Assembly: GCA_017483945.1 (NCBI GenBank)
Contig: JAFUUE010000025.1
Span: 1 to 52,335, forward strand
Direction: 5' to 3'
Source: Paludibacteraceae bacterium
GTDB lineage: Bacteria > Bacteroidota > Bacteroidia > Bacteroidales > Paludibacteraceae
Length of the DNA: 52,335 bases
Below are positions 1-52,335 of the stretch, piece after piece. Below the pieces are notes generated by a model, which did not search any database, was not told the DNA's origin, and saw only the letters and a program-made list of their open reading frames with translations. How positions within the stretch are numbered: position 1 is the first letter of the stretch; every line of letters begins with the position of its first letter. Made by a program: the position numbers and the translations under genes.

Positions 1-48
1 GTGGTTCTTAGAGATTCTTAGTTGTCCTTAGTCATTCACTGAGGCCCG
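1..48. repeat. Left copy of a 48-bp dispersed inverted repeat
   Basis: This stretch is the reverse complement of 13176-13223 with one mismatch in 48 positions. It has an internal period of about 10 bp, built on the word TTCTTAG/TCCTTAG. The window starts inside it, so it may extend leftwards. No coding sequence is recognisable. Confidence 0.85.
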
Positions 49-471
49 TCGGTGTCCTTACGTTGGGGTTAGTGGCGGAGGGGGGGTGTGAGTGGGGGTG
101 TGGAGGGGTGATGTTAAAAATAGGTGCAAAAAACTCGTATTCTTGCACATAGGATGTGTAGAAAACTTTTTTTGGCAATATGCTTGCGGGAGTGTTTTTT
201 TTGTCGTACCTTTGCAATCGCGTTAGCTTCAAAATCGGGTATTAGGAGAGTATCCTCTTCTTGTTCGGCACAAGCGTGGCACGCGAATGCGACTTGCTGT
301 CGAACAACGAAAGAAGTGAACTTTTTGTTGAAAGCGCGCATGCTGAAAGCAGAAAGTGCATGCTTTAACACCCCTAATTATTTACCATTTGGTCATTTAC
401 CATTTACCATTTGAGCCGGTGGAATTGAAAAATTAAGCTATTAGTACAACATACTTAACCTATAACATTTT
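49..471 (+). other. nrdD upstream region: G-rich stretch and long leader
   Basis: This gap carries no believable gene. Positions 66-118 are G-rich, with loosely repeated GGGGTGTG words. A promoter lies near 184-214, so the transcript would start near 220 and carry a leader of about 250 nt before nrdD. The leader holds three close copies of the word TTTACCATTT around 378-412. I recognise no riboswitch in it, although the length suggests control at the RNA level. Confidence 0.5.
184..214 (+). promoter_or_regulatory. Bacteroidetes-type promoter for nrdDG
   Basis: TTG at 184-186 and TACCTTTG at 207-214 are separated by exactly 20 bp, matching the -33/-7 pattern of the primary sigma factor in this phylum. 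Confidence 0.7.
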
Positions 472-2568
472 ATGGACACTTACATTGTCAAGCGCGATGG
501 CTCCCATGAGGTATTTGCCATCGACAAAATCAAAGATGCGATAGCCAAGAGTTTTCTTGCTACGGGCTCGTTCGCGACGGAAGAGGCACTGACCTCTATT
601 TTAGGCCATCTGCGCATCCACAGCGGTATAACAGTTGAGGAGATTCAGAATCAAGTGGAAGTGGCGCTGATGCAGGAGGGTTATTATCATGTGGCGAAGA
701 CGTATATGCTCTACCGCGCGCGTCATCAAGAGGACCGCGAGACTCAGGCCAAGTTGACCTTCCTGACCAACTATGCGGCCGCCAAGAACGCCGCCGAGGG
801 CAGTAAGTACGACGCCAATGCGAACGTGGAGCACAAGAACATCGCGACGCTCATCGGCGAGTTGCCGAAGAGCAACTTCATCCGTCTGAACCGCCGTCTG
901 CTGACAGACCGTATCAAGCAGATGTACGGCAAGGAGTTGGCGGACCGTTATATCTCGCTCCTGCAGCAGCATTTTATCTACAAGAACGACGAGACGAGTC
1001 TGGCGAACTACTGCGCCAGCATCACGATGTACCCGTGGCTGCTCGGCGGGACGAAGTCCATCGGCGGTAACGCGACCCAGCCGACGAACCTCAAGTCGTT
1101 CTGCGGCGGTTTCATCAACATGGTATTCATGGTGTCGTCGATGTTGTCAGGCGCGTGCGCTACGCCCGAGTTCCTGATGTACATGAACTACTTCATCGGC
1201 TTGGAGTACGGCAAGGACTATTGGAAGCATGCGGACGATGTGGTGGACCTGAGCTTGCGCAAGCGCACGATTGACCGGGTCATCACGGACTGCTTCCAGC
1301 AGGTGGTATATAGCATCAACCAGCCGACGGGTGCGCGTAACTACCAGTCGGTGTTCTGGAACATCAGTTACTACGACCGCTACTATTTTGAGTCGCTCTT
1401 TGGTGAATTCATGTTCCCCGATGGCAGCAAGCCTGACTGGGACGGTCTGAACTGGCTTCAGAAGCGCTTCATGAAATGGTTCAACGCAGAGCGTCTGCGC
1501 ACGGTGCTGACGTTCCCTGTGGAGACGATGGCGTTGCTGGCGGAGAACGGCGATGTGAAGGACAAGGAGTACGGTGATTTCACGGCGGAGATGTATGCCG
1601 AAGGGCACTCTTTCTTCACCTATATCAGCGACAACGCGGACTCGCTGTCGAGCTGCTGCCGTCTGCGTAACGAGATTACGGACAACGGGTTCAGCTACAC
1701 GCTGGGTGCCGGCGGTGTAAGTACCGGTTCGAAGTCGGTGCTGACCATCAACCTCAACCGCTCAATCCAGTACGCCGTACGCAACAACATCCCGTACCTG
1801 GCTTATGTAGAGGAAGTGGTGGACCTGATGCACAAGGTACAGTTGGCCTACAACGAGAACCTGCTGGAGTTGCAGAAGAAAGGTCTGCTCCCGCTGTTCG
1901 ACGCCGGCTACATCAATATCGGGCGTCAGTACCTGACTATCGGTGTGAACGGACTGGTGGAGGCCGCGGAGTTCCTCGGCATGCAGATTACGGACAACGA
2001 GGAGTACGCGACCTTCGTGCAGGACGTGCTCGGCGTTATCGAGAAGCTCAACAAGCAATACCGCACCAAGACCGTCATGTTCAACTGCGAGATGATTCCT
2101 GCAGAGAACGTGGGTGTTAAGCACGCCAAGTGGGACAAGGAGGACGGCTATGCCGTGCCGCGCGACTGCTACAACAGCTATTTCTACAAGGTAGAGGACA
2201 CGAGCATCAACGTGATAGACAAGTTCCGTCTGCACGGGCGCAAGTATATCGAGCACCTGACCGGCGGTTCGGCACTGCACTGCAACCTGGAGGAGCACCT
2301 GAGCAAAGAGCAGTACCGCCAGTTGCTGCGCATCGCCGCCCAAGAGGGATGCAACTACTTCACCTTCAACATCCCGAACACGGTATGTAACGACTGCGGT
2401 CATATCGACAAGCGGTACCTGAAGGCCTGCCCCAAGTGCGGCAGTGAGAACTTGGACTACCTGACCCGTATCATCGGTTACATGAAGCGCGTGAGCAACT
2501 TCAGCGCCGCCCGTCAAGTAGAGGCAGCCAAGCGCTACTATGCCGACGGCGAATGCGTCAAAGCATGA
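472..2568 (+). CDS. nrdD: Anaerobic ribonucleoside-triphosphate reductase
   Basis: This is the oxygen-sensitive class III reductase that makes deoxyribonucleotides from NTPs using a glycyl radical. The 698-residue protein begins with an ATP-cone domain (about 1-90). A cysteine pair in the SCCRL context (C395, C396) lies in the catalytic barrel. The C-terminus has four zinc-type cysteines (C639, C642, C653, C656) followed by the glycyl-radical motif RIIGYM with G669. Length and motif order are normal for the family. The downstream activase gene nrdG overlaps it by 4 bp, so the two are co-translated. The ATP-cone implies allosteric control by ATP/dATP. The gene indicates anaerobic growth. Confidence 0.96.
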   Translation: MDTYIVKRDGSHEVFAIDKIKDAIAKSFLATGSFATEEALTSILGHLRIHSGITVEEIQNQVEVALMQEGYYHVAKTYMLYRARHQEDRETQAKLTFLTNYAAAKNAAEGSKYDANANVEHKNIATLIGELPKSNFIRLNRRLLTDRIKQMYGKELADRYISLLQQHFIYKNDETSLANYCASITMYPWLLGGTKSIGGNATQPTNLKSFCGGFINMVFMVSSMLSGACATPEFLMYMNYFIGLEYGKDYWKHADDVVDLSLRKRTIDRVITDCFQQVVYSINQPTGARNYQSVFWNISYYDRYYFESLFGEFMFPDGSKPDWDGLNWLQKRFMKWFNAERLRTVLTFPVETMALLAENGDVKDKEYGDFTAEMYAEGHSFFTYISDNADSLSSCCRLRNEITDNGFSYTLGAGGVSTGSKSVLTINLNRSIQYAVRNNIPYLAYVEEVVDLMHKVQLAYNENLLELQKKGLLPLFDAGYINIGRQYLTIGVNGLVEAAEFLGMQITDNEEYATFVQDVLGVIEKLNKQYRTKTVMFNCEMIPAENVGVKHAKWDKEDGYAVPRDCYNSYFYKVEDTSINVIDKFRLHGRKYIEHLTGGSALHCNLEEHLSKEQYRQLLRIAAQEGCNYFTFNIPNTVCNDCGHIDKRYLKACPKCGSENLDYLTRIIGYMKRVSNFSAARQVEAAKRYYADGECVKA

Positions 2569-3029
2569 TGAAGTTTGCATCCTATGACATAGTCTTTCAG
2601 GAGGTTCCGGGTGAAGTGACATTGGCAGTCAATATCACGGGCTGCCCCAATCGCTGCCCCGGTTGTCACAGCCCTCACCTATGGGCAGACGACGGAATAG
2701 AACTGGACAAGCAGGCTCTGACGGGCCTGCTTGCTGACTATGGGCGGGGGGTGACGTGCGTGGCCCTGATGGGCGGTGACGCCACCCCCGGCGAGGTCTA
2801 TGAACTGGCCCAATGGATTAAGCAACAGGGGTATAAGTCGGCGTGGTACTCCGGCCGGGACAAGTTGCCGGGCGACTGCCCGACCGGTCGGTTTGACTAT
2901 ATCAAGGTGGGTCCCTACATCGAGCACCTGGGCGGACTGAAGTCGCCCACGACCAACCAGCGGATGTACCACGTCGCGGCGGACGGGACGCTGGAGGACA
3001 TAACGTACAAACTACAAACACACAGATAA
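2565..3029 (+). CDS. nrdG: Anaerobic ribonucleotide reductase activating protein
   Basis: This is the radical-SAM activase that places the glycyl radical on NrdD. The 154-residue protein carries the cluster motif CPNRCPGC (CxxxCxxC) about 27-34 residues from the start, and a GGDA sequence near residue 66 typical of SAM binding. I chose the ATG at 2565 because it forms an ATGA overlap with the nrdD stop. An in-frame ATG at 2553 would overlap more, and ATG 2568 is the other alternative. It is a short NrdG type without extra domains. The next gene starts 1 bp after its stop, so a three-gene transcript is likely. Confidence 0.94.
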   Translation: MMKFASYDIVFQEVPGEVTLAVNITGCPNRCPGCHSPHLWADDGIELDKQALTGLLADYGRGVTCVALMGGDATPGEVYELAQWIKQQGYKSAWYSGRDKLPGDCPTGRFDYIKVGPYIEHLGGLKSPTTNQRMYHVAADGTLEDITYKLQTHR

Positions 3030-3030
3030 T

Positions 3031-4698
3031 ATGGATTTTCTGACGGATTTATTTATTCGGCCGGGCATCACCCAGACGCTCCTGCTGCTCACTCTGACCA
3101 TTGCGCTCGGACTGTTCTGCAGCGAGAAGCTCAAGATCAAGCAGTTCGGGCTCGGCGTGACGTGGATACTGTTTGCCGGTATTCTGATTTCCGCCCTTGG
3201 GGCGCAGGTTGATACCAAGGTGGCCGGCTTTGCCAAAGACTTCGGACTGATACTGTTCGTGTACAGTATCGGTTTGCAGGTCGGTCCCTCGTTCTTCTCC
3301 TCGCTGGGTCAAGGCGGACTGCGGCTGAACCTGCTGGCGGCTTCGGTGGTGGTGCTGGGCTGCTTGTGCACGGTGGTGCTGCACTTCATCACGGGTGTGG
3401 ATATGGCAACGATGGTAGGCGTCATGTCCGGCGCCGTGACCAATACGCCTTCTCTCGGTGCTGCGCAGCAGGCTTTTGCGGACCTGTTCGGCGAGGCTAA
3501 TCCGACGATAGCCACGGGCTATGCCGTTGCGTACCCGCTGGGCGTTATCGGCATCATCCTGAGCATCGCGGCTATCCGCTGGATAGGGCGTGTGAGCCTG
3601 AAGGATGAGGAGCAGAAGCTGCAGGAGACCGAGCAGAAGACCGCGCAGCCCGTGTGCGTGGATATCCAGCTCGATAACCCGCGTATCATGGATATCACGG
3701 CGCAGGAACTCAAGCGCTTGTGTCCGGTTGAGTTCGTGCTGTCACGCGTTATCCACGCGAACGGTGAGGACGAGATAGTGGACGAACAGACCCGCTTCGG
3801 GTCGGGCGACACCATTCGCGTGCTGGTGCTGCCCGAGCACTTGCCGACACTGGAGCTGCTCGGCAATGCCAAGGAGCATAAACTGCGCTCGAACGAGGAC
3901 TCCCAGCACCTGATATCCAGACGTATCGTAGTGACCAAGCCCGAATGGAACGGCAAGCGCATCGGTAACATCGACCTGCGCGGCAAGTACCATGTCACAC
4001 TCACACGTGTCAACCGTGCGGGTATAGACCTGTTGGCTACTCCGAACCTGGTGCTGCAACTGGGTGACCGCATCGTGGTGGTGGGCGACAAGGACGACGT
4101 GCAACGCGTGGGTGACATCTTCGGCAACGAGTTGAAGCGGCTGGATGTGCCTAACCTGCTGCCTATCTTCCTCGGTATCGGACTCGGTATCATATTGGGT
4201 ATGTTGCCGTTGCCTATACCGGGCATGTCGCAGCAGTTCAAGTTGGGTCTGGCCGGTGGTGCACTGATTGTGGCGCTGCTCATCGGCCGTTTCGGTCCCT
4301 ACTACCGTCTGGTGACTTTTGCGACCACTTCGGCCAACCGCATGCTGCGCGAGGTCGGCCTGGCTCTGTTCCTGGCAGCGGTCGGTCTCGGTGCCGGTTC
4401 GACCTTCATCCCGACCATCATGGACGGCGGTTACATGTGGATATTATACGGATTCCTGATAACGGTAGTGCCGCTGTTGCTGGTTGGTTTTGTGGGGTAT
4501 AAGCTGATGCATATCAACTATTTCACGATAGCCGGCATGCTCTCGGGTTCGATGACCGACCCTCCGGCACTGGCTTATTCGTCCGCGCTGAGCGACAACA
4601 ACGACCAGGCCTCAGTCGCCTATGCGACGGTCTATCCGCTGACGATGTTCCTCCGCGTGATGGCGGGTCAGTTGATGATTATCCTCGCTTGTTCATAA
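3031..4698 (+). CDS. AspT/YidE/YbjL-family membrane transporter
   Basis: This is a predicted inner-membrane transporter of 555 residues. It has about five hydrophobic segments at the N-terminus (1-185), two RCK_C (TrkA-C) domains in the middle (about 200-375), and a second block of membrane segments (about 380-555). That duplicated layout is typical of the AspT/YidE/YbjL group. AspT itself exchanges aspartate and alanine; the substrate here cannot be read from the sequence. RCK_C domains usually bind small ligands and gate transport. The gene directly follows nrdG (1-bp gap), but a functional tie to nucleotide reduction is not evident. Confidence 0.85.
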   Translation: MDFLTDLFIRPGITQTLLLLTLTIALGLFCSEKLKIKQFGLGVTWILFAGILISALGAQVDTKVAGFAKDFGLILFVYSIGLQVGPSFFSSLGQGGLRLNLLAASVVVLGCLCTVVLHFITGVDMATMVGVMSGAVTNTPSLGAAQQAFADLFGEANPTIATGYAVAYPLGVIGIILSIAAIRWIGRVSLKDEEQKLQETEQKTAQPVCVDIQLDNPRIMDITAQELKRLCPVEFVLSRVIHANGEDEIVDEQTRFGSGDTIRVLVLPEHLPTLELLGNAKEHKLRSNEDSQHLISRRIVVTKPEWNGKRIGNIDLRGKYHVTLTRVNRAGIDLLATPNLVLQLGDRIVVVGDKDDVQRVGDIFGNELKRLDVPNLLPIFLGIGLGIILGMLPLPIPGMSQQFKLGLAGGALIVALLIGRFGPYYRLVTFATTSANRMLREVGLALFLAAVGLGAGSTFIPTIMDGGYMWILYGFLITVVPLLLVGFVGYKLMHINYFTIAGMLSGSMTDPPALAYSSALSDNNDQASVAYATVYPLTMFLRVMAGQLMIILACS

Positions 4699-4748
4699 GT
4701 CGGTAGGGGCGCGGTCTGTGGCCTGCAGAGGCGCGGCTGATGCCGCGT

Positions 4749-4772
4749 TCGCGGGCGAGCCGCCCGCGTCCC
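4749..4772. repeat. 24-bp GC-rich hairpin block, copy A
   Basis: The arms CGCGGGC (4750-4756) and GCCCGCG (4762-4768) flank a 5-nt loop. The whole 24-bp block is the exact reverse complement of 50318-50341. A second block at 4709-4723 (GCGCGGTCTGTGGCC) is the reverse complement of 50411-50425. There is no T-tract, so this is not a canonical terminator. Confidence 0.85.
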
Positions 4773-4847
4773 AGGTGGCAATCGTGGCCTATTCGGGCGG
4801 GTCAGGTAACGGTCAGGTAACGGGTGCGTTCAGCGAGGGGTTCCCAA

Positions 4848-4909
4848 AGCTGACCCGAAGCTGACCCGAAGCTGACCCGAAGCTGACCCGAAGCTGACCC
4901 GAAGCTGAG
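4848..4909. repeat. 11-bp tandem repeat array (five units plus a partial)
   Basis: Five exact copies of AGCTGACCCGA run from 4848 to 4902, followed by a 7-bp partial unit. The array is non-coding. It sits between related 11-bp-period words on both sides. Confidence 0.9.
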
Positions 4910-5036
4910 AGACGGAAAAGGCTGACTTTCAGGGTGCTGAATGGGTCAGGTCTGTTCCAGGTCTGTTCCAGGTCCGTTAGGGGGGCTGAGTTTGAGCCGG
5001 TTAGCGCATGTTTTTCCAAAAAAAATGCGCCAAGTG

Positions 5037-5067
5037 TTGCGGCATTGGAAAAGATTTTGTAACTTTG
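5037..5067 (+). promoter_or_regulatory. Promoter for the glycoside hydrolase cluster
   Basis: TTG at 5037-5039 and TAACTTTG at 5060-5067 are spaced 20 bp apart. The predicted start near 5074 leaves a leader of roughly 80 nt. Confidence 0.75.
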
Positions 5068-5155
5068 CAGGACATAAGCGCTGTACGCCCCGGAGAACGT
5101 CGGGAAAGCGTCGGCCTGAGAAGAAGAACACATAAAACCCTAAAAAACCATTACC

Positions 5156-7303
5156 ATGAAACGTTCTATTCTGCTACCTTTGGGCATCGCATGCACGGTT
5201 GCACTGTGCCTGTCAAGTTGCGGTAATTCTACCCAAGTAAGTATGCGTCAGGTTGTTACAGGCGAGCCCATCATGCCTGCCCTGATGGGTGCCGACTCCA
5301 CGCACGTTGTTTTCACGGACTATGTTCCGTCGCTGGTCAAGGGAGGCTTTGACCAAGTATGGATAGACAATCTGAACTGCTCGGAATATGTTGAGCGTGT
5401 GGATATTGCCAACGACATGATAGCCGAGCCGGATGCCGCTCCGCGTGTGCATCTGCTGTCTTTCAATCGCGGTTCGGACTGGGTGTCCGTGCCGGTTCTG
5501 CCCCATTGCGCCCGTCAGCAGGGTCTGTACACCTGCGGCGCCGATGCAGACCATATCTACCTGAGTTTCAAGAATCAGCCTGCTTATGTCAACTGGACCA
5601 TGTTCTGGCAGAACAGCTGTATCGAGTTCGAGCAGCCGACCGCTCCGGCCGAATCGGGCATGTGGGTACTCCCCTTCCCCGCCGAAGCGCGCGGGCACCA
5701 GGGCCGCTCCTATATCCGCATCTACGCGACCGACTCGGATGTGCTGTACAACGACGTGCTCATTCCTCTGCAAGACGGCGCGGTAGTGACCGATGCGTCG
5801 CAGTTGACCCGCCACGATGCGCAGGCACAGGTGCTCTACTCGCTGATGGTGGACCGTTTCATGAACGGCAACACGGCCAATGATGCCAAACTGAACGACC
5901 CCGAAGTGCTGGATATCGTTGACTACCAAGGCGGTGACTTCGCCGGTATCACGCAGAAGATAGAGGCGGGCTTCTTTGACGAACTGGGTGTGAATACACT
6001 GTGGATAAGTCCTATCACGCAGAACCCGTGGGACGCATGGGGCCGCTACGACTTCGAGTCTGCGGGCACGGCCGACGACGGGACGCCGCTCTACAAGAAC
6101 AAATACGACCCGACACGCCCCTATTCGCGCTTCTCCGGCTACCACGGCTACTGGCCTATCTATGCCACACGCGTGGACAAGCGCTTCGGAACGGACGAGG
6201 AACTCCGCACGTTACTCGCTACGGCGCATGCGCACCAACTGAATGTTATCCTGGACTATGTGGCCAACCACATGCATATCAACTCGCCGACGCTGCAGGC
6301 ACATCCCGACTGGATGACCGACAGCATCCTGCCTGACGGCCGTCGCAACTTCGAGTTGTGGGACGAAGCCCGTCTGACAACATGGTTCGACCGGCATATC
6401 CCGTCGCTGGACCTGGAGCGCGAGGACGTCTATGAGCCGATGACCGACTCGGCCCTGTACTGGCTGCAACAGTTTGATTTTGACGGCTTCCGCCACGATG
6501 CATGCAAGCATATCCCCGAGGTCTATTGGCGCACCCTGACGCAGAAGATGAAGACCCGCTACCCGAACCGCCCGCTGTGGATGATAGGCGAGACCTACGG
6601 CAGTCCGGAGCTTATCGGCTCGTACGTGAAGAGCGGCATGCTGAATGCCCAGTTCGACTTCAACGTCTATTTCACCGCCATCAACGCCCTGGGCGACGAG
6701 GGTAACATGCGCGACATCAACCGCGTGGTGCTGGAGAGCCTCGGCGCGTATGGTTCGCACCACACCATGGGCAATATCACCGGCAACCACGACCAGATAC
6801 GTTTTATCTCGCTGGCGGGCGGCGACCTGACCGAGCGCGAGCGTTACTACAACAACGGCAAGGAAGCCGGTTGGACCCGCGACGTGACCGTTGGTGACAC
6901 GGCCAAGGCCTACAAAGTGGCGCTGCTGCTGCATGTGCTCAACCTGACCATCCCCGGCGTGCCCTGCATCTACCAGGGTGACGAATACGGACAGAGTGGC
7001 GCGAATGACCCCGACAACCGCCATATGATGCGCTTCGACGGTTATAACGAGCACGAAACTGCCCTGCGCGCAGAAGTGCAGCAACTCATCGCAATGCGTC
7101 GCAGCAGCCTGCCGCTGCTCTACGGCGAGTACATCCCCATCTATGCCGACGAGGACATACTGGCCTATGAGCGCGTCTATATGGGCGAGAAAGTGACCGT
7201 GGCGCTCAACAGTTCGGACAAGGAACAGGACAGCCCGCTGGGCAAACTGGCGCCCTACAGCTACCGCATCGAGCAGGCGGCTGTAGCACACAACGCAGAA
7301 TAA
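5156..7303 (+). CDS. GH13 alpha-amylase family lipoprotein (large)
   Basis: This is a predicted surface or periplasmic enzyme cleaving alpha-glucans. A lipoprotein signal ends at C22 (LSSC). Residues of about 30-220 form an N-terminal beta-type module, probably carbohydrate binding. The GH13 catalytic barrel then shows the conserved regions in order: DYVANH, GFRHDA with nucleophile D448, IGET with acid/base E479, and GNHD with D546. A short C-terminal domain closes the 715-residue chain. It resembles neopullulanase/cyclomaltodextrinase-like GH13 proteins in layout, but the exact specificity is not readable. It is the first gene of a cluster with a GH2 enzyme (24-bp gap) and a second GH13. No SusC/SusD pair is adjacent. 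Confidence 0.9.
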   Translation: MKRSILLPLGIACTVALCLSSCGNSTQVSMRQVVTGEPIMPALMGADSTHVVFTDYVPSLVKGGFDQVWIDNLNCSEYVERVDIANDMIAEPDAAPRVHLLSFNRGSDWVSVPVLPHCARQQGLYTCGADADHIYLSFKNQPAYVNWTMFWQNSCIEFEQPTAPAESGMWVLPFPAEARGHQGRSYIRIYATDSDVLYNDVLIPLQDGAVVTDASQLTRHDAQAQVLYSLMVDRFMNGNTANDAKLNDPEVLDIVDYQGGDFAGITQKIEAGFFDELGVNTLWISPITQNPWDAWGRYDFESAGTADDGTPLYKNKYDPTRPYSRFSGYHGYWPIYATRVDKRFGTDEELRTLLATAHAHQLNVILDYVANHMHINSPTLQAHPDWMTDSILPDGRRNFELWDEARLTTWFDRHIPSLDLEREDVYEPMTDSALYWLQQFDFDGFRHDACKHIPEVYWRTLTQKMKTRYPNRPLWMIGETYGSPELIGSYVKSGMLNAQFDFNVYFTAINALGDEGNMRDINRVVLESLGAYGSHHTMGNITGNHDQIRFISLAGGDLTERERYYNNGKEAGWTRDVTVGDTAKAYKVALLLHVLNLTIPGVPCIYQGDEYGQSGANDPDNRHMMRFDGYNEHETALRAEVQQLIAMRRSSLPLLYGEYIPIYADEDILAYERVYMGEKVTVALNSSDKEQDSPLGKLAPYSYRIEQAAVAHNAE

Positions 7304-7327
7304 CATCCAACTCTATACTCTACACAC

Positions 7328-9790
7328 ATGCTGAAGACTATCTTACTGACTATCACCACCCTACTGAGCCAATGGCAGTTCGCCCCGGAGCAGGAGGCAC
7401 ATCAGATGCCTGCTCCCGACGCGCCTGTCTGGCAGGAGGTGCGCATCCCGCACGACTGGGCCATCACCACACCGTTTGACCGGCAGAACGACCTGCAGGA
7501 AGTGGCTGTCGTTCAGAACGGAGAGACCACTGCTACCGCCAAGACCGGCCGTAGCGGCGGCCTGAACTGGATGGGAGCGGCGTGGTATCGTTGCACCCTG
7601 CCTGCGGCTCTGCTGCGTGATACGAGTAGGATATACACCTTATATATAGACGGCGCCATGTCACATGCGCGCGTCTATGCCGACGGCCGGCCGGTCGGCG
7701 GCTGGGAGTACGGGTACAACGCCTTCGAGGTGGACCTGACACAGGCCGTTCGGCGCAAGGCTCCCGGACAGGACATAACGCTGGCTATCCGATTGGAGAA
7801 CTTCCCCGAAGCCAGTCGCTGGTATCCGGGTGCAGGTCTCTATCGCACTGTCAGTCTGCGCAGTAGCCACCGCACCCACATCCCGCTATGGGGCGTATGC
7901 GTGCGCACGCCTGAGGTGAGTGAGCAACAGGCACTGGTCACATGCGATATCGAAGTGGCTCATCCTGTGGCGGGGATGCAGGTGGAGACACATATCTACC
8001 GCGACGGGCGGCATGTAGCCTCCGCTCCTGGACGTTTTGCACAGGTCCGGGTTAACCGGCCTGCACTCTGGTCGCCTGAGAATCCCGCTCTATACGAGGC
8101 ACATAGCCTTATCCTGAAAGACGGTGCCGTGTTGGACTCCTGCGTCACACGATTCGGCATACGCAGCATCTCCTATACCTTGGAGAAGGGTTTTGCCCTG
8201 AACGGACAGCCGCGTAAGTTCCGCGGCGTCTGCCTTCATCACGACCTCGGTCCGCTGGGTGTGGCCGTCTATCCGGACGCCATTCGGCACCAACTGACCC
8301 TACTCAAGGACATGGGCTGCGATGCGGTGCGGACGAGTCATAACATGCCTTGTAGCGAGCTGGTTGCGCTGTGCGAAGAGATGGGGCTCATGCTAATGAT
8401 AGAACCGTTCGACGAATGGACTCGCGCCAAATGCCGCAACGGATACACCAATTGGTTTGACCAATGGGCCGAGCGCGACATGACCAACATGATACGCCAT
8501 TTCCGCAACTCGCCCGCGCTCGTCATGTGGAGTATCGGCAACGAGGTCTGGGAGCAGACGCTGGAGGAGGGCAAACCCATCGCGGCATGGCTGCAGAACA
8601 TATGCCACCGCCTGGACCCGACACGTCCCGTCACCTGCGGCATGGACCAGGCCTACAGCGTCATACGGAACGGTTTTGCCAAGCAACTGGACATACCCGG
8701 CTTCAACTACCGCACGGGACGTTACCTCGAGGCGCACGACAGCCTGCCCGGCCAACTCATCCTCGGCAGCGAGACAGCATCCACCGTCTCCTCGCGCAAC
8801 ACCTACCATTTCCCCGTCGTCATCGCGCCGAACAACCTGCATGACGACATGCAGTCAACGGGTTACGACGTGGAGTACTGCCCGTGGTCGGGTCTGCCCG
8901 AGCAGGATTTTCAGTTGCAGGACGACTACGACTGGACTATCGGTCAGTTCGTCTGGACGGGCTTTGACTACCTGGGCGAACCGTCGCCCTACGACACGGA
9001 TGCGTGGCCGAGCCATAGCTCCTACTTCGGCATCATCGACTTAGCCTCGCTGCCCAAGGACCGCTACTACCTCTACCGCAGTCAGTGGAACAGCCATTCC
9101 CCCACCCTGCACATACTGCCCCACTGGACATGGCCCGGGTGCGAAGGACAAGTGACGCCCGTCTATGTCTATACCTCCTACCCCGAGGCCGAGCTCTTCG
9201 TCAACGGGCAGAGCCAAGGGCGCTTGCGTTTTGCTACGCCCGAGGAGACTGAGCGGTTGCGCAAGGGCGAAGTCATCCCCGGCGTGAGCCGCATGCCCGA
9301 GGTCGGCACCTTTGACATACCCGACTGGGGCAGCGCGCCGCGGCCCGAACTGCTGCCACGCTACCGGCTCATGTGGCACGACGTGACCTACCGGCCCGGC
9401 GAGATAACCGTTGTCGCCTATGACAAGAACGGGCGTCCGGCCGAACGGCAGACCCTCCGCACCGCCGGCAAGCCACACCACCTGCAGGCCACATGGGCCA
9501 ACCGCGACGAGCCCACGCAGGACAACCTGTGCTACCTGACCGTCAGCGTCGTGGACAAGGACGGCAACCTCTGTCCGCAGGCGGACAACAACATCATGAT
9601 ACAGGTGCAGAACGGCGAAGTCCTCGGCATGGCTAACGGCGACCCGACATGCCTCGACCCCTTCCAAACAGGCGACAGCATGCATGCCTTCCACGGGCAA
9701 TGCACCTTCATCGTCCGCCGAGCCGGCGATACACCCACACGCGTCATCCTCACCACGCCCAAAGTGCGCTCCTGCAGAATACTCTTATAA
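7328..9790 (+). CDS. GH2 family glycosidase (beta-galactosidase-like)
   Basis: This is a glycoside hydrolase of family 2, which typically removes terminal beta-galactosyl or similar residues. The 820-residue protein has a short hydrophobic leader (1-14), an N-terminal sugar-binding jelly-roll domain, an Ig-like domain, and a TIM barrel with WSIGNE (acid/base E406) and LGSE (likely nucleophile E482). C-terminal beta domains of the DUF4982/GH2-C type complete it. Substrate cannot be assigned: galactosidase, glucuronidase and mannosidase all share this fold, and the active-site residues favour galactosidase-like members only weakly. The export signal is short and uncertain. It lies between two GH13 amylases, 24 bp after one and 18 bp before the other, so all three are probably co-transcribed. 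Confidence 0.88.
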   Translation: MLKTILLTITTLLSQWQFAPEQEAHQMPAPDAPVWQEVRIPHDWAITTPFDRQNDLQEVAVVQNGETTATAKTGRSGGLNWMGAAWYRCTLPAALLRDTSRIYTLYIDGAMSHARVYADGRPVGGWEYGYNAFEVDLTQAVRRKAPGQDITLAIRLENFPEASRWYPGAGLYRTVSLRSSHRTHIPLWGVCVRTPEVSEQQALVTCDIEVAHPVAGMQVETHIYRDGRHVASAPGRFAQVRVNRPALWSPENPALYEAHSLILKDGAVLDSCVTRFGIRSISYTLEKGFALNGQPRKFRGVCLHHDLGPLGVAVYPDAIRHQLTLLKDMGCDAVRTSHNMPCSELVALCEEMGLMLMIEPFDEWTRAKCRNGYTNWFDQWAERDMTNMIRHFRNSPALVMWSIGNEVWEQTLEEGKPIAAWLQNICHRLDPTRPVTCGMDQAYSVIRNGFAKQLDIPGFNYRTGRYLEAHDSLPGQLILGSETASTVSSRNTYHFPVVIAPNNLHDDMQSTGYDVEYCPWSGLPEQDFQLQDDYDWTIGQFVWTGFDYLGEPSPYDTDAWPSHSSYFGIIDLASLPKDRYYLYRSQWNSHSPTLHILPHWTWPGCEGQVTPVYVYTSYPEAELFVNGQSQGRLRFATPEETERLRKGEVIPGVSRMPEVGTFDIPDWGSAPRPELLPRYRLMWHDVTYRPGEITVVAYDKNGRPAERQTLRTAGKPHHLQATWANRDEPTQDNLCYLTVSVVDKDGNLCPQADNNIMIQVQNGEVLGMANGDPTCLDPFQTGDSMHAFHGQCTFIVRRAGDTPTRVILTTPKVRSCRILL

Positions 9791-9808
9791 TCACCAAAAT
9801 AAACCACA

Positions 9809-11158
9809 ATGAAGAAACTTATTCTTTTCGCATTGACCGCATGCACACTGGCGGCGTGCGCCCCGAAACAAGAGGCTCCCAAGCGCCATACCGCATGGGC
9901 CTACGATGCCACTATCTACGAGTTGAACACCCGTCAGGCCACGCCCGAAGGCACTTTCCAAGCCGCAGAGGCACTGCTCCCGCAACTGCGCGAGAACGGC
10001 ATAGACATCATCTGGGTCATGCCGTGCCAGCCTATAGGCGTCATCACACGCAAAGGCTCACTCGGTAGCTACTACTCCATCATCGACTACTGCGCCATCA
10101 ACCCTGAGTTCGGCACACGCGCCGACTTCGAGCATTTCCTCGCCACGGCACACGACCTGGGATTCAAAGTCATCCTCGACTGGGTCGCTAACCACACCGC
10201 GCCCGACAGCGAGTGGACCAAGAACGACGGCTGGCACTACCGCGACAGCCTCGGCAACCTCATGGTGCAATACGACTGGACCGACATCAGCAAACTCAAC
10301 TATGACAACCATGACATGCGCGACGCCATGCTCCGCTCCATGCGCTGGTGGATGGACACCATCGGCATCGACGGCTTCCGCTGCGACGTGGCCGGCGAAG
10401 TGCCCACCGACTTCTGGAACTGGGCAATGGGCGATATCCGACGCGACTATCCCGACATGTTCACACTGGCCGAGGACGAGGATAAGGCGCAGGAACTCAC
10501 CGAGTCAGCCTTCGACATGTACTATGGATGGGAACTGCACCACCTCATGAACGATGTCGCACAGGGTACCAAGACCGTCGAAGACCTCTGGGCTTATTTC
10601 CAGAAATGTGACACCACACTCCGCCCCGAGGCTATCCGCATGAACTTCACCAGCAACCACGACGAGAACTCATGGAGCGGCACCGAATATGAGCGTATGG
10701 GAGACGCGGCACACCTCTTTGCCGCATTCACCTATGTCGTTCCCGGCATGCCGATGATCTACACCGGCCAGCTCAGCGGTAACCACCACCGGCTCGCTTT
10801 CTTTGAGAAAGACCTCATCGATGTGGTCGAGGATGCACCCGAACGCGGTCTCTACCAGTGGCTTAACCAACTCCGCGCCGACAACCCCGCCCTCTACAGC
10901 AACGAACTCGGAGCACCCATGCTGCGCGTACCTGCGGATAATGACGCCGTCTTTGCCTGCGCTCGCCAACTGCCCGGACGCCACGGCAACACCGTCCTCG
11001 CCGTCATGAACATGTCCGCCGACCAACAGGAGGTCACTCTCCAACTCGACCCCGCGCTCCAAGGCGACTTCCGCAAACCCTGCGGCAAGACCATCACTCT
11101 CGGCGAAGAATTCACATGCAAACTCGCTCCCTGGAGCTTCAAAATACTCACACGTTGA
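9809..11158 (+). CDS. GH13 alpha-amylase family lipoprotein (compact)
   Basis: This is a second predicted alpha-glucan hydrolase, 449 residues long. The lipoprotein signal ends at C17 (LAAC). The barrel shows DWVANH, GFRCDV with nucleophile D193, TLAED with E222, and SNHDEN with D285. It lacks the long N-terminal module of the upstream GH13 enzyme, so it may act on short oligosaccharides released by that one; this is inference. Its TGA stop overlaps the ATG of the downstream hydrolase by one base, indicating translational coupling. Confidence 0.9.
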   Translation: MKKLILFALTACTLAACAPKQEAPKRHTAWAYDATIYELNTRQATPEGTFQAAEALLPQLRENGIDIIWVMPCQPIGVITRKGSLGSYYSIIDYCAINPEFGTRADFEHFLATAHDLGFKVILDWVANHTAPDSEWTKNDGWHYRDSLGNLMVQYDWTDISKLNYDNHDMRDAMLRSMRWWMDTIGIDGFRCDVAGEVPTDFWNWAMGDIRRDYPDMFTLAEDEDKAQELTESAFDMYYGWELHHLMNDVAQGTKTVEDLWAYFQKCDTTLRPEAIRMNFTSNHDENSWSGTEYERMGDAAHLFAAFTYVVPGMPMIYTGQLSGNHHRLAFFEKDLIDVVEDAPERGLYQWLNQLRADNPALYSNELGAPMLRVPADNDAVFACARQLPGRHGNTVLAVMNMSADQQEVTLQLDPALQGDFRKPCGKTITLGEEFTCKLAPWSFKILTR

Positions 11159-11745
11159 TGCAAATCAAGTCTTTCTGCTTCAATCCCTACAGCCAGTGCA
11201 CCTACCTCGTCTATGAGCGGGACCAGGCGTTGCTGATTGACGCAGGCATGTACTCGGATACAGAACAGGAACGCCTTCGGGCGTTCCTGTCTGCTATGCA
11301 TCTCCGGCCGGTGGGCGTGCTCATCACACATACCCACCCCGACCATGTCTGCGGACTCCGGCAACTCTGCCGTGACTATCCTCTGCAACCCGTCATCTTC
11401 CCAGCCGAAGGAGCGCTCGACCTGCCCGAGCCGTTCCGCATACGGGCCATCCGTACACCCGGACACAAGGAAGACTGCGTCTGCTATCTACTGGAGAATA
11501 CTGTTTCTCTCGTTGATGAGCGTCCCTTCGCCGACGACTCCGAGTCGTATCCGCCTATTTTATTCAGCGGAGATACGCTCTTCCGCGAGTCCGTCGGGCG
11601 AACCGACCTGCAGGGAGGAGACATGTTCCTGTTGCAACAATCGCTCCAGCGCCTCTGCGACCTGCCAGACAATACGTTTGTCCTGCCCGGACATGGCGCA
11701 CCGACCACTATCGGACACGAACGGCGCTTCAATCCCTGGCTGTGA
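11158..11745 (+). CDS. Metallo-beta-lactamase-fold hydrolase (glyoxalase II-like)
   Basis: This 195-residue protein has the zinc-binding signature THTHPDH (HxHxDH) near residue 60, and further metal-ligand histidines in the TPGHKED and LPGHG contexts. It belongs to the large hydroxyacylglutathione-hydrolase-like group, which acts on thioesters and related substrates. The start at ATG 11158 overlaps the TGA of the upstream amylase by one base. An in-frame start further upstream would run deep into that gene. The downstream CobW gene converges on it with a gap of only 2 bp. The substrate is unknown. Confidence 0.85.
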   Translation: MQIKSFCFNPYSQCTYLVYERDQALLIDAGMYSDTEQERLRAFLSAMHLRPVGVLITHTHPDHVCGLRQLCRDYPLQPVIFPAEGALDLPEPFRIRAIRTPGHKEDCVCYLLENTVSLVDERPFADDSESYPPILFSGDTLFRESVGRTDLQGGDMFLLQQSLQRLCDLPDNTFVLPGHGAPTTIGHERRFNPWL

Positions 11746-11747
11746 GA

Positions 11748-12989
11748 TTACTCCAGACAGGCATCCAGCGCCGCTTCTATCGCCGCGCGGTCCATCTTCT
11801 GACCGATGAATACTAACTTCTGCATTCGGTCACCGTACTGCTCGTCCCAATCGCGCTGCAGTTGCTCCTCACGGGCCATCAACTGCATCAACTCCTCTTT
11901 CGGCATCGTCGCATACCACTGACCGGCATTCTGCAACTTCACCTGACGCCCGGCCTGCTCGAACACATAGCACGTGTCGTATTCGTCGGAGAAATAGCAC
12001 ATCCCCTTTGCGCGGATGACCGACTTCGGCCAGTGACGAGCCACGAACTCATCAAACCGCCCCAGGTTCATCGGCCTACGGCGGCACCAGACAAACGTGC
12101 CAATCCCGTATTCCTCCACTTCCCCACCCTCGTGCTCATGGTCATGGTGGTGATGATGCTCATGGTCATGATGGTGGTGCTCATGTTCGTGGTGGTGATG
12201 GTGCTCATGTTCCTCTTCCTCGTCTTCTTCGTCCTCGTGGTCGTCATGCACCTCGTCTCGGTCCTCGATATGTTGAATCCATGCTGCCGAACCGGCCACA
12301 TCGTCAAAGTCAAACATGCCCGTCCCTACGATGCGGTCCAGGTCCACCGCACAGTAATCGCACTCGATGATTGCCGCCTTAGGTTGGATGGCACGGATAA
12401 TCCGGCGGATACGTTCTTTCTCCGAAGCACTCACTTCCGACACTTTGTTCAGCAATATGATGTTGCAGAACTCTATCTGCTGAATAATCAGGTTCTCGAT
12501 GTCATCCTCGTCTAAGGTTGTGCTCATCAGCGCTTGCCCCTCGCGGAACTCATCCCGCAGACGCAGCGCATCCACCACCGTCACTATGCAATCCAAACGA
12601 GGTACACCGTCTTTCGCATACTGAGGAGCCATCGACGGTATGCTGCATATGGTCTGCGCTATCGGAGCAGGCTCGCATATGCCGCTCGCCTCTATCACGA
12701 TGTAGTCAAAACGCCCCTGAGACACGATGTCATGCAACTGCTCCACCAGGTCCATCTTCAGCGTACAGCAGATACAACCGTTCTGCAACGCCACCAGACT
12801 ATCATCCTGCTGACGAACCACGCCGCCTTTCTGTATCAGGTCCGCATCTATATTCACCTCGCCTATATCATTCACTATCACAGCAAAACGTATTCCGCGG
12901 CGGTTGTTCAGTATCGCATTGACCAGTGTGGTCTTCCCGCTGCCCAAATAACCCGTGAGCAGCAATACGGGTACTTCCTTTATTTCCAT
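11748..12989 (-). CDS. CobW/COG0523-family GTPase, probable metal chaperone
   Basis: The protein is a P-loop GTPase of the metallochaperone family, 413 residues long. GYLGSGKT (13-20) is the nucleotide loop, and CICC (72-75) is the family metal-binding CxCC motif. Residues 248-287 form a low-complexity loop made almost only of His, Asp and Glu. A CobW C-terminal domain follows at about 295-400. Family members deliver zinc or, in cobalamin synthesis, cobalt. The histidine-rich loop suggests zinc, nickel or cobalt buffering. The gene starts about 540 bp from, and diverges from, a cobalamin riboswitch, so a cobalt link is possible but unproven. Its own promoter is at 13037-13067. Confidence 0.9.
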   Translation of the reverse strand: MEIKEVPVLLLTGYLGSGKTTLVNAILNNRRGIRFAVIVNDIGEVNIDADLIQKGGVVRQQDDSLVALQNGCICCTLKMDLVEQLHDIVSQGRFDYIVIEASGICEPAPIAQTICSIPSMAPQYAKDGVPRLDCIVTVVDALRLRDEFREGQALMSTTLDEDDIENLIIQQIEFCNIILLNKVSEVSASEKERIRRIIRAIQPKAAIIECDYCAVDLDRIVGTGMFDFDDVAGSAAWIQHIEDRDEVHDDHEDEEDEEEEHEHHHHHEHEHHHHDHEHHHHHDHEHEGGEVEEYGIGTFVWCRRRPMNLGRFDEFVARHWPKSVIRAKGMCYFSDEYDTCYVFEQAGRQVKLQNAGQWYATMPKEELMQLMAREEQLQRDWDEQYGDRMQKLVFIGQKMDRAAIEAALDACLE

Positions 12990-13036
12990 ATCTCTTGTTT
13001 TTTAGGACTATATTTGTATGTCTTGTTTTCGACCTG

Positions 13037-13068
13037 CAAAGGTACAACAAATATTTCATTTTCGCAAA
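13037..13068 (-). promoter_or_regulatory. Promoter for the CobW-family gene
   Basis: On the minus strand TACCTTTG (complement of 13037-13044) lies 20 bp downstream of TTTG (complement of 13065-13068). No zinc-regulator palindrome was recognised around it. Confidence 0.75.
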
Positions 13069-13175
13069 TCGCATCCTATTAAATATATAAATTCCATTTA
13101 GGAACGCCATTTTTTATGGAAGGGAGATACAGGGGAGCACCCGTATTTTCCCTTGGGATTTAGTCCGAACACCAG

Positions 13176-13223
13176 CGGGCCTCGGTGAATGACTAAGGAC
13201 AACTAAGAATCTCTAAGAACCAC
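13176..13223. repeat. Right copy of the 48-bp dispersed inverted repeat
   Basis: This is the reverse complement of 1-48 with a single mismatch. The word CTAAG recurs every 10 bp inside it (CTAAGGACAA, CTAAGAATCT, CTAAGAACCA). It is non-coding. Confidence 0.85.
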
Positions 13224-13267
13224 TAACGAAACGCCGGGGCGATTTGGAACAATTGAAAGAAAAACGC

Positions 13268-13463
13268 TTTGCACTTTTTGCACTATTTGCACTTTGAAGG
13301 TGGTAGAAGGTGGTTTAAAATGGTTCAAAATGGTTCAAAATAGTTTAAGGTTGTTTAAAATGGTTCAAAATAGTTTAAGGTTGTTTAAAATGGTTCAAAA
13401 TAGTTTAAGGTTGTTTAAAATGGTTGAAGATGGTTGAAAGTGCAGAAAGTGCAAAAAGTGCAA
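13268..13463. repeat. Decamer array flanked by inverted arms
   Basis: Fourteen contiguous 10-bp units occupy 13301-13440. The types TGGTTCAAAA, TAGTTTAAGG and TTGTTTAAAA alternate with a 30-bp higher-order period. The left arm (13269-13295, TTTGCACT words every 9 bp) and right arm (13437-13463, AAAGTGCA words) are inverted copies matching at 25 of 27 positions. The block could fold into a long stem with the decamers as the loop. Confidence 0.9.
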
Positions 13464-13492
13464 GGCAAATAATTAAAAAATGCACCGAGGTA

Positions 13493-13523
13493 TTGCGTAT
13501 GTGCAATTTTTGTAGTACTTTTG
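13493..13523 (+). promoter_or_regulatory. Promoter for the cobalamin-riboswitch transcript
   Basis: TTG at 13493-13495 and TACTTTTG at 13516-13523 are 20 bp apart. The predicted start near 13529 coincides with the first base of the riboswitch P1 stem. Confidence 0.75.
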
Positions 13524-13528
13524 TAGTC

Positions 13529-13713
13529 GCTATCGGTGCCGGGAAGCAGGTGCGAATCCTGCACAGACCCGCTGCTGTGTTTCGCAATCGACCCTCAGAT
13601 TCTATTGTCACTGCCCTGTCGGGTGGGAAGGCATGAGGCAAGAGCGATGAGTCAGAAGACCGACCGATAGCATACGAAGTCGTTAGCCTGCTCTCGAGGA
13701 TTAGAGCCACGAC
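13529..13713 (+). promoter_or_regulatory. Cobalamin riboswitch
   Basis: The aptamer shows the classic conserved blocks: GGTGCC followed by GGGAAGCAGGTGCGAATCC, then CAGACCCGC, and GCGATGAGTCAGAAGAC near the 3' end. The closing stem pairs GCTATCGGT (13529-13537) with ACCGATAGC (13663-13671). A second hairpin at 13679-13713 pairs GTCGT with ACGAC and GCTCT with AGAGC. It ends directly against the GTG start codon, so control is probably translational, by hiding the initiation region when cobalamin is bound. Confidence 0.95.
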
Positions 13714-14568
13714 GTGCATAAGGATTTGCTATACATATTAGTAGTATTGTCGGTGTCCGGCCTGTGGGGTTGTGCACCGGATGAGCCGTATAACCTGCCG
13801 AAGGGGGAGTCTGCGTACCTGCACCGAGTACTGGAGTATTGTCCGGCTCCGGGGCAGTTCGTGAATGTACTGCCGGAATATGAGGCGGGAGACGATGCCT
13901 CGTCCATGGCAGCCAAGTGCACGGCGGCACTGGCCGATAACGCGCGCGGAACGGTGACGCTCGGCGGTTGGGGCGGCTATATGACTTTTGCGTTTGACCA
14001 TCCGATACGCAACATCGCGGGTGAACGCGATTTCAGCATTTCCGGTAATGCTTTCACGATGAACGGCAACGCGGCCTACGGTTCGTCGGAACCGGGTATC
14101 GTGCTGGTATCGCGCGATGTGAACAAGAACGGCATGGCAGACGACGAATGGTATGAGTTAGCAGGCAGTGAGTATGCTTCGCCCGAGACGGAGCACTTCT
14201 ACACCTATACTTATACACGCGCAGGCGACACCGTGCGTAACGCGTTCCATAAGCAGCCGTATTACCCGGAGTGGTACGGCGATAGTTGCACGTTCACGGG
14301 TTCGCTGCTGGCTGTGCATCAGGAGCGTGTCAGCAACCAGTACGTGGTGCGCACACCGGACTACGGATATGCAGACAACAAGCCCAACACAGACACCACG
14401 GGTATCGGTATGGACATCGGTTGGGCAGTTGATGCCGGAGGGCGAAGCGTGTCCCTACCCTATATCGACTTTGTGCGTGTCTATACGGCCGTGCAAGACT
14501 GCAACGACATCACCGGCGAACTGTCCACCGAGATTACCGGCGCCGAGGATTTGCATTGGCGGAACTAG
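13714..14568 (+). CDS. Cobalamin-riboswitch-controlled surface lipoprotein
   Basis: The 284-residue product has a lipoprotein signal with the acylated cysteine at C20 (LWGC). The rest looks like a beta-rich extracellular domain, with GGWGGYMTFAFDHP, SSEPGIVLV and IDWAVDA-like stretches seen in Bacteroidetes proteins usually labelled only 'cell surface protein'. I chose GTG 13714 because it immediately follows the riboswitch hairpin and the signal peptide starts there. Riboswitch control argues for a role in capturing or using corrinoids at the cell surface. It may be related to the B12-binding surface lipoproteins described in gut Bacteroidetes (BtuG/BtuH types), but I cannot confirm family membership. 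No BtuB receptor gene is adjacent. Confidence 0.75.
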   Translation: MHKDLLYILVVLSVSGLWGCAPDEPYNLPKGESAYLHRVLEYCPAPGQFVNVLPEYEAGDDASSMAAKCTAALADNARGTVTLGGWGGYMTFAFDHPIRNIAGERDFSISGNAFTMNGNAAYGSSEPGIVLVSRDVNKNGMADDEWYELAGSEYASPETEHFYTYTYTRAGDTVRNAFHKQPYYPEWYGDSCTFTGSLLAVHQERVSNQYVVRTPDYGYADNKPNTDTTGIGMDIGWAVDAGGRSVSLPYIDFVRVYTAVQDCNDITGELSTEITGAEDLHWRN

Positions 14569-14579
14569 GCTTCGCCTAG
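14565..14579 (+). other. Small perfect hairpin over the stop codon
   Basis: CTAGGC-TTC-GCCTAG is a perfect 6-bp stem that includes the TAG stop of the preceding gene. No T-tract follows. It may limit readthrough or protect the RNA end between the two riboswitch-locus genes. Confidence 0.5.
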
Positions 14580-14645
14580 ATTTAAGATTCAAGATTTAAG
14601 ATTACGACAAGACACTATTATATAACCAATTAAAACTATTTATTT

Positions 14646-16229
14646 ATGAAGAAATCTATCCTTTTTGTAGCTGCATTGGCACTGGCAATGGGTGCCACAG
14701 CGGAGACCTACAAGATGGGTTGGTCCACGTTGAGCGGTATGCCTAATTATGCACCGCACTACGAGAACGACGTATGGGACCAGCTCTACAATGACTCAAC
14801 CGAGCAGTTCATCTCGTTCAACGAGGGCAAGATGCTTGCTTCGCACCTGCCCGGCGGCAATTCTTATGATGGAATGTCGTGGGAAGGCTTCACACTGAGC
14901 CGTGTGGCTTCCGACTCGATATCGGCGTACGCTTGCATGGACAAGGGCGGTGTGGCCGGCGAGGGCAGTCCGTTCCTGGTAGGCTATTTCTCGGAGTACT
15001 ACGTGTACACTAACGAGGAGGAGTTGCCGTCAAGCAACATCATCTACTTCGACAGCCTGTACTACCCCGTATCGCTGTCTGTCAACCAGATTACCTCTGT
15101 GTATGAGAACCTGCTTCACGGCAACGCCTATTCACGTGCTTTCACCGAGAATGACACGCTGCGCCTGATTATCGCCGGACTGACGGAAGATATGGAGGCC
15201 AGTGAGGCGAAGGTCATTGTTCCGATGGCCGAGGGCACAACCTTCCTACAGCACTGGCAGGAGGTGGACCTGTCCTCGCTGGGACAGTGCGTGGGATTGG
15301 TATTCACCATGACGAGCACCGATATGAGCTACGGCATGATGAACACACCGGCCTACTTCGCGCTGGATGGTGTAACTATCTCCTCCGAGCCTGCAAGCGT
15401 GGAAGAGCGTGCACTGATAGCCATGAATTGGGCCACCGTAGAGGGCAATACCCTCCAGTCCTCAGTTATTGAGTTCACGGCTGACGGTGTATGGAGCAAC
15501 ACGTACGACGACTTTGACGAGCAGGCCTTCATTGTTGATGACCGCTTTGCATTCTATCACCTGATGAGCGGTAACTCGTGGGGTGGCATGTCTTGGGAAG
15601 GCTTCACCATCAGCAAGAAGGCCACTGACACAGACGACCAGTTCGCTTGCGCCGCCAAGGGCGGTCTGGCCGGCGAGGGCAGTCCTTTTGTCGTGGGTTA
15701 TTTCTCGGAGTACTATGTTATGCCTCAAATGGGTGTTCCCTCTAACTGCATCGTTGCTCTTGCCGAGACCTACTACCCCACCGAGATATCTATCTGCCAG
15801 AGCGCACGCACACTGTCTTCGTTGCAGAACGGCGACACTTATGCCCGTGCCTTCACGGAGCAGGACACACTGACTCTCCATATCCAAGCCATAGATGCCA
15901 AGCTCAATGTGCTGAAGCAGAAGGACTATGTGCTGGCAGCCGGCAGAGATTTCAATACCGGTTGGGAGACTGTGGACCTTTCGGAACTGGGTGCATGCAA
16001 CGGTCTGGCCTTCACGATGAGCAGCACCGACGTAGGATTGTGGGGCATCAACACCCCGACCTATTTCGCACTGGACGGACTGACTATCAGCACGGAAGCT
16101 CCTCAGATTGAGGAGGCCGTAGAGGCTGTAGAGGAAGAAGTTCGTGCCACGAAGGAGTTGCGCAACGGCCGCGTTGTTATCCGCCGTGGCGAGCAACTGT
16201 ATGACATCACCGGTCAGGTGATTCGTTAA
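14646..16229 (+). CDS. Secreted protein with two DUF4465 domains and a T9SS-like tail
   Basis: The 527-residue protein has a cleavable signal peptide (about 1-19) and two homologous halves. Each half contains SWEGFT(L/I)S, the block KGG(V/L)AGEGSPF(L/V)VGYFSEYYV, and an AFTE.DTL segment. These mark tandem DUF4465 domains at about 25-245 and 265-490. The C-terminus (NGRVVIRRGEQLYDITGQVIR) resembles the short sorting tail of type IX-secreted or surface-attached Bacteroidales proteins. It lies 77 bp after the riboswitch-controlled lipoprotein and before a strong terminator, so it is probably in the same cobalamin-controlled transcript. A ligand-binding surface role is the best guess; no catalytic motif is visible. 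Confidence 0.8.
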   Translation: MKKSILFVAALALAMGATAETYKMGWSTLSGMPNYAPHYENDVWDQLYNDSTEQFISFNEGKMLASHLPGGNSYDGMSWEGFTLSRVASDSISAYACMDKGGVAGEGSPFLVGYFSEYYVYTNEEELPSSNIIYFDSLYYPVSLSVNQITSVYENLLHGNAYSRAFTENDTLRLIIAGLTEDMEASEAKVIVPMAEGTTFLQHWQEVDLSSLGQCVGLVFTMTSTDMSYGMMNTPAYFALDGVTISSEPASVEERALIAMNWATVEGNTLQSSVIEFTADGVWSNTYDDFDEQAFIVDDRFAFYHLMSGNSWGGMSWEGFTISKKATDTDDQFACAAKGGLAGEGSPFVVGYFSEYYVMPQMGVPSNCIVALAETYYPTEISICQSARTLSSLQNGDTYARAFTEQDTLTLHIQAIDAKLNVLKQKDYVLAAGRDFNTGWETVDLSELGACNGLAFTMSSTDVGLWGINTPTYFALDGLTISTEAPQIEEAVEAVEEEVRATKELRNGRVVIRRGEQLYDITGQVIR

Positions 16230-16251
16230 GCAGGCACAGATTATAATACTA

Positions 16252-16287
16252 AGCAACGGCTTCCGATAAACGGAGGCCGTTGCTTTT
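16252..16287 (+). terminator. Intrinsic terminator of the riboswitch operon
   Basis: A long stem (AGCAACGGC.TCCG paired with CGGA.GCCGTTGCT) with an ATAAA loop is followed by TTTTGTT. It sits about 20 bp after the DUF4465 gene. Confidence 0.88.
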
Positions 16288-16301
16288 GTTATCTCTTTAG
16301 G

Positions 16302-16551
16302 CTCCGCTCTCCGAAAAAGAACTTTCGTAAACTCAAGTTTTTTTTCGGGGGCCATGCGGTACGGGTTTGATACGGACAATGTCTAGGATTGCTACGGGTC
16401 GCGTTCGACTCTCTCGCACACGGACTGCCGCAAAGCGGCATTAAGTGCTCGAGGCCTCCGCTCTCCGAAAAACAACTTTCGTAAACTCAAGTTTTTTTTC
16501 GGGGGCCATGCGGTACGGATTTGATACGGACAATGTCTAGGATTGCTACGG
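16302..16551. repeat. Directly repeated 96-bp hairpin element (two copies)
   Basis: Copy 1 (16302-16397) and copy 2 (16456-16551) differ at two positions. Each contains a long imperfect hairpin: CCGAAAAA with TTTTTCGG, and inside it AACTT with AAGTT. Each ends with words of the type TTGaTACGGAC spaced 11 bp apart. The gap 16230-16682 holds no gene. Confidence 0.85.
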
Positions 16552-16600
16552 ATTTGTACGGGTCGGGGATGGGATATAATAGGGGTGGCTAATAGAGGGA

Positions 16601-16675
16601 GAGCAATAGAAAAGCAATAGAAAAGCAATAGAAGAGCTAAAGAAAAGCAATAGAAGAACTAAAGAAAAGCAATAG
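16601..16675. repeat. 11-bp array of AAAAGCAATAG units
   Basis: Units in strict 11-bp register run as AAAAGCAATAG (16610), AAAAGCAATAG (16621), AAGAGCTAAAG (16632), AAAAGCAATAG (16643), AAGAACTAAAG (16654), AAAAGCAATAG (16665). They are preceded by a 9-bp partial. The array ends just before the stop codon of the leftward gene at 16683. Confidence 0.9.
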
Positions 16676-16682
16676 AAGAGGA

Positions 16683-17348
16683 CTAATGGGTGAACATGAG
16701 GCCGAGGTACAGGCGGGGGCCGGTGGGCATGGTCAGTTCGTTGTGGTGGAAAGCCAGCATCCAGTCAAGGCGGAAAGTGAGGTGCAGCTTGCGTGTCATA
16801 CAATAGTCACAGCCGACATAAGGGGTGACGTAGAAGAAACTTTGCTTATGGAAATAGGAGTCGCTCTGGCGTTCCCATGTGTCTTGGTCTCCGTCGAGCA
16901 TATAGAGCGAGCGCATTGCCCCTCCTCCCATGGCGGCACCGACATAGGGCCACGCCTTGTCCATCCGCCAGCAGGCATCGGCCAACACACCGCCACAGCC
17001 GATACGCATATAACTGCCCGGGCGAAGCATGTCCCGATTGTCCATCAGGCCGCTATACATGGTCGAGACGAAGCCCTCGAATCCCGTGCGCAGGTGCTTC
17101 CACAGATGCACACGCAGCGCGCCGCCGATGCCGAACAGGGCACCTTGGGGACTATAGGAGCGTCCATCCGCCGCCACCGGTGCGGCCTTGTCCGTGCCGA
17201 ACAGGTAGCCGGTATGCAGCATCATTCCGCCGGAGAAGCCCTGATAGACTCGCCGAGGGACGGTGTCATTCACTTCGCCGGCTTGTACGGGCAGCAGGAG
17301 CAGGCTCAGGAAGAGAGCAGTCAGGAGCAGTATCTTATATCGCATCAT
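16683..17348 (-). CDS. Predicted outer-membrane beta-barrel protein
   Basis: The 221-residue product has a signal peptide (about 1-23, ending PVQA-GE). Glycine- and aromatic-rich alternating strands follow and end in a short aromatic strand (LYLGLMFTH), as in small outer-membrane barrels. No named family is recognised with certainty. It lies 13 bp downstream of the tandem SUMF1-fold gene on the same strand, so the two are probably co-expressed. Its function may be to anchor or accompany that protein at the outer membrane; this is inference from context. Confidence 0.65.
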   Translation of the reverse strand: MMRYKILLLTALFLSLLLLPVQAGEVNDTVPRRVYQGFSGGMMLHTGYLFGTDKAAPVAADGRSYSPQGALFGIGGALRVHLWKHLRTGFEGFVSTMYSGLMDNRDMLRPGSYMRIGCGGVLADACWRMDKAWPYVGAAMGGGAMRSLYMLDGDQDTWERQSDSYFHKQSFFYVTPYVGCDYCMTRKLHLTFRLDWMLAFHHNELTMPTGPRLYLGLMFTH

Positions 17349-17361
17349 TCCAAGTTGGTTA

Positions 17362-18993
17362 TCAGGGTAACAGGACCAGTCGCAGTCCGATATAGGGTGT
17401 GGAGACGGCGGGACTCAGGGACTGTGCGGCCGTGGAAAGGCGACAGCGCTCTTCCGCATCCATCCACGATCCGCCACGCACCGTACGGTCGGCCGTCCAT
17501 TCGGCGACATTGCCGGACATATCATACAGATTGAGTTCGTTCGGCTGCTTGGTCGCCACGCGATGCGGGCGTCCCTTGCTATTGACGGCCGTCCAGGCGA
17601 CCTTGTCGGAGATATTACCTCCGGCGTAGAGTTGCCCTACGGAGTCGGTGAGATAGGCCGTATAGTCAAAGAGCGTGGCGTCCTCTTTGTCCTTGAGCAA
17701 GTGCTCGTTACCGACGAGCATGCCCAAGAAGGCGTTGGTGTTCTTGCGTGCTTTGCGCTCGGCGTGGGTGGACTGTTTGGGGCGTGCGGCACGTATGGCA
17801 GCCGAGTCGGCCGCGGTCAGGAGCGGCCGATAGCGCAGGCTGTTCTGCCCGCCCCGCGCCGCATATTCCCACTCGGCATCCGTAGGCAGGCGGAAATGGC
17901 AGGAGGAGAGGTTGTTGAGTTCGGCAAGGAAGAGACAGCAGTCATTCCACGAGACGCCTTCGACCGGTCTTCCGATACCCCGGCGTGCCGAGGGATTGGC
18001 GTGCATGACGCTGCGCCAGAGCGCTTGCGGGACCTCGGTCTCGGCGATGTAATAAGGCGCAGTGACGAGTGAGTCGGCCGCAGGCGTGACGAGCCGGAAG
18101 CGGAGCCTATGTCCGGCGACCTTGACGGTACGCTGCTCGGGCAGAATGACGGGGACAGCAGGGTCCTGCGCTGTCGTGTCGGACATGGCGAGGCGCATGC
18201 CGCAGTCGTAGAACGTATAGTCCTGTTCGCGTCCCTGTCGGGCGGACAGGCGCACGTTATCTGCCGCATTATCCCAACTGCCGCCACGGACGACTCGACG
18301 TGTACCCGTAGCGGGTCCCTGCGGATTGACCTGCAGCGTATCGGCATAGAGGGAGAAGAAATCGCCACACCACTCCCAGACATTGCCCGTCATATCGTAG
18401 ATTCCCAGTCCGTTAGGCTGCTTCTGCGCGACGGTATGTGTGCGGCTTCCGCTGTTGGAATAGACCCATCCGACGAGTGTGGCATCGTTGTCCCCCGCAT
18501 AGCGTGTGCGCGAGGGCTTGCGTCCTCCGCGCGCCGCATATTCCCACTCGGCTTCGGAGGGCATGCGGAAAGTGAGTCCGGTGATGCTATCCAGTGTGTG
18601 GATAAAGCGACAGCAGTCGGTCCAGGACACCCACTCCTGGGGCATGTCGTCCGCAAGCCAGTCGTTGCCTCCGTCTTTGGGCGCAGCTCCCATGACCGCC
18701 TTCCAGAGGCGCCGTGTGACTTCGGTCTCGGCAATCCAATAGTCAGACAGGATGACACGGTGGACAGGTCGCTCGAGACTCATGGGTTCGCTCCGTTGCT
18801 CGGGCGTTCCTCCCATAGCGAACGAGCCTCCCTCCACATGAATCATGGTGAAAGAGACGTTGCCGACTTGGAACGTGCGTCGCTCCGGTTGGGGCGTTTT
18901 TTTAGCCCAAAGGCATAAGGGAAGCATAAGCGTCACAGCCATGATGAGCAGGCTGTGAGGCAAGGACGTGACATGTTGCCGAATAAAATTCAT
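17362..18993 (-). CDS. Exported protein with two SUMF1/FGE-sulfatase folds, probably non-catalytic
   Basis: The 543-residue protein has a signal peptide (about 1-30). Two formylglycine-generating-enzyme-like domains follow (about 45-270 and 285-540). Each contains the family blocks ETEV (TEVTRRLWK, TEVPQALWR), SEAEWEYAARGG/DAEWEYAARGG, the YDM.GNV.EW box and RGGSW. In active FGE enzymes a cysteine pair lies just after RGGSW; here the positions read DNAADNVRLS and MDAEERCRLS, so the oxygenase site appears missing. This matches the structural SUMF1-fold proteins of Bacteroidetes such as GldJ/GldK. I chose ATG 18993 because a clean signal peptide begins there; an ATG six codons upstream is possible. 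Confidence 0.82.
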   Translation of the reverse strand: MNFIRQHVTSLPHSLLIMAVTLMLPLCLWAKKTPQPERRTFQVGNVSFTMIHVEGGSFAMGGTPEQRSEPMSLERPVHRVILSDYWIAETEVTRRLWKAVMGAAPKDGGNDWLADDMPQEWVSWTDCCRFIHTLDSITGLTFRMPSEAEWEYAARGGRKPSRTRYAGDNDATLVGWVYSNSGSRTHTVAQKQPNGLGIYDMTGNVWEWCGDFFSLYADTLQVNPQGPATGTRRVVRGGSWDNAADNVRLSARQGREQDYTFYDCGMRLAMSDTTAQDPAVPVILPEQRTVKVAGHRLRFRLVTPAADSLVTAPYYIAETEVPQALWRSVMHANPSARRGIGRPVEGVSWNDCCLFLAELNNLSSCHFRLPTDAEWEYAARGGQNSLRYRPLLTAADSAAIRAARPKQSTHAERKARKNTNAFLGMLVGNEHLLKDKEDATLFDYTAYLTDSVGQLYAGGNISDKVAWTAVNSKGRPHRVATKQPNELNLYDMSGNVAEWTADRTVRGGSWMDAEERCRLSTAAQSLSPAVSTPYIGLRLVLLP

Positions 18994-19056
18994 ACCCCAA
19001 GAACATGGCAATTATCGTACCAAACATGCAATTGGCGGACAAAATAATGCAAATTA

Positions 19057-19088
19057 TTTGCATTTTCGGAAGAAAAAGTGTAATTTTG
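19057..19088 (+). promoter_or_regulatory. Promoter for the mtaB operon
   Basis: TTTG at 19057-19060 and TAATTTTG at 19081-19088 have 20 bp between them. The predicted start near 19095 leaves a leader of about 97 nt that contains an 11-bp repeat array. Confidence 0.75.
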
Positions 19089-19130
19089 CAGTCGAAATGA
19101 AGTAACGTGCGTGTTGCCCTTGCAGAGTAA

Positions 19131-19175
19131 CATATTAATCACCTACTAATAACATACTAATCACCTACTAAATTC
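19131..19175. repeat. 11-bp array in the mtaB leader
   Basis: The units ATCACCTACTA, ATAACATACTA and ATCACCTACTA stand in 11-bp register, preceded by a related unit with TAACATATTA. The array lies in the predicted 5' leader, shortly before the start codon. Confidence 0.75.
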
Positions 19176-19191
19176 ATACTACTTCAGCCCG

Positions 19192-20469
19192 TTGAAAGTA
19201 CAATTTACGACATTAGGTTGCAAGCTGAATTTCGCAGAGAGTTCGGCATTAGGCAAGGAGCTGCTGAGCCGCGGTCACGAACGTGCGGGTCGCGGCGAGC
19301 AGGCGGACGTGTGTGTGATAAACACATGTTCCGTAACGGATATGGCGGACCACAAGGACCGTCAGTTGATACACCGCATCCGCAGGCAGAACCCTGATGC
19401 CGTGTTAGTTGTGACGGGCTGCTATGCGCAGCTGAAGCCTCAGGAGGTGTCCGAGATAGCCGGTGTGGACTACGTGTTAGGCATGGAGGAGAAGTTCCGC
19501 ATCCCCGAGTTGGTTGACCGCATCGAGCAGCAGGCGAGCCGGAAAGGCGGCAAGGCCGTCGTGGAGACGAGCCTGATACGCGAGCAGGATGCGTTCCACG
19601 GGGCATGGTCGAGCGACGACAGGACCCGCTGTTTTCTGAAGATACAAGACGGTTGCAACTATTTCTGCACCTACTGCACTATTCCGCTGGCTCGCGGCAA
19701 GAGCCGCAACGCCAGCATCGCGGAGGTGGTGGAGCAAGCCGAAGCGGCGCTGCGCGGAGGGGCCAAGGAACTGGTGCTGACGGGTGTCAATATCGGCGAT
19801 TTCGGCCGTTCGACGGGCGAGCGTTTCGAGGACCTGCTGCGCGCGCTGGATGAGATAGCGGGCGAGTTCCGCATCCGCATCAGCAGTTGCGAGCCGAACC
19901 TGCTGACCGACAGCATCATCGACTTTGTTGCGGCCTCGCGGCATTTTGCCCCGCACTTCCACATCCCTCTGCAATCCGGCAGTAATGAGGTGCTGCAGAT
20001 TATGCACCGCCGCTATACGCGTGAGCTCTTTGCAGAGCGCGTCGCCCATATCCGTCAGGTGCTGCCCCATGCTTTTATCGGCGTGGACTGCATGGTCGGT
20101 GTGCGTGGCGAGACGGCGGAGTGCTGGGAAGACTACCTGGCGTTTGTACGCAGCCTGGATGTGAGCCAGTTGCATGTGTTTACCTATAGCGAACGGGCGC
20201 ATACGCGTATGTTAGAGATGCCGCTGGAGGTGGTGCCGGCCGCCGAACGCAAACGGCGGAGCGAGGTGTTGCATCAGGTGAGCGAGGAGAAACTGGCTGC
20301 CTTCTACGCCCGTGAGCGCGGTAACGAAGGCACGGTGCTGTGGGAGAGCAAGCAGTCGGACGGCAGAATGTCGGGCTTCACGGAGAACTATGTCCAGGTG
20401 AGCCGCCCCTATGACCGCCGACGCGTGAACACTTATGAGAAGATAATCATCGGGCAAGAATATGTATAA
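19192..20469 (+). CDS. mtaB: tRNA t6A37 methylthiotransferase
   Basis: This radical-SAM enzyme converts t6A37 to ms2t6A in tRNAs that read ANN codons. The 425-residue protein shows the UPF0004 domain with cluster cysteines C10 (TLGCK), C46 (NTCSVT) and C77 (GCYAQ). The radical-SAM motif CNYFCTYC (C155, C159, C162) follows. The start is a TTG at 19192: the family begins M.V.F.TLGCK, which matches this position exactly, and no ATG lies nearby. The last 8 bp overlap the next gene. The rare start codon may keep synthesis low. Confidence 0.93.
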   Translation: MKVQFTTLGCKLNFAESSALGKELLSRGHERAGRGEQADVCVINTCSVTDMADHKDRQLIHRIRRQNPDAVLVVTGCYAQLKPQEVSEIAGVDYVLGMEEKFRIPELVDRIEQQASRKGGKAVVETSLIREQDAFHGAWSSDDRTRCFLKIQDGCNYFCTYCTIPLARGKSRNASIAEVVEQAEAALRGGAKELVLTGVNIGDFGRSTGERFEDLLRALDEIAGEFRIRISSCEPNLLTDSIIDFVAASRHFAPHFHIPLQSGSNEVLQIMHRRYTRELFAERVAHIRQVLPHAFIGVDCMVGVRGETAECWEDYLAFVRSLDVSQLHVFTYSERAHTRMLEMPLEVVPAAERKRRSEVLHQVSEEKLAAFYARERGNEGTVLWESKQSDGRMSGFTENYVQVSRPYDRRRVNTYEKIIIGQEYV

Positions 20470-22303
20470 GTCATTAACAATCACGGTGCTGCTGTCAGTC
20501 TGCATGTGCGTATCAGGACAGATTCGCACGGCACAGTCACAGGCAGCCATCGCCCGCGCATGCGGTGCCGGTTGGGAAGTGCAGCAAGTGAGTTACTCGT
20601 TTGACCATCAGACAGCTATCGTGTCAGCCCGGAGAGTCGGGCAAGCGGACTATAACCTATGCCGACTGAAGCGCACGCAGCAGGCATGGGGAGAGTTGCA
20701 GGTGCTACCGTCGCCGCTGAACAGTAGCGATGACGAGTTATGGCCGAGCCTGAGCAACGACGAGCAGACACTGTATTTCGTGCGCCGACAGGCGGCGAGC
20801 GGCAAGGACAAGAAGAGTCGCGACCGCTACACCATCATGGTGAGTCAGCGCGAGGGCACGGGCTGGAGCGAGCCGATGGCCATCATCATCTCGAACGGGC
20901 AAGAGGTGTCGCCGCTGATACATGCTGACGGTCAGACACTTTACTTTGCTTCATGCCGCCCCGTGGCGGGTCAGAAAGAGCCTCAGTTCGGTATTTACTA
21001 CACGCGTCGTCTGGGGCAATACGACTGGTACACCCCGGAGGCAGTCGTGCTGCCGGAGACGCGGGGCGTGAACCTGTACGGAGCAGAGCTGTTCGATGAT
21101 AACGGCCGGCTGACGCTGCGCTACACCCAGCAGGTGTGCGAGAAACACGACACGACATACAGCTTCGGGCAGACAGTGGTGCCGGAACAGATGCAGCCAC
21201 GTAGCGTCATGACCTTGAGCGGCACCCTGACTGACGCCGGCAGCGGGCGCCTCATCTCGGGACATATCGAGGTATTCGACGCGCTGACGGGCAATCGGCT
21301 GTCTGCACACGAGGCGCACGGCCCCTATCGCCTGGCACTACCCGCAGAGGGGAACTACCGGATAGACATCACGGCCGAGGGCTATTCGCATCGGTATCTG
21401 CACTACGACTGCCATGCCTTAGCGCGCGATACAACCGTGCAGCAGGATATCCCGCTGACTCCGGCACTGACACTGCGTGCCTACGTGTTCGACAGCGAGA
21501 CGGACCTGCCGCTGAACGGCTATCGCATTGAGGCACAAGGCTGTCCGACCCGTGTGGGCAAAGGCTACAGCGAGTTGACACTGCCGATAGGTCAGGCACA
21601 TACACTGCGTCTGAGCAAGCGCGGCTATGCAGATACGACGCTGGTCATCGACACACGCAAGCCGGTATTGCTCTCGCACTCGGAGTTAGACATCGATATG
21701 CGTCCGGGGAAAGCCCCGTTGCATGTGCAGGTGGTGGATGAGAAGACCGAAGACAAGATTGCCGACGTCCGCATCAGTATTCGCAACACATCCCGCAAGG
21801 AAAACGAATCGGACCAAGCAGAAGTGCAAGTGCGTCAGGGAGATGCATACCTGATTCACGTGGATGCGACCGGTTATGTATATGCGGATACCGCTATCAC
21901 GATTCCCTATGATACGAAGGCGATAACCTGCGTGATTCGCCTGAGTTCCCTGCAGGCCGACATGGTCGTGCAACTGAGCAATATCCAGTTCGAGTATGAC
22001 TCGTATGACCTATTGGAAGAGTCGTACGAGGAGTTGGACAAGGTGGTGCAAATGCTTCAGGACAATCCGGGACTGTCGATAGAGTTGTCGGCCCATACCG
22101 ATGACCAAGGCAGCGACCGATACAATGATGCACTGAGTCAGCGCCGAGGTGAATCTGCCAAACGCTATATCACGCGCCACGGCATCGCGCCGGAGCGTAT
22201 CCATGCAACCGGCTACGGCAAGCGCCGGCCGTTAGTCCCGAATGACAGCGAAGCACATCGAGCCATCAACAGGCGCGTGGAATTCAAAGTGTTAGGCCTA
22301 TAA
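20462..22303 (+). CDS. OmpA-family envelope protein with PD40 repeats
   Basis: The 613-residue exported protein has a signal peptide (about 1-20). Beta-propeller-like PD40 repeats follow (WPSLSNDEQTLYFV, SPLIHADGQTLYFAS; about 60-230), then two or three Ig/carboxypeptidase-like beta domains (about 235-480). A C-terminal OmpA peptidoglycan-binding domain (about 500-611) carries FEYDSYDL, SAHTDDQGSD and NRRVEF. This layout is common in Bacteroidetes, including the T9SS protein PorE and its relatives. It overlaps mtaB by 8 bp and precedes an unknown exported protein by 12 bp. Its likely role is to link the outer membrane or a secretion machine to peptidoglycan. Confidence 0.88.
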   Translation: MYKSLTITVLLSVCMCVSGQIRTAQSQAAIARACGAGWEVQQVSYSFDHQTAIVSARRVGQADYNLCRLKRTQQAWGELQVLPSPLNSSDDELWPSLSNDEQTLYFVRRQAASGKDKKSRDRYTIMVSQREGTGWSEPMAIIISNGQEVSPLIHADGQTLYFASCRPVAGQKEPQFGIYYTRRLGQYDWYTPEAVVLPETRGVNLYGAELFDDNGRLTLRYTQQVCEKHDTTYSFGQTVVPEQMQPRSVMTLSGTLTDAGSGRLISGHIEVFDALTGNRLSAHEAHGPYRLALPAEGNYRIDITAEGYSHRYLHYDCHALARDTTVQQDIPLTPALTLRAYVFDSETDLPLNGYRIEAQGCPTRVGKGYSELTLPIGQAHTLRLSKRGYADTTLVIDTRKPVLLSHSELDIDMRPGKAPLHVQVVDEKTEDKIADVRISIRNTSRKENESDQAEVQVRQGDAYLIHVDATGYVYADTAITIPYDTKAITCVIRLSSLQADMVVQLSNIQFEYDSYDLLEESYEELDKVVQMLQDNPGLSIELSAHTDDQGSDRYNDALSQRRGESAKRYITRHGIAPERIHATGYGKRRPLVPNDSEAHRAINRRVEFKVLGL

Positions 22304-22315
22304 AAACAGCTCCAT

Positions 22316-23836
22316 ATGATGAGACGTATCTTGCTATATATATTGCTATTAACCGCTCCGCTACTGTCGGCTCAAGACTATTACCGCGAGACGATGGAGC
22401 GTGTGTCCGGCTCGACTCCCTATCAGGCTCTATATATCCTGTGGGATTATCAGCAGACTTTTCCCCAGTTTGCGCCGACCTACTATGAGATGGGTGTCCG
22501 AAATCAGGCGCTTGTGCCGACGATGCACCCTATCCGCCAGTATAATGAGTTGTCGCAATGTCTGTATCGCGTGCGCCTATACATGGGCAACTGCCTGCAT
22601 TATGCCAAGGAGCAGAACCTGAAGGCACGCTATTACCCCGGGCTGCCGATGGCCGGGAAGAACCCGACTTATGAGGACTTGCAGACCTTTCTGCGGGGGC
22701 GCATGGAGCAAGCCGCTACTGCGCAAGTGCGTGTGGACAGTCTGTATCATGCCTATTGCCGCCTGCAGTCCCAGTATGAGCGTTGCAACCTGCTATTCAG
22801 TCAGTTCGTCACATTATACCCGCGCGAGAAGAATGCCCACCTTCTGCTCAATGACGAGGCGCGCGGGCTGTTAGACGAACTGGCTACAGCCGCAGACTCC
22901 CTGCCTCATGACATTGAGACGTATCTGGCGGCATTGGATGCCTACCCTATCCCCAATTATCGGCCTACGTTTCAGAGTCTGCCCATTGTATTGTATCGTC
23001 TGGATGGTTTGACGACTGCTAACCTATTGGAAAACAACGTGCTACTATGGGATTATGCAACATGGGTGCGACATTTCCTGGAGGAACAACGCACCGTATA
23101 TACGGCCTTTATGGACGACATCGCACGGGCTCATGAGAGCAAAGAACCCATTGATGACATGTTGCTTAACCGCTTGGACCGAATCGATTACCGGTCATTC
23201 ATGCATCCCCGAATGTGGTTGGAGCAACAGGAGCGGCGTTTGCTGGCAGCCACAGAGCATCTGCCGGAGGCCGGCGTCACGATGACCGATGACGAGTTAC
23301 TGGAGCGGTTGGAGCAACAATATGATTATTATTGCATTATGCGCCATGTAGAAGAGGTGGAACGGGAGGTCGCGCAACGCATAGATGAGGTGGCTTGGCG
23401 GAAATATCAGGCGTTGTGCACCCGCTGGCAGGAGGCGGATACGACATTGTTCCTCGCTTCCACACGCCGGTATGGGGCCGAGATTACACGCCTCTACCAG
23501 ACATTATCCACAGATTTCTTCGCACGAATACAGCCGGGTCTGACTCCGTTCGTGGGCTATACTAATGACCTGACCGGTGTGCGCATCGCGCCACGAGATA
23601 TAGAAGAGACATGCGGGAAGGAGATTGTGGCAGTAGTGCCCCTCGGACAGCACTATATGGTCGTGAGACAGGATGCCGTCTGCCTGCTTAACAGAGAGTT
23701 GGAGTTGCTGGACAGGAAGGAACTGAGCATGGCTACATCGCCCGTCGCAGCGGCATATAAGGTGACCAGCAATACGATAGCCCTGGTGTGCCCGGACCGG
23801 GTGCTCTTTGTGGATAATCAAGGCAACGCGAAGTGA
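22316..23836 (+). CDS. Exported protein of unknown function
   Basis: The 506-residue protein starts with a signal peptide (about 1-19, ending LSAQD). The mature part is rich in Tyr, Leu, Glu and Arg, mostly helical, with coiled-coil-prone stretches around 270-400 (EQQERRLL, EEVEREVAQRID). The last 80 residues look like short beta strands (VAVVPLGQHYMVV, ALVCPDRVLFVDNQGNAK), possibly a propeller-like end. I do not recognise the family. It follows the OmpA-family gene by 12 bp and is probably its partner in the envelope. It converges with dapA, with a gap of 3 bp. Confidence 0.7.
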   Translation: MMRRILLYILLLTAPLLSAQDYYRETMERVSGSTPYQALYILWDYQQTFPQFAPTYYEMGVRNQALVPTMHPIRQYNELSQCLYRVRLYMGNCLHYAKEQNLKARYYPGLPMAGKNPTYEDLQTFLRGRMEQAATAQVRVDSLYHAYCRLQSQYERCNLLFSQFVTLYPREKNAHLLLNDEARGLLDELATAADSLPHDIETYLAALDAYPIPNYRPTFQSLPIVLYRLDGLTTANLLENNVLLWDYATWVRHFLEEQRTVYTAFMDDIARAHESKEPIDDMLLNRLDRIDYRSFMHPRMWLEQQERRLLAATEHLPEAGVTMTDDELLERLEQQYDYYCIMRHVEEVEREVAQRIDEVAWRKYQALCTRWQEADTTLFLASTRRYGAEITRLYQTLSTDFFARIQPGLTPFVGYTNDLTGVRIAPRDIEETCGKEIVAVVPLGQHYMVVRQDAVCLLNRELELLDRKELSMATSPVAAAYKVTSNTIALVCPDRVLFVDNQGNAK

Positions 23837-23839
23837 GCG

Positions 23840-24736
23840 TCAGGACAGAGCGGCCGCCTCGCGCCGGATGTCAGTCATGAGCACATCGGAAGCCGGAACT
23901 AACGGCAGCCGCAACACATTGTGTATATGCTCTTTTACGGATAGCAGTGCTTTTATACCGGTCGGATTACCCTCGCGGAACAATAGTTGAATCATATCGG
24001 CATACTGCCCTTGCAACGCATCATCCGCCTTGCGCACAATGGTACCGAACACCTCCGGGTAGGCATTGGACGCTACGGAGATGAGGCCATCTGCCCCCGC
24101 GTGCATGAGTGTGGATGCGATACCGTCATCGCCGGAGATGACAAGCAGCGGCGAATGCGCCCGGTCGCGCAGCATGATGAGTCGCTTAATCTGTTCGACA
24201 TTACCGCTTGCCTCCTTGATACCCAGCACTTTCTCCCCACAAGCCGCCAGAATACGCATCACGGTCTCCGGCAACAGGTTGACGCCTGTACGCCCGGGGA
24301 CATTGTACAATACAACCGGCAGCGGTGAGGCCTCGGCGACGGCACAGAAATGTCGGAAGAGTCCCTCTTGATTGGGTTTGTTATAGTACGGGCACACACT
24401 CAGGACAGCAGAGAAAGCCGACAGGTCTGTCTCGCGGAGAGCATCGCACACAGCAGCCGTGTTATTGCCCCCCACCCCAATCATCAGCGGGAGCCGGCCG
24501 TCCACGACTTGCGCGATGAAGCGCTGCACTTGCAGGCGCTCCGAGGCGGACATCGTAGCCGCTTCCGCAGTCGTGCCTAAGACCACGAGAAAATCAACCT
24601 GCGCACGGAGTTGCTGCTCAACAAGCCGCTGCAACGCCGTATAGTCAACGGCACCATCAGGAAGGAAAGGCGTGACGAGAGCTGTTCCGAGACCTCGGAA
24701 GCAGGAATACGGACGGGGAGTATCAGTTGTTACCAT
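23840..24736 (-). CDS. dapA: 4-hydroxy-tetrahydrodipicolinate synthase
   Basis: This enzyme condenses pyruvate with aspartate semialdehyde in lysine and diaminopimelate synthesis. The 298-residue protein shows GTTAEAATMS (T55, T56), YYNKP, the catalytic tyrosine in YNVPGRTG (Y144), and the Schiff-base lysine in GIKEASGN (K174). The family consensus GTTGES reads GTTAEA here, a small departure. It is the last gene of a leftward operon with DUF6913 (16-bp gap), ligA and a secreted nuclease-family gene. Confidence 0.93.
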   Translation of the reverse strand: MVTTDTPRPYSCFRGLGTALVTPFLPDGAVDYTALQRLVEQQLRAQVDFLVVLGTTAEAATMSASERLQVQRFIAQVVDGRLPLMIGVGGNNTAAVCDALRETDLSAFSAVLSVCPYYNKPNQEGLFRHFCAVAEASPLPVVLYNVPGRTGVNLLPETVMRILAACGEKVLGIKEASGNVEQIKRLIMLRDRAHSPLLVISGDDGIASTLMHAGADGLISVASNAYPEVFGTIVRKADDALQGQYADMIQLLFREGNPTGIKALLSVKEHIHNVLRLPLVPASDVLMTDIRREAAALS

Positions 24737-24752
24737 AGATGTGAATAAGATG

Positions 24753-28916
<4,164 letters not shown>

Positions 28917-28935
28917 CAGCGCAAAATATATTGCG

Positions 28936-28967
28936 CAAAGTTACGAAAAAATTTGCACAAGTGCAAA
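28936..28967 (-). promoter_or_regulatory. Leftward promoter for the nuclease-ligA-dapA operon
   Basis: On the minus strand TAACTTTG (complement of 28936-28943) lies 20 bp after TTTG (complement of 28964-28967). It overlaps the rightward promoter at 28952-28983, so polymerase cannot occupy both at once. Confidence 0.75.
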
Positions 28968-28983
28968 AAAAAATGTACTTTTG
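28952..28983 (+). promoter_or_regulatory. Rightward promoter for the FtsB-like gene and ruvC
   Basis: TTTG at 28952-28955 and TACTTTTG at 28976-28983 have a 20-bp spacer. It overlaps the leftward promoter by 16 bp. Confidence 0.75.
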
Positions 28984-29017
28984 CGTGAAAAACTTTTCTC
29001 TCTACATCTATCGACTT

Positions 29018-29317
29018 ATGGATAAGCAACAGATATGGCTCAAAATCAGGCGCTATGTGCTGAACAAGTACATCCTCGCCCTATTGATATTCGGCATCGT
29101 ATATTTCTTCATCGGTGACCAGAGTATGCTCAATCGGATTCGGCGGGCCTACCAGATTCACGAGATAGAGCAGCAGAGTCAGACCTATCGGGAAGAGATA
29201 GACGGCATTGAGCACCAGTTGCAGATTATCCAACATCCGGACAGCCTGGAGAAGTTCGCACGGGAGACGTACTACATGCACACGCCCGAGGAACATATCT
29301 ATGTCATTGAAGAATAA
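29018..29317 (+). CDS. FtsB/DivIC-family septum formation initiator
   Basis: This is a small bitopic division protein of 99 residues. A basic cytoplasmic N-terminus comes first. One membrane segment spans about 18-36 (YILALLIFGIVYFFIG), and a coiled coil covers about 45-80 (IHEIEQQSQTYREEIDGIE). The C-terminal block ETYYMHTPEEHIYVIE resembles the conserved end of the family. I chose ATG 29018 because it follows the predicted transcription start at about 28990; a longer frame upstream would run through the promoter. Members bridge FtsL/FtsQ-type partners at the septum. ruvC follows by 17 bp. Confidence 0.85.
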   Translation: MDKQQIWLKIRRYVLNKYILALLIFGIVYFFIGDQSMLNRIRRAYQIHEIEQQSQTYREEIDGIEHQLQIIQHPDSLEKFARETYYMHTPEEHIYVIEE

Positions 29318-29334
29318 CCGACACCGGCAGGAGC

Positions 29335-29967
29335 ATGATTGACCGTTTAGTAAAACAGCACCGTATATTGGGCATCGACCCCGGTACCTTGTTCATGGGA
29401 TATGCCCTGCTGGACACAGCGGGCAAGCAGGTCAGCATTGTGGACTTCGGGGTACTGGACGTGCACAAGACGGAGGGGCAGTATGCCCGCCTGCAACAGG
29501 AGCTCTTCTTCCTGCGGGATTTGATTGCCGAGTATCAACCTACCGAACTGGCCATCGAGACGCAGTTTGTGGACAAAAACCCGCAGACAATGATTAAGAT
29601 AGTGCATGCGCAAGGGGTGGCCATCGCCGCTGCGCTGCTGCAGGACATACCCGTCAACGAGTACTCGCCGATGAAAGTCAAGATGGCCATCACCGGTAAC
29701 GGCCACTCCGACAAGCAGCAGGTGGCCGGTATGCTGCAGCGGTTCCTGCATATCCCCGACGAGCAGATGCCCAAGAAACTCGACGCCACCGACGCGCTGG
29801 CTATCGCCTACTGCCACTATCTCCAACTGGGACTGCCGCTCCGGGCTGAACACGGCGCCAAAGACTGGACCACCTATGCCAAGCAACGGGGGCTCACCGC
29901 CGGGAAGGGCACGACGCCCAACGACAAACTGATGGCCGCACTGCGCAGCACCAATCACAAGAAATAG
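29335..29967 (+). CDS. ruvC: Holliday junction resolvase
   Basis: RuvC cleaves four-way junctions at the end of recombinational repair, together with RuvAB. The 210-residue protein keeps the four acidic catalytic residues: D15 (GIDPG), E75 (AIETQ), and D150 and D153 (LDATDA). The tail beyond residue 170 is longer than in Escherichia coli and basic (TAGKGTTPNDK ... NHKK), as is common in Bacteroidetes. It is probably co-transcribed with the division gene upstream. Confidence 0.95.
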   Translation: MIDRLVKQHRILGIDPGTLFMGYALLDTAGKQVSIVDFGVLDVHKTEGQYARLQQELFFLRDLIAEYQPTELAIETQFVDKNPQTMIKIVHAQGVAIAAALLQDIPVNEYSPMKVKMAITGNGHSDKQQVAGMLQRFLHIPDEQMPKKLDATDALAIAYCHYLQLGLPLRAEHGAKDWTTYAKQRGLTAGKGTTPNDKLMAALRSTNHKK

Positions 29968-30029
29968 GGATAGAAAGATACTGCCGCGGAGGGGATTTTC
30001 GAACAAAATCACAAAAAATAGGGATAATA

Positions 30030-30061
30030 TTTGCACGAATAAATAAATTGTCGTACCTTTG
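30030..30061 (+). promoter_or_regulatory. Promoter for the ferredoxin gene
   Basis: TTTG at 30030-30033 and TACCTTTG at 30054-30061 are separated by 20 bp. The leader is about 50 nt. Confidence 0.8.
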
Positions 30062-30118
30062 TAGCCGATTTCGACGGAACACGTTTGAGTAAACAACTAA
30101 CAAAAAACACACATAATT

Positions 30119-30283
30119 ATGGCTTACATTATTGGAAACGACTGTATCGCTTGCGGTACGTGTATCGGAGAGTGCCCGATGGGTGCTATCTCGGAGGGTG
30201 ATATCTATTCTATCGATCCCGATATGTGCACCGAGTGCGGCACATGCGCAGACGTCTGCCCGAGCGGAGCTATCTCCAAATAA
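30119..30283 (+). CDS. 2[4Fe-4S] ferredoxin
   Basis: This is a 54-residue clostridial-type ferredoxin, an electron carrier for anaerobic metabolism. Two clusters are encoded by CIACGTCIGECP and CTECGTCADVCP, each a full CxxCxxCxxxCP set. The two halves are clear duplicates. It has its own promoter and a strong terminator, so it is a single-gene transcript, probably highly expressed. It could supply electrons to radical-SAM or anaerobic reductase enzymes such as NrdG; that link is general knowledge of the family and not shown here. Confidence 0.97.
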   Translation: MAYIIGNDCIACGTCIGECPMGAISEGDIYSIDPDMCTECGTCADVCPSGAISK

Positions 30284-30308
30284 GGCGATTCCCGCACGTT
30301 GCACACCG

Positions 30309-30337
30309 ATAGCCGGACATGGTCCGGCTATTTTTTT
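30309..30337 (+). terminator. Intrinsic terminator after the ferredoxin
   Basis: A perfect 10-bp stem (ATAGCCGGAC with GTCCGGCTAT) and 3-nt loop are followed by seven T residues. Confidence 0.95.
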
Positions 30338-30393
30338 GTGCTTTGATATATGGTTGAAATACAGAGCATTTGCCTTCTCGGACAGAAGCGGCT

Positions 30394-30535
30394 AACAGAC
30401 CTGGAACAGACCTGAAACAGAGCTGACCCTATCAATCGCCAATCAGACAGGCATTTAGCCCGCCCGGGTATGGGTCAGGTTCGGGTCAGGTACGGGTCAG
30501 GTAACGGCCAGGTAACGGTCAGGTAACGGCCGGGC
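30394..30535. repeat. Two 11-bp arrays between converging genes
   Basis: The first array has AACAGACCTGG, AACAGACCTGA and AACAGAGCTGA at 30394-30426. The second has six units at 30470-30535: ATGGGTCAGGT, TCGGGTCAGGT, ACGGGTCAGGT, AACGGCCAGGT, AACGGTCAGGT, AACGGCCGGGC. The GGTCAGG word is shared with 4.8 kb and 50.3 kb. No gene lies in 30338-30546. Confidence 0.9.
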
Positions 30536-30546
30536 TACAGAGGCCG

Positions 30547-30984
30547 TCACTCGGAGAAGATGTATTCGAAGACTTTGACGGAGTAGAGTTTGCCGTTGGG
30601 CAAGTAGTTGTACTGCTTAGCCTTGGTGCCGTCGGCGTTCCACTCATACTTGCGGATACGGACGGGGCGGTTGCGATCGTTGTACTCCACCTCCTCTAAC
30701 ACCTTGCCGGTCACGTCGTCGTAGGTGCTGGTGATGCGCCATTTCTGGCCATAGGTGGCATACTCAATCTCTTCGATACAGCGGCCCTGGCTGTCATAGA
30801 CCTTGACGCGGTCCAACCAGCGCGTCTTCGTCTTGTCATCCGTGTTCCACTCCTTGACGGTCAGGTTCTTACGTTTCTCGCGTTTGGCGAGTTGTTCGGG
30901 TGTCAGCAGACTCTGTCCCCACGCCGGCATGGCCAGCAGGGTGCAGAGAGCGAACAGCATCATTGTACAATATCGTCTATTCAT
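30547..30984 (-). CDS. Small secreted protein with YD-like repeats
   Basis: The 145-residue product has a signal peptide (about 1-23, ending PAWG-Q). Repeated strand pairs of the form Y.D..G..IEE..Y / TYDDVTGKVLEEVEY / YEWNADGTKAKQYNY recall YD/RHS-type or MORN-like beta repeats. It resembles small exported Bacteroidales proteins of DUF3836 type, but I am not certain of the family. It is the last gene of the leftward VTC-DUF4956-DUF2490 operon. An alternative start is the ATG seven codons downstream. Confidence 0.65.
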   Translation of the reverse strand: MNRRYCTMMLFALCTLLAMPAWGQSLLTPEQLAKREKRKNLTVKEWNTDDKTKTRWLDRVKVYDSQGRCIEEIEYATYGQKWRITSTYDDVTGKVLEEVEYNDRNRPVRIRKYEWNADGTKAKQYNYLPNGKLYSVKVFEYIFSE

Positions 30985-30996
30985 AATCCTTATATT

Positions 30997-31842
30997 TTAC
31001 CATCCGAAATTATAGGCAACGCCGACAGCGTGCTGATAGACAGTCTCTTCCGTCAGGTACAGTTTCTGGCTGTTAGCCTTGACGGTCACATCGCGATCGT
31101 AACCGTAGTTGAAACGATAGAAGAAGTCCAGCGTATTTCGGGCGTCCAGCCGCCACACCACTCCGACCGAAGTGCGCACACGGCGTATATACTGGTGCCC
31201 CGGATTAGCGGGATTGTTATCGGCATATTTCTGCTGCAACGGGTTTGCATTGAGGGTGTTGACCAGTTCGCACCAGACGTAGGGCTTGAGCGGTTTGCTC
31301 ATCGCGTGGTAGGCTACCTCCAGTTTGCTGCGCAGGTACCAGTCGGCGCGGTTGTGCTCATAGTAGCCGGTGGCCAGATGCCGGTCGATGTCGCCCATAC
31401 GTATCTCGGTCATGAAGCGTTCGCGCAGACTGAATGACCACTGCTCATAGCGGTAACTGCCTGTCACTCCGAAGAAGACGCGATGGCGCATCCACTTGTT
31501 GACATCCGCCCAATCCTTGGTGCCGGATATCTTCAGCGTGTAGCCCGCATCAGCCTTCAGGTACTTGAAGCGCGGATGCTTATAGCTGAGCGACAGGCTC
31601 GTATAGGATTTGCTGAACGATGCGCCGCTGTTGACGCCGTCCGTGAAGGCGAACATATCAAACCGCAGGTCCTCGCTCATGTGGAGCGCCAAGCCGTTGT
31701 GCCACTTCTTGTTGAAGTCCGCCTCCACACGCATCTGCATGCTGTGTGTGGTCGTGGCGGTCGGAGTCTCCGTCCAGTCCCATGCGCGGAGCAGGGGCGT
31801 TGCAGCCAGCAGGCAACAGCCTATTATCAGTAAGCGCTTCAT
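30997..31842 (-). CDS. DUF2490-type outer-membrane barrel protein
   Basis: The 281-residue protein has a signal peptide (about 1-20, ending LLRAWD). Alternating amphipathic strands with many Tyr, Arg and Trp end in VYQHAVGVAYNFGW, a typical outer-membrane C-terminal strand. RHRVFFGV, YLRSKLEV and FYRFNYGYD-like blocks fit DUF2490. Its start overlaps the DUF4956 stop by 4 bp. The role in this operon is unknown; it may connect the outer membrane to the polyphosphate enzyme, which is speculation. Confidence 0.78.
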   Translation of the reverse strand: MKRLLIIGCCLLAATPLLRAWDWTETPTATTTHSMQMRVEADFNKKWHNGLALHMSEDLRFDMFAFTDGVNSGASFSKSYTSLSLSYKHPRFKYLKADAGYTLKISGTKDWADVNKWMRHRVFFGVTGSYRYEQWSFSLRERFMTEIRMGDIDRHLATGYYEHNRADWYLRSKLEVAYHAMSKPLKPYVWCELVNTLNANPLQQKYADNNPANPGHQYIRRVRTSVGVVWRLDARNTLDFFYRFNYGYDRDVTVKANSQKLYLTEETVYQHAVGVAYNFGW

Positions 31843-32594
31843 TTGAACTTGGTTATCTGGTCTATGGAGTTACTGACCTTGCCGGGCTCCAGGGGGTAAG
31901 TGACCTTGATATAGGCTACATCGCGCAGAAAATCAATATGTCCGACCTCGACGTCGAGCACCTTGAGCCCGGTGCGCTCCTCCAAATCCGCTACCAATTC
32001 GGCACGGCGTTCGGGTTTGATGTTCTCTATTTTCTCATAGAGTATGATTTTCGTGGAGAGTTTTTTGCGTCCGCTCCACCACTCGAATCCCCATGCCAAG
32101 GCGAGGAGCAGGATGTTAGCTATGAGGAGCAAATACCATGCCAGGCCGTCCGCCTTGAGGCTGAGCGAGTTGATGACGGAGACGGCAATGACGAGGAACA
32201 TATAGTTCATCTCCCGAATGGGGACAGTCTCCGTCCTGTAGCGTATCATACCGAAGATAGCAAACAGACCAAGCACGAATCCAGTCTGTATATCAAGTAT
32301 TTGCATCAGCCATAGCAACAGGAACATGCCGGAAGAGAAGAGCATGAACTGGACATAATAGTCGCGGCGCCGGCTGTAGCGATAGTAGATACAATAGATG
32401 AGGACCCACGACACCAGCAGGTTGAAGAGGAACATCAGGGGCATGGTAATCAGGTTCTCGCTGATGCCGAGCCATTGGGCGAAGTTGTGCATCACGTAGG
32501 ATATGCTATCGCCTGTGCCGAAACGGGCTGCGATAGAAGGGTCGTCGGTCAGGAACTCCAACGTCGGATTCGACAAATCTACTTGGAAGAGCAT
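31839..32594 (-). CDS. DUF4956 membrane protein
   Basis: The 251-residue protein has four or five hydrophobic segments between about 45 and 165 (LITMPLMFLFNLLVSWVLIY; YVQFMLFSSGMFLLLWLMQI; FVLGLFAIFGMIRYRTE; MFLVIAVSVIN; YLLLIANILLLALAWGF). A soluble C-terminal domain of about 75 residues follows. FAIFGMIRYRTETVPIREM is the characteristic family block. DUF4956 genes commonly pair with VTC-domain polyphosphate polymerases, and here the VTC gene lies 13 bp upstream. It may form a pore or polymerase-associated membrane subunit. Confidence 0.88.
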   Translation of the reverse strand: MLFQVDLSNPTLEFLTDDPSIAARFGTGDSISYVMHNFAQWLGISENLITMPLMFLFNLLVSWVLIYCIYYRYSRRRDYYVQFMLFSSGMFLLLWLMQILDIQTGFVLGLFAIFGMIRYRTETVPIREMNYMFLVIAVSVINSLSLKADGLAWYLLLIANILLLALAWGFEWWSGRKKLSTKIILYEKIENIKPERRAELVADLEERTGLKVLDVEVGHIDFLRDVAYIKVTYPLEPGKVSNSIDQITKFK

Positions 32595-32607
32595 AGTTTT
32601 GAATGGG

Positions 32608-33411
32608 TTATAAAGGGTTACTTAGTATCTTGCGTATCTTGCGTATCTTGGCCTTGAATCGGTTGGCCTTGACATGCGGTGTGGTGAGGGCTGTGCCGAT
32701 GCAGTATTTGCTTATCTTGAGGGGGCGGACGTGCCTGTCGAGCATGATTCGTGTCATGAGCGAGGGGACGTTACCGTCGCGCTTGAGTTCCACGATGACC
32801 AACTCGGGGAAGGTCTGTGTCTGCGCGGTGATCACGTTGTCCCAGAGCAGGTCCATATCGATGGTGAGCCGTTCGGTCTTGGCCTTGTTGACCAGCGTGA
32901 TGCGGTGGAACGTGGTGCGCAGATGGGGGGCGATGCCGTCCCATTCGTAGCGACTCTTGGCCCGGATGAACTCCGTCACGGTGAGCGGTTCGTCGGGCTT
33001 GGTCTTGTGTGTGAGGGTGCTCCGGGTGTCCGCCGTGATGTCGAAGCCGGGGACCACGATGCGCTTCTTGCTGGTGCGCCCCTTGTTGTCCTTGCGCTTG
33101 ATTTCCAGGAAGGTCAGGTCGCTGTCCACGTACTGACGGACGCGTATCTTCTGGCGCACGAGTTGGCGGTCGTGGTGGCGGATATACATGTCCAGCGTGT
33201 CGGTGTCGTAGTACATGGTGTCATAGGCAGCGATGCGCTTGCCGTCAATCTCCTGCACATAGTAGTCCGGTTGTGCCGCGGTCAGTATGTCGGGCAGCAG
33301 GGAGAGGGGCACGACATACTTGGTATCAATGCGGTTCATGAGTTTGACGCTCTCCATTTGCGCCAAAGTGATGGGCTCGAATTGTGCTATGATAGACTGT
33401 AGTGCGTGCAT
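32608..33411 (-). CDS. VTC-domain protein, predicted polyphosphate polymerase
   Basis: The 267-residue protein has the tunnel-fold VTC domain. Key blocks are NRIDTKYVVP, RQKIRVRQY, FLEIKRKDNKGRTSKKR, a late R..YE/EWDG block, LTIDMDL and VIVELKRDG. The alternating Lys/Arg and Glu residues are those that bind nucleotide and phosphate in yeast Vtc4, which makes polyphosphate from ATP. I chose ATG 33411 because the promoter at 33443-33473 lies between it and a longer frame starting at 33486. It heads the leftward operon with DUF4956, DUF2490 and a small secreted protein. Confidence 0.85.
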   Translation of the reverse strand: MHALQSIIAQFEPITLAQMESVKLMNRIDTKYVVPLSLLPDILTAAQPDYYVQEIDGKRIAAYDTMYYDTDTLDMYIRHHDRQLVRQKIRVRQYVDSDLTFLEIKRKDNKGRTSKKRIVVPGFDITADTRSTLTHKTKPDEPLTVTEFIRAKSRYEWDGIAPHLRTTFHRITLVNKAKTERLTIDMDLLWDNVITAQTQTFPELVIVELKRDGNVPSLMTRIMLDRHVRPLKISKYCIGTALTTPHVKANRFKAKIRKIRKILSNPL

Positions 33412-33442
33412 CTGCCTGGGGGCGGTATTCACAAAAACCGAG

Positions 33443-33473
33443 CAAAGGTACTGCTTTTTATTGGAATATGCAA
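33443..33473 (-). promoter_or_regulatory. Promoter for the VTC-DUF4956 operon
   Basis: On the minus strand TACCTTTG (complement of 33443-33450) follows TTG (complement of 33471-33473) with 20 bp between. It decides the VTC start codon. Confidence 0.75.
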
Positions 33474-33531
33474 TACCTTTGCGCACTTATTTGTTGCCGA
33501 AACGGCGCTTTTTTAGTAACGAAAAGACGGA

Positions 33532-34929
33532 TTAGCGTTGCAACTTGGCCTGCAGCTGCGTCACTTGGTGCCGGAGGACGGGGTCGATGGGGAGCTGCGA
33601 CTTGATGAGGTTGACCGAGTGCAGCATGGTGGCATGTGTGCGATTGCCCATGTACTTGCCTATTTCGCTGAAGGAATGTTCGGTGAGGAGCGTGCAGAGG
33701 TAGATGGCGACGTGGCGTGCGATCATGACCTCCTTGTTGCGTGCCTGTCCGATGATGGACTTCTCGGTGACGTTATAGTGCTCGCTGACGGTGCCGACGA
33801 TATCCGCCATGGGCACGACGTGCGGCTTGATTTCGACGATACGCGACACGACCTGCTCCGCCAGTTCGACATTGATGTCGCGGTCGGTGAGCGTGGAATA
33901 AGCCAGCAGGGAAGCGAGTACGCCCTCGAGGTCACGGACGTTGTCGCGCACGTTGTTGGCGATGAAATTGAGCACGTCATCGGGCATGGTTATGCCGTCG
34001 CGGTGGGTCTTATTGAGCAGGATGTCCTTGCGCAGGTTGAAGTCCGGGCGTGTTATCTCGGCCGACAGTCCCCACTTAAAGCGTGTGAGCAGTCGGTCCT
34101 CGATGTCGCGCAGTTGGAGCGGCGAGCGGTCCGAGGTGAGGATAAGCTGCTTGTGCGACTGCTGCAAGTAGTTGAATATATGGAAGAAGGTATCCTGTGT
34201 GCCTTGAAGTCCGGCGAAGTACTGGATATCGTCCACGATGAGCAGGTCCACCTGCTGATAGAAGCTGAGGAAGTCGGGCACGCAATTGTCACGGCAGGCG
34301 CTCTGGTACTGCACCTTGAAGGTGTTGGCACTGACGTAGAGCACCTTCTTGTCGGGATGGAGGAGCCGGACCTGATTGCCGATAGCGTTAGCCAAGTGGG
34401 TCTTCCCCACTCCGCTGCCGCCATAGATAAAGAGCGGGTTAAAGGCGGTAAATCCGGGCTGTTTGGCGATTTCCAGTCCCGCGACGCGTGCGAGTTTATT
34501 CGGTTCGCCTGCGACGAAGCTGTCGAAGGTGTACGTGGTATTGAGTTGGGTGTCAAAAGCGGCAGCCGCGCGTACGTCCGAGGGGGCGGCTCCGAAGATG
34601 CCGTTCGGTTTCTCGTCCTTGGCTATCTCGTTCTTGGTGCCGGCCGACGGTATGATGGATCCGGCGCCGCTGGCCGAGTCGATGAGTACGCGGTACTCGA
34701 GGCGTGTACCTTTCCCAAACACGCGGAAGATGACTTTCGAGAGGAGGTTGATGTAGTTCTCCTCGATATAATCGACGACGAACTGCGACTTGACCTGCAG
34801 GACGAGGACGCCGTTTTGGAAGTCAATGGGTACAATAGGAGCGAACCACGTCCTGTATGCAGACGGTGTCAGGTTGTCCGCCAGGAGTTGGCGGCACTGG
34901 TTCCACAATATGTTCGTATCCTGTTGCAT
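33532..34929 (-). CDS. dnaA: Chromosomal replication initiator
   Basis: DnaA binds the replication origin and opens it. The 465-residue protein has the DnaB-interacting domain I (about 1-85), a variable linker (86-130), the AAA+ domain with Walker A GGSGVGKT (170-177) and Walker B VDDIQ (D233-D234), and the C-terminal helix-turn-helix DNA-binding domain with signature GNRTHATMLHS (427-437). Length is normal. It stands alone with its own promoter at 35005-35034. No dnaN or recF is adjacent, which is usual for Bacteroidetes, and I see no cluster of DnaA boxes nearby. Confidence 0.97.
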   Translation of the reverse strand: MQQDTNILWNQCRQLLADNLTPSAYRTWFAPIVPIDFQNGVLVLQVKSQFVVDYIEENYINLLSKVIFRVFGKGTRLEYRVLIDSASGAGSIIPSAGTKNEIAKDEKPNGIFGAAPSDVRAAAAFDTQLNTTYTFDSFVAGEPNKLARVAGLEIAKQPGFTAFNPLFIYGGSGVGKTHLANAIGNQVRLLHPDKKVLYVSANTFKVQYQSACRDNCVPDFLSFYQQVDLLIVDDIQYFAGLQGTQDTFFHIFNYLQQSHKQLILTSDRSPLQLRDIEDRLLTRFKWGLSAEITRPDFNLRKDILLNKTHRDGITMPDDVLNFIANNVRDNVRDLEGVLASLLAYSTLTDRDINVELAEQVVSRIVEIKPHVVPMADIVGTVSEHYNVTEKSIIGQARNKEVMIARHVAIYLCTLLTEHSFSEIGKYMGNRTHATMLHSVNLIKSQLPIDPVLRHQVTQLQAKLQR

Positions 34930-35274
34930 TATGTTGCTTGCGTATCGCGTGTCCGGCTCGATATAGGGTCAAAAAAAAGACGAGCCAAATCTCGAATTGC
35001 GGTGCAAAGGTAGTACTTTTTTTTGACATACAAAAATGGCACTATTTGGCGCAACTTGTATATGACGGCCTTTCAGCGAGTTACGAATAAGCATTTGAAA
35101 CACAACAAAATACGGAAGTTGTTAACACTAAAAATGCTGATTTTAAGGAGAAATCCGCGGTATTGTCTTGAGGAGGCATATCCGATTACGGTTGCAATTC
35201 GCCCAAAACAAGGGAGGTAAAGCAAAAAAGTATTTTATTCTAATTTAGAAATCGTGCAAACAAGCAGGGAGGGG
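34930..35274. other. dnaA upstream region
   Basis: A dnaA promoter lies at 35005-35034 on the minus strand: TACCTTTG, complement of 35005-35012, with TTTG 18 bp further upstream, slightly short of the usual 20. The remainder, 35040-35274, is AT-richer than the genes and carries no recognisable gene. I see no consensus TTATCCACA boxes, so there is no evidence for an origin here. Confidence 0.55.
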
Positions 35275-36183
35275 TTATTCTTTTTTAGGTCCGAAGAGAG
35301 AGAAGTGGACATACCGTTTGGGGTTGGCTTTAAGGTCGAGCACCAGCGAATCGGCGGAGCGGACGGTGGTGTTGACGTTGTCGTAGAGCGAGTTATCATG
35401 CAGGAGTTTGCCGAAGGTGCCTTCCTCGGAATTGATTTGGCGCACGACGGCGTTGATATTATCCACGGCGGTATCGACCCGTGCGACGGTGGCGGCGAGG
35501 TCGGCATCCTTGATATTATCCGAGATGATACGGATGTTACAGATAGCGGAGTCGAGTTGGTCCATGACGACGGGCACTCTGTTTGCGACGAGGAACTTGA
35601 CATCCCGGGAAGTGCCTGTGAGGTTGGTCGTTATGCTGTCGATGTGCGCGAGCGAGTTGTAGAGGTGTTCGTCGTCGAGTTGTGTATTGAGTTTCCCGAC
35701 GACCTCTTTGACCTGAGCGACCGCCTCGGTGAGTTGGTCGAGCACGCCGGTCTGCAGGAACTCGACGAGCCCGGGCACGACGCGTGTGGGGAGGTAGTCA
35801 CCTGAGCAGCAGACGAGGCTGTCCGGTCCGAAGGGCGGCAGGACGAGTTGTATGGCCATGCCTCCGAGGAGTCCGTCGGAGACCAGTTCCATAGCGGAGC
35901 CGGCGGGCAAGACGATGTCGCGATTGACGGAGATATCCACGCAGAAGGCGCTGTCGCGCGTGAAGTCATAACGTATATGGTCCACTTGGCCGACCTTGAA
36001 TCCGCGGATATAGACCGGTGCCTGTTCGGTGAGTCCGCCGACCTGGACGAAAGTGCCGTGGTATTTTTTGACGGGATGGAAGATGTCTGTCCCTTTGAGG
36101 AAATTGAATCCGTAGTAGAGGACAAAGAGGGCTACGAGAGCGAGCAGCCCGACTTTTATCTCGCGCGTGTACTTTATATTCAT
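35275..36183 (-). CDS. MlaD/MCE-domain protein
   Basis: This is a predicted substrate-binding subunit of an MCE-type lipid transporter. The 302-residue protein has one N-terminal membrane anchor (about 10-28, VGLLALVALFVLYYGFNFL). An MCE domain (about 38-120) carries VGGLTEQAPVYIRGFKVGQVD. A long helical, coiled-coil-prone tail (about 150-290) contains several VD.I and AVAQV repeats. The start at 36183 gives the normal MNIKYTREIKVGLL beginning. The MlaE permease and MlaF ATPase genes are not in the window. It follows the amidase gene on the same strand, with an 11-bp-period repeat array in between. Confidence 0.88.
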   Translation of the reverse strand: MNIKYTREIKVGLLALVALFVLYYGFNFLKGTDIFHPVKKYHGTFVQVGGLTEQAPVYIRGFKVGQVDHIRYDFTRDSAFCVDISVNRDIVLPAGSAMELVSDGLLGGMAIQLVLPPFGPDSLVCCSGDYLPTRVVPGLVEFLQTGVLDQLTEAVAQVKEVVGKLNTQLDDEHLYNSLAHIDSITTNLTGTSRDVKFLVANRVPVVMDQLDSAICNIRIISDNIKDADLAATVARVDTAVDNINAVVRQINSEEGTFGKLLHDNSLYDNVNTTVRSADSLVLDLKANPKRYVHFSLFGPKKE

Positions 36184-36238
36184 TGTCGGGTATGTTTTAT
36201 CGTTTTCGGTTATGTCAATTATCCTGCGGGAGTAGCCT

Positions 36239-36319
36239 CGACCGTCGGTCGACCGTCGGCCGACCGTCGGCTTCGGTACGGGAGTGGTACGGGAGGAATG
36301 CGGGAGGAATACGGGGCGC
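36239..36319. repeat. 11-bp arrays between the amidase and mlaD-type genes
   Basis: Three CGACCGTCGG(T/C) units cover 36239-36271. After a 4-bp shift, GTACGGGAGTG, GTACGGGAGGA, ATGCGGGAGGA and ATACGGGGCGC cover 36276-36319. Read on the mRNA (minus) strand these are CCGTACC and CGACGG words, the same vocabulary as at 43.6 kb. Confidence 0.9.
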
Positions 36320-36337
36320 AGGCGGGAAGGGACGGGT

Positions 36338-37411
36338 TTATTCTTTGAGTTGTATGACGAAGCAATCCGGGAATCGCTGTTTGATGTCCTTTTTGGTTTG
36401 CTCGGCCGCGGCACGGTCGGTCGTTTTGCCGCAATAATACTTGTACCAACCATTGGACAGGAAATAGCCGACGCCGGGCAAGTCCTTGAGTTGCGGGTCA
36501 TTAGCAGACCGTTCGGTACGCGAGGCGAATATCTGGACGGCATATTGTTTCTTGTTTTTGTCGGTCTTCTTGGTTGCCTTGGGTGCCGGTTCCGTCGGTT
36601 GGGGAGCGGTATCCTCCTGCACGACAGGCGGTTCAGCGGGCGCGGACTTACGGTAGAATCCACGGAAAGCATTCAGGATAGCCTCGGCCATCTGCTGCTG
36701 TCCGGCCGCGGAAGCGAGGTATTTCTCCTCCTCGGTATTGGAGATAAATCCCATCTCGATGAGCACGCTGGGGCATGCGGACTTGAGCAGCACCCAGAAA
36801 GCGGCTTGGCGCACTCCCCGGTCGGCCCGGCTGAGCGTGCCGGAGAACTGCTGCTGGAGGAGTGTGGCAAACTGCAGGCTCTGGTCCATATAGGTGTTCT
36901 GCATGAGTTCGAACATGATATAGGAGTCGATGGAGTTAGGGTCAAACCCCTGATAGGCAGTCTGGTAGTCAGTCTCGAGTTTGATGACGGCATTCTCTCG
37001 CATGGCCACGTCGAGGTTGGCCTCCATGCGGTCGGTACCGAGGACGAAGGTCTCCGCTCCGGCGACTTTCTTGTTCTCCGCCGAATTGGTATGGATACAG
37101 ATGAAGAGGTCGGCGTTGTTCTTATTGACGAAATCGGCTCTTCCCTGCAGGGGGATAAAGACGTCGGTCTTTCTGGTGTAGAGGACTTTGACGTCCGGAT
37201 AGGCCTCTTGGATGAGTTTTCCGGCGAGCAGTGACACGGAGAGGTTGAGGTCTTTCTCCTTAGAAATCCGTCCGATGGCTCCGGGGTCTTTACCCCCATG
37301 CCCCGCGTCAATGACGACGGTGAATGTTTTATCTGCGGCGCGGAGTGCCGAGTCGGTCGAGAGCGCGGCGAGGAGTAGCGCGGCGCATGTAATAATCAGG
37401 GCTTTACGCAT
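36338..37411 (-). CDS. N-acetylmuramoyl-L-alanine amidase with SPOR-like domain
   Basis: The enzyme cuts the bond between MurNAc and the peptide stem of peptidoglycan. The 357-residue protein has a signal peptide (about 1-26). An Amidase_3 domain (about 30-245) keeps the zinc ligands and catalytic glutamates H38 (DAGHGG), E52, H107 (CIHTNS) and E219 (IEMGF). A Pro/Lys-rich linker (about 250-283) leads to a C-terminal SPOR-like domain (about 285-357) that would bind denuded septal glycan. I chose ATG 37411 because the promoter at 37431-37461 lies upstream of it and a longer frame would start inside the promoter. The role is daughter-cell separation or wall turnover. Confidence 0.93.
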   Translation of the reverse strand: MRKALIITCAALLLAALSTDSALRAADKTFTVVIDAGHGGKDPGAIGRISKEKDLNLSVSLLAGKLIQEAYPDVKVLYTRKTDVFIPLQGRADFVNKNNADLFICIHTNSAENKKVAGAETFVLGTDRMEANLDVAMRENAVIKLETDYQTAYQGFDPNSIDSYIMFELMQNTYMDQSLQFATLLQQQFSGTLSRADRGVRQAAFWVLLKSACPSVLIEMGFISNTEEEKYLASAAGQQQMAEAILNAFRGFYRKSAPAEPPVVQEDTAPQPTEPAPKATKKTDKNKKQYAVQIFASRTERSANDPQLKDLPGVGYFLSNGWYKYYCGKTTDRAAAEQTKKDIKQRFPDCFVIQLKE

Positions 37412-37430
37412 AGTTTCACACATTTGTATG

Positions 37431-37461
37431 CAAAGATACAAATATTATTCCAAACTTGCAA
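37431..37461 (-). promoter_or_regulatory. Promoter for the amidase gene
   Basis: On the minus strand TATCTTTG (complement of 37431-37438) lies 20 bp after TTG (complement of 37459-37461). Confidence 0.7.
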
Positions 37462-37529
37462 GCACATGGTAATAAAAGTGCATTGCGGTGCAGAAAAAGC
37501 AAAATAATAAGAAAAAAACGCGCCCCCGC

Positions 37530-37560
37530 TTGCGCGTATGGAAAAGTTTTTGTAACTTTG
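37530..37560 (+). promoter_or_regulatory. Promoter for the rsh gene
   Basis: TTG at 37530-37532 and TAACTTTG at 37553-37560 are 20 bp apart. The predicted start near 37567 lies only about 15 nt before the ATG, so the leader is very short. Confidence 0.75.
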
Positions 37561-37581
37561 TGCACTTATTTTCGGATAGCA

Positions 37582-39816
37582 ATGTCTAAGACAGATTTCA
37601 CAGCAGAAGAGAATGCCCTGATACAGCACGAGTTTGAGTTGCTGCTGGATGATTATGCGCATACGTTGCATCGTCAGAAAGTGGAGTTGATTACGCGCGC
37701 ATTTCACTTTGCCAACCAGGCTCACTACGGCGTGCGCCGTTTGTCGGGCGAACCGTACATCATGCATCCGCTGGCCGTTGCGCGCATTGTGGTGCGCGAG
37801 ATAGGTCTGGGTTCGACGAGTATATGCTCGGCGTTACTGCATGATGTAGTGGAAGATACAGAGTACACGACGGAGGATATCCGCAACATGTTCGGCGACA
37901 AGATAGCGCAGATAGTGGACGGTCTGACGAAGATCAGCGGTGGCGTTTTCGGCGAGAAAGCGTCGGTGCAGGCGGAGAATTTCCGCAAGTTGCTGCTGAC
38001 GATGTCGGACGATATCCGCGTGGTGCTGGTGAAGATAGCAGACCGGCTGCACAACATGCGCACGCTGGGTGCCCAGCCGAAGGAGAAGCAGTACAAGATA
38101 GCGGGCGAGACGCTGTATATCTATGCGCCGTTGGCCCACCGTCTGGGCCTGTTCCCCATCAAGTCGGAACTGGAGGACCTGAGTTTCCGCTACGAGCACC
38201 CCGACACCTACGAGGAGATACGCCGGAAAATAGCAGAGAACCAGGACGCTCGGATGGAGACTTTCGAGCAGTTTGCGATACCTATCCGCAAGAAACTGAC
38301 GGCGATGGGTTATCAGTTCACGCTGACGGCCCGCATCAAGTCCATCTACTCGGTATGGCAGAAGATGAACATGAAGAACATCCCGTTCGAGGACATCTAC
38401 GACCTACTGGCCGTGCGTATCGTGTTCACGCCCCAGGACTCGCTGTCGGAGAAAGACCAATGCTGGATGATTTACTCGGCCATCACGGAGATATACCGGC
38501 CGCATCCGGAGCGTATCCGCGACTGGATATCTACCCCGAAAGCCAACGGCTATGAGGCTCTGCACGTGACTGTTATGGGCAATGACGGGGAATGGATAGA
38601 GGTGCAGATACGTACGGACCGCATGCATGAGATAGCCGAGCGCGGTCTGGCGGCGCACTGGAAATACAAGGCGGGCGAGTCGGACGAGTCGGAGCTGGAT
38701 AAGTGGCTGCGTGATATCAAGGAGATTCTGGCGCACCCGTCAAGCAATGCGGTGGAGTTCCTGGGCACATTCAAGCTGAACCTGTTTGCACACGAGGTGT
38801 TCGTTTTCACGCCGTCGGGCGAGATAAAGACGCTTCCGCAGGGTGCTACGGCGCTGGATTTGGCGTTCAATCTGCACTCGGAGCTGGGCGAGCACTGCAT
38901 GGGAGCCAAGGTGAACCATAACCTGGTGCCGTTGAGTTATGTGCTGCAGAGCGGCGACCAGGTGGAGATATTGACATCGAACTCACAACACCCTCAGAAA
39001 GAGTGGCTTGACTTTGTCGTCACGGCCAAGGCTCAATCCGGTCTGCACAGCTATTTCAAGCGTGAGGAGCGCAACATGATAAGGCTCGGCGAGAAGCTGC
39101 TGAACGAGGCGCTGGAGCGCATCCACTACTCCGGCACTTACGATGCAGCGCTGCAGAGGACGCTGAATTACTACGACTTAACGCAGCCACAGCAGTTGTA
39201 TCTGCAGATTGGCGAGGGGGCTATCTCGCTGGAAGGTCTGCAGCATATCATTGTGCCGAAGCGCAGCCTGCTGAGTTACCTCAATCCCTTCTATTCCGGC
39301 GACAAGACCGTTGCCCCGAAGGAAGCGGCCGGGCATGAGTCCACCCCCACCCGCCTGAAGAAAGGCGAGGTGATAGTGCTTACGGACGAGAACCTGGGCA
39401 GCCAATACCACTTGGCCGAATGCTGCCGTCCCATCCCCGGCGACGAGGTGCTGGCCTATACCGATGAGCAGGGCGTGACATTTATTCACAAGATAGACTG
39501 CGAAACGGCACAGTTATTGAAGTCATCTCAAGGTAAGCGTATCCATGCGGCCCGCTGGAGCACCAACCGCGTGCAGTCGTTCGTGGAGACGATAGAGATA
39601 CGCGGCGTCGACAAGTTCGGCCTTTTTGTGCAGATACTCAACATCATAACGACGCAGTTCCACATCAATATCCACGAGATGCATGTCACGGCCGACGACG
39701 GCATCTTCGACGCGCAACTGAGACTATACGTGTACGACCGGAATGAACTTCAGGCGCTGTTCCTGGCACTGAAGAAGATACCGGAGATAAAAAATGTACA
39801 GCGTATCACCAAATAA
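37582..39816 (+). CDS. rsh: RelA/SpoT homologue, bifunctional (p)ppGpp synthetase/hydrolase
   Basis: This enzyme makes and degrades the stringent-response alarmone. The 744-residue protein has an N-terminal HD hydrolase domain with LLHDVVEDT (H87, D88, E91, D92) intact. A synthetase domain (about 245-365) carries YDLLAVR, GYEALH and EVQIRT. A TGS domain (about 400-460, VFTPSGEIKTLPQGATALDLAF), a zinc-finger-like region with CCRPIPGD (about 615) and a C-terminal ACT domain (about 670-744) follow. The intact hydrolase site argues for a SpoT/Rel-type bifunctional enzyme. I chose ATG 37582 because the promoter lies just upstream. Confidence 0.95.
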   Translation: MSKTDFTAEENALIQHEFELLLDDYAHTLHRQKVELITRAFHFANQAHYGVRRLSGEPYIMHPLAVARIVVREIGLGSTSICSALLHDVVEDTEYTTEDIRNMFGDKIAQIVDGLTKISGGVFGEKASVQAENFRKLLLTMSDDIRVVLVKIADRLHNMRTLGAQPKEKQYKIAGETLYIYAPLAHRLGLFPIKSELEDLSFRYEHPDTYEEIRRKIAENQDARMETFEQFAIPIRKKLTAMGYQFTLTARIKSIYSVWQKMNMKNIPFEDIYDLLAVRIVFTPQDSLSEKDQCWMIYSAITEIYRPHPERIRDWISTPKANGYEALHVTVMGNDGEWIEVQIRTDRMHEIAERGLAAHWKYKAGESDESELDKWLRDIKEILAHPSSNAVEFLGTFKLNLFAHEVFVFTPSGEIKTLPQGATALDLAFNLHSELGEHCMGAKVNHNLVPLSYVLQSGDQVEILTSNSQHPQKEWLDFVVTAKAQSGLHSYFKREERNMIRLGEKLLNEALERIHYSGTYDAALQRTLNYYDLTQPQQLYLQIGEGAISLEGLQHIIVPKRSLLSYLNPFYSGDKTVAPKEAAGHESTPTRLKKGEVIVLTDENLGSQYHLAECCRPIPGDEVLAYTDEQGVTFIHKIDCETAQLLKSSQGKRIHAARWSTNRVQSFVETIEIRGVDKFGLFVQILNIITTQFHINIHEMHVTADDGIFDAQLRLYVYDRNELQALFLALKKIPEIKNVQRITK

Positions 39817-39863
39817 AGAACAATAAAGAACATAATAACGAATCAAATAAACCACAAACAATC

Positions 39864-40946
39864 ATGCAAAAGACTCTGATTACACTGCTTATGTCAGTGA
39901 TGACTGTAGCCGCAATGGCGCAGCAACCTGTTATTACCTTTACCACTACGGAGCACGACTTCGGCAAGATTAACGAGGCCGACGGCCGTGTGACGACCGT
40001 GTTTGAGTTCAAGAACGAGGGTATGGAGCCGCTGGTTCTGAGCAATGTACGCGCATCGTGCGGGTGCACCACGCCGAAATGGACCAAAGAGCCCGTCGAG
40101 CCCGGCCAGAGCGGCCAGATAACCGTGACCTACAACCCGAACGGCCGTCCGGGACGTTTCCAGAAGACCATCACCGTAACCTCCAACGCCAGCGAGGCTA
40201 CCAAGCGTCTGTATATCAAGGGCGAAGTGATACCCAAGCCCGCCAAACCCGTGAACGCCTACCCCGTACAGATGGGAGAACTGAAACTGAAGAGCAAATC
40301 CGTCGATTTCGGAGAGGTCAAGAAAGGCGCTTCCGCCACCGGCGAGATTGAATATGCCAACCATACCGACCATGATATTCAGGTGGAACTGCGTACCAAT
40401 CAGCGCGATAACTTCCTGCTGTCACAGGTCACACTGGAGACGGTGAAGAAGGGTGAGACCGGCAAACTGATGTTTATCCTGTCCGCCGACGCATGCAAAC
40501 TGTATGGTCCGGTCAAGATGGAGGCGTATGTCGTAGTGAACGGCAAGTTGGAGATGAGCGACGAGTACAAGATTGACCTGAGCGCCGACATCGTAGAGGA
40601 CTTCAGCAGCCTGACTGTGGCTGAGCGTCAGCAGGCTCCTATCGCCACTATCGACGACGAACTGGACTTCGGCGTTATGACCGCCGGCCGCAAATACAGC
40701 CAGATTCTCCAGCTCGGTAATGCCGGAACCAACCCGCTGCAGGTGCGCCGCCTCTACACCACCGATGAGAACATGACCCTCACTTGCGCAAAGAATGTCA
40801 TCAAGTCCGGACGCAAGGGACAGGTGAAGATTGAGATTAACACCAAGCAGATGGAGCCGGGCAAATACACTCGTATCGTGACCGTTATCACCAACGACCC
40901 GAAGACTCCCGTCCGCAATATCAAGGTCAACTGGACCATCCAATAA
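39864..40946 (+). CDS. DUF1573 exported protein
   Basis: The 360-residue protein has a signal peptide (about 1-19, ending AMA-QQ). Three Ig-like repeats of the DUF1573 type follow, each with a (D/E)FG block and a later CGC or similar. The first domain (about 22-118) shows HDFGKI, FKNEG, ASCGCT and GRF.KTI.V.SN. The second (about 135-235) and third (about 262-360) keep DFGEV/DFGVM and the final VTNDP. Such proteins are common in Bacteroidetes and probably bind surface or periplasmic partners. It lies 6 bp before meaB. Confidence 0.88.
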   Translation: MQKTLITLLMSVMTVAAMAQQPVITFTTTEHDFGKINEADGRVTTVFEFKNEGMEPLVLSNVRASCGCTTPKWTKEPVEPGQSGQITVTYNPNGRPGRFQKTITVTSNASEATKRLYIKGEVIPKPAKPVNAYPVQMGELKLKSKSVDFGEVKKGASATGEIEYANHTDHDIQVELRTNQRDNFLLSQVTLETVKKGETGKLMFILSADACKLYGPVKMEAYVVVNGKLEMSDEYKIDLSADIVEDFSSLTVAERQQAPIATIDDELDFGVMTAGRKYSQILQLGNAGTNPLQVRRLYTTDENMTLTCAKNVIKSGRKGQVKIEINTKQMEPGKYTRIVTVITNDPKTPVRNIKVNWTIQ

Positions 40947-40951
40947 GCGCC

Positions 40952-42043
40952 ATGGTTCATCCCGAGAACGACGCACAATACAAAGGCCTGCATGTTAACG
41001 AGGGGGTAGCGAACCTGCCCTCCGTTAACCCGTATGCCACCTTCCGACGCAAGAAACAGCTGCTTACGCCGGAGGAGTATTTCGCCGGCATCCGTGGCGG
41101 CGACATCTCCGTCCTGGGGCAGGCCGTGACGCTGGTCGAGTCGAACCTGCCGTCTGACCAACAGATAGCGCAGCGCGTCATAGAGATGTGTCTCCCCTAC
41201 TCCGGCAACTCTACCCGCCTGGGAATCACGGGCGTACCGGGAGCCGGCAAGTCCACGTTCATCGAGGCGCTCGGGACAGAACTCTGCAAAAGCGGCAAGC
41301 ACCTCGCCGTACTGGCCATCGACCCCTCGTCCGAACGGACCAAAGGCTCTATTCTGGGCGACAAGACCCGTATGAACGAACTGTCGGTACAGGCTAACGC
41401 CTTCATACGCCCCAGTCCCTCAGCCGGTTCGCTCGGAGGCGTGGCGCGTAAGACACGCGAGACGGTCGTGCTGTGCGAGGCGGCCGGATTCGACACCATC
41501 CTCATCGAGACAGTCGGCGTCGGACAATCCGAGACGGCCGCACACTCCATGGTGGACTACTTCCTGCTGCTGCAAGTCACCGGCACCGGCGACGAGTTGC
41601 AAGGCATCAAACGCGGTATCATGGAGATGGCGGACGGCATAGCTATCAATAAATGCGACGGCAACAACATCGAACGCGCACAGGCCGCACGCGTCAGCTT
41701 CCGCAACGCCCTGCACCTGTTCCCCCCCACCGAGTCGGGATGGGTGCCGGAAGTGCTGACATGCTCGTCCATAGACCATACCGGCGTGATGGACGTGTGG
41801 CATAACGTCGAGGAATACATCGCCTTCACCAAGAAGAACGGCTACTTCGACCGGCATCGGACCGAGCAGGCCAAGTACTGGATGTACGAGACGATTAACC
41901 AAGCTCTGCTCGACGGCTTCTACCGAAACGAGCGCATGGAGCACCAGATAGAGGTCGCCGAACGGCAAGTCCTCAACAACGAAATAAGCAGCTTCATCGC
42001 CGCGCACAACTTGCTCGACCGCTATCGGGAGCAACGCAACTAA
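40952..42043 (+). CDS. meaB: Methylmalonyl-CoA mutase-associated GTPase (MeaB/ArgK)
   Basis: This G3E-family GTPase loads and protects the B12 cofactor of methylmalonyl-CoA mutase. The 363-residue protein has Walker A GVPGAGKST (94-102), the block DPSSERTKGSILGDKTRM, IETVGVGQSE, and the guanine-specificity motif NKCDG. Length is normal. The mutase genes mutA/mutB are not in this window. Its presence shows that the organism uses adenosylcobalamin, which fits the cobalamin riboswitch locus at 13.5 kb. Confidence 0.94.
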   Translation: MVHPENDAQYKGLHVNEGVANLPSVNPYATFRRKKQLLTPEEYFAGIRGGDISVLGQAVTLVESNLPSDQQIAQRVIEMCLPYSGNSTRLGITGVPGAGKSTFIEALGTELCKSGKHLAVLAIDPSSERTKGSILGDKTRMNELSVQANAFIRPSPSAGSLGGVARKTRETVVLCEAAGFDTILIETVGVGQSETAAHSMVDYFLLLQVTGTGDELQGIKRGIMEMADGIAINKCDGNNIERAQAARVSFRNALHLFPPTESGWVPEVLTCSSIDHTGVMDVWHNVEEYIAFTKKNGYFDRHRTEQAKYWMYETINQALLDGFYRNERMEHQIEVAERQVLNNEISSFIAAHNLLDRYREQRN

Positions 42044-42067
42044 CAACTAACTCCTTAATATAATAAC

Positions 42068-43612
42068 GTGCCAACCCCCAAACGCAAAACAGACATAGCA
42101 CCCAAAGTCGGCCCCAACGAGATGGGCAAACTGCCCCCACAGGCTCCCGAACTGGAAGCCTCCGTGCTCGGCGCACTCATGATTGAGAAAGACGCCTACA
42201 CCATCGTGGCCGACCTGCTGCGACCCGAGTCCTTCTACGACAACCGTAACAAGCTCGTCTTCGAGGCCATACGCTCTCTCGCCGCCAAGGAGGAGCCTAT
42301 CGACATACTCTCCGTCGCCGAGAGACTCAAAGCACTCGCCACACTGGAACAGGCCGGAGGACCGCTCTACCTGAGCGAACTGACACGCAAAGTGGCATCC
42401 ACCGCACACCTCCACTACCATGCACAGATTGTGGCGCAGAAAGCCACCGCACGAGACCTCATCGCCATGGCGGCACGACTCGAAGAGGATGCCTACGACG
42501 AGACACAGGACGTGGACGAACTGCTCCAGAAAGCCGAGGGAGGCATCTTCGAGATAAGCCAACGCACACAGAAACGCGACGTTACACAAATAGACCCCGT
42601 CATCACCGAGGCCTACGAACGTATCCAGAAAGCCAGCAAGAACGAGGGGAATATCTCTGGCGTTCCGTCCGGATTCAAGGCCCTGGACAAGGTCACTTCC
42701 GGCTGGCAGAAGTCCGACCTGGTCATCATCGCCGCACGACCCGCCATGGGTAAAACGGCCTTCGTCCTGTCCATGGCCAAGAATATCGCCGTCAATTTCA
42801 AGCGCCCCGTCGCACTCTTCTCGCTCGAGATGTCTAATGTCCAACTCGTTAACCGACTGATGATGAACGTCTGCGAGGTCGAGGGCGACAAGATTAAGAA
42901 CGGACGCCTCACACGCCAGGAGTGGAACCGGCTGGAACATAAGATTAACGACCTGAAGGGGGCGCCTATCTTCGTGGATGACACCCCTTCCCTGTCCGTC
43001 TTCGAACTGCGCTCCAAAGCACGCAAACTCGTGCGCGAGCACAAGGTCGAACTCATCATCATCGACTACCTGCAGCTCATGAACGCCAACGGCCTGCAGT
43101 TCGGCTCGCGAGAGCAGGAGGTCTCTATCATCTCGCGAAACCTCAAGGCACTGGCCAAGGAACTGGACATACCTATCATCGCACTGTCGCAGCTCAACCG
43201 CGGCGTCGAGTCGCGCGTCGGAATAGAAGGTAAGAAACCCCAACTCAGCGACTTGCGTGAGTCAGGAGCCATCGAGCAGGATGCCGATATGGTATGCTTC
43301 ATCCATCGCCCCGAATACTACCATATCTACAACGATGAGAAGACCAGCAAGGACCTACGCGGACTCGGCGAGATAATCGTCGCCAAGCACCGTAACGGCG
43401 CCACAGGGGAGATATGGCTCCGCTTCGTGGGTAAGTTCGCACGCTTCCAGAACGAAGACGAACTGGAAGGCGTGGATGATGAGGCCAACTACGGCGCATC
43501 CGACGGCTACGCGGACGCCAATCCGCCACAGGCCTTCACGACACAATCGTCGCGCATGAATGACATGTCCCCGGACGGTGCCGTGGCCTCACGCGAAGAC
43601 ATGCCCTTCTGA
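42068..43612 (+). CDS. dnaB: Replicative DNA helicase
   Basis: DnaB is the hexameric 5'-3' helicase at the replication fork. The 514-residue protein has the N-terminal scaffold domain (about 25-130), a linker, and the RecA-like motor with Walker A ARPAMGKT (223-230), Walker B IIIDYLQL, SQLNRGVE and an arginine finger region. The C-terminal 40 residues are acidic and low complexity. The start is GTG at 42068, which places the family N-terminal block 25-30 residues in. No intein interrupts the ATPase motifs. An 11-bp repeat array follows the stop. Confidence 0.95.
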   Translation: MPTPKRKTDIAPKVGPNEMGKLPPQAPELEASVLGALMIEKDAYTIVADLLRPESFYDNRNKLVFEAIRSLAAKEEPIDILSVAERLKALATLEQAGGPLYLSELTRKVASTAHLHYHAQIVAQKATARDLIAMAARLEEDAYDETQDVDELLQKAEGGIFEISQRTQKRDVTQIDPVITEAYERIQKASKNEGNISGVPSGFKALDKVTSGWQKSDLVIIAARPAMGKTAFVLSMAKNIAVNFKRPVALFSLEMSNVQLVNRLMMNVCEVEGDKIKNGRLTRQEWNRLEHKINDLKGAPIFVDDTPSLSVFELRSKARKLVREHKVELIIIDYLQLMNANGLQFGSREQEVSIISRNLKALAKELDIPIIALSQLNRGVESRVGIEGKKPQLSDLRESGAIEQDADMVCFIHRPEYYHIYNDEKTSKDLRGLGEIIVAKHRNGATGEIWLRFVGKFARFQNEDELEGVDDEANYGASDGYADANPPQAFTTQSSRMNDMSPDGAVASREDMPF

Positions 43613-43624
43613 CAGGAGCAGACC

Positions 43625-43734
43625 CGTACCGTTCCCGACGGATCCCCGACGGATCTCCGACGGATCTCGGTACCCAACCCGTACCATTCCCGACGGCACA
43701 CCGACGGCACACCGACGGCTGACCGACAGCAGAG
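43625..43734. repeat. Ten-unit 11-bp array between dnaB and asnS
   Basis: Ten contiguous units keep one register over 110 bp. They are CGTACCGTTCC, CGACGGATCCC, CGACGGATCTC (twice), GGTACCCAACC, CGTACCATTCC, CGACGGCACAC (twice), CGACGGCTGAC and CGACAGCAGAG. The CGTACC..TCC unit recurs after five units, so there is a higher-order 55-bp period. Confidence 0.93.
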
Positions 43735-43789
43735 GCTACCGTCAAGGCACCCGAAACCACATACGAAATAACGAAAAATACACCATACA

Positions 43790-45187
43790 ATGCAACGCAC
43801 TATCATCGCTGATGCCCTCAAGAGCACAGCTGTCAATCAACCTATCAACGTCCGCGGCTGGGTCCGCTCACGACGCGGCAACAAGAACGTATCCTTCATC
43901 GCACTCAACGACGGCTCGACCATCAAGAACATACAGATTGTTGTCGACCTCGCCAAGTTCCCGGAGGACCAACTCAAGCCTGTCACCACAGGCGCGTGCA
44001 TCTCCGCCACCGGCATACTCGTTGAGTCGCAAGGCGCCGGACAGGCCGTCGAGATACAACTCTCCGAACTGGAGGTGTACGGCACCGCCGACCCCGAGCA
44101 ATACCCCCTGCAGAAGAAAGGCCTCTCCATGGAGTACCTGCGCACTATCGCGCACCTGCGCCCGCGTACCAATACATTTGGAGCCGTCTTCCGCATACGA
44201 CACAACATGGCCATGGCCATCCACTCCTACTTCCACCAACACGGCTACTTCTATTTCCACACGCCCCTCATCACCGCTTCGGACGCCGAGGGCGCCGGAC
44301 AGATGTTCCAGGTCACAACCAAGAACCTCTACCGCCTGCGCAAAGACGAGGACGGACATATCGACTATTCCGACGACTTCTTCGGTAAGATGACCTCACT
44401 GACCGTCTCCGGCCAGTTGGAGGGCGAACTCGGAGCTATGGCGCTCGGCAAAATCTACACCTTCGGTCCCACCTTCCGGGCCGAGAACTCCAACACACCG
44501 CGTCACCTCGCCGAGTTCTGGATGATTGAACCGGAGGTCGCGTTCATCCAGAAGGACGAACTCATGGACCTCGAGGAGGACTTTATCAAGTATTGCGTCC
44601 GCTGGGCGTTGGAGAACTGTCAGGACGACCTGGAGTTCCTCAACCAGTTTGTGGACAAAGGGCTGATTGAACGTCTCCGCTCGGTAGTTGACACCGAATT
44701 TGTCCGTCTACCTTACACAGAGGGCATTCGCATCCTGCAGGAGGCCGTGAAGAACGGGCACAAGTTCGAGTTCCCCTGCGAGTGGGGAGACGACCTCGCC
44801 TCCGAGCACGAGCGTTATCTCGTGGAGAAACACTTCGGCAAACCGGTCATCATGACCGATTATCCCAAGGATATCAAGGCCTTCTACATGAAACTCAACG
44901 AGGATGGCAAGACCGTACAGGGCACTGACGTCCTCTTCCCCGCTATCGGAGAAATCATCGGAGGCTCCGTCCGCGAAGAGAGTTACGACAAACTCATGGC
45001 CGAGATTGAGAGCCGCCATATACCGATGAAAGACATGTGGTGGTACCTCGATACACGCCGGTTCGGCGCCGCACCCCATGCCGGATTCGGACTCGGGTTC
45101 GAGAGACTCATGCTCTTCGTCACCGGCATGCAGAACATCCGCGACGTCATCCCCTTCCCCCGCACCCCAAAATCCGCTGATTTCTAA
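43790..45187 (+). CDS. asnS: Asparaginyl-tRNA synthetase
   Basis: The enzyme charges tRNA-Asn with asparagine. The 465-residue protein is a class IIb synthetase. It has an OB-fold anticodon-binding domain (about 1-105, [23 protein letters not shown]), motif 2 ([21 protein letters not shown]) and motif 3 ([27 protein letters not shown]). The wording around motif 2 is that of AsnRS and not AspRS. It is preceded by an unusual 110-bp repeat array and followed within 12 bp by a small AT-richer gene pair. Confidence 0.96.
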
Positions 45188-45199
45188 TATCATAACCAT

Positions 45200-45331
45200 A
45201 TGAAGCAGGAAGAAAACAAGGCTCCCTACACGGAGGGACACCACTCTGACAACGAACTGCCTCGCCGGTTCTTATCCGGCGATGAGTTGATGCAACGGTT
45301 AGAACCGAAAATACGAGCCATGTTCATATGA
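45200..45331 (+). CDS. Small 43-residue protein, candidate antitoxin-like partner
   Basis: This 43-codon frame begins 12 bp after asnS and ends in an ATGA overlap with the next gene (45328-45331). The product is charged and hydrophilic at first (MKQEENKAPYTEGHHSDNE). It ends in a predicted helix with LSGDELMQRLEPKIRAMF. I do not recognise a family. The coupling and size resemble the first gene of a toxin-antitoxin pair, but nothing in the sequence proves this. It could also be a coding-like leader that sets translation of the next gene. Confidence 0.5.
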   Translation: MKQEENKAPYTEGHHSDNELPRRFLSGDELMQRLEPKIRAMFI

Positions 45332-45666
45332 GAAATATCCGCTACGATTTTCAGGTTGAGTCCCAGTTAGAGGATAGCATAAGGCAACTCGTTGAGAGAC
45401 AGTATTTCAGCGAAGAAGATTATGCCATAGAATACATGCGTAATGTGATTAATTATTTCCAACTGAATTTGAATAATAACATCTCATATGAGGCACCTTC
45501 CTACTTCAATCGTTATGGATATGGACAGCCTCTATATTACTCACTCTATCGGAAAAGTACTCGTACATCATGGTATGCATTCTATGAGAAAACGGACTCT
45601 CACTTCAACATCGTTTACCTTGGAACAAACCACCTGATAGGACACTATCTGGATATTCATTTCTAA
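45328..45666 (+). CDS. Unknown 112-residue protein, candidate toxin-like partner
   Basis: The protein starts with a helical half (about 1-50, VESQLEDSIRQLVERQYF, YAIEYMRNVINYF). A strand-rich, aromatic second half follows (about 70-112), with RTSWYAFYEKTDSHFNIVYLG and NHLIGHYLDI. That second half has the look of a small RelE/ParE-like beta sheet, but I cannot name a family. The base composition is visibly AT-richer than asnS and the receptor gene on either side, suggesting acquisition by transfer. It overlaps the 43-residue gene by 4 bp. Function is unknown; a toxin-antitoxin module is a hypothesis. Confidence 0.6.
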   Translation: MRNIRYDFQVESQLEDSIRQLVERQYFSEEDYAIEYMRNVINYFQLNLNNNISYEAPSYFNRYGYGQPLYYSLYRKSTRTSWYAFYEKTDSHFNIVYLGTNHLIGHYLDIHF

Positions 45667-45678
45667 TCTCTATATCTA

Positions 45679-48600
45679 ATGAAAAAACTATTCTTCTTGT
45701 TCATTGCGACCTGCCTGACATGCACATGGGCATGCGCTCAGGAGTTGCAGGCTCAGCCGCAAGAGCAATCCGCCGCTACGGCACAACAGCCTACGCGGCT
45801 ACAGGGACGAGTTGTCATCGAAGGCAGCAACACACCCCTTGCAGGAGCTACTGTCACACTCGGTGTGCAGAACATCTCTACAGTCTCCAACCAGACCGGC
45901 GAGTTCTCGCTCACCTACTTGGAACATGGCGACGAGGAAATCATCATTGAGGCCGACGGATTCCAACCGGCTATCGAACTCATCAACCTCTTGCCCAACC
46001 GGCTTAACGACCTCGGCGTCATCTCCATGCAACAGGACATCGCCAAAGAGGCACAGGAAGAAATCCTGATGAACCTGGCCGAGACGGAACTCAATGACGA
46101 CGAGGGTAAGTCGCAGGAGCAGGGAGCCTCCTTCTCCGCCAGCCAGGATGTCTTCAACAACACCACTTCCTTCGCATGGTCTAATGCACGCTATCGCAAC
46201 CGTGGCTACCTCCAGACCTACGAGCAGAACTACATCAACGGCCTCAGTTTCAACTCGGCCGAGCGCGGACAATTCAACTTCTCCGCAATGGGCGGACTCA
46301 ATGATGCAAGCCGTAACAAGGACGTTATCAACAATATCGAAGCCAACGACTTCACCTTCGGAGGCCTCGGAAAAGCCACCAACTACCTGATGAACGCATC
46401 GCGCTTCGCACAGGGATGGAAAGTCGGACTGGCCGGCACGAACCGCAACTACAAAGCGGCTGTCCGCGCTACCTATGCCACCGGCATGCTCCCCAGCGGA
46501 TGGGCCTTCGTCGGGCAACTCGCTTACCGCTTCTCCCCCTATATTGACAACAAGGGTATCATCGGCGAAGGCATCCGCTACAACTCATTCGGATTCTTCT
46601 TCGCCGGCGAGAAAGTCTGGGAAAACGGCAACCGCCTCAACCTCGTAGTCTTCGGCGCACCGACCGAGCGCGGACAGTCCGGCGCTGTCACGCAGGAGGT
46701 GTACGACCTCACAGGCTCTATCAACTATAACCCCTACTGGGGCTATCAGAACGGAGAAGTGCGCAACTCACGCATCGTCCACTCTTTCGACCCCACCGCC
46801 ATCGCCACTTTCGACTGGAAAATCAACAACGATAACCTGCTCAAGTTCGGACTCGGATACCACTATTCTTGGTACTCCAACTCCGCCCTACAGTTCTTCA
46901 ATGCGCCCAACCCCGCCCCCGACTACTACCGCAACATGCCCTCCTTCCTCTGGGATGGACAAATCGTTGCTGCCAACTCGGACCAGTTGTATGACATGAA
47001 GGGCAATAACCCGACCGGCGCACACTATCCCTATGGTAACTTCATCGGAGCAGACCTCAACGGCTACCCCATGGGAAGCGGACATGTCGGTAATGACGGA
47101 CAGGTCCTTGGCCCCTCCATTGATGTCAACACCTACAACGCACTCGTGAACCTCTGGCAGACACGTGACAATCAGGCCACGCAAATCAACTGGGACCTCC
47201 TCTACATGTCCAACCTGGCCAATAACCACAACGACCCCTCCGCCTCTGCTCGCTACATACAGGAGCGCCGCCACAACGACATCCACGAGGGGATTGCCAA
47301 TATCAACTACACCAACACACAGTTCCGCAACCTGAAAATCACCGCAGGACTCGACGCACGCCTCTCGCAAGGTGTACACTTCAAGACGATTGACGACCTG
47401 CTCGGTGGCAACCAATTGATTGACGTGGACCCATTCGCCGACCGTGATATCAAGGAGTTGGCCACTAATACAGGACTCACCCAAGAGGACATCAAGTATG
47501 TCCGCATGAACGATGTCGCCACGGACTACAACACCGTCAAGCACCTGGGAGACCGCTTCGGATATGACTACCGCATCAACATGACCACCGCACGCCTCTG
47601 GGCGCAGAACGAATGGTCGTTCAACGAGGTGGACTTCTACTATGGTCTCCAGTTCACCTACTCCTCCATGCAGCGCACCACCGACATGGTCAACGGACGC
47701 GCTTGGTATCAGGCTTCGCAGATTCACCCCGCACAGGCCGACCTCTACCTCGGACCGGCCGCGGCCACTATCCTCGCACAACAGCAGGCCGGTACACTCC
47801 GGGCAGGCACACGCTGGATCGGCTATCGGCACGACTTCGTGGACCCCGCATTCAAACTCGGTGCCACCTACAAGATTAACGGCCGTAACCGCATTAAGAT
47901 CAACGCTATCGCCCAGACGACCGCCCCGCTCGCACGCAATGCCTATCTCTCTGCGCGCGTACACGACCGCGTCTTGGATAACATCTACACTCACGACCGC
48001 GCTGCCAATCTCGTTGACTATTTCGCCGCCAGCGAGAAGTCCGTCGGAGGCGACCTCACCTACGAGTTCAACTATCCCCTCGTACGCGGTCGTATCACCG
48101 GCTTCTTCACACAGTTCTGGAACGGGTCCGAGATGAACGGCTACTACGATGACGAGGCACGCACCTTCGTCAATCAGGCTATCTCCGGCATCAACCACCG
48201 CCATATGGGTATCGAGGCCGCGGCTGCCGTCAAACTCGGCTCCTACTTCACCCTCACCGGCGCCGTCAATGTCGGCGACTACCGCTACACATCCAACGCC
48301 CTTGCCGTCACCACGGCGGAGAACGGCATGGAGCTCGGACGCAAAGATGGTGAAGTACTCCCCTACTTCGAGGTTCGCGACTCCGTCTATATGAACGGAC
48401 TCCATGTCGCCACAGGACCCCAAATCAGCACCTCGCTCAAGCTCTCCTTCTTCTACAAGATGTGGTTCGCCGACCTCACCGTCAGCTACTACGATTGGAA
48501 CTACCTCAGCGTCGCACCCTCGCGCCGCATGATGGGACTCTACAAGGGCACACGCACCGACGGCACGTATATCAACGGCGGATACTATAACATCCTCGTT

Positions 48601-49020
48601 AACAACGAAGAGACATCCGCTATCATGACCGATGAGAACGGACAGACCGTCTACGACGCATACGGCACACCCAAACTCATCTACCCCTACAACATCATTG
48701 CCGACCAGGAGACACTCACATCACCCAATGTCTGGAACCGCTTCCTCATCGACGCATCCGTCGGCAAACTCATCTACCTACCTAAGCGCCAGTCGCTCTC
48801 TATCAACCTCACCGTCAACAACATCACTAACAACACCCACTTCAAGACCGGCGGCTACCAGCAGTCACGTCTGCCACGCCAGTCCAAACAAGGCGAGTTG
48901 GTATCCGACGGTTCAGGTAATGCCGTGTCGAAAATCACGCCCAATGCCTGGAAATTCCCCTCTAAGTACTACTACGCATGGGGCGTTAACTTCTATCTGT
49001 CTCTCACCTACAAATTCTAA
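45679..49020 (+). CDS. TonB-dependent outer-membrane receptor
   Basis: This is an energy-coupled importer of 1,113 residues. It has a signal peptide (about 1-20), a carboxypeptidase-regulatory-like beta domain (about 38-115, GRVVIEGSNTPLAGATVTLG), a plug region (about 130-240) and a 22-strand-type barrel rich in Tyr, Asn and Gly that ends in NFYLSLTYKF, a canonical outer-membrane end. No SusD gene follows; instead a DUF5689 lipoprotein is 8 bp downstream. The plug is not the strongly conserved SusC type. The substrate is unknown; no cobalamin riboswitch or iron box precedes it. It lies 12 bp after the small gene pair. Confidence 0.92.
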   Translation: MKKLFFLFIATCLTCTWACAQELQAQPQEQSAATAQQPTRLQGRVVIEGSNTPLAGATVTLGVQNISTVSNQTGEFSLTYLEHGDEEIIIEADGFQPAIELINLLPNRLNDLGVISMQQDIAKEAQEEILMNLAETELNDDEGKSQEQGASFSASQDVFNNTTSFAWSNARYRNRGYLQTYEQNYINGLSFNSAERGQFNFSAMGGLNDASRNKDVINNIEANDFTFGGLGKATNYLMNASRFAQGWKVGLAGTNRNYKAAVRATYATGMLPSGWAFVGQLAYRFSPYIDNKGIIGEGIRYNSFGFFFAGEKVWENGNRLNLVVFGAPTERGQSGAVTQEVYDLTGSINYNPYWGYQNGEVRNSRIVHSFDPTAIATFDWKINNDNLLKFGLGYHYSWYSNSALQFFNAPNPAPDYYRNMPSFLWDGQIVAANSDQLYDMKGNNPTGAHYPYGNFIGADLNGYPMGSGHVGNDGQVLGPSIDVNTYNALVNLWQTRDNQATQINWDLLYMSNLANNHNDPSASARYIQERRHNDIHEGIANINYTNTQFRNLKITAGLDARLSQGVHFKTIDDLLGGNQLIDVDPFADRDIKELATNTGLTQEDIKYVRMNDVATDYNTVKHLGDRFGYDYRINMTTARLWAQNEWSFNEVDFYYGLQFTYSSMQRTTDMVNGRAWYQASQIHPAQADLYLGPAAATILAQQQAGTLRAGTRWIGYRHDFVDPAFKLGATYKINGRNRIKINAIAQTTAPLARNAYLSARVHDRVLDNIYTHDRAANLVDYFAASEKSVGGDLTYEFNYPLVRGRITGFFTQFWNGSEMNGYYDDEARTFVNQAISGINHRHMGIEAAAAVKLGSYFTLTGAVNVGDYRYTSNALAVTTAENGMELGRKDGEVLPYFEVRDSVYMNGLHVATGPQISTSLKLSFFYKMWFADLTVSYYDWNYLSVAPSRRMMGLYKGTRTDGTYINGGYYNILVNNEETSAIMTDENGQTVYDAYGTPKLIYPYNIIADQETLTSPNVWNRFLIDASVGKLIYLPKRQSLSINLTVNNITNNTHFKTGGYQQSRLPRQSKQGELVSDGSGNAVSKITPNAWKFPSKYYYAWGVNFYLSLTYKF

Positions 49021-49028
49021 TTGACACT

Positions 49029-50246
49029 ATGAAACAGACTACTAATATACTGCTCTTCGCAGCTACCGTGCTCACAGCGTCGCTCATGCTCTCGTGCCAA
49101 CCCAAAGCATACACCGAAGACGACGTGTTTGCCAAGGAGACGGAACTCGCCGAACTGACCAAGGACGGACGACTCTACCACCTGCAGGAGTTCGTGGACT
49201 CCTTCATGACCGAAGACGGCAACTATATGGACGACTCCACACGCTACCGCACACGATCCACCATCGGCAACGGCATCCAGATGTTCAGCATCGACACACT
49301 GCCCGCCGACGGACCCGGTATCTATATCATGGGACGTGTCACCACCGATGACTACGGAGGAAACTACTATAAAGCACTTGTCATTCAGGAGATTGTCGGT
49401 GGCAAGCAGCAGAACCTGCGCCTGTCTATAGACATAGGATCGGCCGGCGGTACCTACCAGATTGGCCAACTCCTCCTCATCCGTTGCAACGGTCTGGCGG
49501 TCGGACGCTATGCCAACCAGCCCCAGCTCTGCGTGCCTTCCTACAACAACAACACGCTGGCTATGCACGCGGACGAGAAAGTTGGATGGACACCCGGACG
49601 TATCCCCGCGGAGATATTCATCCGTAACACCACCCTCATCGGCACACCCGACGTCAGCAAACTCGTGTACGAAGAGATGACCATGCAGCAGCTCTACGAA
49701 CGCTATCTCAAGGACTATGACGACGCCTCGCTCAAGGCGGCCTCACAACGCCATATCCTCTTCGAGAAAGCACGCGAGATTGATGGCCTCCTCGTACGAG
49801 TCACCGACTGCCACTTCACCGGCCAGTACAGCAAGTACGGCGTGCCCGACACGTGCACCACAGGCGACCCCGAACTCGACCAGAATGCCAACGTCTTTGC
49901 CCCCACAACCACCAACCTCAATTTCCCGCAGGGACGCTTCATCGCCGACCCCTCCGAGAGCATACTCGCCATCGTCTCTACCTCGGAATATGCCAAGTAT
50001 TCGCACTACTATCTCCCCAGTGCTATCACCGTGGACAGTCTGGGTGTGAAGCACTTTGACTACGCGGCCTACTCCGGCTCCGTGGAGGGCATCCTCGGCT
50101 ACTACTTCGACAAGGCGTCCGACCAGGAGGACGCCACGCAGTATAGCTCCTACAAGTGGGCCATCACGCCTCGCGACATGGGAGATATTCACTTCCACGA
50201 CGCACAGGGCAACGACTGGGTTCCCGTTGAGTACAGCAAGAACTGA
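49029..50246 (+). CDS. DUF5689 domain lipoprotein
   Basis: The 405-residue lipoprotein is acylated at C23 (LSC). A DUF5689-like beta domain follows (about 60-250, with GIYIMGRVTTDDYGGNYYKALVIQE, LRLSIDIG, GQLLLIRCNGLAVGRY). The C-terminal part (about 255-405) is another beta domain with several DP and ST pairs. Proteins with this domain are typically surface lipoproteins next to TonB-dependent receptors in Bacteroidetes. Its position 8 bp after the receptor gene makes it the probable outer-face partner, in the place where SusD would be in glycan loci. Confidence 0.85.
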   Translation: MKQTTNILLFAATVLTASLMLSCQPKAYTEDDVFAKETELAELTKDGRLYHLQEFVDSFMTEDGNYMDDSTRYRTRSTIGNGIQMFSIDTLPADGPGIYIMGRVTTDDYGGNYYKALVIQEIVGGKQQNLRLSIDIGSAGGTYQIGQLLLIRCNGLAVGRYANQPQLCVPSYNNNTLAMHADEKVGWTPGRIPAEIFIRNTTLIGTPDVSKLVYEEMTMQQLYERYLKDYDDASLKAASQRHILFEKAREIDGLLVRVTDCHFTGQYSKYGVPDTCTTGDPELDQNANVFAPTTTNLNFPQGRFIADPSESILAIVSTSEYAKYSHYYLPSAITVDSLGVKHFDYAAYSGSVEGILGYYFDKASDQEDATQYSSYKWAITPRDMGDIHFHDAQGNDWVPVEYSKN

Positions 50247-50276
50247 CCTCCCCCACCCGAGCAATCCCGTAGCAGA

Positions 50277-50448
50277 ACCCGTACCTGACCCGTACCTGAC
50301 CCGTACCTGACCCGCCGGGGACGCGGGCGGCTCGCCCGCGAAATCCGTTACCTGACCGTTACCTGACCGTTACCTGACAGGTGCCACTGGGGACGCGGGC
50401 TTTCCGTCTCGGCCACAGACCGCGCCCGCGGATGCGCCAACAGGCGCA
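50277..50448. repeat. 11-bp arrays and GC hairpins after the DUF5689 gene
   Basis: Three ACCCGTACCTG units (50277-50309) lead into the 24-bp hairpin block 50318-50341, an inverted copy of 4749-4772. Then come three (T/A)CCGTTACCTG units (50344-50376), a CGCGGGC...GCCCGCG hairpin (50394-50429), the 15-bp block 50411-50425 shared with 4709-4723, and a small TGCGCC-AACA-GGCGCA hairpin (50433-50448). Confidence 0.9.
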
Positions 50449-50472
50449 CCAACTAACACCAAAGCACACAAC

Positions 50473-50958
50473 ATGAACATATCCTACATAGACATCCTCA
50501 TCCTCCTCCCGCTCTTCCTCGGCCTCGTCCGTGGACTCATGCGCGGGTTGGTCACCGAACTGATTGCCATTCTGGCGGTTATCGTCGGTGTGATAGGCGC
50601 GCGTATATGGGGACCCATGTGCTCAGCATGGCTGCTCAGTCAGTTTAACTGGCCCGATGCCGTATGCGACGTGACGGCCTACTCCCTGCTCTTCCTCGCT
50701 ATCGCTATCCTGCTCAACCTGCTCGGCAAACTCATGTCCAGACTCCTCAAGGTCATCCACTTAGGATGGCTCAACCGACTCCTCGGGGGCGTCTTCGGCG
50801 CACTCAAATGGGCGGTCATCGTCTTGACACTCGTCTTCCTTGTGGACAAACTGGACCAACAGTTCCACTTCATCAAGGAGGATGCCAAGAAGCAGTCTGT
50901 GACCTATGAACCGACTGTCAAATCAGCCAATGCTTGTCTATCTTTCGTTAGGAGCTAA
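50473..50958 (+). CDS. CvpA-family membrane protein
   Basis: The 161-residue protein has four hydrophobic segments (about 5-21, 29-48, 65-85, 100-122). The N-terminal family block YIDILILLPLFLGLVRGLMRGLV and a later LNRLLGGVFGALKW block identify CvpA. In Escherichia coli the protein is needed for colicin V export and for envelope tolerance to bile salts; its molecular activity is unclear. Its last 29 bp overlap the folK start, which suggests coupled translation. Confidence 0.9.
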   Translation: MNISYIDILILLPLFLGLVRGLMRGLVTELIAILAVIVGVIGARIWGPMCSAWLLSQFNWPDAVCDVTAYSLLFLAIAILLNLLGKLMSRLLKVIHLGWLNRLLGGVFGALKWAVIVLTLVFLVDKLDQQFHFIKEDAKKQSVTYEPTVKSANACLSFVRS

Positions 50959-51397
50959 TCTCGGCAATAGAGAGCAGACCATCCGGTCTGCTCTCTTGCT
51001 ACTCGGGCAACGCCTCGGCACCATGCAGCGTTGCTCCTCTTTCTTCTACTCCGACCCTTGGGGATTCGACTCGCCCAACCCCTTCTGCAACGTCTGTGCC
51101 GCCTTTGACACCGACCTCTCTCCCCTCGATTGCCTCCATGCCTGTCAGACCGTCGAACGCCTCTTGGGCAAAGACACAAACCATGCCACCGAGCGTCCTA
51201 TAGACTCTCCCACGCACGCCACAGCAGGCCCTACACCCACCACTCACTACCACGACCGCCCTATCGACATTGACATCATCCTCTTCGGAGACCTCCGAAT
51301 CAACACTCCCGAACTGACCATTCCCCACCCCCTCTACCGTCGGCGCGACTTCGTCCTCATCCCCCTTCGGGAAATTAAGCCGGACGAAAGCGAGTGA
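50930..51397 (+). CDS. folK: 2-amino-4-hydroxy-6-hydroxymethyldihydropteridine diphosphokinase
   Basis: FolK transfers pyrophosphate from ATP to the pterin in folate synthesis. The 155-residue protein starts YLSLGANLGNRE and has the late motif RPIDIDIILFGD and the C-terminal IPHPLYRRRDFVLIPL, both family hallmarks. An extra loop of about 25 residues sits directly before RPIDID, rich in Thr, Pro and His. It contains a second RPID word, so it may be a local duplication. The start at ATG 50930 gives the family N-terminus and overlaps cvpA by 29 bp; an ATG at 50906 is in frame but less likely. Confidence 0.92.
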   Translation: MLVYLSLGANLGNREQTIRSALLLLGQRLGTMQRCSSFFYSDPWGFDSPNPFCNVCAAFDTDLSPLDCLHACQTVERLLGKDTNHATERPIDSPTHATAGPTPTTHYHDRPIDIDIILFGDLRINTPELTIPHPLYRRRDFVLIPLREIKPDESE

Positions 51398-51507
51398 AAA
51401 AGAGCCTCACCGACACCAAAAGACTGCCCGTAAGCAGCCTACAGACTGTTCACAAATAGCCGAAAACTGCCCGCAAAGCATTTTTTGTGCAAAAAAATGC
51501 AGAAAAA

Positions 51508-51539
51508 TTTGCGTATGTGAATAAAAAGTCGTACCTTTG
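51508..51539 (+). promoter_or_regulatory. Promoter for tRNA-His
   Basis: TTTG at 51508-51511 and TACCTTTG at 51532-51539 have 20 bp between them. The predicted start is about 20 bp before the mature tRNA. Confidence 0.8.
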
Positions 51540-51565
51540 CACCCGCTTTTGAAAGAAAGCTACAC

Positions 51566-51644
51566 GGTGTGCGTGGCCGAGTGGTCGAAGGCGCCAGATT
51601 GTGGTTCTGGTATATCGCAGGTTCGAACCCTGTCGCACACCCCA
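51566..51644 (+). tRNA. tRNA-His (GTG)
   Basis: A complete cloverleaf is present. Acceptor GTGTGCG (51567-51573) pairs with CGCACAC, with an encoded extra G at -1 (51566) opposite discriminator C at 51641, the identity pair of tRNA-His. The D arm is GCC...GGC. The anticodon stem CCAGA/TCTGG has loop TTGTGGT, giving anticodon GTG. The T arm is GCAGG-TTCGAAC-CCTGT. CCA is encoded at 51642-51644. The variable loop reads as six nucleotides, one more than usual. Confidence 0.95.
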
Positions 51645-51681
51645 AAGACTCAGCATCCAACGATGTTGAGTCTTCCTTTTT
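51645..51681 (+). terminator. Intrinsic terminator after tRNA-His
   Basis: A 13-bp stem (AAGACTCAGCATC with GATGTTGAGTCTT, one G-T pair) has a CAAC loop and is followed by CCTTTTTC. Confidence 0.92.
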
Positions 51682-51694
51682 CTACCACCCTCCC

Positions 51695-51793
51695 CACCTC
51701 ATATCCACTTCATATCCTCCGCATCTCCACCGCACACCCACCGCACCCTCGCCTCACCACCACCTCACCCCTGCCTCATCACCACCTCACCCT
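51695..51793. repeat. Nine-unit pyrimidine-rich 11-bp array
   Basis: Units in 11-bp register include CACCTCATATC, CACTTCATATC, CACCGCACACC, CGCCTCACCAC, CACCTCACCCC, TGCCTCATCAC and CACCTCACCCT. The array lies in a 560-bp gene-free stretch after tRNA-His. Further on, near 51880-51930, ATCGCC words recur every 9 bp around ATATCG palindromes. Confidence 0.8.
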
Positions 51794-52053
51794 CGCCATC
51801 AGAAGCTGGCGCGCCACCCCTCGCCCTACCCAAATTTCCTAAAGAATCTCATATAAATATTTACATGGCGATAGTGACGTTTTTGGCGATATCGCCAATA
51901 TCGCCGGTATCGCCGGTGCATTTTTCCCTTGTTTTGTCCCGTGCTTGGGGCGTAAGCGCCGAGTAGAAAACGCTATACATTAGTTGACCATTAGTTAATC
52001 ATTACCGGGGCATAAGCCACCGGAGCTGCAGGTGCCCCCAAAACATACACAAA

Positions 52054-52101
52054 CAAAAAAAGAGACTCAACGTCTCTTTTGTGTCCCCCGAGGGGCTCGA
52101 A
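52054..52101. repeat. First copy of the 48-bp tRNA-Lys 3'-end repeat
   Basis: The 48 bp are identical to 52173-52220. On the minus strand they comprise part of the T arm, the 3' acceptor strand GGGGGAC and the terminator hairpin of a tRNA-Lys gene. The match stops inside the T loop, so this is a scar-like 3' fragment and not a gene. Confidence 0.9.
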
Positions 52102-52172
52102 AATTGCCTTGCAATAATCGACAGAACGAAGTGGCGGAGAACCCTCTCGAGGGTTTGAGAACAGAGAGGGGA

Positions 52173-52220
52173 CAAAAAAAGAGACTCAACGTCTCTTTTG
52201 TGTCCCCCGAGGGGCTCGAA
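52173..52220. repeat. Second copy of the 48-bp tRNA-Lys 3'-end repeat
   Basis: This copy is identical to 52054-52101, at an offset of 119 bp. Here the match to a tRNA continues further, to the anticodon stem at 52247. The hairpin at 52177-52199 (AAAGAGAC with GTCTCTTT on the minus strand) is the former tRNA terminator. Confidence 0.9.
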
Positions 52221-52247
52221 CCCTCGACCCACTGATTAAGAGTCAGT
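52201..52247 (-). pseudogene. 3' part of tRNA-Lys (CTT), cut at the anticodon stem
   Basis: Reading leftwards, the anticodon arm ACTGA-CTCTTAA-TCAGT (anticodon CTT, lysine), variable loop GGGTC, T arm GAGGG-TTCGAGC-CCCTC, acceptor strand GGGGGAC and discriminator A are all intact. Upstream of the anticodon stem the expected D arm and the 5' strand GTCCCCC are missing: from 52248 the sequence is AT-rich and unrelated. This is what remains on the displaced side when an element integrates into a tRNA gene by its anticodon region. Confidence 0.85.
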
Positions 52248-52335
52248 TGATAGGAACGCCGAAATCGTTATAAATAAATAAGTTACAATCTGTCAATTCT
52301 TTTTGTGCAAAGTTTTCGGGAAACTTTTGCACCAA
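52248..52335. mobile_element. Probable left end of an integrated element
   Basis: The last 88 bp are AT-rich and replace the 5' half of tRNA-Lys. Near the end an imperfect palindrome (GTGCAAAGTTT ... AAACTTTTGCAC, 52305-52332) could be a protein-binding arm or a promoter region. No integrase gene is inside the window, so this call is an inference from the tRNA disruption. Confidence 0.5.

Follow-up and report, generated by a model that had tools for sequence, protein, structure and literature searches.

Short tandem arrays between the genes of a Paludibacteraceae-like gut bacterium and of its relatives keep an 11-bp period while the repeated words themselves are replaced. The period outlives the sequence, and this persistence of spacing suggests that something reads or builds intergenic DNA at intervals of about one helical turn. 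We give even credence to the arrays being dispersed, non-coding elements resembling REP or MITE elements, in which the conserved trait is the 11-bp register and not the sequence, with a cooperative DNA-binding protein or a transposase as their probable reader.

Arrays with an 11-bp period between genes

The window, i.e. the whole stretch of 52,335 bp analyzed here, is one contig of a Paludibacteraceae-like (Bacteroidales) genome drafted at 2.0 Mb, and every genome analyzed is a draft assembly. An earlier note on the window had listed nine sites with 11-bp arrays in gene-free DNA. Tandem Repeats Finder (TRF) returned period-11 or period-22 rows at eight of the nine, and all listed sites lie between genes according to our own codon-usage script, which replaced a published gene finder and places coding and intergenic borders approximately. 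The site at 16345-16570, marked weak in the note, gave no TRF array and holds a block repeat instead. The sites and the additional rows are:

4801 to 4823, plus strand: CAGGT-family array, GGTCAGGTAAC in 2.2 copies (TRF row 4800-4823; family matches)
4843 to 4978, plus strand: E1 element with a left array of six CCCGAAGCTGA units (ACCTG/AGCTG orientation), a 39-bp spacer and a right array of three CAGGTCTGTTC units (TRF 4843-4908 and 4947-4978)
16340 to 16570, plus strand: block recurring at an offset of 154 bp (14 x 11), with TACGG at 11/22-bp steps, not a TRF array
16602 to 16680, plus strand: AGCAATAGAAA / 22-mer array without a family match (TRF)
19128 to 19181, plus strand: AATCAC-type array, TAACATACTAATCACCTACTAA in 2.4 copies, of a family found in many same-genus genomes (TRF)
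30394 to 30531, minus strand: E1-type element with arrays of three AACAGACCTGA and five GGTCAGGTAAC units (TRF 30394-30426 and 30467-30531)
36239 to 36271, minus strand: CCGACGG-family array of three CGACCGTCGGC units (TRF)
36277 to 36315, minus strand: array of TACGGGAGGAA in 3.5 copies, with CCGTACC words on the minus strand, adjoining 36239 to 36271 (TRF)
43624 to 43734, plus strand: CCGTACC and CCGACGG units in a single unbroken 11-bp register (TRF 43635-43668 and 43690-43731)
50277 to 50314, minus strand: CAGGT/CCGTACC array, ACCCGTACCTG in 3.5 copies (TRF)
50315 to 50344, no strand assigned: GC-rich hairpin GCGGGCGGCTCGCCCGC, recurring beside arrays elsewhere in the genome
50345 to 50378, minus strand: CAGGT array, CCGTTACCTGA in 3.1 copies (TRF)
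51693 to 51797, plus strand: diverged array of about 104 bp, CCACCTCACCC-like, period 11/22, no indels reported, after tRNA-His (TRF)
51978 to 52004, plus strand: CATTAGTTAAC in 2.5 copies, absent from the earlier list (TRF)
24737 to 24757 and 39981 to 40002: two-copy period-11 rows, absent from the earlier list (TRF)

The two copies of the block, 154 bp apart, are identical at 60 of 81 positions, and the block resembles the 22-mer GGTACGGGTATTGTCTAGGATT present elsewhere in the genome. The array at 43624 to 43734 is flanked by a DnaB-family gene and a class II tRNA-synthetase gene. The words that the earlier note saw shared between sites are real but short, and also occur at many other positions of the window.

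The excess of period 11 extends beyond the window. In a sample of 406 kb, comprising the window and 20 further stretches of its genome, we found 161 intergenic tandem arrays. Period 11 is dominant with 68 arrays versus 15 of period 7, and 12 arrays have period 22 (80 of period 11 or 22 together). Dinucleotide shuffles of the intergenic set yielded 0.8 period-11 and 0.2 period-22 arrays per shuffle, 0.8 being the highest period-11 figure for any intergenic set, and pure chance is thus rejected as the origin. Eight of the 20 stretches had been chosen for holding a match of an earlier repeat similarity search. The excess is independent of this choice because the 12 other stretches (195 kb) show it as well, with period 11 in 26 and period 22 in 4 of 76 intergenic arrays. 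Among 20 control genomes of the same order, none of 18 intergenic arrays had period 11 or 22; two A/T-rich period-11 arrays were both within DNA called coding.

Autocorrelation and the comparison of arrays with shuffles, as proposed earlier, bore out the expected pattern in the window's genome, where a lag-11 peak is restricted to intergenic DNA and arrays exceed the shuffles. Intergenic peaks occur at lags 11, 22 and 33 (z of 19, 14 and 9 versus the median lag), with lags 2, 9, 10 and 20, among others, likewise at z of at least 8. Coding DNA shows the codon period and no signal at lag 11. Called-coding DNA held three arrays of period 11 or 33, all of the CCGACGG or CAGGT family, which are probably gene miscalls. 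The expectation did not extend to relatives, where the intergenic lag-11 peak was not above neighboring lags, a comparison confounded by missed coding DNA with its 3-bp signal.

Arrays are short, often of about three units (33 bp), and the median length of 117 period-11 arrays is 34 bp. They occupy 9 of 19 convergent, 7 of 23 divergent and 27 of 140 tandem gaps. Promoter operators are rejected as an explanation, since arrays occur in every gap type and, by share, most often in convergent gaps.

Dispersed families and unit turnover

A few dispersed families, CAGGT-N6, CCGACGG-N4 and AATCAC-N5, account for most arrays in the genome of the window, and dispersed families were also found in each of the two relatives checked. 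In the window, the CAGGT family is present at 4801, 30394 and 50277, and the CCGACGG/CCGTACC family at 36239, 43625 and in parts of 50277. Of 46 pairs of CCGTACC and CCGACGG words, which are not independent, 34 are in phase at 11 bp. Families and homogenization inside arrays are evident, and at locus L190 of genome G062 blocks morph into one another inside a single register. Part of the shared 11-bp period is common descent of a few dispersed families. Unrelated words recur across species, but not every site in the window is unrelated to the others as the earlier note had it, since the CAGGT and the CCGACGG/CCGTACC sites form families. A single ancient family is disfavored, given unrelated words with the same period in many species.

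As in MITEs, non-coding copies are dispersed at unrelated sites. Regarding inverted ends, E1 has inverted arrays, and the modules of genome G106 have conserved flanks and no clear inverted pair. Of 20 G106 module copies fetched, 18 have three units, neither more nor fewer. The module's flanks, GCTG and CTGTC, carry CTG words 44 bp apart on the consensus by our own count. Degenerate outer AATCAC units of G106 lose the core (AATTAC, AATAAC) and retain CTACT, which does not speak for the AATCAC core as the protein contact.

Intergenic DNA of eight close species pairs had 132 indels per 857 substitutions. Tandem indels made up 22 of the 132, with lengths of 1, 2, 7 and 14 bp and none of 11 bp, in pairs that are mostly of 7-bp species. 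Tandem units of 7 and 14 bp were gained or lost between close species. Among imperfect arrays returned by TRF, which is biased towards arrays free of indels, 3 of 47 with period 11 contained indels in the window's genome. In relatives, 4 of 50 such arrays with period 11 and 20 of 115 with period 7 contained them. Period-22 arrays of relatives had indels in 5 of 16 cases.

Spacing is held across the E1 spacer

The inverted words of the E1 element at 4843 to 4978, which has related copies, are 44 bp apart, and those of the E1-type element at 30394 to 30531 are 55 bp apart. With a strict core (ACCTG/AGCTG followed by CAGGT/CAGCT), distances are 44 bp (10 copies), 55 bp (2) or 77 bp (3), and thus multiples of 11 in 15 of 15. 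Four of the five copies at 55 or 77 bp shift to 44 bp if their first unit may be decayed. Under a relaxed core, 17 of 18 elements have their nearest inverted words at a distance of 44 bp and the remaining one at 55 bp. Of these 18, 13 stem from similarity matches, or stretches holding such matches, to a query that spanned the spacer and may favor intact spacers. The five copies outside this search (the window's two, L119, L213 and L219) have distances of 44, 55, 44, 44 and 44 bp.

The E1 spacer is diverged and not repetitive. The 39-bp spacers of the ten strict 44-bp copies carry 122 differences from their consensus, with a mean pairwise difference of 18.2. Applying the indel rate of the close species pairs to these 122 differences, about 19 indels would be expected, a rough number for spacers chosen as related copies of 44-bp length. 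Other arrangements are not phased, with multiples of 11 in one of five convergent and three of eight same-strand neighbor pairs. The earlier argument that simple slippage would hardly fix one period gains weight, as unrelated words share 11 across species and a non-repetitive spacer is held too.

Turnover of words across the genus

Of 101 same-genus genomes, 62 contain AATCAC-N5 triplets, the window's own among them, versus 1 of 245 genomes elsewhere in the order. The control pattern of the search, run backward, also matches in some genomes. The N5 differs from species to species. No AATCAC triplet was found in 39 of the 101 same-genus genomes. At ten AATCAC loci inspected by eye, at least four neighborhoods recur in more than one species, namely glnS-lpxA, mraZ-rsmH, rpe and one without a name in L302 and L309 (names read off translations), and no regulator gene stood out beside the arrays. 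The query for the glnS-lpxA set held an AATCAC array, and the set is therefore biased towards AATCAC. With a viral origin in view, viral contigs were searched for the AATCAC pattern, which hit 52 stretches and was present twice in three of these.

Among the best 30 loci examined in each orthologous search, one gap carries unrelated 11-bp arrays in four species and 7-8-bp arrays in other relatives. Both arrays checked in this gap are dispersed families within their own genome. The first had 47 matches there (its own place and several per site counted) and the second had 5, with none for either in the other two genomes searched. Orthologous gaps are too diverged between species to define an empty site, and the flanks of a second gap (window 50247-50472) are too diverged for use.

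In relatives, period 7 (with 8, 14 and 21) is at least as common as 11, and periods 9, 10, 12 and 13 are rare (3, 4, 3 and 1 of 153 intergenic arrays in the named set). In the genus sample, 16 of 28 period-7 arrays fell in called-coding DNA. The constant period first noted in the window is real and intergenic, but it partly reflects descent of dispersed families, and 7 bp is preferred in relatives as well.

Possible origins of the 11-bp register

The putative protein reading the arrays might be a cooperative DNA-binding protein, with a lattice of the ribbon-helix-helix or ParR/Omega-like kind, or else a transposase assembling on repeated sites. At every helical turn it would contact a short core, and the element would depend on this binding for its spread or function. 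If core and protein drifted together between species, words would change and spacing would stay. No DNA-binding or mobilizing protein was identified for the arrays. A bolder and more doubtful proposal is that the genus inherits the step length itself. The helical register of dispersed elements could be set by a chromosomal protein that forms a lattice, or by two such proteins stepping 11 and 7 bp, with words free and spacing fixed between species.

Neutral satellites are the main rival to a bound element, and we consider them possible at clearly lower confidence. A few ancestral arrays would have spread by transposition or gene conversion, with no binding protein and no function. Slippage would homogenize words by gain and loss of units, substitutions would replace words, and the period would survive because only rare indels can alter it. 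The short arrays, the families with homogenization inside arrays, the morphing blocks at L190 and the 7- and 14-bp unit turnover all agree with such a process. However, the non-tandem E1 spacer keeps its length in nearly all copies despite many substitutions (with the sampling bias noted), periods close to 11 are rare in relatives, and unrelated words of one period, present at a single gap in several species, would call for arrays of great age or for replacement time and again. Improbable in our judgment is a mutational process with a fixed step, in which replication or repair, e.g. the ligation of displaced flaps of RNA-primer length, makes 7- or 11-bp duplications tolerated only between genes. 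Such a process would account for preferred lengths with unrelated words across many species. It would also fit the near restriction of arrays to intergenic DNA in the window's genome, as frame-shifting lengths predict. Yet none of the 22 tandem indels was of 11 bp, if mostly in 7-bp species, and many arrays did not form where they now lie, being copies of dispersed modules.

We find it quite improbable that the arrays act as RNA, whether as transcripts recognized by an RNA-binding regulator or through a phased RNA structure. The window's two E1 copies have more stable folds than their shuffles for one strand or both (z of -2.0 and -2.8), as does one AATCACGCG array (z of -2.9), and the accessible part of one paper suggests a role in translational regulation for the heptamer repeats of Beggiatoaceae (PMC4679880). 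But the ten remaining folds range from z of -2.1 to +1.4, and a 5'-leader role does not suit many arrays because convergent gaps hold arrays too. Of the two possibilities raised in the earlier note, phased protein binding fits the spacing held over a non-repetitive spacer, but RNA structure is rejected as the common factor, the 13 folds being mixed (z of -2.9 to +1.4). The ordinary periodicity of A/T tracts at about 11 bp, tied to supercoiling, is disfavored and appears very improbable. The available portion of the source describes this signal as characteristic of bacterial genomes (PMC4132750), and a broad wave of 10-11 bp is indeed seen for intergenic AA/TT pairs of the window's genome (1.17-1.18 at lags 10-11). 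The arrays, however, are near-exact, sharp at 11 and mostly G+C-rich in this genome. CC/GG/CG/GC pairs also peak at lag 11 (1.17), so that the signal is not confined to AA/TT, and the same-order controls have their only period-11 arrays, both A/T-rich, in called-coding DNA.

What usually defines a repeat family is its sequence. This genus instead keeps the period and swaps the sequence at many loci and in many species, which amounts to a natural experiment on the selection of spacing in non-coding DNA. A protein lattice, if true, would represent an undescribed chromosome-organizing or mobilizing system of rumen Bacteroidales. A mutational cause would mean a bacterial process with a fixed step, and an inherited step length would resemble, at the level of DNA, a scaffold whose bricks can be exchanged.

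Comparison with known systems

A literature search, largely without subscription papers, found no description of an 11-bp intergenic array system. REP elements are dispersed and intergenic and contain a GC-rich hairpin. The arrays are likewise dispersed and intergenic with a GC-rich hairpin recurring beside them, but a tandem 11-bp register is, to our knowledge, no feature of REP elements. In a search of 12 genomes, no RAYT-type (Y1) transposase was found in the array-rich G062, G070, G106, G012, G010 and G121. The window's genome had one match, leaving six of the seven array-rich genomes searched without one. A RAYT/REP origin is rejected, as the presence of Y1 transposases in these 12 genomes does not follow array abundance.

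The plasmid centromere parC of R1, bound by ParR, contains 11-bp repeats. The parS of pSM19035, bound by Omega, has 7-10 WATCACW repeats per site in the part of the source available, and this motif is close to the AATCAC core of the arrays (PMC9499535). Such ribbon-helix-helix centromeres are likewise made of short non-palindromic repeats, in their case with one dimer per repeat as far as the source describes them. Centromeres differ in having few sites at par promoters, whereas the arrays occupy tens of chromosomal sites and the core occurs in part of the genus.

The STRR of cyanobacteria are comparable intergenic heptamer repeats. As in this class, short tandem units lie between genes at many sites, although in the window's genome the dominant unit length is 11 bp and not 7 bp, a period common in relatives. 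TAACTGA heptamer direct repeats are described as intergenic in Beggiatoaceae, Cyanobacteria and five Bacteroidetes including Paludibacter (accessible part of PMC4679880). According to the same part, they too form short tandem arrays without coding function in many intergenic places, with few copies in most of them and a patchy occurrence among lineages (PMC4679880). The 7-bp arrays of the genus look like the same kind. The heptamer system differs in its unit of 7 bp and in the single word followed, whereas here the period is 11 and many words share one step, with inverted arrays at fixed spacing and word turnover between species. In the same order, the BrickBuilt MITE of Porphyromonas gingivalis (Bacteroidales) has 19 copies in one strain, with tandem units without spacers, a leader, a tail and small inverted-repeat ends, as given in the available text (PMC4596501). 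BrickBuilt, so described, is intergenic, dispersed and built of tandem units like the arrays, but it has a 23-nt unit and one sequence family, whereas the arrays have 11-bp units in several families per genome that are replaced between species.

Distribution of the 11-bp arrays

Contig C33, the window, comes from a draft genome of 1.99 Mb (93 contigs, 89% complete). We call the host Paludibacteraceae-like because the best named relatives of its alpha-amylase-domain protein (5156-7303) are Paludibacteraceae/Bacteroidales MAGs; the 80 best named matches share 54-61% protein identity and are mainly of rumen and gut origin. The earlier note listed nine gene-free sites of period 11. All are intergenic by our own gene caller, and eight have TRF rows of period 11 or 22. 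Window features, in forward-strand coordinates, are:

4843..4978, copy of E1, an element with two inverted CAGGT-family arrays flanking a spacer
13311-13439, 30-bp unit x3.4 (98%), sub-period 10; a cobalamin riboswitch lies downstream at 13517-13682
16345-16570, the listed site marked weak; no TRF row, though TACGG words step by 11 or 22 bp and a block recurs 154 bp (14 x 11) further on
30394..30531, second copy of E1
43613-43789, gap between a DnaB-family gene and a class II tRNA-synthetase gene
51978-52004, additional TRF row of period 11/22, outside the list

Arrays of 10 bp also occur elsewhere in this genome, one of them 217 bp long (L119 1032-1248).

Across the window and 20 further stretches of its genome (405,904 bp; score at least 40), 68 of 161 intergenic arrays have period 11 and 12 have period 22, versus 0.8 and 0.2 in dinucleotide shuffles of that intergenic DNA. 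Base-level autocorrelation of this intergenic DNA peaks at lags 11, 22 and 33. Eight of the 20 stretches contained, at selection, a match of a similarity search whose query spans the E1 spacer; the 12 chosen without such a match alone give 26 period-11 and 4 period-22 arrays out of 76. Three arrays were called coding (two of period 11, one of period 33), and these are members of the CCGACGG and CAGGT families. In a same-order control of 20 stretches from 20 other genomes (72 kb called intergenic), all 18 intergenic arrays have periods other than 11 and 22. A/T-rich arrays of period 11 occur there twice, both times in DNA called coding.

Among 153 intergenic arrays at 80 loci of named relatives, periods 11, 7, 8 and 14 account for 31, 35, 16 and 15, and periods 9, 10, 12 and 13 for 3, 4, 3 and 1. 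In same-genus genomes (20 stretches, 60 arrays), period 7 accounts for 12 arrays and period 11 for seven. Such arrays are a trait of the clade, and two steps, 11 and 7, are preferred. Counting against this, base-level autocorrelation of the relatives' intergenic DNA gives no lag-11 peak above neighbouring lags; a 3-bp signal from missed coding DNA is the probable reason. The genus is characterised by intergenic arrays of 7 and 8 bp as much as by those of 11 bp (e.g. L370, L371, L375, L383), and close species differ by tandem 7- and 14-bp steps.

Dispersed families and word turnover

Clustering 30 period-11 units from the named relatives at no more than 2 mismatches gives 22 groups, and most of these words are therefore unrelated. 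The 68 arrays of the window's genome form 18 clusters, the five largest holding 19 (GGTCAGGTAAC), 12 (CAGGTCTGTTC), 6 (CGACCGTCGGC), 6 (CCGACGGATCT) and 6 (AATCACGCGAC). Three cores cover most of them: CAGGT-N6, AATCAC-N5, and CCGACGG-N4 with CCGTACC-N4. CAGGT-N6 triplets (three units) have 106 pattern matches in the window's genome and are present in 15 of 101 same-genus genomes, its own included. AATCAC-N5 triplets have 80 matches there and occur in 62 of 101 same-genus genomes versus 1 of 245 outside the genus; a backward-read AATCAC control also matches some genomes, with a maximum of 102 in G062, where the unit is nearly symmetric. CCGACGG and CCGTACC words within 80 bp of each other keep one common phase in 34 of 46 pairs (10 others at phase 10, 2 at phase 1), and the bases after CCGACGG run ATCC, ATCT, ATCT in five of seven displayed arrays of that type. 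Internal order is often kept between copies, and modules are therefore copied whole.

Words turn over at orthologous positions. At the DnaB-family/tRNA-synthetase gap we compared the best 30 loci of 137 matching genomes, 23 of which (own included) have a gap of at least 20 bp. At a TRF score of at least 30, these carry arrays of period 7 (seven), 8 (three), 11 (five), 16 (two) and 9, 10, 14 and 22 (one each), with at most 0.3 per period in shuffles. Two period-11 arrays belong to the window's species and one each to the relatives G068, G395 and G106, and the units of the four species (CCGACGGATCT, ATGTTTGTCAT, TCATAACATCC, CTACCGTATCA) look unrelated. The G106 array matches its own genome 47 times and the G395 array its own five times; neither matches the other's genome or G068. 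The G106 module has exactly three units in 18 of 20 fetched copies, with common flanks GCTG and CTGTC whose CTG words lie 44 bp apart on the consensus. In 551-bp stretches around these copies, 32 of 52 arrays are of period 11, several with further unrelated words. At the glnS-lpxA gap (gene names are our reading), in a locus set biased towards AATCAC, AATCAC-type units with differing inner bases are kept in 10 of 22 gaps of at least 20 bp; the other 12 include 7-bp arrays in four, a 14-bp array in one and an unrelated 11-bp array in one. The arrays are dispersed intergenic modules, often of three units, and their 11-bp register is common to unrelated words.

G106 intergenic DNA (L438-L457) is crowded with unrelated 11-bp families (TACCCTCGCAG, TCTCCCGCTCA, GCTTATCCTTA and others). 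A GC-rich, REP-like hairpin type, CGCGGGCGAGCCGCCCGCGTCCCAGG, adjoins CAGGT or CCGACGG arrays (window 50315-50344, L118, L110, L113, L106, L116). The unit AGTGGCGCGAG occurs both in the window's genome and in one other named genome (L100 19028-19143, L101 2706-2823, L113 145-174, L074 about 1500-1523); in L100 and L101 it follows an TATCTTTG promoter-like stretch and a common leader, an arrangement that suggests a dispersed transcribed leader. In G122, seven of eight loci at different sites (L182-L189) share a leader of roughly 100 bp that includes a promoter-like CTTTG stretch; ATCAC units spaced at 11 bp come after it. These loci may represent a family of leaders or small RNAs.

Spacing of E1 and possible mechanisms

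E1 consists of about three units ending ACCTG, a spacer, and about three units starting CAGGT. In ten aligned copies the main conserved spacer word is GGCTGA, and GGCTGATTAGCAG, a partial dyad, occurs in three. With a strict core, the inverted words lie 44 bp (10), 55 bp (2) or 77 bp (3) apart; when a decayed first unit is allowed, 17 of 18 copies have their nearest inverted words at 44 bp and one at 55 bp. The ten strict 44-bp copies have 122 spacer positions differing from the consensus, and spacing is preserved across this diverged spacer; other intergenic DNA of eight close species pairs has 132 indels per 857 substitutions. The 17 of 18 strengthens the spacing result, and sampling weakens it: for 13 of the 18 copies the route was a similarity match, or a stretch containing one, from a query that spans the spacer. 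The five reached otherwise (the window's two, L119, L213, L219) measure 44, 55, 44, 44 and 44 bp. Array pairs in other arrangements show no phasing (multiples of 11 in one of five convergent and three of eight same-strand pairs), which would be expected were they separate elements.

The main rival explanation is neutral satellite turnover, in which the period is simply inherited. The E1 spacer is not readily accounted for by such turnover, and E1 is the best evidence for a held spacing beyond repeat history. The earlier note proposed phased protein binding or a phased RNA structure; RNA folds of the arrays are inconsistent and lend no support to the latter as the common factor. We suggest that a protein, perhaps a transposase complex or one that binds cooperatively, would touch each array once per helical turn, and that the modules may have spread among sites. 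An array of three 11-bp units would then span three turns, and E1, with its arrays inverted, would fit two such filaments face to face. The relatives' 7-bp arrays may represent the same system using another step or protein, three 7-bp units spanning 21 bp, or two turns. RAYT transposases, considered as a source, do not track the arrays in the 12 genomes searched.

Comparison with known systems

For the 7-bp step, Omega on WATCACW heptads offers an analogue (PMC9499535). The Omega word resembles the AATCAC core, a likeness that is a lead only. In an open-access library that lacks most subscription papers we found no account of 11-bp intergenic arrays, so this negative is weak evidence. Among the published elements compared, the nearest relatives are heptamer arrays and the 23-nt BrickBuilt MITE. 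We rate the arrays as a variant of dispersed intergenic tandem-repeat elements, unusual in that it is the period, rather than the sequence, that is conserved.
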